Shown in pieces: positions 1-40,530 of a stretch of 40,530 nucleotides of DNA (position 1 is its first letter; each line of letters opens with the position of its first letter). The stretch spans positions 1-40,530 of the forward strand of contig JAAWSG010000016.1 of assembly GCA_022801435.1 (NCBI GenBank), written 5' to 3'. The position numbers and the translations under genes are program-made. The notes beneath the pieces are model-generated. The model was not told the DNA's origin. It made no database searches and saw only the letters and a list, made by a program, of their open reading frames with translations. This stretch comes from Lawsonibacter sp. (lineage in GTDB: Bacteria; Bacillota; Clostridia; Oscillospirales; Oscillospiraceae).

Positions 1-886
1 CGGGGCACTTGGGCATGGGGGCGATGTCCCACTTGCCGTCCATGTTGGGGAAGTTGATGCACTTGTTCATCAGCTCCCAGTTGCCCTCGATGTACATGGC
101 GCCGATGCCGGAGAAGAAGGCGGTCCCCGGCGCGGTCTCCGCGAAGTACGCCTGGTCGGGACACCACTCGTTGTCCTGGAGGCCCACATAGAACTCCATG
201 CCCTTCCTGGTCCCGGGCTGGTCGAAGCCCGCCCTCGTCTTGTCTTCGGTGAGGATGCAGCCCCCCGCCTGGTAGACAAAGCTCCAGTAGCCCATCTGGT
301 CGTCGTTGTAGGCCAGGTAGCCGTAATTCCCCGTCTTGTCGTAGATGGTCTGGGAGGCGTTCACCAGGTCGTCCCAGGTCCAGCTCTCATCGGGGTAGGA
401 CACGTCGGCGGCGTCGAACATCTCCTTGTTGTATACCAGGAAGATGTTGTCCTTGTCCTTGGGCACGCCGTACATCCGGCCGTTGCTGCCCTGGGCGTTC
501 CCGATGGAGATCTCGGAAAAGTGGTTCTCGTAGTAGTTGGGGTCCTCGTCCGCGTACAGGTCGGTCACGTCGGCCAGCATCCCAAAGTCGGAGTAGTACA
601 AGATCTGGTTGGTGTGCATCCAGAAGAGGTCCGGCATGGTGTTGGACTCGGCGGCGGCCTCCAGCTTGGTCCAGTACTCGCTCCAGCTGGTGACCTGGAC
701 CTCAATGGTGACCTCGGGGTGCTTGGCGGTGTATGCGTCACAGATGGCCTGCATACTGTCGCGCTGGGCGACATCCCAAATTTGGAAGGTCAGGTGGGTC
801 TTTCCGTCAGAGGAACCGCACCCAACCAATGACAGCAGCAGCGCGGCGAGCAGAGCCGCTGCCATCATGCGGGGGATTTTTTTCAT
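1..886 (-). CDS. Extracellular sugar-binding lipoprotein of an ABC transporter (5' part; runs off left edge)
   Basis: Family 1 extracellular solute-binding protein that would capture a sugar or oligosaccharide outside the membrane for an ABC importer. Reading from ATG at 886, the product starts with a Lys/Arg N-terminus, a hydrophobic signal segment and a lipobox LVGC with Cys23 as the lipidation site. The mature part has features typical of the family: 'LTFQIWD' near the start, a 'PDLFWMH' stretch, 'YGVPKDKDN' and 'MYIEGNWEL'. About 295 codons are present; the family is usually 420-450 residues, so roughly one third is missing beyond position 1. A GGAAAGGA/GGAG ribosome site precedes the start. 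The DUF624 fragment upstream is a typical partner of such transporters. Substrate cannot be told from the sequence. Confidence 0.9.
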   Translation of the reverse strand, partial: MKKIPRMMAAALLAALLLSLVGCGSSDGKTHLTFQIWDVAQRDSMQAICDAYTAKHPEVTIEVQVTSWSEYWTKLEAAAESNTMPDLFWMHTNQILYYSDFGMLADVTDLYADEDPNYYENHFSEISIGNAQGSNGRMYGVPKDKDNIFLVYNKEMFDAADVSYPDESWTWDDLVNASQTIYDKTGNYGYLAYNDDQMGYWSFVYQAGGCILTEDKTRAGFDQPGTRKGMEFYVGLQDNEWCPDQAYFAETAPGTAFFSGIGAMYIEGNWELMNKCINFPNMDGKWDIAPMPKCP

Positions 887-908
887 AACTCCACATCCTT
901 TCCTTTTT

Positions 909-937
909 CTGCGCTGCAACACATTTATTCAGCGCAG
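909..937. promoter_or_regulatory. 8-bp inverted repeat in the leader of the solute-binding protein gene
   Basis: CTGCGCTG (909-916) and CAGCGCAG (930-937) form a perfect 8-bp inverted repeat around a 13-nt AT-rich centre, just downstream of the putative promoter. It could be a repressor operator or an mRNA hairpin; nothing in the window decides between these. Confidence 0.4.
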
Positions 938-945
938 TTTTGTCT

Positions 946-975
946 ATCTTAATATGAAATCCTTTTTTTTGTAAA
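946..975 (-). promoter_or_regulatory. Putative promoter of the solute-binding protein gene
   Basis: On the minus strand a TTTACA -35 (970-975) is followed by 18 nt and a TAAGAT -10 (946-951), ending about 60 nt before the start codon. It is a moderate match to the sigma-A consensus. Confidence 0.4.
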
Positions 976-1284
976 TGTCGCCTTGTGTTTAAAATATTCT
1001 CTCATGTCGTTAAAATCGCTTTATATATAGTTTGAGACACATAACGCCATATTCTGGGGCAAAATCGTCAAAATACAGAAAATTGTCTTGCTTTTTTGTG
1101 CGAAATTACCAAAATATATTTTATAAAGGTAAGGAGCCAATTTTTTATTTGATTATCAGAGCTCCTGCCGCCCTTCAGAGTATGCCAAAATGCAGACAGG
1201 CACTTGAAGCGAAACAGAAAGTATGATATTCTCTTGTGCAATCAATCGTTCTGGCGCGTGCAGAACCGGAAGGGGAACAGCACT

Positions 1285-1557
1285 ATGTTTTTGAAAAGTG
1301 ATTACCATGATCTCATGCCTCCATTCCCGGAGCATGAGGACGCAGCCGCTGAAAAAAAGGGAGTGTCCTGTTTTTTTGACCTTTTGGGGCGCAGCTGCGG
1401 CACACTGCTGAAGGTGAATCTTCTGTTTCTATGCGGCTGTATTCCCCTTGTCACCATTCCTCTCAGCCTTTTTGCGCTCAACCAGGTGGCGGGCAGGATT
1501 GTGCGGGACCAGTTGGCCCTGACCTTGCTGGAATGCGTGTACAGCATTCTGAACTAG
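1285..1557 (+). pseudogene. Truncated DUF624 (YesL-like) membrane protein fragment
   Basis: The 90-residue product from ATG 1285 (AGGGG ribosome site about 9 nt upstream) has the N-terminal signature of DUF624/YesL integral membrane proteins: an amphipathic 'FFDLLGRSCGTLLKVNLLF' lead into a first helix with 'CGCIPLVTIPLSLFALNQVAGRIVRDQ'. In the family this is followed by several more helices (about 200 residues in total). Here it stops after an unrelated 'LALTLLECVYSILN'. DUF624 genes commonly sit beside sugar ABC transporters, which fits the neighbouring solute-binding gene. I read it as a 3'-deleted remnant. A functional short protein is less likely but not excluded. Confidence 0.6.
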
Positions 1558-1613
1558 CGTGAGGCAGCTTCACCGGCCGCTGTTTGGCTTCAAAACGCGA
1601 AAGGAATATAAAT

Positions 1614-1657
1614 AAAGCGGTATCTGCTCTTTCAAGAACAGATACCGCTTTTCTTGC
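1614..1657. terminator. Bidirectional terminator at the end of the phage-like cluster
   Basis: A 12-bp stem (1615-1626 with 1639-1650) has T-rich flanks on both sides: TTTATTT reading minus and TTTTCTT reading plus. It would stop transcription of the phage-like cluster on the minus strand and of the DUF624 fragment on the plus strand. Confidence 0.8.
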
Positions 1658-1685
1658 AGCAATCCCGCCGGATTTCGGGGGATTT

Positions 1686-2249
1686 TTACTCCACGCAGCG
1701 TTCCAGTCTCTCCCAGGACATTCCGAGGATTTCGATTGACCTCCAGGTGGGGAACTTATTCTCCAGCAGGCTCCAGATCAGATACCAGAACCGGTACACG
1801 ATCTCCAAATGGGCAGGCAGGATGTCCTCCACGATCTGCCTGATCTCCTCAAACCCCTCTGGCTGTCCCACGATACCCGGGAAGGAGACCTCCACCTGAT
1901 TGACCCCCGCCTCCGCCACCCAGGCCGGCAGTCCGCAGCCCGAGATGGTATTGTTGATCTCCCCCTGGGTAAAGCTGTCCCCGCCGATCCGCAGCAGGGC
2001 GGCCAGAGCGGCGGCCAGCTGTCTGGGCTGAGCGGCCACCGGCCTGCGGGCGAAGAGCCGGGCGATGTTCTCCAGGCCCCAGCTCTCCGCCGTAGCCAGC
2101 CCGCTCTCCCGGTGCGCCTCCTCCAGGAGGGCCGACACGCCGTCCAGGATCTCCCCCTGGGCGTCCAGCTCCCCTCCGTTGAAGGGGGCCTCCAGGTCAT
2201 AGATCCCCAGCGGCCGGAGCAGCTGTCTCAAATTCTGCGCGGTACTCAT
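1686..2249 (-). CDS. Phage baseplate/tail protein, XkdU (DUF2313/YmfQ)-like
   Basis: The 187-residue product opens with 'LRQLLRPLGIYDL', the N-terminus usual for the XkdU/YmfQ family of contractile-tail phages, and carries a later 'VEVSFPG' and 'EDILPAHLEIVYRFWYLIW' like the family's C-terminal region. In PBSX- and Mu-type phages this protein follows the gpJ-like baseplate protein and completes the baseplate before the fibre genes. Here it overlaps the gpJ-like gene by 4 nt (ATGA) and is the last gene: no fibre, holin or lysin follows, only a terminator. Assignment rests on N-terminal pattern and gene order. Confidence 0.75.
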   Translation of the reverse strand: MSTAQNLRQLLRPLGIYDLEAPFNGGELDAQGEILDGVSALLEEAHRESGLATAESWGLENIARLFARRPVAAQPRQLAAALAALLRIGGDSFTQGEINNTISGCGLPAWVAEAGVNQVEVSFPGIVGQPEGFEEIRQIVEDILPAHLEIVYRFWYLIWSLLENKFPTWRSIEILGMSWERLERCVE

Positions 2250-3301
2250 GTCATCTCCTCCACGCTCAGGCTTCCCAATCTGGGGAGCACGGCCTGTCCC
2301 GCGGTGATGTCAGCGGCGGGGGAGAGGATATGGTAGTTGGCCACCCCCTCACAGTGGAAAATCAGGTCCCCCAGCCCGGCCCGCAGCACATCCTCCCCCA
2401 GCCGCGCCCCGGTGAACCAGCCCCGCAGCGCCTCCTCCACCTCTCCGCGAACCTGGGCCCCGTCCCAACCCGGCTTCGCCCTCACCCGGACGGACAGGTC
2501 AACGCTCACTGTCTCGGGGGCCCGCACCTGCACATCCACCGCGATCTCCCGGCGCTGCTGAAAGTACTGTCTCAGCTCCTCCAGCAGCTCCTCTCCGGGC
2601 AGGCCGGACGGGGTGGAGACCACCACATCCACGGTCCCCTTTCCTCTGGGCCGCGGGATGACCGCCGCCCCGGCCACCTGGTCGAAGGAGAGGGCCCCCT
2701 GCTCATAGAAGGCGGCGTTGGCCCCGTTGGGCAGGCGGCGGAAGGAGTCCAGCACCCGCTCCCGGAGGGACTCGTCCTCCTCCTCGTCCGCGCCGCCGGA
2801 GCATCCCTGGGGGTTGGAGCAGGAGGCAATGCCGAAGGGGGCCACCGCCATCACCAGGATGGTATCCGCGGAGACGTTCCCCGCTGTCCCCGGCTCCAGG
2901 GCCCGGACGGGCACATCGGCAAAAAGGGCTCCGGCCTCCAGCGTTCCGACCCGGGTGGTCTCAAAGCGGACCATCCCCGCCGTCATACACACGGTCCCCT
3001 TTGGGATGCTTCTGGGCAGGTTGGAGGCCTCCCCCGGGGTAAAGCGCACCACCCCCTCGGCCTGGACCGCCGGCTTCCGGGTCAAGCCTCTCAGCTGGGC
3101 GTGCTGGTCCAGGTACTCCCCCTGGGCGGTCTGGGGGAAGGCCTGCCGGACCACCCACTCCGCCTGGACGTACAGCCCATAGACCTGAGCGGCCAGGGCG
3201 TACATCCGGGCGGACAGGTCTGTTCCCCCTCTGGGCTCCAGCCCGGTCCGGGTTCCGAAGGCGGCAAGCAGCTCCTGATAGATCTCCTCAACGGTTTTCA
3301 A
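2246..3301 (-). CDS. Phage baseplate J-like protein (XkdT-like)
   Basis: The 351-residue product has the Baseplate_J layout: an N-terminal helical part with 'GTDLSARMYALAAQVYGLYVQAEWVVRQAFPQTA' and 'YLDQHAQLRGLTRKPAVQAEGVVRF', a beta-rich middle with 'IPKGTV', then 'ESLRERVLDSFRRLPNGANAAFYEQGAL' and a C-terminal domain. These are hallmark stretches of gpJ/XkdT. The length is normal for the family. The protein forms the baseplate wedge of a contractile tail. It starts 31 nt after the gp25-like gene and overlaps the XkdU-like gene by 4 nt. Confidence 0.92.
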   Translation of the reverse strand: MKTVEEIYQELLAAFGTRTGLEPRGGTDLSARMYALAAQVYGLYVQAEWVVRQAFPQTAQGEYLDQHAQLRGLTRKPAVQAEGVVRFTPGEASNLPRSIPKGTVCMTAGMVRFETTRVGTLEAGALFADVPVRALEPGTAGNVSADTILVMAVAPFGIASCSNPQGCSGGADEEEDESLRERVLDSFRRLPNGANAAFYEQGALSFDQVAGAAVIPRPRGKGTVDVVVSTPSGLPGEELLEELRQYFQQRREIAVDVQVRAPETVSVDLSVRVRAKPGWDGAQVRGEVEEALRGWFTGARLGEDVLRAGLGDLIFHCEGVANYHILSPAADITAGQAVLPRLGSLSVEEMT

Positions 3302-3332
3302 CGGTGTTCCTCCTCACTGCGGCAGTGTTTTC

Positions 3333-3692
3333 TCAGCTCCAGACTCGGGGCAGGTCCAGCTCCACGGTCAGCGTCTCCCCCTGCCACTCCAGGGAGGCGT
3401 TCAGCCGGCCCTGGGTCCCCGTCTGGGTCAGCTCCACCGAGCGCACTATGATCTCCTGTTCCTCCTCCAGCGCCTCGGCCACATACTGCACGGCCAGGGC
3501 CTGACGGGCGGAGGGTTTTGTTTGTCCCAGCTCGTGGAGGCGGCTTCCCAGCCGGGGCAGGAAGGGCAGCCCGCCCCGCCGGGCGGTGAGCCGGAAGAGG
3601 ACCCGGGCCAGCACCTCCTCCCCGCCGGACAGGCCCACGAACCCGCCCACTCCGTCGGGCACATAGTCGCCGCCGGCCAGCTTTCGTTCCAT
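3333..3692 (-). CDS. Phage baseplate wedge protein, gp25/W-like (XkdS-like)
   Basis: A 119-residue protein directly before the gpJ-like gene, the usual place of the lysozyme-fold gp25/W wedge protein. It contains 'GGEEVLARVLFRLTARRGGLPFLPRLGSRL' and 'AEALEEEQEIIVRSVELTQTG', matching the family pattern of a buried N-terminal helix and a strand-rich end. ATG 3692 follows an AGGAGG-like site. Function: wedge component tying sheath initiation to the baseplate. Assigned on motif pattern plus order. Confidence 0.75.
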   Translation of the reverse strand: MERKLAGGDYVPDGVGGFVGLSGGEEVLARVLFRLTARRGGLPFLPRLGSRLHELGQTKPSARQALAVQYVAEALEEEQEIIVRSVELTQTGTQGRLNASLEWQGETLTVELDLPRVWS

Positions 3693-3704
3693 TCTATTTT
3701 CCTC

Positions 3705-4097
3705 CTAAGCCAGCATCTCGCCGACGATCTGCTGGATGTATGACTTCAGGGTCTGTCCGTTGACCCAGATGGGGCCGTTCAGGTCCAGCCGCCGCCCCAG
3801 CCGGACCGAGGCAGCTCCGCCGCCTCCGGTGATCTGGACCTCCCCTGGCAGAAGCCCGCCGCCTCCCTGCCGGACCCCCAGGATATAGGGGGACTCCCCC
3901 TCCGTCCCGGCCTTGAGGACCAGCACCTTCTCCCCCGCCGCCGGTCTCCAGCAGTAGCCCCCGGGGCCGTACACCTCCAGCCCCCGCCGCTCGCCCCCCA
4001 GGCTGACCCCCGCCGGGTCCCCTCCCAGGGTGACCTCTCCCAGCTCCGCCGCCGGCTCCCGCACTGGCAGCTCCCGTCGGCGCTCCGATGTCCACAT
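3705..4097 (-). CDS. Phage baseplate spike/assembly protein V-like
   Basis: The 130-residue product has a beta-rich central OB-like region ('GLEVYGPGGYCWRPAAGEKVLVLKAG', 'SPYILGVRQ') typical of gpV-type baseplate spike proteins, then a Gly-rich segment and a C-terminal 'GPIWVNGQTLKSYIQQIVGEMLA'. It is shorter than stand-alone P2 gpV (about 210 residues). It begins at ATG 4097 with a clear GGAGGTG site and lies about 93 nt after the gpD-like hub gene. Position between hub and wedge genes supports a spike role. No terminal iron-binding HxH spike motif is visible. Confidence 0.65.
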   Translation of the reverse strand: MWTSERRRELPVREPAAELGEVTLGGDPAGVSLGGERRGLEVYGPGGYCWRPAAGEKVLVLKAGTEGESPYILGVRQGGGGLLPGEVQITGGGGAASVRLGRRLDLNGPIWVNGQTLKSYIQQIVGEMLA

Positions 4098-4190
4098 GGG
4101 TGTTCACCTCCAATTCCGAATATTTCCGCTCCGTTTCCCTTTTGTATACAGGGAAGCGGCTTATGGTGTCCCTGCCGCTGTCCGGATTTT

Positions 4191-5141
4191 CTACACCACC
4201 AGCTCCGGCGGGGCCAGCTCCAGCCTGCTCCAGCGGCCCGACTCATCCTGTCCCACCGTGACCTGGACCGCCCGGTACTGGCCATTCCAGTGGAAGGCGT
4301 CCCGCTGGACCCGGACCAGGTCCCCTGGCCAGGCGCAGAAGGGCTGCGCGACGGTGATCTCCAGCCGGCAGCGCTGTTCCTCTGACCGCTCCAGCTGGAA
4401 CTGTCCGGAGTAGCGCATTGCCTTATAGCTGCTCCGGGCGGGCATCGTGACCACTCTTCTGGCCCGTCCCCCGGCGGCCAGGAACCCGGCATTGGTCACC
4501 GTCTCGGTCCTGCCGCTCCACCGGTCCCGGACCAGCACCTGGGACAGCACCCCGTATCTCCGGTCCCTGCGGGTAAGGGCGGTGACGGGGGAGGAGCCGT
4601 CCACCACCCGCTCGGTCCCGTTCTCCCACCCGGAGAGGACCAGCCGTCCCATCCGGTCGAATCTGGGAGCCACCCCGCCGTAATACTGGGCGAAGTCATG
4701 GACGACAGACCACTCGCTGCTCCCCGCGGCCACGGAGAAGCCCGGAACCGGGGGGAGCGCTCCGCCCGGCGCGGTCTCCACGCCGTAGGGGGCAACGTGG
4801 TCCCGGATGATATCCGCCTGGGTCGCGGAGAGGTAGTCCTGCCCCAGAGCCTCATTGTCCAGCAGCAGGGCGGCCATTCCCCGTCCGGACAGCTCCAGCA
4901 GCCTGCCCTGGGCGTTGAGGGCAACCTCGCACTCGTCCACCACCCCGGTAAAGACCCGCTCCCCGCCGTACATCGCCAAAAAGCCGGTACACTCCTCCGG
5001 CCGGACGGAGTTGTCCCCGTCCCAGGGGCAGCGCAGCCAGAAGCTGTCGCAGGGGGTTCCGGAGGTGTACTCCATCCGCCAGCACACCGCCTGGGGGAGC
5101 CGCCACCGCAGTCCGGAGGGGCTGGTCACATAGGCAGTCAC
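4191..5141 (-). CDS. Phage late control gpD/XkdQ-like baseplate hub protein
   Basis: I start this 316-residue protein at GTG 5141, which overlaps the stop of the LysM gene (GTGA) and has an AGGAGGTG site upstream. Features: an N-terminal beta domain ('FTGVVDECEVALNAQGRLLELSGRGMAALLLDNEA'), a middle 'IIRDHVAPYGV' and a long beta-rich tail ('ARRVVTMPARSSYKAMRY'). The pattern 'LELSGRGMAALLLDNEA' is what XkdQ/gpD-type hub proteins show. The hub sits at the centre of the baseplate and binds the tube and spike. Gene order (LysM protein, hub, spike, wedge, J, U) is that of PBSX. Confidence 0.82.
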   Translation of the reverse strand: MTAYVTSPSGLRWRLPQAVCWRMEYTSGTPCDSFWLRCPWDGDNSVRPEECTGFLAMYGGERVFTGVVDECEVALNAQGRLLELSGRGMAALLLDNEALGQDYLSATQADIIRDHVAPYGVETAPGGALPPVPGFSVAAGSSEWSVVHDFAQYYGGVAPRFDRMGRLVLSGWENGTERVVDGSSPVTALTRRDRRYGVLSQVLVRDRWSGRTETVTNAGFLAAGGRARRVVTMPARSSYKAMRYSGQFQLERSEEQRCRLEITVAQPFCAWPGDLVRVQRDAFHWNGQYRAVQVTVGQDESGRWSRLELAPPELVV

Positions 5142-5707
5142 CGCACCCGCACCTCCTGTCCCACCCGGATAAGGTTGGGGTTTTTGATCTGGGGATTGAG
5201 GGCCACCAGCTCGGGGACAGTCCGCCCGTACCGTCTGGCCAGCTCCCACAGGGTCTCCCCGGCGGTCACGGTGTGGTAGGCGGCGCCGGAGGAGCTTTGC
5301 GCCGCGCTCTCTCCGCTCTCCTGTCCGGTCTCCTGAACCGCCAGCCCGCTGTAAGTGCCGTTGTCCTCCCAGAAGGCGAAGGAGTAGCGCACATAGTCCG
5401 GTCTGGGCTCCTGCTCCAGGCGGAGGGAGACGAAATAGGCGCTGGACACCTGCCAGAGGGGGTGGACCAGCAGGCCCGGCCCTCCCTGGTAGAAGACGCT
5501 GGCCAGCTGTCCGAACTGTCCGTAGGCCCCCTCGCCGGCGAACTCCCCCTCGCCCTCCATCACCCGGTTGGTCCGTCCCAGGTCCTGGAGCTGGTACAGG
5601 CCGAAGGGGGTTTTGTGGACCGCCATTTTTCTCTGGTAGTCGATGGAATACACTCTGGGGTTGTGGGGCCAGGTGTAGCTTTTATACCGCATTGGGGAAA
5701 GGGTCAT
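5138..5707 (-). CDS. LysM-domain tail/baseplate protein (XkdP-like)
   Basis: The 189-residue product ends in one LysM domain (about residues 144-189: 'YHTVTAGETLWELARRYG', 'LNPQIKNPNLIRVGQEVRVR'). The N-terminal 125 residues resemble the tube-binding part of XkdP-like proteins ('PRVYSIDYQRKMAVHKTPFG', 'GEGEFAGEGAYGQFGQL'). In contractile-tail phages this protein links tube, tape measure and hub, with LysM thought to contact the hub or the cell wall. It overlaps the hub gene by 4 nt. Confidence 0.82.
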   Translation of the reverse strand: MTLSPMRYKSYTWPHNPRVYSIDYQRKMAVHKTPFGLYQLQDLGRTNRVMEGEGEFAGEGAYGQFGQLASVFYQGGPGLLVHPLWQVSSAYFVSLRLEQEPRPDYVRYSFAFWEDNGTYSGLAVQETGQESGESAAQSSSGAAYHTVTAGETLWELARRYGRTVPELVALNPQIKNPNLIRVGQEVRVR

Positions 5708-5721
5708 CCAACTCCTCCTCT

Positions 5722-6501
5722 CTAGTACAGATAAAATCCCCCGTCATATCTCCGGCTGTCCCGGCGGAAGGCCCGGTCCACCAGCTCAGCCCGGTCCAGC
5801 TCTCCGGCGGGGGAGGAAGCCCGCGCCCCCGGGCCTGTCCAGATGGGCGGCGCGGTCTCGTCCACGGGGAACGGAGCCCGCCCGTCCCGGGACCATGTTC
5901 CGGCGCTCAGGTCAGACCCGCCCGTCTGTCTCAGCGCCGCGCCCGGTCCCGGGATGGAATTGGCCGCCCGTTCCAGCCGCTCCAGCTCCTCCAGGAGCGG
6001 AACCTGCCCTGTCCGGCGGTCCAGCGCGTGTTCTCTGTCCGCCGGCACACTGTCCCACGGCGTGTCTGGTCCGGGCAGCGGGGCATCCCTCTCCGGGAGC
6101 GGCCCACCGGGTCCCGGCCCTTCCCCCAGCCCATGGAGCACCGGGGTGAACCCCAGCTCACCGTATGTCCGCAAACCGTCCTCCATCTCCAGGGAACCCG
6201 CCTCCGGAGGGACGCGCTCCCGCGCCGCCGGTCCGCCCATCCGGCCCCCTATTCTCTGAGAACCCGGGGCGAGATCCGGCCCGCCGTATGCGCGCAGCCC
6301 GTCCTCCATCTCCAGGGGAACCAACTCCGGCCCCGCCAGCCCGTCCCCCATTTTCTGGAGGTCCGGCCCGCCCAGGGCAGGTCCCCCTTCCTCGACTGGC
6401 ACACCGCCCCACGGCTCTCCTGGAACACTGTCCAGCCGCCGCAGTGCCCGGCGCAGGGCGTCCTCATTTTCCTGTCCCTGGAGCTCCAGATAGTCGGTCA
6501 C
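5722..6501 (-). CDS. Gly/Pro-rich repeat protein in the tape-measure position
   Basis: I do not recognise a family. The 259-residue product starts at GTG 6501, overlapping the chaperone extension by 4 nt (GTGA). It has a short charged N-terminal helix (residues 1-25), a low-complexity Gly/Pro/Asp/Arg-rich middle with imperfect repeats (about 48-62, 63-79 and 104-120, around 'LEMEDGLR'), a helical stretch ('LLEELERLERAANSI', 169-183) and a C-terminal 'DRAFRRDSRRYDGGFYLY'. It sits exactly where contractile-tail phages carry the tape-measure gene, between the tail chaperone and the LysM protein. It is far shorter than any usual tape measure and has no long coiled coil or membrane helices. It may be a degenerate replacement or an adaptor. 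Confidence 0.7.
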   Translation of the reverse strand: MTDYLELQGQENEDALRRALRRLDSVPGEPWGGVPVEEGGPALGGPDLQKMGDGLAGPELVPLEMEDGLRAYGGPDLAPGSQRIGGRMGGPAARERVPPEAGSLEMEDGLRTYGELGFTPVLHGLGEGPGPGGPLPERDAPLPGPDTPWDSVPADREHALDRRTGQVPLLEELERLERAANSIPGPGAALRQTGGSDLSAGTWSRDGRAPFPVDETAPPIWTGPGARASSPAGELDRAELVDRAFRRDSRRYDGGFYLY

Positions 6502-6791
6502 TTCTCATCCCTCCCGCACAGCTGAGCGAAGCGCGCCGGGTCGAAGGCGGAGTTGACCATCCCCTCCCCCAAACCGGCAGGCAGTCCGCACACGGGGCAG
6601 CGCTCCTCCATCACCCTGCTCCGGCAGCTGGGGCACAGGCGCTCCAGCTCCTCCTCCCGGTCCAGCAGGGCATTGACCAAACACCACAGGTAGTCCCGCC
6701 CCTTCATCGCCCGCGCCCGGGGTTCGGTGGGCAGGGCGTGGAACTGGCGCAGCACCCGCCACCGCAGCCGCTCCCCCGGGTTGGCGCTCAA
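6498..6791 (-). CDS. Tail-chaperone extension ORF with zinc-ribbon, reached by -1 frameshift
   Basis: A 98-codon frame without a good start of its own: the only early candidate is TTG 6791, inside the upstream stop region and without a ribosome site. It is in the -1 frame relative to the preceding ORF and joins it through an A AAA AAA heptamer at 6794-6800, giving a fusion of about 211 residues. The product contains 'MKGRDYLWCLVNALLDREEELERL' and two Cys pairs (CPSC, CPVC) that form a zinc-ribbon signature. This architecture (short chaperone plus -1 extension before the tape measure) is the conserved gpG/gpGT or gpE/E' arrangement of tailed phages. Confidence 0.7.
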   Translation of the reverse strand: MSANPGERLRWRVLRQFHALPTEPRARAMKGRDYLWCLVNALLDREEELERLCPSCRSRVMEERCPVCGLPAGLGEGMVNSAFDPARFAQLCGRDEK

Positions 6792-6803
6792 TTTTTTTTT
6801 AGC
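6788..6803 (-). promoter_or_regulatory. Programmed -1 ribosomal frameshift site
   Basis: The minus strand reads G CTA AAA AAA AAT TGA in the zero frame. Codons AAA AAA after CTA make an A AAA AAA heptamer (6794-6800) immediately before the stop. A -1 slip re-reads AAA (6794-6792) and then TTG AGC GCC, entering the downstream 98-codon frame. Sequence after the site is very GC-rich and could fold; I did not establish a specific stimulatory hairpin. Confidence 0.7.
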
Positions 6804-7132
6804 TTCTCCAACCCCTCCCGGCTGATCTCGGGTCCGGGATTTTCGCTCCGGCTGAACTCGCTCCAGCGGGCGGCGAGGGAGGCGATCTCCTCCACCGTCA
6901 GCCCGGCCAGCGCCGCCTGACCGCTGGGGAACACCGGCTCTCCGGACTGCTCATGCTCCAGGGCTCTGGCCAGCAGGCAGGCGTTGGAGCACAGGGCCCG
7001 TTCCCGCTCTGTCTAAGCCAGCTCCGCCGCCTCCCGCCGGGCCTGGAGCACCTCCAGGGCGGACAGCAGGCGCAGGCGCATCCCGTTTTCCAGGGGGAAC
7101 CTGTCCCGTCCCGCCAAAATAGAGCCTTCCAC
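6788..7132 (-). CDS. Tail assembly chaperone, upstream frame, interrupted by an in-frame TAG
   Basis: Reading from GTG 7132 (3 nt after the tube stop; weak GGGGGTG site) the frame gives 39 residues ('VEGSILAGRDRFPLENGMRL...'), then TAG at 7013-7015, then 74 further sense codons ('TERERALCSN', 'LTVEEIASLAARWSEFSR', 'EKLKKN') to TGA at 6788-6790. The downstream part is coding-like, with good third-position GC, and ends in the slippery run. CAG to TAG is one transition, so the likely ancestral frame is 114 codons. Position right after the tube gene fits the XkdN/gpG-type tail chaperone. GTG at 6928 region ('VFPSGQ') with a GGAG site is a possible internal restart. The amber could be a mutation, a readthrough codon or a sequence error. 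Confidence 0.6.
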
Positions 7133-7134
7133 TG

Positions 7135-7524
7135 CTACACCCCCGTTTCGATCCGCCGGGAGGCCACCAGCGTCACCTTCTCCAGCACCATACTGCCCAG
7201 GGTGGCGCTCTCCTGGATGGAGCTCCACTGACAGCCGGCATAGATGATCCTCCGGTCCGGCTTACAGATGACCAGAGAGAAGCCGGACATGGCATAGAAG
7301 TCGATGCCGTCCCGGATGGCCTCATCGGTGGCGTACAGCCGGGTAAGCTCAATCACATGGCTGGCCGGACCGGGGACAGCGGCCACCGGCTCCTCCTCTC
7401 CGAAGGCCTCCACGGCGATGCTGTTTTTGGAGGTCCGGGCGGTGTAGCTCTGGACCACCGCCACCCGGACCCCGTCCACCTCCAAATAGATGTCGCTGCT
7501 GGTGGGAAACCCTGCAATACTCAA
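7135..7524 (-). CDS. Phage tail tube protein (XkdM-like)
   Basis: The 129-residue product follows the sheath gene and has the size and pattern of contractile-tail tube proteins: 'MSIAGFPTSSDIYLEVDG', a central 'ASHVIELTRLYATDEAI' and 'FSLVICKPDRRIIYAGCQWSSIQES' with a beta-rich end 'LEKVTLVASRRIE'. It forms the inner tube through which the cargo passes. An AGGGGAG ribosome site precedes ATG 7524. The 120-nt space to the sheath gene contains duplicated hairpins. Confidence 0.82.
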   Translation of the reverse strand: MSIAGFPTSSDIYLEVDGVRVAVVQSYTARTSKNSIAVEAFGEEEPVAAVPGPASHVIELTRLYATDEAIRDGIDFYAMSGFSLVICKPDRRIIYAGCQWSSIQESATLGSMVLEKVTLVASRRIETGV

Positions 7525-7540
7525 ACAAACTCCCCTCTTT

Positions 7541-7623
7541 CCCTCAAATTTCTCCTCCCCCGTCCGGGGGAGGAGCTGTCTTTCTTCCCATCCCTCAAAT
7601 TTCTCCTCCCCCGCCGGAGGGAG
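7541..7623. repeat. Duplicated hairpin element between sheath and tube genes
   Basis: A 22-nt unit is present twice in direct orientation (7541-7562 and 7592-7613, 51-nt period). The first copy folds with its 3' neighbour into a perfect 10-bp GC stem with a 4-nt loop (7552-7561/7566-7575). The second copy makes a weaker, bulged stem to about 7623. No T-run follows in the direction of transcription, so it is more likely an mRNA stability or processing element than a terminator. Confidence 0.7.
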
Positions 7624-7644
7624 GCGCGCTCTTTTTTCTGGCCC

Positions 7645-8703
7645 CTACACCGAGATATGGGCGGTGAGCCAGATCTGGTTCAGTCCATGGGCGGCGGCGA
7701 AGGAGAAGTCCACCAGGCATCGGGTGGGGTCCGTGCTGTCCGCCGTCACGGACACGCTGTCATAGCCGGTGATGATCTCCCGGGCCAGCTTATTTTCCAG
7801 TTCAAGGATAACCTGGGCCCGGATGGCGCTTCGGCTCTGCGGGGTATTTTTGGCTCTTTGGAACTTGCTGCGCAGGGCGTCCCGGAGGCTGGGGATGACG
7901 TTGTCCACGATGCGCACCATTGCCAGCTCTCTCCAGGTGGCGTCCGCCGCCCCGCCGGTGGTGGTCCTGGTCGTGACCCCCCGCACCACGCTCACTCTGC
8001 CGCTCAGGCTCTCCGCCGGGGTGACGCCGCCCAGGATGAGCACGTCCAGCTCCCCGTCCCGGTACTGGCCGTCCAGTCCGGGCAGGCCGCGCAGCTCCGC
8101 CCCTCCCAGGGGGACAGCGGGGTCCTGTTCTCCGGCCAAGACCCCCGCGATGGCGGCGGCCACGGTCAGGCCGGACAGGGCTTGACCGCTCCGGCTCAGC
8201 CCTCCCGGCGCGGCCAGCACCACCCGCTCGTGGTTGATGGCCTTAGCCCGGGTGACCAGCTCCTCCACGCTCTCCTCCGCGGCCCCAGCCACCACGGCGA
8301 CGCGCTCCCGCCGGGCCTGGGAGGCCTGTACCACGCTGTCCCGCAGCTTCTGCTGCACCGCCAGCCCGGTACTGCCGCACAGCACCGCCGCCAGGTCCTC
8401 CGTTCCGGCCAGCAGCTCGAAGGCGGTCTCATAGTCCTCCTCTCCGGCGGCAGCCACCGCCGCCACGCCCCCCGCGCCATTCTGGAGGGCCAGCCGGATC
8501 AGCTCCGCCATTCCCTCCTCTCCGTCCGAGCCGAACAGCTCCACCGCCTGGTCATAGCTGGTGACCAGCTGGAGTTTTCCCGCCTCCGCCTTGGTGCTGA
8601 CCCCGGCCAGGCCCACCAGTCTTCCGCTTCCGCCGCTGCTGGCCACCGAGGACGCGTCATAGGAGGAGTAGACCCCCGGACGCTGATGTACTGTCACACT
8701 CAT
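7645..8703 (-). CDS. Phage tail sheath protein (XkdK-like)
   Basis: A 352-residue contractile sheath protein. It starts with the typical 'RPGVYSSYDAS', contains a variable middle domain ('NGAGGVAAVAAAGEEDYETAFELLAGTEDLAAVLC') and ends with the conserved sheath C-terminal region ('ELAMVRIVDNVIPSLRDAL', 'NTPQSRSAIRAQVILELENKLAREIITGYDSVSVT', 'VDFSFAAAHGLNQIWLTAHI'). The length matches short XkdK-type sheaths. It overlaps the preceding gene by 4 nt. Its presence makes the tail contractile rather than flexible or short. Confidence 0.93.
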   Translation of the reverse strand: MSVTVHQRPGVYSSYDASSVASSGGSGRLVGLAGVSTKAEAGKLQLVTSYDQAVELFGSDGEEGMAELIRLALQNGAGGVAAVAAAGEEDYETAFELLAGTEDLAAVLCGSTGLAVQQKLRDSVVQASQARRERVAVVAGAAEESVEELVTRAKAINHERVVLAAPGGLSRSGQALSGLTVAAAIAGVLAGEQDPAVPLGGAELRGLPGLDGQYRDGELDVLILGGVTPAESLSGRVSVVRGVTTRTTTGGAADATWRELAMVRIVDNVIPSLRDALRSKFQRAKNTPQSRSAIRAQVILELENKLAREIITGYDSVSVTADSTDPTRCLVDFSFAAAHGLNQIWLTAHISV

Positions 8704-9203
8704 GCTTGCAATCCACCTCTCAGCTCAAAATCTAAAAATACGCCGCCTGTTTCGCCGCAGGTACACACCCAGCATCCGCACACCGCCTGGGCGCCGCGCC
8801 GGAGCAGCCGTCCGCTCTCGTCGTACCCAATCTCCCCGCAGGAGAACTCCTGTACGTTCAGTCCCTCGGGACCGCCCTCCAGCAGGGCCCCGGCCATGGC
8901 GTCCAGGGCGGACTGCATCCCCTCCCCGCCCAAACGCAGGGGGACATAGAGGTCCAGGCCCAGGGTCAGCTCCGCTCTTCTGCCAAAGCGCTCCTCCCAC
9001 CGTCCGGTTTCCGGGTTGTACCGCTCCCCCAGGTAGTCCTGAAAGCCCCCCGGCCCCATCCGGCAGCCCCGAAGGGAGACCAGCACCTCGGGCCGGTCCA
9101 GCTCCCGCGGTCTCTCGGGCGGCCAGGCGGTACGGGCCCTCACCCCTTTTTCCCGAAGGTAGCGCGCCATCTCCTCCCGGACCTGTTCCAGGCCAACGCT
9201 CAT
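8700..9203 (-). CDS. Putative tail-completion/terminator protein
   Basis: A 167-residue protein from ATG 9203, which overlaps the upstream stop (ATGA) and has a GGAGGG site. Upstream in-frame codons exist but would overlap the previous gene more. It contains 'QVREEMARYLREKGVRARTAWPPER', 'VLVSLRGCRMGPGGFQDYLGERYNPETGRWEE' and 'LGLDLYVP', and three Cys near the end ('CGCWVCTC'). Position just before the sheath gene is that of the tail terminator that caps the tail for head joining. The family is assigned by position only. Confidence 0.55.
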   Translation of the reverse strand: MSVGLEQVREEMARYLREKGVRARTAWPPERPRELDRPEVLVSLRGCRMGPGGFQDYLGERYNPETGRWEERFGRRAELTLGLDLYVPLRLGGEGMQSALDAMAGALLEGGPEGLNVQEFSCGEIGYDESGRLLRRGAQAVCGCWVCTCGETGGVFLDFELRGGLQA

Positions 9204-9520
9204 CCCTCCGCCTCCAATCCGGGGCAGAGCACCGCCCACCAGTGGGGGCAGACGGGGTCACCTCTTTTATGGGCGGCCTGCACCCGGAGCTGCCGGTTGT
9301 TCCAGACCACCACCGTATCCGTGTCCAGGGGCCGGCCGGCGGGTCCCAGGTAGAGGAACCTCTCCCGCCGCTCCACCCCTCTGGGGGAGGGCCGCTCCTG
9401 TCCGGTCTGCTGGGGGGCGGGCTGGAGGAAGGCGTTGAGGGAAACCCGCTCCTCCCCGCTGACCAGGGTGACGGTCTGGCCGTACTGGCGCAGCAGGCCC
9501 TCCCAGACGCGCCCCATCAC
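9200..9520 (-). CDS. Putative head-tail joining (head closure) protein
   Basis: A 106-residue protein beginning at ATG 9520 (or the next ATG), overlapping the connector gene by 4 nt and the following gene by 4 nt. Beta-rich composition ('LLRQYGQTVTLVSGEERVSLNAFLQP', 'RERFLYLGPAGRPLDTDTVVVWNNRQLRVQAA') resembles small stopper/minor capsid proteins that sit between connector and tail terminator. Assigned by size and order; no catalytic motif. Confidence 0.55.
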   Translation of the reverse strand: MMGRVWEGLLRQYGQTVTLVSGEERVSLNAFLQPAPQQTGQERPSPRGVERRERFLYLGPAGRPLDTDTVVVWNNRQLRVQAAHKRGDPVCPHWWAVLCPGLEAEG

Positions 9521-9867
9521 CCCCGCACCCCCTGGAAGGAGAAGCTCCCCCGGTCTCTCAGCCAGGGCTCCAGCAGCCGCTCCGCCTGGGCGGACAGCCC
9601 GCCGTCCCCGCCGCCTCTCATCCGGAGGGTGATGTCCCCGGCAGTAAAGTACTCCACCTGTCGGGTCCCCGCGGTCCGCTCCAGCCCCTCCACCGCCAGC
9701 ATCGCGGCGGCCAGGGGGAAGGCGGAGCCGCAGTTTTGGGGAGAAACCCCGGGGCGGAGCCGTCCGGTCAGCTTCTGCTGCGCGGCCTGGGCCAGGGGGC
9801 GGAGGAGCTCGTCCTCACCCTCTCCGGCCCCCAGGCTATGGCACAGCTTCAGGATCTCCTCCAGCAT
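9517..9867 (-). CDS. Putative head-tail connector protein (gp6-like)
   Basis: The 116-residue product from ATG 9867 (GGAGGTG site overlapping the end of the capsid gene) begins with a helical 'LEEILKLCHSLG', has a helical middle ('LLRPLAQAAQQKLTGRL') and 'EYFTAGDITLRMRG' followed by 'LSAQAERLLEPWL'. This all-helical small protein after the major capsid gene is the expected place for the gp6/YqbG-like adaptor that binds the portal ring. Order-based assignment. Confidence 0.6.
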   Translation of the reverse strand: MLEEILKLCHSLGAGEGEDELLRPLAQAAQQKLTGRLRPGVSPQNCGSAFPLAAAMLAVEGLERTAGTRQVEYFTAGDITLRMRGGGDGGLSAQAERLLEPWLRDRGSFSFQGVRG

Positions 9868-9868
9868 C

Positions 9869-10882
9869 TCACACCTCCAGCACCCGGCTGGCCTTCTGGA
9901 AGATTTTAGCAAAACCGCTGATGCTGGTGATGGCGGCCCGCTCCAGCTGCCGGTCGATGAGCTTGTCGTACTCCACCATCACGTCCCCGCTCTGGACCAT
10001 CTCCAGGGCGAAGCGTCTGTCCAGGCCGATAGCGGTCCCGGCGGGCAAAACCCCGGTGCGCAGCAGGTTGGCCCCCAGCGGTGTGGTCAATCTGCCCGTC
10101 CCCTGGAAGTTCAGGCCGGTGAGGGGGTTCTGGAGCTCAGGCAGCTTGAGCAGCCGGACCATCATATCCCCGGAGACCAGCAGAGCGTTCATCTCGTAGG
10201 GGTCAAATTTCGCCCAAAAATCCACCAGGTCGTCATAGGTCAGGGTGCCGGACTGGTTTGTTTTGTCCACCTCCGCGGCGTTGTCGTTGCCGTCTCCCAG
10301 GACCAGGACGTTGACCGCGTCCTCCAGCTGGGTCCGGGCCATATGGGCGCCGATCTGCCGCAGGGTGACTGAGAACAGGTCCAGCTTCTGATACCGCACC
10401 GCCTCATAGCTGGCCACCAGCATCCGGCCCCGCTTGCGGAGGCGGACCAGACTGCTCTGGACCTGGATGGTGGTTGCGGGGATCTCGGCCCCCTCGTCCA
10501 CGGTGTGGAGCTGCCTGCTCTCCCCGCCGGCCTCCGCGGTGATGGAGCGGTAGTCCATCCCGTCGAAGCGGGTGACGGCGGCGGTGATCTGGGGGAGGAT
10601 GTTGGCCTCCTCCATCCCCTGCCGCACCGAGCGGGCGATGTACTCGGGAAAGAGCACGGCGGCGTCGGCGGTGCGGAAGAACTTCTCCACCACGTCGCTC
10701 CCCGGGCCCTTCACCTTGATGTCGAAGCGCTTGAGCTGCCGCTGATAGGCGTCCAGCCCCTCCAGGGCGGTTCCTCTGTACTGCTCGCTGGGGTCCAGCC
10801 GCTCCAGCACCTGGCCAAAGCTGCTGTCCGCCTCCTGATACATCCCCTTGTCCAGCTTCAGGCTGTCATAGTAAAACGCCAT
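9869..10882 (-). CDS. Major capsid protein (HK97-fold, phage-like)
   Basis: A 337-residue protein with HK97-fold capsid features: 'DVVEKFFRTADAAVLFPEYIARSVRQGMEEANILPQITAA', an extended beta part ('ATTIQVQSSLVRLRKRGRMLVASYEAVRYQKLDLF'), a helix with 'IGAHMARTQLEDAVNVLVLGDGN' and a C-terminal 'LDRRFALEMVQSGDVMVEYDKLIDRQLERAAI'. It builds the icosahedral shell. No separate scaffold gene lies upstream. ATG 10882 follows an AAGGAG site. The decoration-like and protease-like genes precede it. Confidence 0.9.
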   Translation of the reverse strand: MAFYYDSLKLDKGMYQEADSSFGQVLERLDPSEQYRGTALEGLDAYQRQLKRFDIKVKGPGSDVVEKFFRTADAAVLFPEYIARSVRQGMEEANILPQITAAVTRFDGMDYRSITAEAGGESRQLHTVDEGAEIPATTIQVQSSLVRLRKRGRMLVASYEAVRYQKLDLFSVTLRQIGAHMARTQLEDAVNVLVLGDGNDNAAEVDKTNQSGTLTYDDLVDFWAKFDPYEMNALLVSGDMMVRLLKLPELQNPLTGLNFQGTGRLTTPLGANLLRTGVLPAGTAIGLDRRFALEMVQSGDVMVEYDKLIDRQLERAAITSISGFAKIFQKASRVLEV

Positions 10883-10917
10883 TTACAACACTCCTTCTCG
10901 ATATTTTTGGCCTGTTT

Positions 10918-11265
10918 CTACAGGCACACCACCGCCGCGCTGTCCGAAGCCGCGCTGACCACCAGCGCCCGCACGCCCTGGCCCTCTCCGGCCGCACGGA
11001 CCCCGCCGCTGCCGTCCGCCGCCAGCTCGGCCCAGCCTGGGGACAGCTTTTCGCTGGTTGGGACCTCCACAAAGCCCCGCACCTGCACCGCGCCGAAGCC
11101 CGCTCTGGGCTCCAGGGCCACCCCGCAGAAGAGGTCGCCGCTCTCGCAGGGCCCTGCCTGTCCGTTCCCGGTGAGCTTGACCACCTGGCCGCCTTTCACC
11201 CCCTCCTGGACCGCGAAGGTGGCCACCACCGCGCCGATACCGCCAAAGGAAACACGATCTGCCAT
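10918..11265 (-). CDS. Putative capsid decoration/stabilising protein
   Basis: A 115-residue Gly/Val/Ala-rich beta protein ('MADRVSFGGIGAVVATFAVQ', 'GQVVKLTGNGQAGPCESGDLFCGVALEPRAGFGAVQVRGFVEVP') directly before the capsid gene. This position and the strand-rich, charge-poor make-up match small head-decoration proteins of the D/DUF2190 type that lock the mature shell. The start has an AGGAGG site. No motif proves it. Confidence 0.6.
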   Translation of the reverse strand: MADRVSFGGIGAVVATFAVQEGVKGGQVVKLTGNGQAGPCESGDLFCGVALEPRAGFGAVQVRGFVEVPTSEKLSPGWAELAADGSGGVRAAGEGQGVRALVVSAASDSAAVVCL

Positions 11266-11331
11266 ACTGAAAAGACCTCCTTGTTCGATTTCCCCCGTCC
11301 GGCCTGTTGTTCCAGCGCCGAACGGAAAGGT

Positions 11332-12222
11332 TTAAATGAGAAACGCCTCGTCCCGCTCCGGACGCTGTCCCGCATCCCGCTCATAGCGCAGCTGGGTACT
11401 CAGGGGGAGCTGGCTCCCGGCCTGCCGGGCATAGGACTTGGCCAGCGCCTCCAGCTCCTGGAGGGAGAGCTTGTCCGCCAGGGACTGTACCGCCTCCCGG
11501 TCCAGCTCCCGGTCGGCCAGCAGGGCCAGCCGGACGGTCTCCCGCCGCAGGCCGTCCAGGTATTTCCGTCCCAGGGCGGCCTCCTCCTCCAGCCGCTCCA
11601 GCCGGGCGTTCCGGGGCTGCCCCGCGGACTTGACCACCCCCGCCATAGGCTGAGCGGGGACCGCCACAAAGGAGAACTCATAGGCGTCGCTGGCCCCCTC
11701 CAGGCTGGCAAAGCACAGCTGTCCGCCGTACCGCTCCCCCTTTTGATGGCCGCACGCCTCCGGGTCCCCGCCGCAGATGGAGCACACCCTTCGCTCCACG
11801 GCGCAGCCCACGCTGACCTCCTTTTTGATGCCCCCCTCGATTTCCGCGATAAGGGTCTCAGCCCCGGCGGTCCGGACCATATAGGCGTACCCCTTGAGCC
11901 AGCAGTACCCGTCCCCCGCCCGGGTGAGGCGCTTCGGCTCCCGGACCACCTCGGTTTTGTAGAGCCGGGCGGTCTGTCCTGCGGCGGACCACTGGTGGTC
12001 GAAGAGCCCGCACTTGCCCACGAGCAGCCCTGCCAGCTCCTCCAGGGTTTTGGCCGGAAAGCGCTCCAGATCCCGGTCGATTTCGTTGTCGCACAGCCGC
12101 ACGGCGAAGGTATAGACCTCCTCCGGCCGCATTTCCCGCCGGGCCAGGGCGGCGATCTGGTCCAGGTCCTCCTGGGGGATTGCCTGGGGCAAATCGGGCT
12201 GGGCTGTTTTATAGATTTTCAT
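11332..12222 (-). CDS. Putative capsid maturation protease/scaffold with Cys-His cluster
   Basis: Starts at ATG 12222, overlapping the portal stop (ATGA) with an AAGGGAG site, giving 296 residues. It lies between portal and capsid genes, the usual place of prohead protease and scaffold. Regions: 'VYTFAVRLCDNEIDRDLERFP', 'LAGLLVGKCGLFDHQW', 'CWLKGYAYM', 'EGGIKKEVSVGCAVERRVCSICGG', 'CGHQKGERYGGQLC', 'AYEFSFVAVPAQPMAGV', then a helical C-terminus (from about 215) that could serve as scaffold. 'SVGC' and 'EFSFVAVPAQP' resemble the Ser and 'vslv..p' regions of S78-type proteases. The CxxC...C-G-H cluster suggests bound zinc. Confidence 0.6.
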   Translation of the reverse strand: MKIYKTAQPDLPQAIPQEDLDQIAALARREMRPEEVYTFAVRLCDNEIDRDLERFPAKTLEELAGLLVGKCGLFDHQWSAAGQTARLYKTEVVREPKRLTRAGDGYCWLKGYAYMVRTAGAETLIAEIEGGIKKEVSVGCAVERRVCSICGGDPEACGHQKGERYGGQLCFASLEGASDAYEFSFVAVPAQPMAGVVKSAGQPRNARLERLEEEAALGRKYLDGLRRETVRLALLADRELDREAVQSLADKLSLQELEALAKSYARQAGSQLPLSTQLRYERDAGQRPERDEAFLI

Positions 12223-13361
12223 GTATCCAACTCCCTTCTCAGCTTTTCCGCCTGGGCCCGGTAGAGCTCCGCTCTGGCCTCCTCCACCAGGTCCTGCAAA
12301 TTGATGTCGTCCCACTGGAGCTCCACCTGGATGTCATAGCCGCGGAGGGCCAGCCACAGCTCGGCGATCCTCCTGAGCGCCGGCTCCACCTGGCGGCGGA
12401 TGGCGGTGATCTCGCTGGTGAGCAGGTCGGCCTGCTGGACGCTCATCCGCTCGGTAGCGGACCAGGACAGCCCCAGCATAAAGGGGGGGATGCCGGTCCG
12501 GGCCACCAGCTGCTCCAGGATCTGCCGCACGGGGACCTGGCTGTCCAGCACGGGGGCGTCGGCGCCGATGACCTGGATATCCACGTCCCCCACCGCCACA
12601 AAGTCCCGGACGGTCCCCTCCCGGCCGGCCTGCATGGCGGCGGACCACTCCCCGGCCACCTGGCGGCAGCGCTCCTGGGCGGAGACCCCGTCGTCCTGAC
12701 CCGGCCTGCACACCACGGCGAAGCGCAGGCAGCCCGCCCGCTCCCAATTTTGACCGGTAGCCTGAAAGATTTTCAGCAAAATCCCGGTCAGGAAGGGCAT
12801 GGAGCGCAGCAGCGAGACCCCGTAGGGCGCGTCTCCGGTGGGCTGGAAGGGGGTAAAGAGCAGCAGCTCCTGCCAGGGCAGCTCCTCCGACTCTCCCGCC
12901 CCCCGCAGGCACAGCCGGAAGCTCAGCGGGTCCTCTCCCTGCTTCACCTCCACCTGTTCCGGGTCGGCGCACAGCACCGCGGCGATGTCCCGGCCGTCCC
13001 GGGTGAGCACCACCTCCCCCAGCCCCTGTCCGCAGGTGAACAGGTCGTCCAGATACCGGTCCAGGAAGGACTGTACCCCCTGCTGGCCCCAGCCGGTGTC
13101 CACCGTCCTCCAGAACCGGTCCAGCTCCCTCTGGGCTCCGGGGTCCTGGCACTGGACGGACGCCCCGCCGCACAGCCGCACCAGCTTCCAGATGGCGGCG
13201 TCCACAATGGGGACCCCCTCCCGGATGGCCCGGTAGAGCCCCATCTCCCCGGGCCGGAGGGGGACGTACCGCTCCAGCGCCCCGAAGGGATGTCCGCCCC
13301 CCTGCCGCACCTGGACCACCGGCGGCGGGGATTTTGGGTGTTTTTGTTTCCACCACTTCAT
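12219..13361 (-). CDS. Phage portal protein
   Basis: A 380-residue portal protein: 'EMGLYRAIREGVPIVDAAIWKLVRLCGG', 'FLDRYLDDLFTCGQGLGEVVLTRDGRDIAAVLCADPEQVEV', then 'WERAGCLRFAVVCRP' and the conserved late region 'QILEQLVARTGIPPFMLGLSWSATERMSVQQADLLTSEITAIRRQVEPALRR', characteristic of phage portals (PF04860/SPP1 type). It forms the dodecameric vertex through which DNA is packed. ATG 13361 has a GGGAGG site. It follows TerL by 33 nt. Confidence 0.9.
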   Translation of the reverse strand: MKWWKQKHPKSPPPVVQVRQGGGHPFGALERYVPLRPGEMGLYRAIREGVPIVDAAIWKLVRLCGGASVQCQDPGAQRELDRFWRTVDTGWGQQGVQSFLDRYLDDLFTCGQGLGEVVLTRDGRDIAAVLCADPEQVEVKQGEDPLSFRLCLRGAGESEELPWQELLLFTPFQPTGDAPYGVSLLRSMPFLTGILLKIFQATGQNWERAGCLRFAVVCRPGQDDGVSAQERCRQVAGEWSAAMQAGREGTVRDFVAVGDVDIQVIGADAPVLDSQVPVRQILEQLVARTGIPPFMLGLSWSATERMSVQQADLLTSEITAIRRQVEPALRRIAELWLALRGYDIQVELQWDDINLQDLVEEARAELYRAQAEKLRRELDT

Positions 13362-13394
13362 GATGTACCTCCCGTGTTCTGCACATTCCCTGGG

Positions 13395-14645
13395 CTAAAA
13401 GGCGCTCCGCTCCACGCACCCCGCAAAGAAACCGTTTTCCGGCTGTTTCCCGGCCACCGTCGCGGCGAAGTAGCGGATCTCGTCCATGGCGTGGTCGTGT
13501 TCCTTTTTGGGGCGGTCCTGTCCGTCCTCCCGCTCCTCCCACCGGTAGAGGGAGAACTCCCGCGCCGCGTCCCCGCAGCCCCTGCAAATGACCAGTTTCT
13601 TCTCCTTCAGCAGCCTGGCGGTCAGCCGGATGCCCGAGAGCACCTCGTTGTCCGCCCTGCGCACCCGCCAGCCTTTTCTGCGCAGCGTCTCGCAGAAGCT
13701 GGCCGCCGACGGGTCGGCCACCACGGCGGTGACGGTCCTGCCCCCGGCCAGTCTCTCCAGGTCGGCGGCGTACTCCTCGTCGGTCTTCTGCCTTCTCTCC
13801 CGGCGGGCGTCGTAGTAGTACTCGGCCACCCGGTACCACACCCCGTTCCGCCATCCCCACAGCCCCATGGAGGTGGGGTTGACCGTGCCGTAGTCCACCG
13901 AGATGTGCCAGTTCTCCAGCCCCTCCCCGGGCGGGTTTTGGAGGAAGCTCTCGTCGAAGAAGTCATAGATGAGCCCCTCCGCGGCCACCCACTCCCCCAG
14001 CACGAACCTGCGGTAGAAGGCCCCCTGGAACATGGTCTGGTAGCGCTGGCGCACCTCCGGGGAGAGTCCGGGGTTATCCTCCATAGTAAAGGGCAGGCGC
14101 AGGGCGTTTTTCTCCTCCGCCTTGAGGACCCACTCCCGATAGAACCAGTGGGCGGGGGACTCCGGGTTGCAGGAGAACCAGAGCCGGCTTCCCTGCACCG
14201 AGCACCGGGCGGCGGTCTGCTCCACGAAGGAGCGGGGCATCAGGGCGGCCTCATCCAGCAGGGCCCCGGCCAGCGTGATCCCCTGAATGAGGGCGGCGGA
14301 CCCCTCGTCCTTTCCTCCGAAGAGGTAGAAGGTATTTCTTCTTCTGCCCAAAGAGACGGTCAGCAGGTTTTTAGAGCGTTTTTGTTCACACCGCAGCCCC
14401 ATTCCCTCCAGCAGGGGGATCAGCTCGTCCAGCAGGTTGCGCTGCAGGGAGGATATGGTCCGTCCGCACAGGGCGAAGCTTTTTTGGTGGAAGGAGCACA
14501 TCCCCCAGCAGAAGAAGGACAGCCCGGTACACAGGGTCTTCCCGCTGCGCACCGCCCCGTCGCAGATAATGGCCTGCCTGTCCTGGTCGGGGGAGCCGGG
14601 CCGCCACCAGGTGAGCACTTTCCGCTGTTTTGGAGAAAAGGTCAT
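13395..14645 (-). CDS. Terminase large subunit (PBSX/XtmB-like)
   Basis: The 416-residue product from ATG 14645 (overlaps the TerS stop, ATGA) has an ATPase Walker A 'GAVRSGKT' (residues 30-37), Walker B 'ALLDEA' with Asp130-Glu131, and 'WFSCNPESPAHWFYREW', the motif III/coupling region of PBSX-type terminases. The C-terminal nuclease region has 'ISVDYGTVNPTSMGLWG', 'VVADPSAASF' and 'DEIRYFAATV', so metal-binding acids appear present. It packages DNA into the head. It looks intact, which matters because many remnant elements lose it. Confidence 0.92.
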   Translation of the reverse strand: MTFSPKQRKVLTWWRPGSPDQDRQAIICDGAVRSGKTLCTGLSFFCWGMCSFHQKSFALCGRTISSLQRNLLDELIPLLEGMGLRCEQKRSKNLLTVSLGRRRNTFYLFGGKDEGSAALIQGITLAGALLDEAALMPRSFVEQTAARCSVQGSRLWFSCNPESPAHWFYREWVLKAEEKNALRLPFTMEDNPGLSPEVRQRYQTMFQGAFYRRFVLGEWVAAEGLIYDFFDESFLQNPPGEGLENWHISVDYGTVNPTSMGLWGWRNGVWYRVAEYYYDARRERRQKTDEEYAADLERLAGGRTVTAVVADPSAASFCETLRRKGWRVRRADNEVLSGIRLTARLLKEKKLVICRGCGDAAREFSLYRWEEREDGQDRPKKEHDHAMDEIRYFAATVAGKQPENGFFAGCVERSAF

Positions 14646-14941
14646 CCCTCCTGTCCCTCCATCGCCTGGAGGAAGCGCTCCACCTGTTCCTCGCCGCCCC
14701 GGTCCACCGCGTCCAGCAGCCGCTCCAGCAGCCGGGCCCGGTCGGCGAATTTCAGCTCGATCACCCCGTTGCTCCCCCGTTTGAACTCGGTCAGGGCGTC
14801 CAGGTCCAGCCGGTCCAGCCCCTGCCAGTCCTCCTGCCCCACGCAGGCCAGCCGCACCGCGTCCTGCGCGCCTGCGTTGGCCAGGGCCCACATCCGCCGC
14901 AAAATCTGCTCCCGGTTTGGGAGCTTTCCTGTCTTAGCCAC
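14642..14941 (-). CDS. Terminase small subunit (putative)
   Basis: I start at GTG 14941 because an AGGAGGG site lies 6-7 nt upstream; longer readings have no site and extend into a non-coding-looking region. The 99-residue product ('AKTGKLPNREQILRRMWALANAG', 'LTEFKRGSNGVIELKFADRARLLERLLDAV') is mostly helical, precedes TerL with a 4-nt overlap and has the usual helical DNA-binding plus oligomerisation pattern. The family is not certain; order supports the role of DNA recognition for packaging. Confidence 0.65.
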   Translation of the reverse strand: MAKTGKLPNREQILRRMWALANAGAQDAVRLACVGQEDWQGLDRLDLDALTEFKRGSNGVIELKFADRARLLERLLDAVDRGGEEQVERFLQAMEGQEG

Positions 14942-15065
14942 CTCATCCCTCCTCTGCCCCGGGGGCGCACGGGGCCAAAAGTTGCACGCCGGAGTACAAC
15001 GAACCAAAAAAATTTTTTCTCCCCGCTGTTTCTCTCTTTTTCCGCCCCGCCCGTGGAGTAGACTG

Positions 15066-15113
15066 AACCCCCCGCAATACGTATGCGGGGACGCGGCTTG
15101 TTGTGTCCCCGCA
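15066..15113. promoter_or_regulatory. Alternative hairpins between the phage-like cluster and the carboxypeptidase gene
   Basis: A 9-bp stem (15084-15092 with 15105-15113) shares its 5' arm with an upstream CCCGCA (15071-15077 area) around TACGTA, so two hairpins compete for the same TGCGGG bases. On the minus strand this lies about 130 nt ahead of the terminase start. It may be an attenuator of the cluster or an operator. No convincing promoter was found for either direction between 14942 and 15246. Confidence 0.4.
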
Positions 15114-15246
15114 ATCACAAAACCGGCACGCAGCTGGTGTTCCAAAAAGCGCAAGAAAAAATTACCTGTTCCTCTGGGCGCATAGGAAAAGGCGGTGATT
15201 CACATCCTGATGACACCGATTTCAATGGATCAGGAGGAACCAACTT

Positions 15247-16392
15247 ATGAAGCGAACCCTAAGCATCCTGTGCGCGGCGCTGATACTGATTCTGCCGGCC
15301 GTTCCGTCCCACGCGGCCCAGGAGGGGGTCACTCTGCCTCTGACCTGCGCCTCGGCGGTTCTGATGGAGCGGGAGACGGGGACGGTTCTCTACCAGCAGG
15401 ACCCCCACACCCGCCGGGAGCCGGCCAGCGTGACGAAAATTATGACGCTGCTTCTGGTGATGGAGGCGGTAGACGCGGGCCGGCTGTCCATGGAGGACAT
15501 GGTGACGGTCTCTTCCTACGCGGCGGGGATGGGGGGCTCCCAGGTGTATTTAGAGGAGGGGGAGCAGATGCCGGTCTCGGAGATGATAAAATGCGTCACG
15601 GTAGTCTCGGGGAACGACTGCGCGGTAGCCCTTGCGGAGCACCTGGCGGGCAGCGAGGCGGCCTTTGTGGCGCAGATGAACCAGCGTGCCCAGGAGCTGG
15701 GGATGGCGGACACCACGTTTTTGAACTGCACGGGCCTGCCCGCCCAGGGGCACATGACCTCGGCCTATGACATCGCCCTCATGTCCCGGGAGCTGCTGTG
15801 CCACCCTCAGATCCGGGACTACACGACCATCTGGATGGACACCATCCGGGACGGGAGCTTTGGCCTGACCAACACCAACCGTCTGGTGCGGTTCTACCAG
15901 GGGGCGACGGGGCTGAAGACGGGGTACACCAGCTCGGCCCAGTACTGCATGTCGGCCAGCGCGGAGCGGGACGGCATGGAGCTCATTGCGGTGGTGATGA
16001 AGTCCCCCAGCAGCCCCCAGCGCTTTGAGGACGCCCGTGCGCTGCTGGACTACGGCTTTGCGGGGTGGAGCATGATGACGGTGTACCCGGAGGTCCCTCT
16101 GGCCCCGGTGGACGTGCTGCTGGGGGAGCAGGCCCAGCTCCAGCCCCAGCAGGAGCGGGAGTGCCGCCTGCTGCTGCGCCGCGGGGAGGAGGACTCTGTC
16201 ACCACCCGGCTCACCCTGCCCGCCGGGGTGGAGGCTCCGGTGGACCCCGGCCAGACGCTGGGGCAGCTGGAGGTCTATGTGGGGGAGGAGCTGCGGGACA
16301 CGGTCCCCATTCTGGCCTCTCAGCCGGTGGCGCGTCTGTCGGTCCCGGGCATTTTTTCCCGGATGCTGCGCCATCTCCTGATGGCGGGCTGA
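15247..16392 (+). CDS. dacF: Serine-type D-alanyl-D-alanine carboxypeptidase (low-molecular-weight PBP)
   Basis: Trims the terminal D-Ala from peptidoglycan pentapeptides outside the membrane. The 381-residue product has a signal peptide (cleavage after 'SHA', about residue 23), the three penicillin-binding motifs SVTK (Ser61-Lys64), SGN (121-123) and KTG (224-226), a C-terminal beta domain (PBP5_C type, about 270-355) and an amphipathic end 'IFSRMLRHLLMAG' that would hold it to the membrane. ATG 15247 follows an AGGAGG site. The gene is transcribed alone, away from the phage-like cluster. Which dac paralogue (dacA, dacB or dacF) it equals cannot be settled from one gene. Confidence 0.92.
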   Translation: MKRTLSILCAALILILPAVPSHAAQEGVTLPLTCASAVLMERETGTVLYQQDPHTRREPASVTKIMTLLLVMEAVDAGRLSMEDMVTVSSYAAGMGGSQVYLEEGEQMPVSEMIKCVTVVSGNDCAVALAEHLAGSEAAFVAQMNQRAQELGMADTTFLNCTGLPAQGHMTSAYDIALMSRELLCHPQIRDYTTIWMDTIRDGSFGLTNTNRLVRFYQGATGLKTGYTSSAQYCMSASAERDGMELIAVVMKSPSSPQRFEDARALLDYGFAGWSMMTVYPEVPLAPVDVLLGEQAQLQPQQERECRLLLRRGEEDSVTTRLTLPAGVEAPVDPGQTLGQLEVYVGEELRDTVPILASQPVARLSVPGIFSRMLRHLLMAG

Positions 16393-16407
16393 CCCGAACA
16401 GAACACG

Positions 16408-16435
16408 GGGCCGGAGGCGTCTCCGCCTCTGGCCC
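16408..16435 (+). terminator. GC hairpin after the carboxypeptidase gene
   Basis: A 12-bp stem with one G-T type mismatch (16408-16419/16424-16435) and a 4-nt loop lies 16 nt after the stop codon. There is no T-run, so termination would be weak or factor-assisted. Confidence 0.5.
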
Positions 16436-16556
16436 TCCGCGCATACCGCCCGCAGTCCGCTGGAGCACAGATGTACTCCCTCTGCGCACACTTTTCTTTC
16501 CCCCTGTTGTTCTGACGGACTCTTTTCAATTTCCTCCAAGTTTTCCACTATTTTAC

Positions 16557-16585
16557 TTGACGGAGGCCGCCGTATGTTGTATAAT
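16557..16585 (+). promoter_or_regulatory. Sigma-A promoter of the glycogen operon
   Basis: TTGACG (16557-16562), 17-nt spacer, TATAAT (16580-16585). Transcription should begin near 16592, leaving an untranslated leader of about 80 nt before glgB. This also excludes the upstream in-frame ATG at 16574, which lies within the promoter. Confidence 0.9.
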
Positions 16586-16672
16586 TTTTATAAATATCTG
16601 CAAGCGCATCCGGCGGCCCCTTGTATGTTTTCTATGACATCCCCGCGCAAACGATACCATGAGGTGATAAAT

Positions 16673-18775
16673 ATGTCCAAATACCAGGAAAAACTCTCCG
16701 CAAATGATTTATTTTTAGAACTGGAGGCTTTCTCAGAGGGGCGCTCCACCCACGCCTGGCGGTGCTTCGGCTCCCACCCGGCGAAGGATGAGGCGGGCAC
16801 AGAGGGCTACCTGTTCCGTGTCTGGGCTCCCAACGCGCCGAAGGTCACCTTGATTGGCGATTTCAACGGCTGGGACCTGGAGGCCACCCCTCTGGAGCGG
16901 ATTGAGGGCGGCATCTGGGAGGTCTTTGTCCCCGGGCTGGCCCGCTACAGCGCCTACCAGTACGCCATACATAAGGCGGACGGCAGCGGCTTTGTGGGCA
17001 AGGCGGACCCCTACGGCTTCCACGCGGCCACCCGTCCCGACGTATCCAGCAAGGTGTACGACCTGGACACGGGATATCAGTGGGGGGACCGGGACTGGCT
17101 GACCTACCGCACTAAGAACCCGCCCTACCGGATGCCCATGAACATCTATGAGTGCCACCTGGGCTCCTGGCGGCGCACCGGGGAGGGGGAGTTCCTCAGC
17201 TACCGGGATCTGGCGGGCTATCTGGTCCCCTACGTGAAGGAGATGGGCTTCACCCACGTGGAGCTGCTCCCCGTCACCGAGCACCCCCTGGACGCCTCCT
17301 GGGGCTACCAGTGTACCGGGTACTTCGCCGCCACCAGCCGGTTCGGGACCCCGGACGATTTAAAGTATCTCATTGACCAGCTCCATCAGGCGGGGATTGG
17401 GGTCATCATGGACTGGGTCCCCGCCCACTTCCCCCGGGACGCCTTCGGGCTGTACAACTTCGACGGCGGCCCCACCTATGAGTACGCCGACGCCCGGAAG
17501 GGGGAGCACAAGGAATGGGGGACCGACGTGTTCGACTTCGGCCGGCCGGAGGTGCGCTCCTTCCTCTTCTCCTCGGCCATGTTCTGGCTGGAGGAGTACC
17601 ACATGGACGGCCTGCGGGTGGACGCGGTGTCCTCCATGCTCTACCTGGACTACAACCGGCAGAACGGCGAGTGGCTCCCCAACGTCAACGGCGGGCATGA
17701 GAACCTGGAGGCCATCAAGTTCTTCCAGGACCTGAACACCGCCATCTTCGCCGCCCACCCGGACGTGCTCATGGTGGCGGAGGAGTCCACCGCCTGGCCC
17801 AAGGTGACAAAGCCGGTCCACGACGGGGGTCTGGGCTTCAACTTCAAGTGGAACATGGGCTGGATGAACGACATCTGCCACTATATCAAGCTGGACCCCT
17901 ACTTCCGGCAGTTCAACCACCGGGACATCACCTTCTCTCTGATGTACGCCTTCTCAGAGAACTATATTCTCCCCCTCTCCCACGACGAGGTGGTCCACAT
18001 GAAGGGCTCCTTCTTCGGAAAAATGCCGGGGGAGAACCCGCTGAAGTTCGCGGGGGTCCGGGCCTTCTACGCCTATATGATGACCCACCCGGGGAAGAAG
18101 CTGACCTTCATGGGGGCGGAGCTGGGCCAGTGGAACGAGTGGCACTACGAGTACTCTCTGGACTGGCATCTGCTGCAATACGAGCCCCACCGCCAGACCC
18201 AGGAGTTCTTCAAGGCCATGAACGCCTTCTATCTGGAGCAGCCCCCCCTGTGGGAGCAGGACGACTCCTGGCAGGGCTTCCAGTGGCTGTGCGCGGACGA
18301 CAACACCGCCAACACGGTGGCCTTCCTGCGCTGGGACCGGAAGGGGACGCCTCTTCTCGTGCTGTGCAACTTCTCCCCGGAGCACCGGGAGGGCTACCGG
18401 GTGGGGGCTCCCTTCGCCGGCTCGTGGGCGGTGGTGCTGAACACCGACGACCCGGCCTACGGGGGCCAGGGTCTGGGGAACAAGGAGCCCGTCAAGACCG
18501 AGGCCGTCCCCTGCCACGACCAGCAGCAGTCCCTCACCGTGGACCTGCCCCCCATGTCCGCCGTCATCCTCCGCTGTGTCCGGAAGAGCCCGGTACGCAG
18601 GCCCAAGGCAGCCCCTGAGCAGGCGGAGGAGAAAAAAGCCTGGAAGGCCAAGGCGGAGGGTCCCGCGGCCAAGCGCGCCAAGGCGGTTCCCAAGGCCGCC
18701 GGGCGGAAGAAGGCCAAGGAGGAGGCCGTGGACAAGCCCAAGCGGACCCGCCGCACCCGGAAGAGCGAATCCTGA
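16673..18775 (+). CDS. glgB: 1,4-alpha-glucan branching enzyme with basic C-terminal tail
   Basis: Makes alpha-1,6 branches in glycogen. Start at ATG 16673 (GAGGTGAT site; downstream of the promoter). 700 residues: N-terminal CBM48 ('YLFRVWAPNAPKVTLIGDFNGW'), GH13 barrel with 'DGLRVDAVSSMLY' (nucleophile Asp317), 'VAEEST' (acid Glu370/371) and 'LSHDEVVH', then the C-terminal beta domain ending near residue 637. Residues 638-700 form an extra tail with 23 Lys/Arg, 14 Ala and only 8 acidic residues, ending 'KRTRRTRKSES'. Branching enzymes of 630-650 residues normally stop before this point. The gene heads the glg operon, with glgC 74 nt downstream. Confidence 0.96.
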   Translation: MSKYQEKLSANDLFLELEAFSEGRSTHAWRCFGSHPAKDEAGTEGYLFRVWAPNAPKVTLIGDFNGWDLEATPLERIEGGIWEVFVPGLARYSAYQYAIHKADGSGFVGKADPYGFHAATRPDVSSKVYDLDTGYQWGDRDWLTYRTKNPPYRMPMNIYECHLGSWRRTGEGEFLSYRDLAGYLVPYVKEMGFTHVELLPVTEHPLDASWGYQCTGYFAATSRFGTPDDLKYLIDQLHQAGIGVIMDWVPAHFPRDAFGLYNFDGGPTYEYADARKGEHKEWGTDVFDFGRPEVRSFLFSSAMFWLEEYHMDGLRVDAVSSMLYLDYNRQNGEWLPNVNGGHENLEAIKFFQDLNTAIFAAHPDVLMVAEESTAWPKVTKPVHDGGLGFNFKWNMGWMNDICHYIKLDPYFRQFNHRDITFSLMYAFSENYILPLSHDEVVHMKGSFFGKMPGENPLKFAGVRAFYAYMMTHPGKKLTFMGAELGQWNEWHYEYSLDWHLLQYEPHRQTQEFFKAMNAFYLEQPPLWEQDDSWQGFQWLCADDNTANTVAFLRWDRKGTPLLVLCNFSPEHREGYRVGAPFAGSWAVVLNTDDPAYGGQGLGNKEPVKTEAVPCHDQQQSLTVDLPPMSAVILRCVRKSPVRRPKAAPEQAEEKKAWKAKAEGPAAKRAKAVPKAAGRKKAKEEAVDKPKRTRRTRKSES

Positions 18776-18849
18776 CCGGGCACTCTCAGGGCCATTGGCC
18801 CCGATTCAAATAGATGCCATCGCAGCCAAAAATGTGAGAGGTGAACCGT

Positions 18850-20061
18850 ATGAAAAAAGAAGTTGTTGCTATGCTGCTGGCTGGAGGCCAGGGCAGCCGG
18901 CTCTACGCCCTGACCAGCAACGTAGCAAAACCCGCCGTCCCCTTTGGCGGAAAGTACCGCATCATTGACTTCCCCCTGTCCAACTGCGTCAACTCAGGCA
19001 TTGACACGGTGGGGGTGCTCACCCAGTACCGCCCCCTGGAGCTGAACAGCTATCTGGGCAGCGGCCAGCCCTGGGACCTGGACCGGTCGGACGGCGGGGT
19101 TCACATCCTCCCCCCCTACCTGGGCGAGGGGGAGAAGGGCAGCTGGTACAAGGGCACTGCCAACGCCATTTTCCAAAACATCGGCTTTCTGGATATGTAC
19201 GACCCCGAGTACGTAGTGGTTCTGTCTGGGGACCACATCTACAAAATGGATTACTCCGAGATGGTCACCTTCCACAAGAAGGCTGGGGCGGCCTGCACCA
19301 TCTCGGTGCTGGAGGTCACTCTGGAGGAGGCCACCCGCTTCGGCATCCTGAACGTCCGGGAGGACGACCAGGTCTATGAGTTCGAGGAGAAGCCCCCCCA
19401 GCCCAAGAGCAACCTAGCCTCCATGGGCATCTACGTCTTCACCTGGTCCAAGCTGCGCCAGTATCTGATTGCGGACGAGGCGGACCCCAACTCCTCCAAC
19501 GATTTCGGCAAAAATATCATCCCCAATATGCTCAGCGCCGGGGAGAAGCTGATGGCCTACCGCTTCCGGGGCTACTGGAAGGACGTGGGGACCATCAACT
19601 CCCTGTGGGACGCCAACATGGACCTGCTTGCGGGCAGCGGCAGCGGCATCGACATGTACGATGAGAGCTGGCCCATCTACGCCCGCACCCCCATCAAGCC
19701 CCCCCACGTCACCGGACCGGCGGCGAAGATCTCCCACTCTCTGGTGACGGGCGGATGCCGGGTGGACGGGACGGTGGCCAACTCGGTGCTCTTCAACTCC
19801 GTGACGGTGGAGGAGGGCGCGGACATCCAGTACTCCATCCTGATGCCCGGCGCGGTGGTCAAGGCGGGGGCCAAGGTCTCCTACGCCATCGTGGCGGAGA
19901 ACGCGGTCATCGAGCAGGAGGCCGCTGTGGGCGCGCCCCCGGACGGCAGCGACGGCTGGGGCATTGCGGTGGTGGCCAGCGGAGTCGTCATCGGCCAGCA
20001 GGCGCAGGTCTCTCCCAGCGCCATGATTCGGGAAGATGTAAAAGGAGGTGAGCGGGCATGA
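18850..20061 (+). CDS. glgC: Glucose-1-phosphate adenylyltransferase, catalytic subunit
   Basis: Forms ADP-glucose from glucose-1-phosphate and ATP, the committed step of glycogen synthesis. The 403-residue product has '[14 protein letters not shown]' (nucleotide loop), '[25 protein letters not shown]', '[13 protein letters not shown]' and 'FEEKP', then a left-handed beta-helix C-terminus. ATG 18850 is chosen over GTG 18841 because GAGAGGTG there is the ribosome site. Bacillus-type enzymes work as a GlgC/GlgD heteromer, and glgD follows with a 4-nt overlap. Confidence 0.96.
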
Positions 20062-21173
20062 ATGATCTCCACGCCATTCTTTTCGCCTACCGCTCAGACG
20101 CCAATTTAGGGGAGCTGACCCGCCCCCGCAACACCTGTTCTCTGCCCTTCGGCGGGCGGTACCGTCTGGTGGACTTCATGCTGTCCAACTGCGTCAACGC
20201 CGGCATTACCGATGTGGGGGTGGTGGTCCACCAGAGCTACCAGTCCCTTCTGGACCACGTGGGCTCAGGCAAGGACTGGGACCTGAGCCGCAAGCACGGA
20301 GGTCTGCGCATCCTGCCCCCCTTCAGCTACACCGAGCAGGGCCACGGCGAGTACCGGGGCAGCATGGAGGCTCTTACCGGAGTGCGGGACTACCTGGAGG
20401 ACATCCGCCAGGACTACGTCCTTCTGGCCTGGGGGGACATCGCGGTCAACCTGCCCGTCTCTGAAATTTTCGAGCAGCACCTGTCCTCCGGGGCGGACAT
20501 CACCATGGTATGCACCCCCACGCTGAAGGGGGCCCCCCAGTTCTCCGAGTACGTAGAGGTCAGCGAGGAGGGCCGCATCACTGACCTGTCGGTCCACCCC
20601 TCCGCCGCGGACAAGGCGCTGGAGTCTTTGGAGATCTACATCCTCTCCAAGCGTCTGCTGCTGGACATGGTGGATTACTGCGCCGCCCACGACATCACCA
20701 ACTTCAGCCGCGGAGTGCTCCAGCCCCGTCTGAAGTCCCTGAAGCTGATGCCCTATGTCCACAAGGGCTATGTGGGCCGCTTCCAGTCGGTGAGCGACTA
20801 CTTCAAGCGCTCCCAGGACCTGCTGGACCCGGAGGTGCGGGCCGACCTGTTCAACCCCGCCCGTCCCATCCGCACCAAGGACCAGTCCAACCCCTCCACC
20901 TACTACGGCCCCGAGTCGGTCTCCTCCCACTCCCTGGTGGCGGACGGCTGCTTTATCGAGGGGGAGGTGGAAAACTCCATTCTCTTCCGCGGCGTTGTGG
21001 TCGCGAAGGGGGCCAAGGTCTCCAACTGCGTGCTGATGCAGGGCACGATGGTCAAGGCCGGGGCCCAGCTGTCCTACGTCATCGCGGACAAGGGGGTCAA
21101 GGTGAACGCGGACCGGATGCTCATGGGCCACAGCACCTATCCCCTGGCCATTGCGAAGGACTCTGTTGTATAA
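20058..21173 (+). CDS. glgD: GlgD, regulatory/non-catalytic ADP-glucose pyrophosphorylase subunit
   Basis: The 371-residue paralogue of GlgC keeps the fold ('[28 protein letters not shown]', '[20 protein letters not shown]') but the N-terminal nucleotide loop is degenerate: '[15 protein letters not shown]' replaces the GGxGxRL motif, and the catalytic 'SGDH' is 'WGDI'. This is the mark of GlgD, which raises activity of GlgC in the heteromer. It starts inside the glgC end (ATGA overlap) behind a strong AAAGGAGGTGA site, pointing to translational coupling for balanced amounts. Confidence 0.95.
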
Positions 21174-21183
21174 GCTGTTCTCT

Positions 21184-21215
21184 CAGACGCCCTCCGTCCA
21201 AGGGGAGGGCGTCTG
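21184..21215 (+). terminator. Strong hairpin between glgD and glgA
   Basis: A perfect 12-bp stem (21184-21195/21204-21215) 11 nt after glgD. No T-run follows, and no separate promoter is seen before glgA, so it may adjust mRNA stability or partly reduce readthrough into glgA. Confidence 0.45.
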
Positions 21216-21273
21216 GCACATATCCCTCCCCTCTCCGGGCAGGGATCAAACTATCTGAAAAGAGGTCAACGCT

Positions 21274-22713
21274 ATGAAAATTCTATTTGCCTCCTCTGAG
21301 GTGGCCCCCTTCATCAAAACCGGCGGTCTGGCCGATGTAGCCGGCTCTCTCCCCCAGGCCCTGGCGGCAGAGGGGCATGAGGTCAAGGTCATCCTCCCCC
21401 TGTACGAGGGGATCGGCGAGGAGTGGCGGTCCAAAATGACCTTTTTGAAGTACTTCAACGTCACCCTGGCCTGGCGGCAGGTGTACTGCGGCATCTTCGA
21501 GCTGGAGCAGGACGGCATCACCTTCTGGTTCGTGGATAACGAGTACTACTTCAAGCGCTGGCAGCTCTACGGCCACTTTGACGACTGTGAGCGGTACGCC
21601 TACTTCTCCCGCGCCGTCATTGAGACGCCGGGCCAGCTGAACTGGGCGCCCGACATCATCCACTGCAACGACTGGCAGACCGCCCTGGTCCCGGTCTACC
21701 TCCTGGAGGAGAAGTACCGCATCCCCCAGCTGAGCAGCGCCAAGACGGTGTACACCATCCACAACATCGAGTATCAGGGCCGCTACGGCGACCAGGTGCT
21801 CCAGGATGTCATCGGCCTGGACCGCAGCTATTTCAACGAGGGGATGCTGGCCCACAACCGGGATGTCAACCTGATGAAGGGGGCGATCATGGCCTCCAAC
21901 TATGTGACCACCGTCTCCCCCACCTACGCTCAGGAGCTGCGCACCCCCTTCTACGCCCACGGGCTGGACGGGGTCATCAACCAGCAGAGCTTCAAGCTGG
22001 AGGGCATTCTCAACGGCATTGACGCCAGCCTGTATGACCCGGCAGCCAAGCCCGGCATGGCCGCCAACTTCACCGCCAAGGCCCCCGCCAAGGGGAAGGC
22101 GGCCTGCAAGCAGGCGCTCCAGCAGGCGGTGGGCCTTGAGGAGGACCCGGACGCCGCCCTCATCGCCTGTGTCTCCCGCCTGGTGAGCCACAAGGGATTC
22201 TCCTTGGTCACCGATGTCCTCCACGAGATCATGGGCCTGGAAAACGTCCAGATGGTGGTCCTGGGGACGGGGGACTGGAAGTATGAGGAGGCCTTCCGCC
22301 AGGCTCAGGGCCAGTATCCCGGCCGTTTTGCCGCCCAGCTGTCCTACTCCGCCTCCCTCTCCGACACGATCTACGCCGGAGCCGACCTGTTCCTGATGCC
22401 CTCCATCTCCGAACCCTGCGGACTGTCCCAGCTCATCGCCATGCGGTTCGGGACCATCCCGGTGGTGCGGGAGACGGGCGGCCTGAAGGACACGGTCACC
22501 CCCTACAACAAGTTTGAGGGGACGGGCCGGGGCTTCACCTTCGCCAACATCAACGCCAGCGACATGGTGTGGGTCCTGCGGGAGGCCGTAGCGCTGTATC
22601 ACGGGGACAAGAAGGCCTGGCGCGGCCTGCAAAAGGAGGGCATGACCGCTGACTTCTCCTGGGCCGCCTCCGCCAAGCAGTACCTGGACATCTACCAGCG
22701 CATCCAGGGCTGA
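21274..22713 (+). CDS. glgA: Glycogen synthase (ADP-glucose starch/glycogen glucosyltransferase)
   Basis: Extends alpha-1,4 chains using ADP-glucose. The 479-residue GT5 protein has the N-terminal 'EVAPFIKTGGLADVAGSLP' (Lys15 of KTGGL binds ADP-glucose), 'HCNDWQTALVPVYL', 'TIHNIEYQGRYG', a GT-B linker and C-terminal 'SEPCGLSQLIAMRFGTIPVVRETGGLKDTV'. Length and motifs are canonical. ATG 21274 has an AGAGGTC site. Fourth gene of the locus. Confidence 0.96.
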   Translation: MKILFASSEVAPFIKTGGLADVAGSLPQALAAEGHEVKVILPLYEGIGEEWRSKMTFLKYFNVTLAWRQVYCGIFELEQDGITFWFVDNEYYFKRWQLYGHFDDCERYAYFSRAVIETPGQLNWAPDIIHCNDWQTALVPVYLLEEKYRIPQLSSAKTVYTIHNIEYQGRYGDQVLQDVIGLDRSYFNEGMLAHNRDVNLMKGAIMASNYVTTVSPTYAQELRTPFYAHGLDGVINQQSFKLEGILNGIDASLYDPAAKPGMAANFTAKAPAKGKAACKQALQQAVGLEEDPDAALIACVSRLVSHKGFSLVTDVLHEIMGLENVQMVVLGTGDWKYEEAFRQAQGQYPGRFAAQLSYSASLSDTIYAGADLFLMPSISEPCGLSQLIAMRFGTIPVVRETGGLKDTVTPYNKFEGTGRGFTFANINASDMVWVLREAVALYHGDKKAWRGLQKEGMTADFSWAASAKQYLDIYQRIQG

Positions 22714-22726
22714 GCCGCAAGCATTC

Positions 22727-22764
22727 GCCCCCCATCTCACTGCGGATGGGGGGCTGGACTTTTC
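22727..22764 (+). terminator. Rho-independent terminator after glgA
   Basis: A 10-bp G/C-rich stem (22727-22736/22745-22754) is followed by TGGACTTTTCTT. It ends the glgBCDA unit just before the glgP promoter. Confidence 0.75.
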
Positions 22765-22776
22765 TTCGCAAAGCGG

Positions 22777-22805
22777 TTGACGCTCACACAAAAATCTGGT
22801 AAAAT
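22777..22805 (+). promoter_or_regulatory. Sigma-A promoter of glgP
   Basis: TTGACG (22777-22782), 17 nt, TAAAAT (22800-22805). It gives glgP a promoter separate from the synthesis genes, with a leader of about 100 nt. Confidence 0.8.
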
Positions 22806-22914
22806 AAGATTCCCTATTTTTTTCCTATTTTCTCTTCCAGGCCCCCGCTCCCCCGCACAGGAGGAGGGGCCGACCGGCGCATCCGCCGGATTTTAAAACA
22901 GGAGGCAAGTTGTG

Positions 22915-25356
22915 ATGGACTGCAACTCTGAATACACCAAGGAGCAGCTGACTGAGATGATCACCGGCAAGCTCCAGCGCAATTTCGGCTGCACGGTAGA
23001 GACCGCCAACAACAACCACATGTTCAAGGCCTGCGCCCTGGTTCTCCGGGACATCATGTCGCGGCGCCGGATGGAGACCAGCAACCAGATCTGGGAGCAG
23101 CAGCAGCGCCAGGTCCACTATCTGTCGCTGGAGTTCCTCATGGGCCGCTCGCTGGAGAAGAACGCCTACAATCTGGGTCTGCTGGGCACCTTGAAGGAGG
23201 CGCTGGAGGGTATGGGCTTCTCCGCCTCCGACCTCTTTGAGTCTGAGCCGGACGCCGGCCTGGGCAACGGCGGTCTGGGCCGTCTGGCCGCCTGCTATCT
23301 GGACTCCATGACCACGCTGGAGATCCCTGCCACCGGCTACTCCATCTGCTACGAGCTGGGTATCTTCAAGCAGCGCATCATTGACGGCAAGCAGCAGGAA
23401 CTGGCGGACAACTGGCTGGGCCTGGGGGACGCCTGGCTCATCCCCAAGATGGAGGAGACCGAGGAGGTCCGCTTCGGCGGCCAGGTGGTGGACCGCTGGG
23501 AGAACGGCATCAACCGCCCCGAGCACGTGGGCTACACCACCGTCCTGGCCATTCCCCGGGACATGAAGATTGCCGGCTACCGCACCCACCACACCAACAC
23601 CCTGCGGCTGTGGGACGCCAAGAGCCCCGTCCCCGTGGATATGTCCCTGTACTCCCGGGGGGAGTATCTGAAGGCGGTGGAGCAGCAGGCCATGGCGGAG
23701 GTCATCGCCAAGGTCCTCTACCCGGACGACAACCACTATGAGGGCAAGTCCCTGCGTCTGAAGCAGCAGTATTTCTTTGTCTCAGCCACTGTCCAGTCCA
23801 TCGCCCGCCAGCACAAGGCCCAGTACGGGACCCTGCGCAACTTCGCCCGGAAGCACGTCATTCAGATCAACGACACCCACCCCACGCTGGTCATCCCGGA
23901 GCTGATGCGCATTCTGCTGGACGAGGAGGGCTACGGCTGGGATGAGGCGTGGCACATTGTCACCGACTCTGTGTGCTACACAAATCACACCGTCCTGGCG
24001 GAGGCCCTGGAGCGGTGGCCTCAGACCCTGATTGAGACCCTTCTGCCCCGCATCTGGCAGATCCTGACCGAGATCTCCCGCCGCTATCAGGCCGAGCTGG
24101 AGAGCCGCTACCGGGGCGACACGGGCAAGATCGCCCACATGGCCATCATCTGGGGGGGCGAGGTGCGCATGGCCAATCTGTGCGTCTGCGCCTGCCAGGC
24201 CATCAACGGCGTGTCCGCCCTCCACTCCGAGATTTTGAAGCGGGACGTCTTCCGGGACGCCTATCAGGCCGATCCGGACAAATTCAAAAACGTGACCAAC
24301 GGCATCGACCACCGCCGCTGGCTGTCCCAGATCAACCCCAAGCTGGACGCCCTCATCCAGGAGTGTACCGGCAGCGACCGGTATCTGCTCCACCCGGAGG
24401 CCCTGCAGGATTTTGAGAAATCCGCGGACGACTCCTCGGTGCTCCAGCGGCTGGAGGAGATCAAGCGGGAAAACAAGCTCCGCTTCGCCGCTTGGGTAGG
24501 CCGCGAGTCCGGCGTGGTACTGAACACCGACGCCCTCTTCGATGTCCAGGTGAAGCGGCTGCATGAGTACAAGCGCCAGCTGCTCAACGTGCTGCACATC
24601 ATCCACCTGTACAACCAGCTGCGGGACAACCCCAACATGGATTTCACCCCCCAGACCTTCCTCTTCGGCGCCAAGGCAGCTCCGGGCTACCACGTGGCCA
24701 AGCAGATCATCCAGCTCATCAACTCCCTGGCCGTTCAGATCGCCGCCGACCCCATCTGCAAGGACAAGCTTCAGGTGGTCTTTTTGGAGAACTACCGGGT
24801 CTCCCTGGCGGAGAAGCTCATGCCCGCCTCTGAGATCAGCGAACAGATCTCCACCGCCGGCAAGGAGGCCAGCGGAACCGGCAACATGAAGTTTATGATG
24901 AACGGCGCGCTGACCATCGGGACCCTGGACGGCGCGAATGTAGAGATGCACCAGCAGCTGGGGGACGAGAACATCTTCCTCTTCGGCCTGACCACCGAGC
25001 AGGTGAACCAGCGCAAGCGGGACGGCTACCGGCCCCACGAGATCTACCTCCACAACGCCGCCCTGAAGCGGGTGCTGGACCAGATCACCGCCGGATTCTC
25101 GGACAAGGTGTCCTACAGCGACCTGTCCAACCGTCTGCTCTTCGGCACCGGCGGCAGTCAGGCGGACGAGTATATGCTTCTGGCGGACTTTGACAGCTAC
25201 TGCGACGCCCACCGCCGGGTGCTGGAGGCCTACCGCGATCCCAGCCGGTGGTATCGGATGTCTCTGATCAACATCGCCCGCTCCGGCATCTTTGCCGCGG
25301 ACCGCTCCATCCAGGACTACGCCCGGGATATCTGGCACGTCCCCACCCGCAAGTAA
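22915..25356 (+). CDS. glgP: Glycogen/maltodextrin phosphorylase
   Basis: Releases glucose-1-phosphate from alpha-glucan ends. The 813-residue GT35 protein shows 'HYLSLEFLMGRSLEKNAYNLG', 'EPDAGLGNGGLGRLAACYLDSMTTL', 'VIQINDTHPTLVIPELMRI', 'VQVKRLHEYKRQLLNVLHI' and the pyridoxal-phosphate site 'EASGTGNMKFMMNGALTIGT' with the cofactor lysine at residue 659. AGGAGG lies 9 nt before ATG 22915; GTG 22912 is an alternative 6 nt away. The N-terminus is short, as in bacterial enzymes without AMP/phosphorylation control. Confidence 0.96.
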   Translation: MDCNSEYTKEQLTEMITGKLQRNFGCTVETANNNHMFKACALVLRDIMSRRRMETSNQIWEQQQRQVHYLSLEFLMGRSLEKNAYNLGLLGTLKEALEGMGFSASDLFESEPDAGLGNGGLGRLAACYLDSMTTLEIPATGYSICYELGIFKQRIIDGKQQELADNWLGLGDAWLIPKMEETEEVRFGGQVVDRWENGINRPEHVGYTTVLAIPRDMKIAGYRTHHTNTLRLWDAKSPVPVDMSLYSRGEYLKAVEQQAMAEVIAKVLYPDDNHYEGKSLRLKQQYFFVSATVQSIARQHKAQYGTLRNFARKHVIQINDTHPTLVIPELMRILLDEEGYGWDEAWHIVTDSVCYTNHTVLAEALERWPQTLIETLLPRIWQILTEISRRYQAELESRYRGDTGKIAHMAIIWGGEVRMANLCVCACQAINGVSALHSEILKRDVFRDAYQADPDKFKNVTNGIDHRRWLSQINPKLDALIQECTGSDRYLLHPEALQDFEKSADDSSVLQRLEEIKRENKLRFAAWVGRESGVVLNTDALFDVQVKRLHEYKRQLLNVLHIIHLYNQLRDNPNMDFTPQTFLFGAKAAPGYHVAKQIIQLINSLAVQIAADPICKDKLQVVFLENYRVSLAEKLMPASEISEQISTAGKEASGTGNMKFMMNGALTIGTLDGANVEMHQQLGDENIFLFGLTTEQVNQRKRDGYRPHEIYLHNAALKRVLDQITAGFSDKVSYSDLSNRLLFGTGGSQADEYMLLADFDSYCDAHRRVLEAYRDPSRWYRMSLINIARSGIFAADRSIQDYARDIWHVPTRK

Positions 25357-25372
25357 TCCCGGTCATCCAAAG

Positions 25373-25424
25373 CCGATGCACTCCTCCGGCGCGGGGGAGT
25401 GCATCGGTTCAAGTTATATTTTTT
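25373..25424 (+). terminator. Terminator after glgP
   Basis: 12-bp stem (25373-25384/25396-25407) followed by a T-rich tract ending TATATTTTTT. Confidence 0.75.
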
Positions 25425-25437
25425 GTGCTCCGCCTAC

Positions 25438-25466
25438 TTGACGGGAGGACAGAAACTTGATATAAT
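25438..25466 (+). promoter_or_regulatory. Promoter of the tRNA-Thr gene
   Basis: TTGACG (25438-25443), 17 nt, TATAAT (25461-25466): near-perfect sigma-A elements 57 nt upstream of the mature tRNA 5' end. Confidence 0.9.
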
Positions 25467-25522
25467 GTTACGTGTGCTTGAGCGCGGAGACAGCCGCGGA
25501 ACCAGAGCAGCCCGCTTCACAC

Positions 25523-25598
25523 GCTAGTGTAGCTCAGCTGGTAGAGCAGCTGATTCGTAATCAGCAGGTCAGGTGTTCGAGTCACCCCACTAGCTCCA
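25523..25598 (+). tRNA. tRNA-Thr (anticodon CGT)
   Basis: 76 nt with an encoded CCA end. The acceptor stem GCTAGTG pairs with CACTAGC, followed by discriminator T and CCA. The D-arm is AGCTCAGCTGGTAGAGC. The anticodon stem CTGAT/ATCAG carries loop TTCGTAA, so the anticodon is CGT (reads ACG, threonine). The T-arm has GGTGTTCGAGTCACC. It is a single gene with its own promoter and terminator. Confidence 0.95.
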
Positions 25599-25617
25599 AC
25601 CCGCGTTGTCAAAAAAG

Positions 25618-25648
25618 CAAAAATCCCGCACCTTGGTGCGGGATTTTT
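25618..25648. terminator. Terminator after tRNA-Thr
   Basis: Perfect 11-bp stem (25622-25632/25635-25645) followed by a T-run on the plus strand, with A-run upstream so it can also act in the other direction. Confidence 0.9.
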
Positions 25649-25707
25649 GCTATATTTACCTCATACGAAGCACACGCTTTCTCGGTAAAAAGCTGTACCA
25701 AGGGCTT

Positions 25708-25929
25708 TCACCAAAACGCAGTCCCGGGAGCGGCATGGGAGGAGTTCGGGCGGGACCGCGAGGAGGGCAACACAGTAACTGTACTGTTGGCATCCTTAAC
25801 CAGGTCGCCCCGGTTAATGTCAATCCCGGCCTTGACGTTCTTCTGAGCGGCGTTCAGACCGGCAGTCTGGGCCCGCATCTTTTCGGAAATCGCCAGACCG
25901 GCACGGCTGATTTTGCAGCCAGAGCTCAC
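25708..25929 (-). pseudogene. Degraded flagellin N-terminal fragment
   Basis: On the minus strand this frame contains 'SSGCKISRAGLAISEKMRAQ' followed by 'TAGLNAAQKNVKAGID'. Flagellin N-termini read 'LSSG(l/y)rIn.A.DDAAGLAISEKMR(a/g)QI.GLNQA..N'. The match to the D0/D1 helix is close, but the DDAA segment is missing, the true N-terminal 45 residues are absent, and after about 40 residues the sequence leaves the family. No ribosome site precedes it. It is a remnant, not a gene. It sits just beyond the tRNA, a common place for insertions and debris. Confidence 0.5.
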
Positions 25930-25974
25930 GGACAGACTTTGTACAATCTGTCCGCTGCTGAAACGGGGGTTCTC

Positions 25975-26406
25975 TCACCTTATAATAATGTTCTCCGATA
26001 TCTCGCACAGGGCCTGTGCCGCCTCCAGGTCGAACCGTCCGCTCCTTGCCACGTCGGACAGGGAGATCATACCCACCAGCTTTCCGTTCTCCACCACGGG
26101 CAGGCGGCGGACCTGATGGACGGACATCAGCTGAGTCGCTTTCCGGCAGTCGTCTCCGGGGGCCACGGCGGCGCAGTTCCGGGTCATAATGTCCCGCACC
26201 GGAGTCTGCGCCGGGTCCTCCTCGGCGGCGACGCACCGGAGAACGATATCCCGGTCGGTGACCATCCCCCGCAGGCGGCGGTCCTCCCCGCACACGGGCA
26301 GCGCCCCCACGTTGTGACGGCTGATGATCCGGGCCGCCAGCGCCGCGGAGGAGGTTGGCTCAATGGTCACCACGCTGGGGTTCATCAAATCCTTGACCTG
26401 CATCAT
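25975..26406 (-). CDS. CBS-domain pair protein
   Basis: The 143-residue product is two tandem CBS motifs with nothing else: 'VKDLMNPSVVTIEPTSSAALAARIISRHNVGALPV' plus 'LRGMVTDRDIVLR', then 'VRDIMTRNCAAVAPGDDCRKATQLMSVHQVRRLPVVENGKLVGMISLSDVA'. Such stand-alone proteins bind adenine nucleotides or their derivatives (AMP, ATP, SAM) as sensors; partner unknown. I use ATG 26406, after AGGGGTG; the next ATG is adjacent. Upstream in-frame codons lack a site. Confidence 0.9.
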   Translation of the reverse strand: MMQVKDLMNPSVVTIEPTSSAALAARIISRHNVGALPVCGEDRRLRGMVTDRDIVLRCVAAEEDPAQTPVRDIMTRNCAAVAPGDDCRKATQLMSVHQVRRLPVVENGKLVGMISLSDVARSGRFDLEAAQALCEISENIIIR

Positions 26407-26506
26407 GAAAACACCCCTTCGGCAAAATCTGGTCAATCCCAGTCTGCCCAAAGGGGTGCAGTTTTATTCATGACACGGGACACGTTCCGTCCCCGCGTAT
26501 TCGCAG

Positions 26507-27763
26507 TTACGAGGACATTCCCAGCCACCGGGCGTAGTCCTCCGGCTCGCCCACCTGGCCCACGGCGGAGAGGGAGGCCATGTCCGGCCGGAACATCTCC
26601 TGCGCCAGCTCCCGCACCTGCTCCCGGGTGACCGCATCGTAGCGCTCCAGCAGCTCGTCCACCTCCAGCACCTGCCCGTACAGCGTGGTCTGACCGCCCA
26701 GCTGGTTCATTCGGTTCTGGACCGACTCGGTGCTCAGCAGCAGGTTGGCCTTTGCCTGTTCCCGTACCCGCTCCAGCTCCTCCTGACCGGGGCCGTGCTC
26801 CGCCAGAGTCTGGACAATCTCCCGGGCGGCGTCCAGGGCGTCCCGTTCCCGCTCCGGGCTGACGGCGGCGTAAATGGCGATCAGGCCGGTGTCCGCGTGG
26901 TTGTCGATGGTGGAGTAGGTGCTGTAGCACAGGCCCCGGGCCTCCCGCAGCTCCTGGAACAGCCGGGAGGAGCAGCCTCCGCCCAGCAGCGCGTTGAGCA
27001 GAGCCGCCTGGGGCCGCCGCTCGTCCAGGTAGGTGGGGGCGGGGTAGGCCAGCAGCAGGTGGTTCTGCTCGATGGCCTTTTTCCGGGCGGTGACGGCGGG
27101 CCGGTAGGCGGAGGGAGCGGTCCCGGCCTCCTCTCCTCTGGGGAGCTGAGCCAAGGTGCGGGTCAGCAGCTCCACCTGCCGGTCGGTGAAGCTGCCGGCC
27201 AGGGCGGCCACCAGGGTTCCGGCGTGGTAGCGCTCTCTCTGCCACTGCCGCAGCCACTCCCCCGTCATGCCGGACAGGGTGGACTCTCTCCCCAGGATGG
27301 GCCGGGCCAGGGGGGAGTCCTGGTAGGCCGCGGCAGACAGGCGCTCGAACACCAGGTCCTCGGGGTTGTCCTCGTACATACCGATCTCCCCCAGGATCAC
27401 CTCCCGCTCCATCTCCACGTCCCCCTGGTCGAACCGGGAGTGGAACAGCATATCGGTCAGGATGTCCAGTCCCAGGTCCAGGTGGCGGTCCAGGGTGCGG
27501 GCATAGAAGCAGGTGTGCTCCTTGGTGGTGTAGGCGTTGAACTGGCCTCCGATGGCGTCGGTGTCCCGGGCCAGCTGGGCGGCGGAGCGGCGGCCGGTGC
27601 CCTTGAAGAGCATATGCTCAATAAAGTGGGCGGCGCCGCTCTCCTCCGCCCGCTCGTGCCGGGAGCCCACCCCCACATAGAACCCCAGCGCGGCGGACCG
27701 GACTCCGGGGACCGCCTGGGTCAGGAGCCGCGCCCCATTGGACAGCGTAATCTTCTGGTACAT
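26507..27763 (-). CDS. M16 family zinc metallopeptidase (processing-peptidase-like)
   Basis: The 418-residue product has the inverted zinc motif HxxEH as 'HFIEH' (His46, Glu49, His50) and the downstream acidic region 'EREVILGEIGMYEDNPEDLVFE' that supplies the third zinc ligand. The C-terminal half includes 'LLGGGCSSRLFQELREARGLCYS', the R/Y substrate-binding motif of M16B enzymes. Cytosolic peptidases of this YmxG/PqqL-like type occur in most Firmicutes; substrate unknown. It has its own promoter (27803-27831) and an AGGAGG site. Confidence 0.93.
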   Translation of the reverse strand: MYQKITLSNGARLLTQAVPGVRSAALGFYVGVGSRHERAEESGAAHFIEHMLFKGTGRRSAAQLARDTDAIGGQFNAYTTKEHTCFYARTLDRHLDLGLDILTDMLFHSRFDQGDVEMEREVILGEIGMYEDNPEDLVFERLSAAAYQDSPLARPILGRESTLSGMTGEWLRQWQRERYHAGTLVAALAGSFTDRQVELLTRTLAQLPRGEEAGTAPSAYRPAVTARKKAIEQNHLLLAYPAPTYLDERRPQAALLNALLGGGCSSRLFQELREARGLCYSTYSTIDNHADTGLIAIYAAVSPERERDALDAAREIVQTLAEHGPGQEELERVREQAKANLLLSTESVQNRMNQLGGQTTLYGQVLEVDELLERYDAVTREQVRELAQEMFRPDMASLSAVGQVGEPEDYARWLGMSS

Positions 27764-27802
27764 ATCTGACCTCCTGCGTTTTAATCGCTCATCATGCCAC
27801 TC

Positions 27803-27831
27803 ATCATACTATGGCGGACGAAAAAAATCAA
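27803..27831 (-). promoter_or_regulatory. Promoter of the M16 peptidase gene
   Basis: Minus-strand TTGATT (27826-27831), 17 nt, TATGAT (27803-27808), about 35 nt before the start codon. Confidence 0.75.
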
Positions 27832-27851
27832 CCGTTCCCCGCTTTGGGGGA

Positions 27852-27879
27852 ATAAAAAAGACCGCGGCAAACGCCGCGG
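27852..27879 (-). terminator. Terminator of the structured RNA
   Basis: 7-bp all-GC stem (27862-27868/27873-27879) followed on the minus strand by TCTTTTTTATT. It marks the 3' end of the RNA candidate at 27907-28087. Confidence 0.75.
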
Positions 27880-27906
27880 CCCAGGTCTGCCGGGGAATTT
27901 TTTATA

Positions 27907-28087
27907 GATCCCGCTCTGGCCGTGTGGGCCAATTAAAACCTGCACGGATGGCAGGTGGGTCGCCTCCACAGCGGTTTACTGCTTCCAACGTCCAGCCGCC
28001 CTCCGGAGAGGGGACCGGGAGGCCTGCAAGCCGCGCCGTGAGGGGGCGTCCCGTTTGATAAATGTGGGTTTAAAAGAACCCATCACG
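27907..28087 (-). ncRNA. ssrS: Probable 6S RNA
   Basis: The 340-nt space between the M16 and DUF1292 genes has no coding signal but ends in a clear terminator. The minus-strand sequence contains TGGGTTCTTTTAAACCCA (small hairpin), AACGGG, GGCTTGCAGGCC, GGAAGCAGTAAACCGC, GCGACCCACCTG with its partner CAGGT, and a closing TTGGCCCACACGG. I recall this combination from clostridial 6S RNAs, which bind the sigma-A holoenzyme as an open-complex mimic. I cannot align it here, and the ends are approximate. tmRNA, SRP RNA and RNase P landmarks are absent. Confidence 0.5.
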
Positions 28088-28105
28088 CACCGAGCAGGAA
28101 GGGGT

Positions 28106-28417
28106 TCACGCCTCTTCTTCCTCCAGGAGCCGGTCCATAAACAGCTGGTACACCGCCTCCAGCTCCTCATCGGAGTCCGGGGTGGACAGCAGCTCCTCCC
28201 CGTTCTCCTGAATCGCCTTCATAATAACCAGGCCGTACTCCTCATCGTCCAGGTCCACGTCCTTGGGCTCGCCGGTCTCCTCGTCCGACTCCACAGCGGG
28301 GAACATGGCGTAGTAGACATGGCCCTGATACTCCAGGCTGTCCACCATCTCCAGCTCAAACTCATTGCCGTCCTCATCGGTGAGGGTGATAAAGTCGGGT
28401 CCGAACAGGTCCTCCAT
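28106..28417 (-). CDS. DUF1292 family acidic protein (YrzB-like)
   Basis: 103 residues, strongly acidic, with the DUF1292 pattern 'ITLTDEDGNEFELEMVDSLEYQGHVYYAMFPA' and 'YGLVIMKAI...EEELLST' then 'EELEAVYQLFMDRL'. In Bacilli and Clostridia this small protein often lies near yrrK/udk-type genes; no biochemical role is established. It has a GGAGGTGA ribosome site and its own promoter (28452-28480), divergent from the PBP gene. Confidence 0.88.
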   Translation of the reverse strand: MEDLFGPDFITLTDEDGNEFELEMVDSLEYQGHVYYAMFPAVESDEETGEPKDVDLDDEEYGLVIMKAIQENGEELLSTPDSDEELEAVYQLFMDRLLEEEEA

Positions 28418-28451
28418 GGCCGGTCACCTCCAGCAGTCTTTTTGTATCTCT

Positions 28452-28480
28452 ATTGTAACCCGTCCCGCGGAAAAATGCAA
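28452..28480 (-). promoter_or_regulatory. Promoter of the DUF1292 gene
   Basis: Minus-strand TTGCAT (28475-28480), 17 nt, TACAAT (28452-28457), about 35 nt before the start codon. Confidence 0.75.
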
Positions 28481-28531
28481 GAGGAAAGCGCGGTAAATTT
28501 TTGCAGGATTTTTCCTTTGCAGATTACCGGG

Positions 28532-28559
28532 TGGACAAATGGGGAAAATCTGGTATAAT
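28532..28559 (+). promoter_or_regulatory. Promoter of the class A PBP gene
   Basis: TGGACA (28532-28537), 16-nt spacer, TATAAT (28554-28559) with an extended -10 (TGG before TATAAT). It leaves a leader of about 120 nt. Confidence 0.75.
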
Positions 28560-28685
28560 AGCAGACAGAGGAGCATACCCGCTCCTGCCCCCGGGTCCCT
28601 CCGGGGGAGAAAAACAGACAGCCGGCGCACCGCCGGACAGACCGCCGGAGCGGAACCAGAGCCTTCTCCGGCTGGAGGTATCAAC

Positions 28686-31352
28686 GTGTCAGAACACAAC
28701 TCTTTGTATGAAAACAGCCAGTACCCCTCCCGACGGCAGCCGGGAGAACCAGCCGGGAGCCGGCGTCCCAGGAAGAAGAAGCGCCGCCGCCGCCCGGTCC
28801 GCCGTGCGATAGGCATTTTTTTCAAGGTGCTGGGGACCCTGATCCTGGTGGGCCTGTGTACCGGGACCCTGCTCGTCTGCTTCGCCGCCGTCTACATCAA
28901 CGAGGTCATCGTCCCCATCGCCGACCTGAGCATGGACGACTTCCCCCTGGGAGAGAACAGCGTGATGTACTACCAGGACAAGGAGACCGGACAGTACCGG
29001 GAGATGACCACCCTGTTCAGCACCACCAGCCAGATCTGGGTGGATTATGAGGATATGCCCAAAAACCTCATCAACGCCGCCGTGGCCATTGAGGACAAGC
29101 GCTTCTGGGAGCATCCGGGGGTGGACTGGCGGCGGACCGCCCTGGCCGTGTTCTCCATGTTCACCGGCCGGGACATCTCCGGGGGCTCTACCATCACCCA
29201 GCAGCTCATCAAAAACACCACCCAGTACAACGAGACCACCGTCAAGCGGAAAATTACCGAGATCGTCCGGGCCATCCGCTTTACCGAGAACAACTCCAAG
29301 GAGGACACCATCGAGCGGTATCTGAACATCATCCCTCTGGGCAGCGGCTGCGAGGGGGTGGGTTCCGCCGCCCTGGAGTATTTTGGCAAGCCGGTGTCCC
29401 AGCTCACCCTGGCCGAGTGCGCCAGTCTGGTGGGCATCACCAACAACCCCTCCAAGTACGGGCCCTACTCCTTCTCCCGGTCCCAGGGGGTGAACACGGA
29501 CGAGATCTGGGACGCCCGGCAGTGGAACAAGTACCGCCAGGAGGTCATTTTGGGCCAGATGCTGAAGCAGGAGTATATCACCCAGGCGGAGTACGACGCG
29601 GCGGTGGCCCAGGAGCTGGTCTTTGTCCGGGGGGAGAACAACGAGACGGAGACCGACATCTACACCTGGTATGAGGAGACGGTGATCTCCGATGTGCGCC
29701 GGGCCCTGAAGGAGAGGACCGGCCTGTCGGACAAGCGCATCAGCGAGATTATGGCCAGCGGCGGACTGCGCATCTACACCTGCTACGACCCCAAGGCCCA
29801 GGCCATTGTGGACGAGATCTACACCAACCGGGAGAATCTGAACTACACCGCCAAGGACGGCAGCTTGATGCAGTCCGCCATCGCCGTCATGGACAACGCC
29901 ACCGGGGACATTGTGGCCATCGCCGGCCAGTTCGGCGAAAAGACGGTCAACCTGGGGAGCAACTACGCCAACGACGGGCACCGTCAGCCCGGCTCCTCCT
30001 TCAAGCCCCTGGCCGTCTACTCCCCCGCCATCGAGTTCAACCTCCTCAACCCCTGTTCGGTGCTGGACGACTACCCCTACCAGCTCATGGGCGGGAAGGC
30101 CTGGCCCCTGAACTCGGGCTCCTCCCGCTACCAGGGCAGATTGACCATGCGGGAGGCTTTGAAGCAGTCCCTGAACACGGTGGCGGTGCGCATCATGAGC
30201 GACTACGTCACTCCGGAGGAGAGCTTCCACTTCATCCAGGACCGGTACAACATCGACCTGGAGGAGGGCCGGATGATCAACGGGGAGCTGAAAACCGACA
30301 TCACCGTCTCCCTGGCCATGGGCGGCCTCACCGACGGGGTCAACGTCCGGGACATGGCGGAGGCCTACGCCACCTTCCCCAACGGCGGGGTGTACACCAC
30401 CTCCCGCACCTTCACCCGGGTGACCCAGCTGGTGGACGGGGAGGAGCGGCTGCTGCTGGACAACACCCTGGAGCAGGAGCCGGTCATCAAGGACACCACC
30501 GCCTACACCATGAACGACATGCTCCAGGGGGTCTTCACCAGCGGGGGAACCGCCTCGGGCCGGGGCATCAAGGGCCAGCACGCCGCCGGCAAGACGGGCA
30601 CCACCAGCGACAACAAGGACCGCTGGTTCGTGGGCTACACCCCCTACTACACCGCCGCCGTCTGGACGGGGTATGAGCAGGGACAGAAAATGAGCCTGAG
30701 CGGCGTCAACCCCGCCCTGGCCCTGTGGCAGAAGGTGATGGTCCCCCTCCACGAGGGGCTGGAGGACCGGAGCTACCCCGCCCCCGAGGGGACGCGCACC
30801 CTGACCTACTGTCTGGACACCGGCCTGATTGCCAACACGTACTGCGCCATGGACCCCCGGGGCAGCCGGGTGGCCAGCGGCCAGGTCCTCCCGGAGAGCT
30901 TCCCGGAGGACTCCATCTGCACCGCCCACACCGAGGAGAGCCTCCTCACCATCTGCGTGGACTGCCCCATCCTGGACAGCGAGGGGAAGCACACCGGCCT
31001 CTATGGTCAGGCCGGCCCCTACTGCCCGACGGAGAGCCTGCGGCAGATCTGCTACCCCAACTATGAACGGGAGCAGATCGGCTCCGCCGTCGCCCAGGAC
31101 GACCACTGGCGCTTCGTCCACGCCCAGAGCACCGGCCTGTGTACCGTCCACGCCGAGCCGGAGCCTGAGCCGGAACCCGAGCCCGAGCCTGACCCCGGGA
31201 CCGAAAACGGAGGCGGGAACAGCGGCGGGAACGGGGGCCTCCCCGCCCTCCCGGAGGGGGGCATCCGGCCCATCGACCCCAACAGCCAGGGGTCGGGGAA
31301 CACCACAGTCGACACTCCCCCGATCTCCCAGGACATCCACACCACCTGGTGA
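28686..31352 (+). CDS. Class A penicillin-binding protein (bifunctional transglycosylase/transpeptidase)
   Basis: Polymerises and cross-links peptidoglycan at the outer membrane face. Start at GTG 28686 (GGAGGT site 7 nt upstream; upstream frame lies over the promoter). 888 residues: basic cytoplasmic start ('RRPRKKKRRRRPVRR'), one membrane helix (about 41-65), GT51 domain with catalytic Glu136 ('EDKRFWEHPGVDW') and 'GGSTITQQLIKN', transpeptidase with Ser437-Lys440 (SSFK), SLN (495-497) and KTG (636-638). The C-terminal region has 'LCTVH' followed by a Glu-Pro repeat (seven or so EP units) and Gly/Asn-rich linker, likely a wall-spanning or disordered tail. Confidence 0.95.
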   Translation: MSEHNSLYENSQYPSRRQPGEPAGSRRPRKKKRRRRPVRRAIGIFFKVLGTLILVGLCTGTLLVCFAAVYINEVIVPIADLSMDDFPLGENSVMYYQDKETGQYREMTTLFSTTSQIWVDYEDMPKNLINAAVAIEDKRFWEHPGVDWRRTALAVFSMFTGRDISGGSTITQQLIKNTTQYNETTVKRKITEIVRAIRFTENNSKEDTIERYLNIIPLGSGCEGVGSAALEYFGKPVSQLTLAECASLVGITNNPSKYGPYSFSRSQGVNTDEIWDARQWNKYRQEVILGQMLKQEYITQAEYDAAVAQELVFVRGENNETETDIYTWYEETVISDVRRALKERTGLSDKRISEIMASGGLRIYTCYDPKAQAIVDEIYTNRENLNYTAKDGSLMQSAIAVMDNATGDIVAIAGQFGEKTVNLGSNYANDGHRQPGSSFKPLAVYSPAIEFNLLNPCSVLDDYPYQLMGGKAWPLNSGSSRYQGRLTMREALKQSLNTVAVRIMSDYVTPEESFHFIQDRYNIDLEEGRMINGELKTDITVSLAMGGLTDGVNVRDMAEAYATFPNGGVYTTSRTFTRVTQLVDGEERLLLDNTLEQEPVIKDTTAYTMNDMLQGVFTSGGTASGRGIKGQHAAGKTGTTSDNKDRWFVGYTPYYTAAVWTGYEQGQKMSLSGVNPALALWQKVMVPLHEGLEDRSYPAPEGTRTLTYCLDTGLIANTYCAMDPRGSRVASGQVLPESFPEDSICTAHTEESLLTICVDCPILDSEGKHTGLYGQAGPYCPTESLRQICYPNYEREQIGSAVAQDDHWRFVHAQSTGLCTVHAEPEPEPEPEPEPDPGTENGGGNSGGNGGLPALPEGGIRPIDPNSQGSGNTTVDTPPISQDIHTTW

Positions 31353-31361
31353 CCTCCCCAC

Positions 31362-31394
31362 ACCGCCCCAGACGTAGGTCTGGGGCGGTTTTTG
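31362..31394 (+). terminator. Terminator after the PBP gene
   Basis: Perfect 12-bp stem (31362-31373/31378-31389), GTAG loop, followed by TTTTTG. Confidence 0.9.
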
Positions 31395-31459
31395 TCTGAA
31401 CCGCCAAAGAAACCGGGAAATGGCGGGGGATTTTCCCGATTCCGCGCATCCATTTCCCG

Positions 31460-31488
31460 TTGCAAGGCGGCGGCGGGTGTGGTACAAT
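31460..31488 (+). promoter_or_regulatory. Promoter of the ACT-hom unit
   Basis: TTGCAA (31460-31465), 17 nt, TACAAT (31483-31488), 67 nt before the start codon. Confidence 0.7.
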
Positions 31489-31555
31489 GGACCCCGCCAG
31501 AAAAACAAATGACCATGCAACGCGGACACGGCTGCGGAGCGGATTGGAGGAGCAC

Positions 31556-31996
31556 ATGAGCGGTCCGGCAAAATATTTTATTGTAGAGGCCAGCGCCATG
31601 CCGGAGATATTCCGGAAGGTGGCGGAGGCCAAGCGGCTGCTGGAGACGGGGGAAGAGCGCACCGTCAACAGTGCGGCCCAGGCCATGAACATCAGCCGCA
31701 GCGCCTTTTACAAGTACCGGGACGCGGTGCGGCCCTTCAACGATATGCTCCACGGGCGGATCGTCACCTTCCAGGTCCTGCTCCGGGATGAGCTGGGCAT
31801 CCTGTCCAAGGCCCTCAACGTCCTGGCTGGCAACGGGGTGAACATTCTGACCATCAACCAGAGCATCCCGGTGAACGGCTGCGCGGTGGTCACCATGACG
31901 GCGGAGACCTCCGCCCTCCAGGACACCCTGGAGGACGTGCTCACCCACCTGTCCACCAGCACCGGGGTCATCAAGTGCGAGATCCTGGCCGGCTGA
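31556..31996 (+). CDS. ACT domain protein (PheB-like, UPF0735)
   Basis: The 146-residue product combines an N-terminal helix-turn-helix-like segment ('RTVNSAAQAMNISRSAFYKYRDAVRPF', about 37-63) with a C-terminal ACT domain ('RIVTFQVLLRDELGILSKALNVLAGNGVNILTINQSIPVNGCAVVTMT'). This is the PheB/UPF0735 layout. ACT domains bind amino acids, so it is plausibly an amino-acid-sensing regulator of the downstream aspartate-family genes; direct evidence is only the operon position, with hom 28 nt downstream. ATG 31556 has a TTGGAGGAG site. Confidence 0.9.
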   Translation: MSGPAKYFIVEASAMPEIFRKVAEAKRLLETGEERTVNSAAQAMNISRSAFYKYRDAVRPFNDMLHGRIVTFQVLLRDELGILSKALNVLAGNGVNILTINQSIPVNGCAVVTMTAETSALQDTLEDVLTHLSTSTGVIKCEILAG

Positions 31997-32024
31997 CCGC
32001 AATTTAGAAGAAGGAGAAATCAGA

Positions 32025-33236
32025 ATGGTGAACGTAGCAATTTTAGGCTTTGGCACGGTAGGCTCCGGAGTGGCCGAGGTGCTGACCCAGAACGGAAAGC
32101 TCATCGACAGCCGGGTGGGCGGCCTGGTGCGGCTGAAATATATCCTGGACGTGCGGGACTTCCCCGGCAGTCCCTACCAGGGGTGCTTTGTCAAGGATTT
32201 TGGGGAGATTGAGAACGACCCCGAGGTGGACATTGTGGTGGAGACCATCGGCGGGGCCACCATCGCCCTGGAGTTCACCACCCGGGCCCTGAAGGCGGGG
32301 AAGAGCGTGGTCACCTCCAACAAGGAGCTGGTGGCCACCCACGGCTGCGCGCTGCTCAAGCTGGCCCGGGAGCACGGGGTCAGCTACCTCTTCGAGGCCA
32401 GCGTGGGGGGAGGCATCCCCATTCTGCGGCCTCTGGGCTCCTGCCTGGCCGCCAACGAGCTGGAGCAGATCACCGGCATCCTCAACGGAACCACCAACTT
32501 TATCCTCACCCGGATGATCCAGGCGGGGCTCACCTTCGACCAGGCCCTGGCGGAGGCCCAGGCCAACGGCTACGCGGAGAAGGACCCCTCCGCCGATGTG
32601 GACGGCCACGACGCCTGCCGGAAGATCTGCATTTTGGCCGACCTGGCCTTCGGCAAACAGGTGGACCCCGCCCTGGTCCCCACCGAGGGCATCCGGGGGG
32701 TCACTCTGGCGGATGTGGACTACGCCGCCTCCAAGGACTACAAGATCAAGCTGCTGGGCCGCTGCCTGCGTCAGGAGGAGGGCCGGGTCTGCGCCTTTGT
32801 GGCCCCCCACCTGGTCCCGGGAGAAAATCCCCTGTCCAGCGTAGAGGACGTGTTCAACGCCATCTCGGTCACGGGCAACGCCATCGGAGAGGTGATGTTC
32901 TACGGCCGGGGTGCGGGCAAGCTGCCCACCGCCTCCGCCGTGGTGGCGGACGTGATCGACATCGCCAAGGACCTGAAGAAGGACCGGCACAACGGCTGGG
33001 AGGAGGCCGGACCCGAGCTTCTAGTCTCGGACAGCCGGCTGGTCTCCCCCTGGTACGTCCGGGTCCGCGCCGGAGCGGAGCAGGTGCGGGCCGGCTGGAG
33101 CGAGGTGTGCCTGCTGGCCCGGGCGGGCGCTCTGGAGGGGGAGACCGCCTTCATCACCGCTCCCATGACCCGGGAGCAGGTGGAGAAACAGGCCGCCGGG
33201 CTGGAGGTGCTGTCCCTGTTCCGGGTACTGGCCTGA
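32025..33236 (+). CDS. hom: Homoserine dehydrogenase
   Basis: Reduces aspartate semialdehyde to homoserine, leading to threonine and methionine. 403 residues: Rossmann 'ILGFGTVGSGVAEVL', 'VDIVVETIGG', 'SVVTSNKELVATHG', 'FEASVGGGIPILRPL', 'ILNGTTNFILTRM' and the catalytic region 'YAEKDPSADVDGHDACRKICILADLAFG'. The C-terminal part (from about 320) is an ACT-like module, commonly used for threonine feedback control. ATG 32025 follows AAGGAG. lysC lies 96 nt downstream, so the two early steps of the pathway are adjacent. Confidence 0.95.
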   Translation: MVNVAILGFGTVGSGVAEVLTQNGKLIDSRVGGLVRLKYILDVRDFPGSPYQGCFVKDFGEIENDPEVDIVVETIGGATIALEFTTRALKAGKSVVTSNKELVATHGCALLKLAREHGVSYLFEASVGGGIPILRPLGSCLAANELEQITGILNGTTNFILTRMIQAGLTFDQALAEAQANGYAEKDPSADVDGHDACRKICILADLAFGKQVDPALVPTEGIRGVTLADVDYAASKDYKIKLLGRCLRQEEGRVCAFVAPHLVPGENPLSSVEDVFNAISVTGNAIGEVMFYGRGAGKLPTASAVVADVIDIAKDLKKDRHNGWEEAGPELLVSDSRLVSPWYVRVRAGAEQVRAGWSEVCLLARAGALEGETAFITAPMTREQVEKQAAGLEVLSLFRVLA

Positions 33237-33332
33237 GCGGGCCGGACGGCATAGACTGGTGGGGAGGCACGCGGGACCGCTCCTCCCCATCCCAACGATT
33301 TTATTTCGACCTTTTTGGGGGGAATACCATAC

Positions 33333-34556
33333 ATGGCACTCATTGTACAGAAATTCGGCGGCAGCTCGGTGGCTGACGCCGACCGGGTCCGGAATGTGGC
33401 CCGGATCGTCACAGAGACCTATCGCAAGGGACACAGCGTGGTGGTGGTCCTGTCCGCCCAGGGGGACACCACCGATGAATTCATTGAAAAATCCAAGGAG
33501 CTCAACCCCCGCCCCTCCCGGAGGGAGATGGACATGCTGCTCGCCTCCGGGGAGCAGATCTCCGTCGCCCTGTGCGCCATGGCCATCGAGCGCATGGGCT
33601 ACCAGGCCATCTCCCTCACGGGCTGGCAGGCGGGGATGCTCACCGACTCGTCCTACTCCTGCGCCCGCATCAAGCGCATCCGCACCGAGCGCATCAAGAA
33701 GGAGCTGGACAAGCGGAAAATCGTGCTGGTGGCGGGCTTCCAGGGCATCAATAAGTATGACGACATCACCACCCTGGGCCGGGGCGGCTCGGACACCTCC
33801 GCCGTGGCCCTGGCCGCCGCCCTCCACGCGGACCTGTGCCAGATCTACACCGATGTGGACGGCATCTACACCGCCGATCCCCGGACGGTGAAGGGGGCGA
33901 AAAAGCTGGAGGAGATCACCTTTGACGAGATGCTGGAGCTGGCCAGTCTGGGGGCTCAGGTGCTCCACAACCGCTCGGTGGAGATGGCGAAGCGGTACGG
34001 GGTCAACATGGAGGTGCTGTCCAGCTTCAGCGGTCATATGGGTACAAAAGTCAAGGAGGTTGTCAAAACCATGGAAAAGAACCACGTCAGCGGCATCGCC
34101 AAGGACAAGAACGTGGCCCGTCTGGCTCTGGTGGGCCTGGCCGACCAGCCGGGCATCGCCTTTAAAATTTTCTCCCTGCTGGCCAGGAAGGACATCAATG
34201 TGGATATCATCCTCCAGTCCATCGGCCGGAACGAGAGCAAGGACATCAGCTTTACCGTGGCCCGCGGCGACGGTCCCGAGGCAAAGCGCATCCTGGAGGA
34301 GCACCAGCAGTCCATCGGCTTTCAGTCGGTGGAGCTCAATGAGGAGGTGGCCAAGGTCTCCATCGTGGGCGCCGGGATGGTCAATAACGCCGGCGTGGCC
34401 TGTAAGATGTTTGAGGCCCTGTTCTCCGCGGGCATCAATATCAACATGATCTCCACCAGCGAGATCAAGGTCTCGGTCCTGGTGGACGAGCGGGACGCCG
34501 ACCGCGCCGTCCAGGCCATCCACGACCGGTTCTTCAACGAGTTCGGCAGCAACTGA
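33333..34556 (+). CDS. lysC: Aspartokinase
   Basis: Phosphorylates aspartate, first step of the lysine/threonine/methionine pathway. Start at ATG 33333 (GGGGGGA site); the TTG at 33315 lies over that site. 407 residues: 'VQKFGGSSVADADRVRNVA' (Lys and Ser of the catalytic loop), 'LLASGEQISVALCAMA', 'GRGGSDTSAVALAAAL' and 'IYTDVDGIYTADPR' in the kinase domain, then two ACT units ('VARLALVGLADQPGIAFKIFSLLA' and 'VSIVGAGMVNNAGVACKMFEALFSAGININMIS') for feedback inhibition by lysine or threonine. An internal start for a separate beta subunit, as in Bacillus, is possible but not shown. Confidence 0.95.
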   Translation: MALIVQKFGGSSVADADRVRNVARIVTETYRKGHSVVVVLSAQGDTTDEFIEKSKELNPRPSRREMDMLLASGEQISVALCAMAIERMGYQAISLTGWQAGMLTDSSYSCARIKRIRTERIKKELDKRKIVLVAGFQGINKYDDITTLGRGGSDTSAVALAAALHADLCQIYTDVDGIYTADPRTVKGAKKLEEITFDEMLELASLGAQVLHNRSVEMAKRYGVNMEVLSSFSGHMGTKVKEVVKTMEKNHVSGIAKDKNVARLALVGLADQPGIAFKIFSLLARKDINVDIILQSIGRNESKDISFTVARGDGPEAKRILEEHQQSIGFQSVELNEEVAKVSIVGAGMVNNAGVACKMFEALFSAGININMISTSEIKVSVLVDERDADRAVQAIHDRFFNEFGSN

Positions 34557-34567
34557 ACCCCTCTCCA

Positions 34568-34604
34568 AAATTCACACCCCCGCCCGGAAACGGGCGGGGG
34601 TGTG
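34568..34604. terminator. Terminator between lysC and the AT-rich islet (copy 1)
   Basis: 14-bp GC stem (34573-34586/34591-34604) with a GAAA loop, followed on the plus strand by GTTGTTG. A close copy lies at 35820-35855. Confidence 0.85.
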
Positions 34605-34613
34605 TTGTTGAAA

Positions 34614-34880
34614 TTACGATTCGTTTGTTGCGTTTGCCTTTTTGCTAGTCCTGTACTCCAGGAGGAGGAACACGAATGCGCCGACAGCAAGACTGCCAAG
34701 GTATTGGGACCATATCTTCGGCATCGCCAGACGGAGCACCTCTGTCAGACTGAAACCCAAACCCATAGCTTCTATTGTACCGCAGAGAATCCGTACGGCT
34801 AAAACCGCCAGCATTGCCACTAAGAAATTTTTGATGCGGGTACGAAGAGACGGAAGTCTTTTTTTTTGCATATCTTTCAT
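34614..34880 (-). CDS. Small two-helix membrane protein (possible immunity partner)
   Basis: Not recognised. 88 residues with a basic N-terminus ('MKDMQKKRLPSLRTRIK'), a first membrane helix (about 18-36), a connecting segment, a second helix (about 59-74) and a basic C-terminus. The start is 1 nt after the stop of the secreted protein gene (TAATATG), so translation is coupled. Base composition is much lower in GC than the host genes. A secreted protein followed by a small membrane protein is the layout of bacteriocin-immunity pairs. That is inference only. Confidence 0.7.
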   Translation of the reverse strand: MKDMQKKRLPSLRTRIKNFLVAMLAVLAVRILCGTIEAMGLGFSLTEVLRLAMPKIWSQYLGSLAVGAFVFLLLEYRTSKKANATNES

Positions 34881-34881
34881 A

Positions 34882-35505
34882 TTACTTTTCTCTCACCATT
34901 TTTTCATAAACCAAGGGTCCCCAGAATCTATCACTGGTTCCTTGAGTACATAGAAAACCTTCAAATTTATAATGAAAGTAGTGGTTTTCAGTATATGTAA
35001 ATACATCAACTTCTACGTCTACAGCATTGCATCCTGCTGCAATTAATCCTGCTAAAGCATCAATGAGAAATGCTCGTTTGGCCGCTGTTATCGCAGCAAC
35101 ATTGCCCCCTGTTACCAATACAATTATACCGGTTGCAGCATACGGAGCCGTTTTGCCAAGCAAATCGAAAGTATATCTATCTGTATATCTATACTTATAT
35201 TTGCTGGAATCTGCAAATGGTACGATTTGATTTTTAATCTGCCTTGTGCGAGACACTGCATCTCCTGTAAAATTGTCTACAATGTTCCCGGTGGTAAAAT
35301 CAAAAGTGAAATCAGCAACAATTACACCGTTACAATCTTTAGTGACAGCCTGCGAATACTTATCTGTTACAATGTTTTCCAAAGTATACTGCTCGCCATT
35401 GATATAAAATGTTTCGGCAGATGAAGCGGTGGATGCAGACGCAGACACGACAAAGATGTTCAGCATAGTCGCCAACAGTAAAACATACGATACCAATTTT
35501 TTCAT
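34882..35505 (-). CDS. Secreted protein of unknown function with a Gly/Ala hydrophobic core
   Basis: Not recognised. 207 residues with a clear signal peptide ('KKLVSYVLLLATMLNIFVVSASAS', cleavage after about residue 24), a 'FYINGEQYTLENI' beta-like stretch, then a long hydrophobic Gly/Ala region (about 119-160: 'ATGIIVLVTGGNVAAITAAK', 'FLIDALAGLIAAGCNAV') that could insert in membranes, and an aromatic C-terminus. AT-rich with an AGGAGG site and a consensus promoter at 35630-35658. Coupled to the small membrane protein downstream. It may be a toxin or bacteriocin; no homology is claimed. Confidence 0.75.
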   Translation of the reverse strand: MKKLVSYVLLLATMLNIFVVSASASTASSAETFYINGEQYTLENIVTDKYSQAVTKDCNGVIVADFTFDFTTGNIVDNFTGDAVSRTRQIKNQIVPFADSSKYKYRYTDRYTFDLLGKTAPYAATGIIVLVTGGNVAAITAAKRAFLIDALAGLIAAGCNAVDVEVDVFTYTENHYFHYKFEGFLCTQGTSDRFWGPLVYEKMVREK

Positions 35506-35629
35506 TTTGACTCCTCCTATCGGTCATGTGCTGTTATGACTGGTTATGTTAGTTAGATTCAATTGCCCATTGGTCTGCTCCTTTCGCGCCCCCGGTGATA
35601 TGGGATTAAATATCTTTTGTTTCATCCAC

Positions 35630-35658
35630 ATAATAACATTTGAAGTAAAGTATGTCAA
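35630..35658 (-). promoter_or_regulatory. Promoter of the secreted/membrane protein pair
   Basis: Minus-strand TTGACA (35653-35658), 17 nt, TATTAT (35630-35635): strong sigma-A match, 125 nt before the start codon. Confidence 0.85.
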
Positions 35659-35819
35659 TGTTTATTTTATATAAAAAAGTATAAAAGGAATTATATAACA
35701 TGAACAGAAGTTATTATAAAATTGTGCTATCTTTCATAGGGATACAAGGAATCACGTCCTCATAGGATAAAAAGAAGCGATAGGGACGGGTCTCCAGAAA
35801 AGCCGCAAGAAAAATTCCT

Positions 35820-35860
35820 AAATTCACACCCCCGCCCGGAGCTGGGCGGGGGTGTTCTAT
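35820..35860. terminator. Terminator hairpin (copy 2), downstream of the membrane-anchored orphan
   Basis: The first 21 nt are identical to 34568-34588. The 12-bp stem (35826-35837/35844-35855) reads into an AT-rich tail on the minus strand, where it would end the gene at 36016-36609. Confidence 0.75.
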
Positions 35861-36015
35861 GTCAAGGAGTCTCACTGTTCTTCTTTCGGTCCGCCTGGAA
35901 AATTTGACCCCTTCCAGGAGCGCGTGTCTCTACATCCATCATCGAGACGTACCGTGTTTGGCAAAACACATTTTCAAAATGCAGAGACGCAATAAACCAC
36001 ATCCCTGAAGCGCCG

Positions 36016-36609
36016 CTATTTATAGAACTCGGAAACCAACTCGCCAGCCCCGTATGTCTGAATCGTCTCGTAAAGCGCTGCAAAGTCGGCAGCTGGCATG
36101 GTACAATACCACATCGTTTTGTTGTTGGTGTGGTAATAGACGCCTTCCTGTTCAATGGTATAGGTGACAACAGATACCACAGGGGCTTCCCGATAGATAT
36201 AGTCCAGGGACAGCTGCTTGTCCACATTGAAGAGTGTGACGGTACAGCCATATGAACGGGACCTGTCCCACAAATTGAGATGGGCGCTGGGGAAAGCAGA
36301 ACTTGAGTCAGATTTTTCGCCTAATACTATATCCACTGAAATAGTGGGGCGAAACTGTTCCATATGTGTACATAGGGCAATCAGCTTATCGCAAAGTTCA
36401 GTATCTGGTACAGCCCGCCAAATCTCTTCATCCTTTGGACAGGTCACGTTGCGAATATAACATTCACTGTTTTCCCATTCCGAAGGGATAATCATAACCC
36501 TTGGCTTTGGCTGTTTTATATGCTGATAGGCCATGAGGAGCAGAATCACACAAAGGCCAAGAATATTGAGCAAGAAAAACCACTGCGCTAAATTAGTCCT
36601 CTTCACCAT
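36016..36609 (-). CDS. Membrane-anchored protein of unknown function
   Basis: Not recognised. From ATG 36609 (AGGAGG 3 nt upstream; GTG 36606 has better spacing and may be the true start) about 197 residues. A short basic start is followed by one membrane helix ('WFFLLNILGLCVILLLMAY', about 11-29), then an extracellular part with 'MIIPSEWENSECYIRNVTCP' and 'TVTLFNVDKQLSLDYIYREAPVVSVVTYTIEQEGVYYHTNN'. Low GC and different codon use mark it as foreign or at least recently acquired. Not coupled to a neighbour. Confidence 0.65.
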   Translation of the reverse strand: MVKRTNLAQWFFLLNILGLCVILLLMAYQHIKQPKPRVMIIPSEWENSECYIRNVTCPKDEEIWRAVPDTELCDKLIALCTHMEQFRPTISVDIVLGEKSDSSSAFPSAHLNLWDRSRSYGCTVTLFNVDKQLSLDYIYREAPVVSVVTYTIEQEGVYYHTNNKTMWYCTMPAADFAALYETIQTYGAGELVSEFYK

Positions 36610-36805
36610 TCTCCTCCTAATGGTATGTCTTAATTTTAACAGTTGCATTTAATTGCTCTCAACACATCATAGCACTACGCATCTCCTCTCTGCCAGTATT
36701 TGTGAATATATTACCATATTTTCTCCGGAAAGTCTATTGTTTTTTCAGGAAAACTGTCAAAATCGACAAATCAAAACTGTACTAAAAATTTTTCAAAAGA
36801 AAGAC
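36610..36805. other. AT-rich spacer without a gene
   Basis: Between the membrane-anchored orphan and the rplU promoter only short runs of T and A are seen; no open frame, repeat or structure stands out. Confidence 0.6.
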
Positions 36806-36834
36806 TTGACAAGTTATATGGATATTGGTAGAAT
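36806..36834 (+). promoter_or_regulatory. Promoter of the rplU-prp-rpmA operon
   Basis: TTGACA (36806-36811), 17 nt, TAGAAT (36829-36834). Transcription should start near 36841. Confidence 0.85.
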
Positions 36835-36840
36835 ATTAGG

Positions 36841-36905
36841 GCCGCATTGAACAGGTATCACAAGAGGGACAACCCCGCCTGGGAGAGCGAGTCCGTAATG
36901 AAGGA
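36841..36905 (+). promoter_or_regulatory. Possible ribosomal protein L21 leader
   Basis: A leader of about 75 nt between the promoter and rplU includes GGGCCGCATTGAACAGG and a later CCTGGGAGAGCGAGTCC. Firmicutes often have an L21 leader at this place that controls the operon. I see the position and a short untranslated region, not a proven fold. Confidence 0.35.
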
Positions 36906-36915
36906 GTTGAATCGT

Positions 36916-37227
36916 ATGAAGGCAATCATCGTGACCGGCGGCAAGCAGTACAAGGTGGCGGAGGGCGACACTCTGTTCATCGAGAAGCTGGAGGCCGAGG
37001 CCGGGCAGACCGTGACCTTCGACCAGGTGCTGGCCGTTCTGGACGGGGACAAGGCCACCTTTGGCGCGCCCACCGTGGCCGGCGCCAGCGTGGACGCCAC
37101 CGTGGTGAAGAACGGCAAGGGCAAGAAGATCCGCATCTTCAAGTACACCCCCAAGAAGGGCTACCGCAAGCGCCAGGGCCACCGCCAGCCCTACACCAAG
37201 GTCCAGATCAGCGCTGTCAAGGCCTGA
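36916..37227 (+). CDS. rplU: 50S ribosomal protein L21
   Basis: 103 residues, '[25 protein letters not shown]', '[19 protein letters not shown]' and '[19 protein letters not shown]', the full bacterial L21. Start at ATG 36916, nine nt after AAGGAG; in-frame upstream codons belong to the leader. First gene of the operon, overlapping prp by one base at the stop (TGATG). Confidence 0.97.
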
Positions 37228-37556
37228 TGACCACCGTCACGTTCCATTCCCAGGGCAGCCGCATCGCCGGCTTTGAGGTACAGGGCCACAGCGGCTTTGC
37301 CCCAGAGGGAGAGGATATCGTGTGCGCCGCCGTCACCAGCGCCGTCCGGATGACCGAGTGCGCCGTCAACGACGTGCTGGGTCTGGAGGCCGCGGTGAAG
37401 GTGCGGGAAAAGGACGCGTTCCTCTCCCTAAAACTCCCCAACGGCCTGGGCCAGACCAACGAGAGCACCTGCCAGACCCTTCTGGCCGCCCTCATGGTCC
37501 ACCTGGTGCAGCTGGCGGAGGAGTACCCCGAACATATTTCCGTTTTGGAGGTGTAA
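37227..37556 (+). CDS. prp: Ribosomal-processing cysteine protease Prp
   Basis: Removes the N-terminal extension of L27 in Firmicutes. The 109-residue product has the catalytic pair His21 and Cys33 in 'GHSGFAPEGEDIVCAAVT', as in the Staphylococcus aureus enzyme, and the family's C-terminal helix ('TLLAALMVHLVQLAEEYPEHI'). It lies between its substrate gene rpmA and rplU. The start overlaps the rplU stop, so they are coupled. Confidence 0.95.
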   Translation: MTTVTFHSQGSRIAGFEVQGHSGFAPEGEDIVCAAVTSAVRMTECAVNDVLGLEAAVKVREKDAFLSLKLPNGLGQTNESTCQTLLAALMVHLVQLAEEYPEHISVLEV

Positions 37557-37559
37557 GTG

Positions 37560-37847
37560 ATGCTGAATATCGGTTTGCAGTTTTTCGCCCACAAAAAGGG
37601 CGTCGGCTCCACCCGCAACGGCCGGGACTCTGAGTCCAAGCGGCTGGGCGTGAAGCGGGGCGACGGTCAGTTCGTGCTGGCCGGCAATATCCTGGTCCGC
37701 CAGCGGGGCACCCACATCCACCCCGGTGTCAACGTGGGCAAGGGCAGCGACGATACCCTGTTCGCCATGAAGTCCGGCCGGGTGAAGTTCCACCGGCTGG
37801 GTAAGGACCGCAAGCAGGTCTCCATCATCGAGGAGGCCGCGGAGTAA
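37560..37847 (+). CDS. rpmA: 50S ribosomal protein L27 with Prp-cleaved N-terminal extension
   Basis: 95 residues. It begins '[23 protein letters not shown]': the first nine residues (to LQFF) are the Firmicutes extension that Prp must remove before AHKKG can reach the peptidyl-transferase centre. The rest ('[26 protein letters not shown]', '[16 protein letters not shown]') is canonical. GGAGGTG lies upstream of ATG 37560. Last gene before a terminator. Confidence 0.97.
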
Positions 37848-37852
37848 ATCCC

Positions 37853-37888
37853 AAAAACCCGCAAACGGATGTCGTTTGCGGGTTTTTC
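37853..37888 (+). terminator. Terminator after rpmA
   Basis: A 15-bp stem including the A/T arms (37853-37867/37873-37887) and a GATGT loop, ending in a T-run. It separates rpmA from the acetyltransferase and obgE, which lie 21 nt further on without a visible promoter of their own, so some readthrough is likely. Confidence 0.9.
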
Positions 37889-37908
37889 TTAAAAAGGAGG
37901 CGCTTTTT

Positions 37909-38523
37909 ATGGACATCCGCGAAAAACAGCACGGCGGATTTCTGTATCTCCCCGGGGACGAGTCCCTCCAGCGAGAACAGCTGCAATGCCTGGACCGCCT
38001 GCATGAGTTCAACCAGCTGCGGCCCTCCCAGCTGGAGGAGAAAGCCGCCATGCTCCAAAAAATGTTCGCCGAAATCGGGGAGGACTGCTATATTGAGACT
38101 CCCCTTCACACCAACTTCGGCGGGCGGTATGTCCACTTCGGCAAAAAAATCTATGCCAACTTTAACCTGACCCTGGTGGACGACACGCATATCTATGTGG
38201 GCGACTTCTGCCAGATTGGGCCCAATGTGGTGCTGGCCACGGCGGGCCACCCCATAGACCCCGCGCTGCGGGAGCAGGGCCTCCAGTTCAACGCCCCGAT
38301 CCGGGTGGGGAGGAACTGCTGGCTGGGCGCGGGAGTGCTGGTCATGCCCGGAGTCACCATCGGGGACAACACGGTGGTGGGCGCGGGGAGCGTGGTCACA
38401 AAGGACCTGCCCAGTCACGTGGTGGCCGTGGGGAACCCCTGCCGGGTCCTGCGGGAGATAAACGACCACGACCGGGAATACTACTTTAAGGACCGACCCA
38501 TCCGCTGGGAAGAATTTTCATAG
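37909..38523 (+). CDS. Maltose/galactoside-type O-acetyltransferase (LbH fold)
   Basis: Acetyl-CoA-dependent acetyltransferase with a left-handed beta-helix. The 204-residue product has the N-terminal helical domain ('LQCLDRLHEFNQLRPSQLEEKAAMLQKMFAEIGEDCYIETPLHTNFGG'), then hexapeptide turns ('HIYVGDFCQIGPNVVLATAGHPID', catalytic His in 'AGHP') and 'NCWLGAGVLVMPGVTIGDNTVVGAGSVVTKDLPSHVVAVGNPCRVLREI'. This is the Maa/LacA family; the acceptor sugar is unknown. AAAAAGGAGG precedes ATG 37909. It sits between rpmA and obgE, genes usually adjacent, so it is probably an insertion in that cluster. Confidence 0.92.
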   Translation: MDIREKQHGGFLYLPGDESLQREQLQCLDRLHEFNQLRPSQLEEKAAMLQKMFAEIGEDCYIETPLHTNFGGRYVHFGKKIYANFNLTLVDDTHIYVGDFCQIGPNVVLATAGHPIDPALREQGLQFNAPIRVGRNCWLGAGVLVMPGVTIGDNTVVGAGSVVTKDLPSHVVAVGNPCRVLREINDHDREYYFKDRPIRWEEFS

Positions 38524-38536
38524 GGAGGAATCCACC

Positions 38537-39817
38537 ATGGCAGCACCCTTTGTAGATACGGCAAAAATCACCGTCCGCTCGGGGAACGGGGGGAACGGCG
38601 TGGTCTCCTTCCATCGGGAGAAGTACGTGGCCAACGGCGGTCCGGACGGCGGGGACGGGGGCCGGGGGGGCAACATCGTGGTGGAGGTCAACGACCACAT
38701 GTCCACCCTGATGGATTTTCGATACAAGCGCAAGTACACCGCGGCCAGCGGAGCGGACGGGGCGGGCAAGCGCTGCACCGGCCGGGACGGGGAGGACCTG
38801 GTCATCCGGGTCCCCCGGGGCACGGTCATCCGGGACAGCGAGAGCGGCGAGATCATTCAGGATATGTCCCAGGTGGAGTCCTTCGTCCTGTGCCGGGGGG
38901 GCCGGGGAGGCTGGGGCAACCAACACTTCGCCACCCCCACCCGGCAGGTCCCCCGCTTCGCCAAGGCCGGCCTGCCCGGTGAGAGCCGGGAGGTGGTGCT
39001 GGAGCTGAAGCTGCTGGCCGACGTGGGGCTGGTGGGCTTTCCCAACGTGGGCAAATCCACCCTGCTCTCGGTGGTCAGCCGGGCCCAGCCCAAGATCGCC
39101 AACTACCACTTCACCACCCTCTTCCCCAACCTGGGGGTGGTCTATGTGGAGGAGGGGGTCTCCTTTGTCATGGCGGACATCCCGGGCATCATCGAGGGGG
39201 CCGCGGAGGGGGCGGGACTGGGCCACGACTTCCTGCGGCACATCGACCGCTGCCGGCTGCTCATCCATGTGGTGGACGTGTCCGGGAGCGAGGGGCGGGA
39301 CCCGGTGGCCGACTTCCAGGCCATCAACGAGGAGCTGCGCCAATACTCCCCCGCGCTGGCCGGTCGGAACATGATCGTGGCCGCCAACAAGGTGGACGTG
39401 ATGGAGGACCCCGCCCTGCTGGACCAGCTCCGGAGCCATGTGGAGGGGCTGGGAATGGAGCTCTTTCCCCTCTCCGCCGCCGCCCACCAGGGGACCCGGG
39501 AGCTGGTGCTGCGGGCGGCTCAGCTGCTCCAGGAGCTGCCCCCCGTGGCGGTGTACGAGCCCACCTACGTGGAGCGCCCCCCCGAGGTGGACACTACTGG
39601 CGAGGTGGACATCCAGGAGTTCGACGGGACCTGGGTGGTGGACGCCCCCTGGCTCCAGCGGCTCATCGCCAACGTCAATTTTGGCGACTACGAGTCCCGG
39701 AACTGGTTCGACCAGAAGCTGCGCCAGTCCGGCCTGTTCGACAGGCTGGAGGCCCTGGGCATCAAGGACGGGGATATCGTCTCCATGTACGACCTGGAAT
39801 TTGAATACCAGCGGTGA
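38537..39817 (+). CDS. obgE: GTPase ObgE/CgtA
   Basis: Ribosome-assembly GTPase. 426 residues: glycine-rich Obg fold (1-158), G domain with 'GFPNVGKST' (167-175), 'FTTLFPNLGVV' (switch I), 'DIPGIIEGA' (G3), 'NKVD' (G4), and the C-terminal OCT domain ('WVVDAPWLQRLIANVNFGDYESRNWFDQKLRQSGLF'). Both length and OCT match Firmicutes Obg. GGAGG lies 10 nt before ATG 38537. Only 13 nt separate it from the acetyltransferase. Confidence 0.97.
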   Translation: MAAPFVDTAKITVRSGNGGNGVVSFHREKYVANGGPDGGDGGRGGNIVVEVNDHMSTLMDFRYKRKYTAASGADGAGKRCTGRDGEDLVIRVPRGTVIRDSESGEIIQDMSQVESFVLCRGGRGGWGNQHFATPTRQVPRFAKAGLPGESREVVLELKLLADVGLVGFPNVGKSTLLSVVSRAQPKIANYHFTTLFPNLGVVYVEEGVSFVMADIPGIIEGAAEGAGLGHDFLRHIDRCRLLIHVVDVSGSEGRDPVADFQAINEELRQYSPALAGRNMIVAANKVDVMEDPALLDQLRSHVEGLGMELFPLSAAAHQGTRELVLRAAQLLQELPPVAVYEPTYVERPPEVDTTGEVDIQEFDGTWVVDAPWLQRLIANVNFGDYESRNWFDQKLRQSGLFDRLEALGIKDGDIVSMYDLEFEYQR

Positions 39818-39841
39818 CAACATCGGTCCCCCTATCAAAAG

Positions 39842-39889
39842 CCCGGCCCCTCCCCCGCATCTGGGGGAGGGGCCGGGTCTGTTTTTGTT
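39842..39889 (+). terminator. Terminator after obgE
   Basis: A 15-bp GC stem (39842-39856/39863-39877) followed by TCTGTTTTTGTT. It also lies at the end of the convergent minus-strand hydrogenase gene. Confidence 0.85.
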
Positions 39890-40530
39890 ACGCCTTGCCG
39901 GCGGGCTGTTTCTGTTCGGATTTCTTCTCCGGAGTCTCCCCGCTCTTTGCGGCGTTGACGGCGGCCAGAACGGTACGGCCCTCCGCCTCCTTGACGTGCT
40001 TTTCCACATCCAGCTTGTTTCTGGGGCTTCTCACCAGGCAGCCGGCCCCCTGGACACAGCCGCCCTCACAGGCCATACCCTCAATGAAGTTGCCCTCCAG
40101 ACGCCCCAGCTTCAGCTTGAGCAGGGCAGTCTCACAGGCCGCGATGCCGCTGCACGGGATGGGCTTGAGGTCAAAGGTGATCTCCTTCTCCTTCAAGGTC
40201 TCAGCCACCGCCTCGGCCACGCCGCCGCTGCGGGCAAAGCTGCGCCCGTACCCGCTGGCCTCATCCAAAGCGCTCTCCTCCAGCTTCTCCAGCTCAATCT
40301 CCCGGGAGGTGAACAGGGCAAACAGCTCCTCATAGGTGAGCACGCAGTCGATGGCGTTCATGGTGCGGCCCAGCTGGAACTCCTTCTTCTTCGCCACGCA
40401 GGGCCCGATAAAGATGACCTTGGCGTCGGGGTCCTTCTCCTTCAGGTGCAGGCCGATCATCACCATGGGGGAGGGGGTGTGGGAGACGTACTGGTTCAGC
40501 TCGGGGTGCTTCTTCTTCACGTAGCCCACA
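39888..40530 (-). CDS. [FeFe] hydrogenase C-terminal domain protein (3' part; runs off right edge)
   Basis: Minus strand, open to the right edge; stop TAA at 39888-39890. The 213 visible codons hold the large-subunit C-terminal domain of [FeFe] hydrogenases: 'SHTPSPMVMIG', the L2 motif as 'IGPCVAKKKE' (Cys ligand kept; the Met before Pro of canonical MPC is Gly), and L3 as 'IEGMACEGGCVQGAG' (two Cys of the H-cluster). The L1 TSCCP motif lies beyond the edge. A Lys/Glu/Ala tail follows. It looks like a monomeric or sensory-type enzyme rather than the large bidirectional form. The real start is outside the window; the first Met here is internal. Confidence 0.85.
   Translation of the reverse strand, partial: VGYVKKKHPELNQYVSHTPSPMVMIGLHLKEKDPDAKVIFIGPCVAKKKEFQLGRTMNAIDCVLTYEELFALFTSREIELEKLEESALDEASGYGRSFARSGGVAEAVAETLKEKEITFDLKPIPCSGIAACETALLKLKLGRLEGNFIEGMACEGGCVQGAGCLVRSPRNKLDVEKHVKEAEGRTVLAAVNAAKSGETPEKKSEQKQPAGKA

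Follow-up and report, generated by a model that had tools for sequence, protein, structure and literature searches.

The 40,530-nt stretch of Lawsonibacter DNA analysed here (the window) carries, at positions 1686-14941 of the minus strand, a compact cluster of phage head and contractile-tail genes. These particle genes are fixed in the host chromosome and vertically inherited, and they probably stem from a contractile-tailed phage that was domesticated once, long ago, and has been kept as a DNA-packaging particle resembling a gene transfer agent (GTA).

Gene content of the cluster

The first-pass annotation had described a head and contractile-tail cluster of 17 frames in one direction. The description is borne out by the gene order, which is as described, by the profile matches and by the single (minus) strand, but the count is not: the cluster contains 20 coding parts from TerS to the baseplate, with the chaperone counted as two. 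The features are as follows.

14642..14941, minus: TerS, 99 aa from GTG at 14941, the likely start by comparison with relatives
13395..14645, minus: TerL, 416 aa (Pfam E 5e-15), ATPase and nuclease residues intact
12219..13361, minus: portal, 380 aa (phrog_30703, E 5e-154)
11332..12222, minus: protein of 296 aa (phrog_16951), by motif a probable prohead protease, H76 and S137 invariant
10918..11265, minus: small capsid/decoration-like protein, 115 aa (phrog_4588, phrog_673)
9869..10882, minus: major capsid protein, 337 aa (phrog_3922, E 8e-104; PF25209)
9517..9912, minus: connector candidate 1, named by position, start codon uncertain, in place in 42/60 loci
9200..9520, minus: connector candidate 2, named by position, in place in 38/60 loci
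8700..9203, minus: phrog_25177 protein (167 aa), from its position a candidate for tail completion
7645..8703, minus: tail sheath, 352 aa (phrog_279, E 2e-45)
7135..7524, minus: tail tube, 129 aa, named by position after the sheath (phrog_27038 and phrog_985, labels without 'tube')
6788..7132, minus: tail-assembly chaperone, by position and frameshift, frame interrupted by TAG in the window genome
6792..6800, minus: putative -1 frameshift site, run of 9 A
6498..6791, minus: chaperone frameshifted extension, zinc-ribbon-like segment below the Pfam cut-off
5722..6501, minus: tape-measure-slot protein, 259 aa, low complexity, C-terminal end RDSRRYDGGFYLY
5138..5707, minus: LysM tail protein (XkdP-like), profile match
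4191..5141, minus: baseplate hub (gp27-like), 316 aa (phrog_177)
3705..4097, minus: spike (gpV-like), by weak Phage_base_V Pfam match (E 0.07), phrog_25991 (unknown function) and position
3333..3692, minus: baseplate wedge (gp25-like), by weak phrog_43 and phrog_975 matches (E 2e-4) and position
2246..3301, minus: baseplate J (PF04865, E 7e-55)
1686..2249, minus: gpI-like baseplate protein (phrog_521)
1614..1651, minus: hairpin of 17 pairs following the last gene, strong and terminator-like

Strong PHROG matches (phrog_30703, 16951, 27038, 25177 and 25991) mean that relatives of these proteins are already in the phage protein library; four of these families bear the label 'unknown function', and nothing in the PHROG labels marks an order-wide domesticated element. 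The window TerS, searched in a shorter 83-aa form starting at 14893 instead of the 99-aa form, and both connector candidates have zero Pfam or PHROG matches. Sequence searches of the PDB found no significant relative of the portal or capsid protein, and neither Foldseek nor a sequence search of the PDB returned anything significant for the phrog_16951 protein, whose C-terminus is helical and scaffold-like. The small capsid/decoration-like protein was undetected in some close relatives.

In the window's family, TerS appears to be without the N-terminal half of its protein family: a sub-threshold Terminase_2 match, found in 4 of 6 TerS relatives, is confined to positions 72-130 of 141. Some TerS proteins of a second bacterial family look longer, as judged by eye, and seem to include an N-terminal part. 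Foldseek gave no match for TerS in the PDB, and its top three hits in a viral library (E about 1e-3 to 2e-3) included two named terminase small subunits. The catalytic residues of TerL are invariant in 79-80 of 80 sequences, and the DNA-packaging machinery, as read from its sequences, seems to be kept under selection.

The in-frame TAG noted earlier at 7013-7015 is indeed present; the chaperone frame is open in all four same-genus relatives of the window. A run of 7 or 9 A lies near the putative frameshift position in 23 of 61 loci. No tape-measure gene had been recognized at first, but the slot is in fact occupied, by a protein of 259 aa that is rich in Pro and Gly and whose C-terminal motif is conserved; the frames found in this slot in relatives are 91-270 aa long.

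Distribution, inheritance and selection

The portal gene was found in 110 of 300 same-family genomes (the window's own included), representing 50 of 106 genera, and in 86 of 197 genomes of the second family, with a stop in the portal frame in seven of these 86. Beyond the window's own family it occurs in five more of this order (43/295 genomes order-wide), and a class-wide sample of 381 genomes gave seven matches, all inside the order, which we take from the genome names to be Oscillospirales. The gene is nearly always single copy per genome. The cluster is dispensable, for the portal goes unmatched in 106 of 188 good genomes of the family.

Among 60 same-family loci surveyed, 53 carry all 12 core genes, and one gene order is kept in all but two. 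Core genes are missing in the other seven (L052, L055, L058, L067, L082, L085 and L090), of which L058 is truncated by a contig end. In the complete loci, 626 of 636 frames are no shorter than 85% of the median. Outside the family, the tape-measure slot and the tail differ greatly between families, and no sheath was found in any of 11 loci of the family f23, yet the packaging genes (TerS, TerL, portal, protease candidate and capsid) are kept in 20 of 20 out-of-family loci; it is therefore packaging, not stabbing, that is most conserved.

The cluster occupies the same locus within the genus and in near kin, but not more widely: a DacF-GlgB flank is present at all four same-genus loci, and a DacF match at 27 of 80 GTDB-contig loci. 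A tree of the head genes shares 37 of 56 splits with the host RpoB tree (shuffled maximum 2), and a tail-gene tree shares 21 of 34 (shuffled maximum 2). The remaining 19 head-gene splits are absent from the host tree, and strong cluster splits oppose strong host splits in 4 of 40 cases. The base composition of the cluster had been described as host-like; this does not hold beside the right-hand flank (GC 0.678 in the cluster versus 0.634). The GC of the TerL, portal and capsid genes tracks that of rpoB across 59 genomes (r = 0.97).

Values of dN/dS near 1 and many disrupted copies in relatives had been named as evidence against domestication. For the most part these tests leave it standing. 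In every computed cell dN/dS is below 1, mostly 0.05-0.6; it goes up to 0.73 in the sheath and to 0.93 in TerS and connector 2, in two pairs. Broken copies are in the minority. Together, the single copy, the constant gene order, the host-congruent tree, purifying selection and a class sample in which every match falls within the order strongly support domestication.

Flanking genes and rival explanations

The flanks of the window are ordinary chromosome, with a glycogen operon, DacF, homoserine dehydrogenase, L21 and Obg. A Pfam scan of 20 flanking frames found no integrase, repressor or replication family and nothing phage-related, as the first-pass annotation had claimed; a complete temperate prophage was rejected, since no such genes, nor lysis genes, adjoin the cluster in these frames. 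The accompanying claim that lysis and fibre genes are missing is correct for this window but not for some relatives, in which a holin, an M15 peptidase or carbohydrate-binding/fibre-like genes lie just downstream of the cluster; in G074 and G078, genomes picked because a holin had been seen there, it is directly downstream. The recurrent flanking families of relatives are, as judged by eye, chromosomal, lysis or binding genes. The PF05105 holin occurs in 3 of 6 genomes of the window's genus, never at the cluster. Another contig of the same genome, C24 (L302), which has holin, fibre and peptidase genes, is ambiguous; its holin is not kept across the genus. A scan for SOS boxes did no better than chance.

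PBSX of Bacillus subtilis has a contractile tail and a similar tail gene order, packages host DNA, and carries a large tape measure, XkdO, between the chaperone and the LysM protein. A defective phage of this kind would package host DNA in a contractile particle that only kills related strains and delivers no genes. The contractile tail, the full set of packaging genes and the LysM-hub-spike-wedge-J-I order, which is that known for PBSX, agree with such a role, but the slot of the large tape measure is filled by a protein of only 259 aa, the cluster and flanking frames scanned turned up neither a toxin nor an immunity family, and no sheath was found in f23 while the packaging genes stay in the out-of-family loci. 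The window cluster further differs from PBSX in having no lysis cassette, in a TerS shorter than the known length of XtmA, and in having come down vertically in several families of a different order. We consider a PBSX-like killer unlikely, and infer a gene transfer agent instead. A domesticated structure with another role, such as short-range injection or a developmental structure, would suit the great variation of tape-measure slot and tail between families, and gene transfer by the cluster is itself something that we infer; since conservation is highest in the packaging ATPase and nuclease residues and in the portal-protease-capsid set, however, such a role seems quite improbable.

Remains of ordinary cryptic prophages, from recurrent infection by a related phage group, would account for the degraded copies and for the related sequences in PHROGs and IMG/VR. 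This explanation was rejected on the trees, the synteny and the single copy, to which may be added that no genome of the class sample beyond this order gave a match, and we regard it as very improbable. The portal matches only 6 of 50,697 phage records; of five faecal ones, the two inspected sit in chromosomal-looking sequence, and the sixth is a Microcystis phage, 30% identical. The IMG/VR matches were rejected as complete phages, the 21 loci found in a scan for close portal relatives lying on contigs of 4.1-18.1 kb. The 'Bacteriophage sp.' records MT835508 and MT835769 were also rejected as phages, as they carry ribosomal-protein, SecY, Rnf and other frames that look chromosomal by eye; the MT835 records may stem from a Mexican faecal particle study (accessible part of PMC8361208). 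A headless tailocin or eCIS, which the sheath, tube and baseplate might suggest, is barely credible and was rejected on the presence of head genes: TerL and portal had already been said to oppose it, and capsid, protease candidate and TerS are found with them here and in the 20 out-of-family loci.

A gene-transfer-agent-like particle and its relatives

In the favoured reading of a GTA-like particle, a contractile-tailed phage would have been captured once, in an ancestor of the order, and its head-tail operon then handed on as part of the chromosome. TerL and the truncated TerS would load unspecific host DNA into small capsids, and the very short tape-measure-slot protein would set a short contractile tail. 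The particles would exit by lysis, through genes adjacent in some relatives and, here, perhaps located elsewhere. The packaged DNA would then reach kin, which is why the cluster would work as a gene transfer agent. As far as the genes tell, the particle probably packages host DNA and perhaps passes pieces on.

The tail of RcGTA, from Alphaproteobacteria, is known to be non-contractile, in contrast to the contractile tail here, and the two are likened by their features. Faecalibacterium, presumably of the same bacterial order as the window's host, harbours another point of comparison, FpGTA, which may be a tail-reduced relative of the window cluster, the two being set side by side by description. 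A 16S probe for Faecalibacterium matched 2 of 197 f26 genomes, neither clearly of that genus, and 0 of 150 f23 genomes. The features shared with RcGTA are a compact, vertically inherited packaging cluster, the absence of life-cycle genes and a reduced TerS (in part after PMC12946183, as available). According to the same portion of PMC12946183, FpGTA I/II of Faecalibacterium prausnitzii are, like the window cluster, chromosomal and without replication genes; FpGTA is podovirus-like and 10.5 kb long, its operon is found in Faecalibacterium and not in Gemmiger or Subdoligranulum, and its lysis, fibre and baseplate genes can be located apart. The TerS-TerL-portal-(one-gene gap)-capsid order resembles that of the f26 loci L224 and L229, and TerS has no obvious DNA-binding domain, but a sheath, present in the window, is never mentioned in those pages (PMC12946183). 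They also report GTA-like packaging of Oscillospiraceae DNA (Onthomonas, 3/25 events), without an operon for it (PMC12946183). Our literature search, judged mostly from listings, gave no other pointer to an earlier description of the cluster, and FpGTA was the only gut GTA in it (PMC12946183, as available).

We give somewhat less than an even chance to a single domestication at the order root that led to one GTA lineage, with the contractile tail kept in Oscillospiraceae, the sheath, chaperone and tape measure lost in another family, and a head with a stub, the FpGTA of Faecalibacterium, in parts of a third. If this is true, the contractile gene transfer agent in the window is of the ancestral type, and the cluster is the missing operon for the published capsid packaging of Oscillospiraceae DNA.

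Databases list some members of the cluster among viral contigs, so virome studies can be misled. The cluster is a direct candidate operon for the GTA-like packaging of gut Oscillospiraceae DNA described in the consulted part of PMC12946183, and it is found in cultured species; carriers include Oscillibacter valericigenes Sjm18-20 (L180) and Flavonifractor sp. An100 (L120). One domesticated particle lineage would offer a natural series of tail reduction, and the age of the cluster is such that it may have influenced gene exchange throughout a major gut order.

Organization of the operon and its flanks

The window is a single contig of 40,530 bases (C48) from a genome of 2.45 Mb that is 81% complete. 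The head and contractile-tail genes constitute a single tight operon, and a terminator-like hairpin of 17 pairs follows the last gene. Features in the window are as follows; note that the names of the tube, chaperone and connectors are based on position.

14941 to 1686 (-), operon, first half: TerS, TerL, portal, phrog_16951 protein, small capsid protein, major capsid protein
Operon, middle: two connector candidates, phrog_25177, sheath, tube, chaperone and its shifted extension
Operon, end: 259-aa slot protein, LysM protein, hub, spike, wedge, J, I
25523-25598 (+): tRNA-Thr(CGT)
27904-28103 (-): 6S RNA, 64.6 bits
34600-37000: AT-rich region (GC 0.43-0.47 versus about 0.6-0.65 in the surroundings), where neither of the two larger frames on the minus strand matches Pfam

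The right flank consists of chromosomal DacF, the glycogen operon and other housekeeping genes, and the left flank of a solute-binding protein gene. The first-pass annotation described a cluster free of phage life-cycle genes, which agrees with our scan: none of 20 flanking frames in the window matches such a family.

Packaging and tail proteins

TerL retains its catalytic residues. Among 80 sequences (an 81st, a short frame, was excluded), the Asp-Glu pair of Walker B and all three nuclease aspartates are invariant, and the Walker A lysine is present in 79, the remaining sequence having a gap. The phrog_16951 protein conserves His76 and Ser137 in all 80 sequences, a pattern that we take to be that of a prohead protease; since its predicted model (pLDDT 79) has no significant PDB match, this label is a probable one given by motif. 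The same protein (11332-12222) has a conserved Cys/His set (C147, C150, C157, H159 and C170), which is presumably unusual for the prohead-protease fold. TerS is 83 aa long from the ATG used in the searches and 99 aa from a likelier GTG. It has no Pfam match in the window, and four of six relatives match Terminase_2 weakly, below the cut-off; these matches are confined to positions 72-130 of 141 and lack the N-terminal half of the family. No PDB structure matches the predicted TerS model (pLDDT 76), but two terminase small subunits in a viral library, 168 and 218 aa long, resemble it at E values of about 1e-3 to 2e-3. In two loci of f26, a second family of the same order, TerS appears by eye to be longer, with an additional N-terminal part.

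In the tail module, a run of at least seven A residues lies downstream of the tube gene in 25 of 61 loci, including the window; in 23 of these it occupies nearly the same place (18 have A7 then G, and five A9), where the chaperone frame meets the -1 frame, and it is a putative programmed frameshift site. The in-frame TAG noted earlier is indeed present in the chaperone frame of the window, and is absent from four same-genus loci. Relatives have a variable frame, about 91-270 aa long, at the position expected for a tape measure; for a few of them the script picked a wrong frame, and some loci apparently have chaperone-slot fusions. This slot protein ends with an R-D/E-x-R-R-Y/F motif in 50 of 61 loci, and we infer a minimal tape measure anchored by its C-terminal motif.

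Tail content varies in other families of the order. In f23, tblastn detected no sheath in any of 11 loci. It detected the tube in three of them, at a distance of only 81-145 nt from the LysM gene, which leaves no space for the chaperone and slot protein. The second family is mixed, since a J search of 20 genomes (19 of them portal carriers) gave J-like matches in nine, with strong matches near the portal in four. In L224, L229 and L231 of this family, inspection by eye shows several small genes and a hub-like protein after the head module.

Distribution, chromosomal site and inheritance

The portal is present in 110 of 300 same-family genomes (own genome counted), in 82 of 188 good ones, and in 50 of 106 genera. 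Each carrier has one match, except for two genomes with two pieces; identity is 51-79% (best piece, own genome aside), two matches have an internal stop, and a small number are incomplete or split. Portal-profile searches matched 43 of 295 genomes across six families of the order, which we take from the genera of the GTDB-contig relatives to be Oscillospirales, and 86 of 197 genomes of f26, where seven of the 86 have an in-frame stop and another two are fragmented. A sample across the class gave portal matches in seven of 381 genomes, all seven from the same order. GTDB contigs contain at least 563 relatives, of which the best 80, kept for analysis, include records under the names Flavonifractor, Pseudoflavonifractor, Flintibacter, Lawsonibacter, Intestinimonas and Oscillibacter valericigenes.

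Gene order and spacing are nearly constant over 60 same-family loci, taken from 109 other carriers as one to few per genus. Disrupted copies, which the first-pass annotation named as evidence against its reading if they were many, are a minority: all 12 core genes are present in 53 of the 60, and 626 of the 636 frames in these complete loci are at least 85% of the median length. In two loci of one genus, the small and major capsid genes are relocated between TerL and portal. The 115-aa capsid protein was undetected in some close relatives, L114, L116, L118, L119 and others, where the remaining searched cluster genes were all detected; L114 has only 98 bases at that position, leaving no room for it.

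The expectation that relatives carry the cluster at the same locus holds only within the genus and near kin: the DacF-GlgB flank is retained in four of four same-genus loci, and 27 of the 80 loci on GTDB contigs have a DacF match, although a number of these 80 do not extend far enough to include the gene. The chromosomal site is thus stable only at shorter range. G189, a genome of the same genus, lacks a portal match, and its contig begins 445 bases before DacF with no convincing cluster-gene match in those bases, which looks like loss. In five f23 loci (L217, L218, L219, L220 and L228) the cluster lies beside a gene named by eye as an HflX-like GTPase, and this neighbourhood is a second stable chromosomal site; argG/argH-like genes, also named by eye, adjoin the cluster in four of the five.

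The cluster is inherited vertically. We compared a tree of TerL, portal, phrog_16951 protein and capsid (1425 columns) with a host tree of central RpoB (694 columns) for 59 of 81 loci, representing six families; a split RpoB excluded two genomes, and the rest were not chosen. The Mantel r is 0.84, reached by none of 999 permutations, and is 0.87 for 40 same-family genomes. The trees have 37 of 56 splits in common (at most two in 200 label shuffles), and four of 40 strong cluster splits contradict a strong host split. For the tail genes of 37 same-family genomes, 21 of 34 splits are common with the host (shuffled maximum 2). The GC content of the TerL, portal and capsid genes tracks that of rpoB (r = 0.97, 59 genomes, 32 to 69% GC).

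The genes are also under selection. A dN/dS near 1 had been named as evidence against retention; NG86 values for nine pairs chosen by us are mostly 0.05-0.6, with four gene-pair cells saturated. Two pairs give exceptions: in one, TerS, connector 2 and the small capsid protein have values of up to 0.93, and in the other, sheath and connector 1 have 0.73.

Lysis and binding genes, known systems and probable function

The earlier claim that lysis and fibre genes are missing is true of the window, where no lysis or binding gene adjoins the cluster, but relatives carry such genes downstream of gpI. One member per downstream family was scanned with Pfam. A PF05105 holin lies 12-19 nt downstream in two loci, an M15 peptidase family in four (no more than 143 nt away in three, and 776 nt away in L072), and a CBM5/12 protein family in three; in other families of the order, a fibre-like protein of 153-179 aa follows gpI in eight loci, the one member scanned having no Pfam match. 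In G074 and G078 the holin beside the cluster is the sole PF05105 match of the genome. Within the window's own genus, the holin occurs in three of six genomes. Elsewhere in the own genome, an 8.7-kb contig (C24, locus L302) carries a holin together with fibre-like and peptidase-like frames (the latter two by eye), possibly a second locus or a prophage piece.

Among 50,697 phage records, six match the portal, and the two opened, MT835508.1 and MT835769.1, have chromosomal-looking sequence around the cluster. Both are faecal scaffolds entered in GenBank as 'Bacteriophage sp.', and 21 IMG/VR contigs also bear the cluster. One published study (PMC12946183) reports packaging resembling that of gene transfer agents in Oscillospiraceae, with Onthomonas accounting for 3 of 25 events and no operon assigned, and describes the Faecalibacterium agents FpGTA I and II as podovirus-like. 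Judged by their accession numbers, the FpGTA portal (RCH50851) and capsid (RCH50849) may be separated by a single gene, an arrangement also seen in L224 and L229 of f26.

The cluster is very probably domesticated, and a function like that of a gene transfer agent is fairly likely. Such a particle would package DNA at random and carry a short contractile tail, and its release would be followed by DNA transfer.
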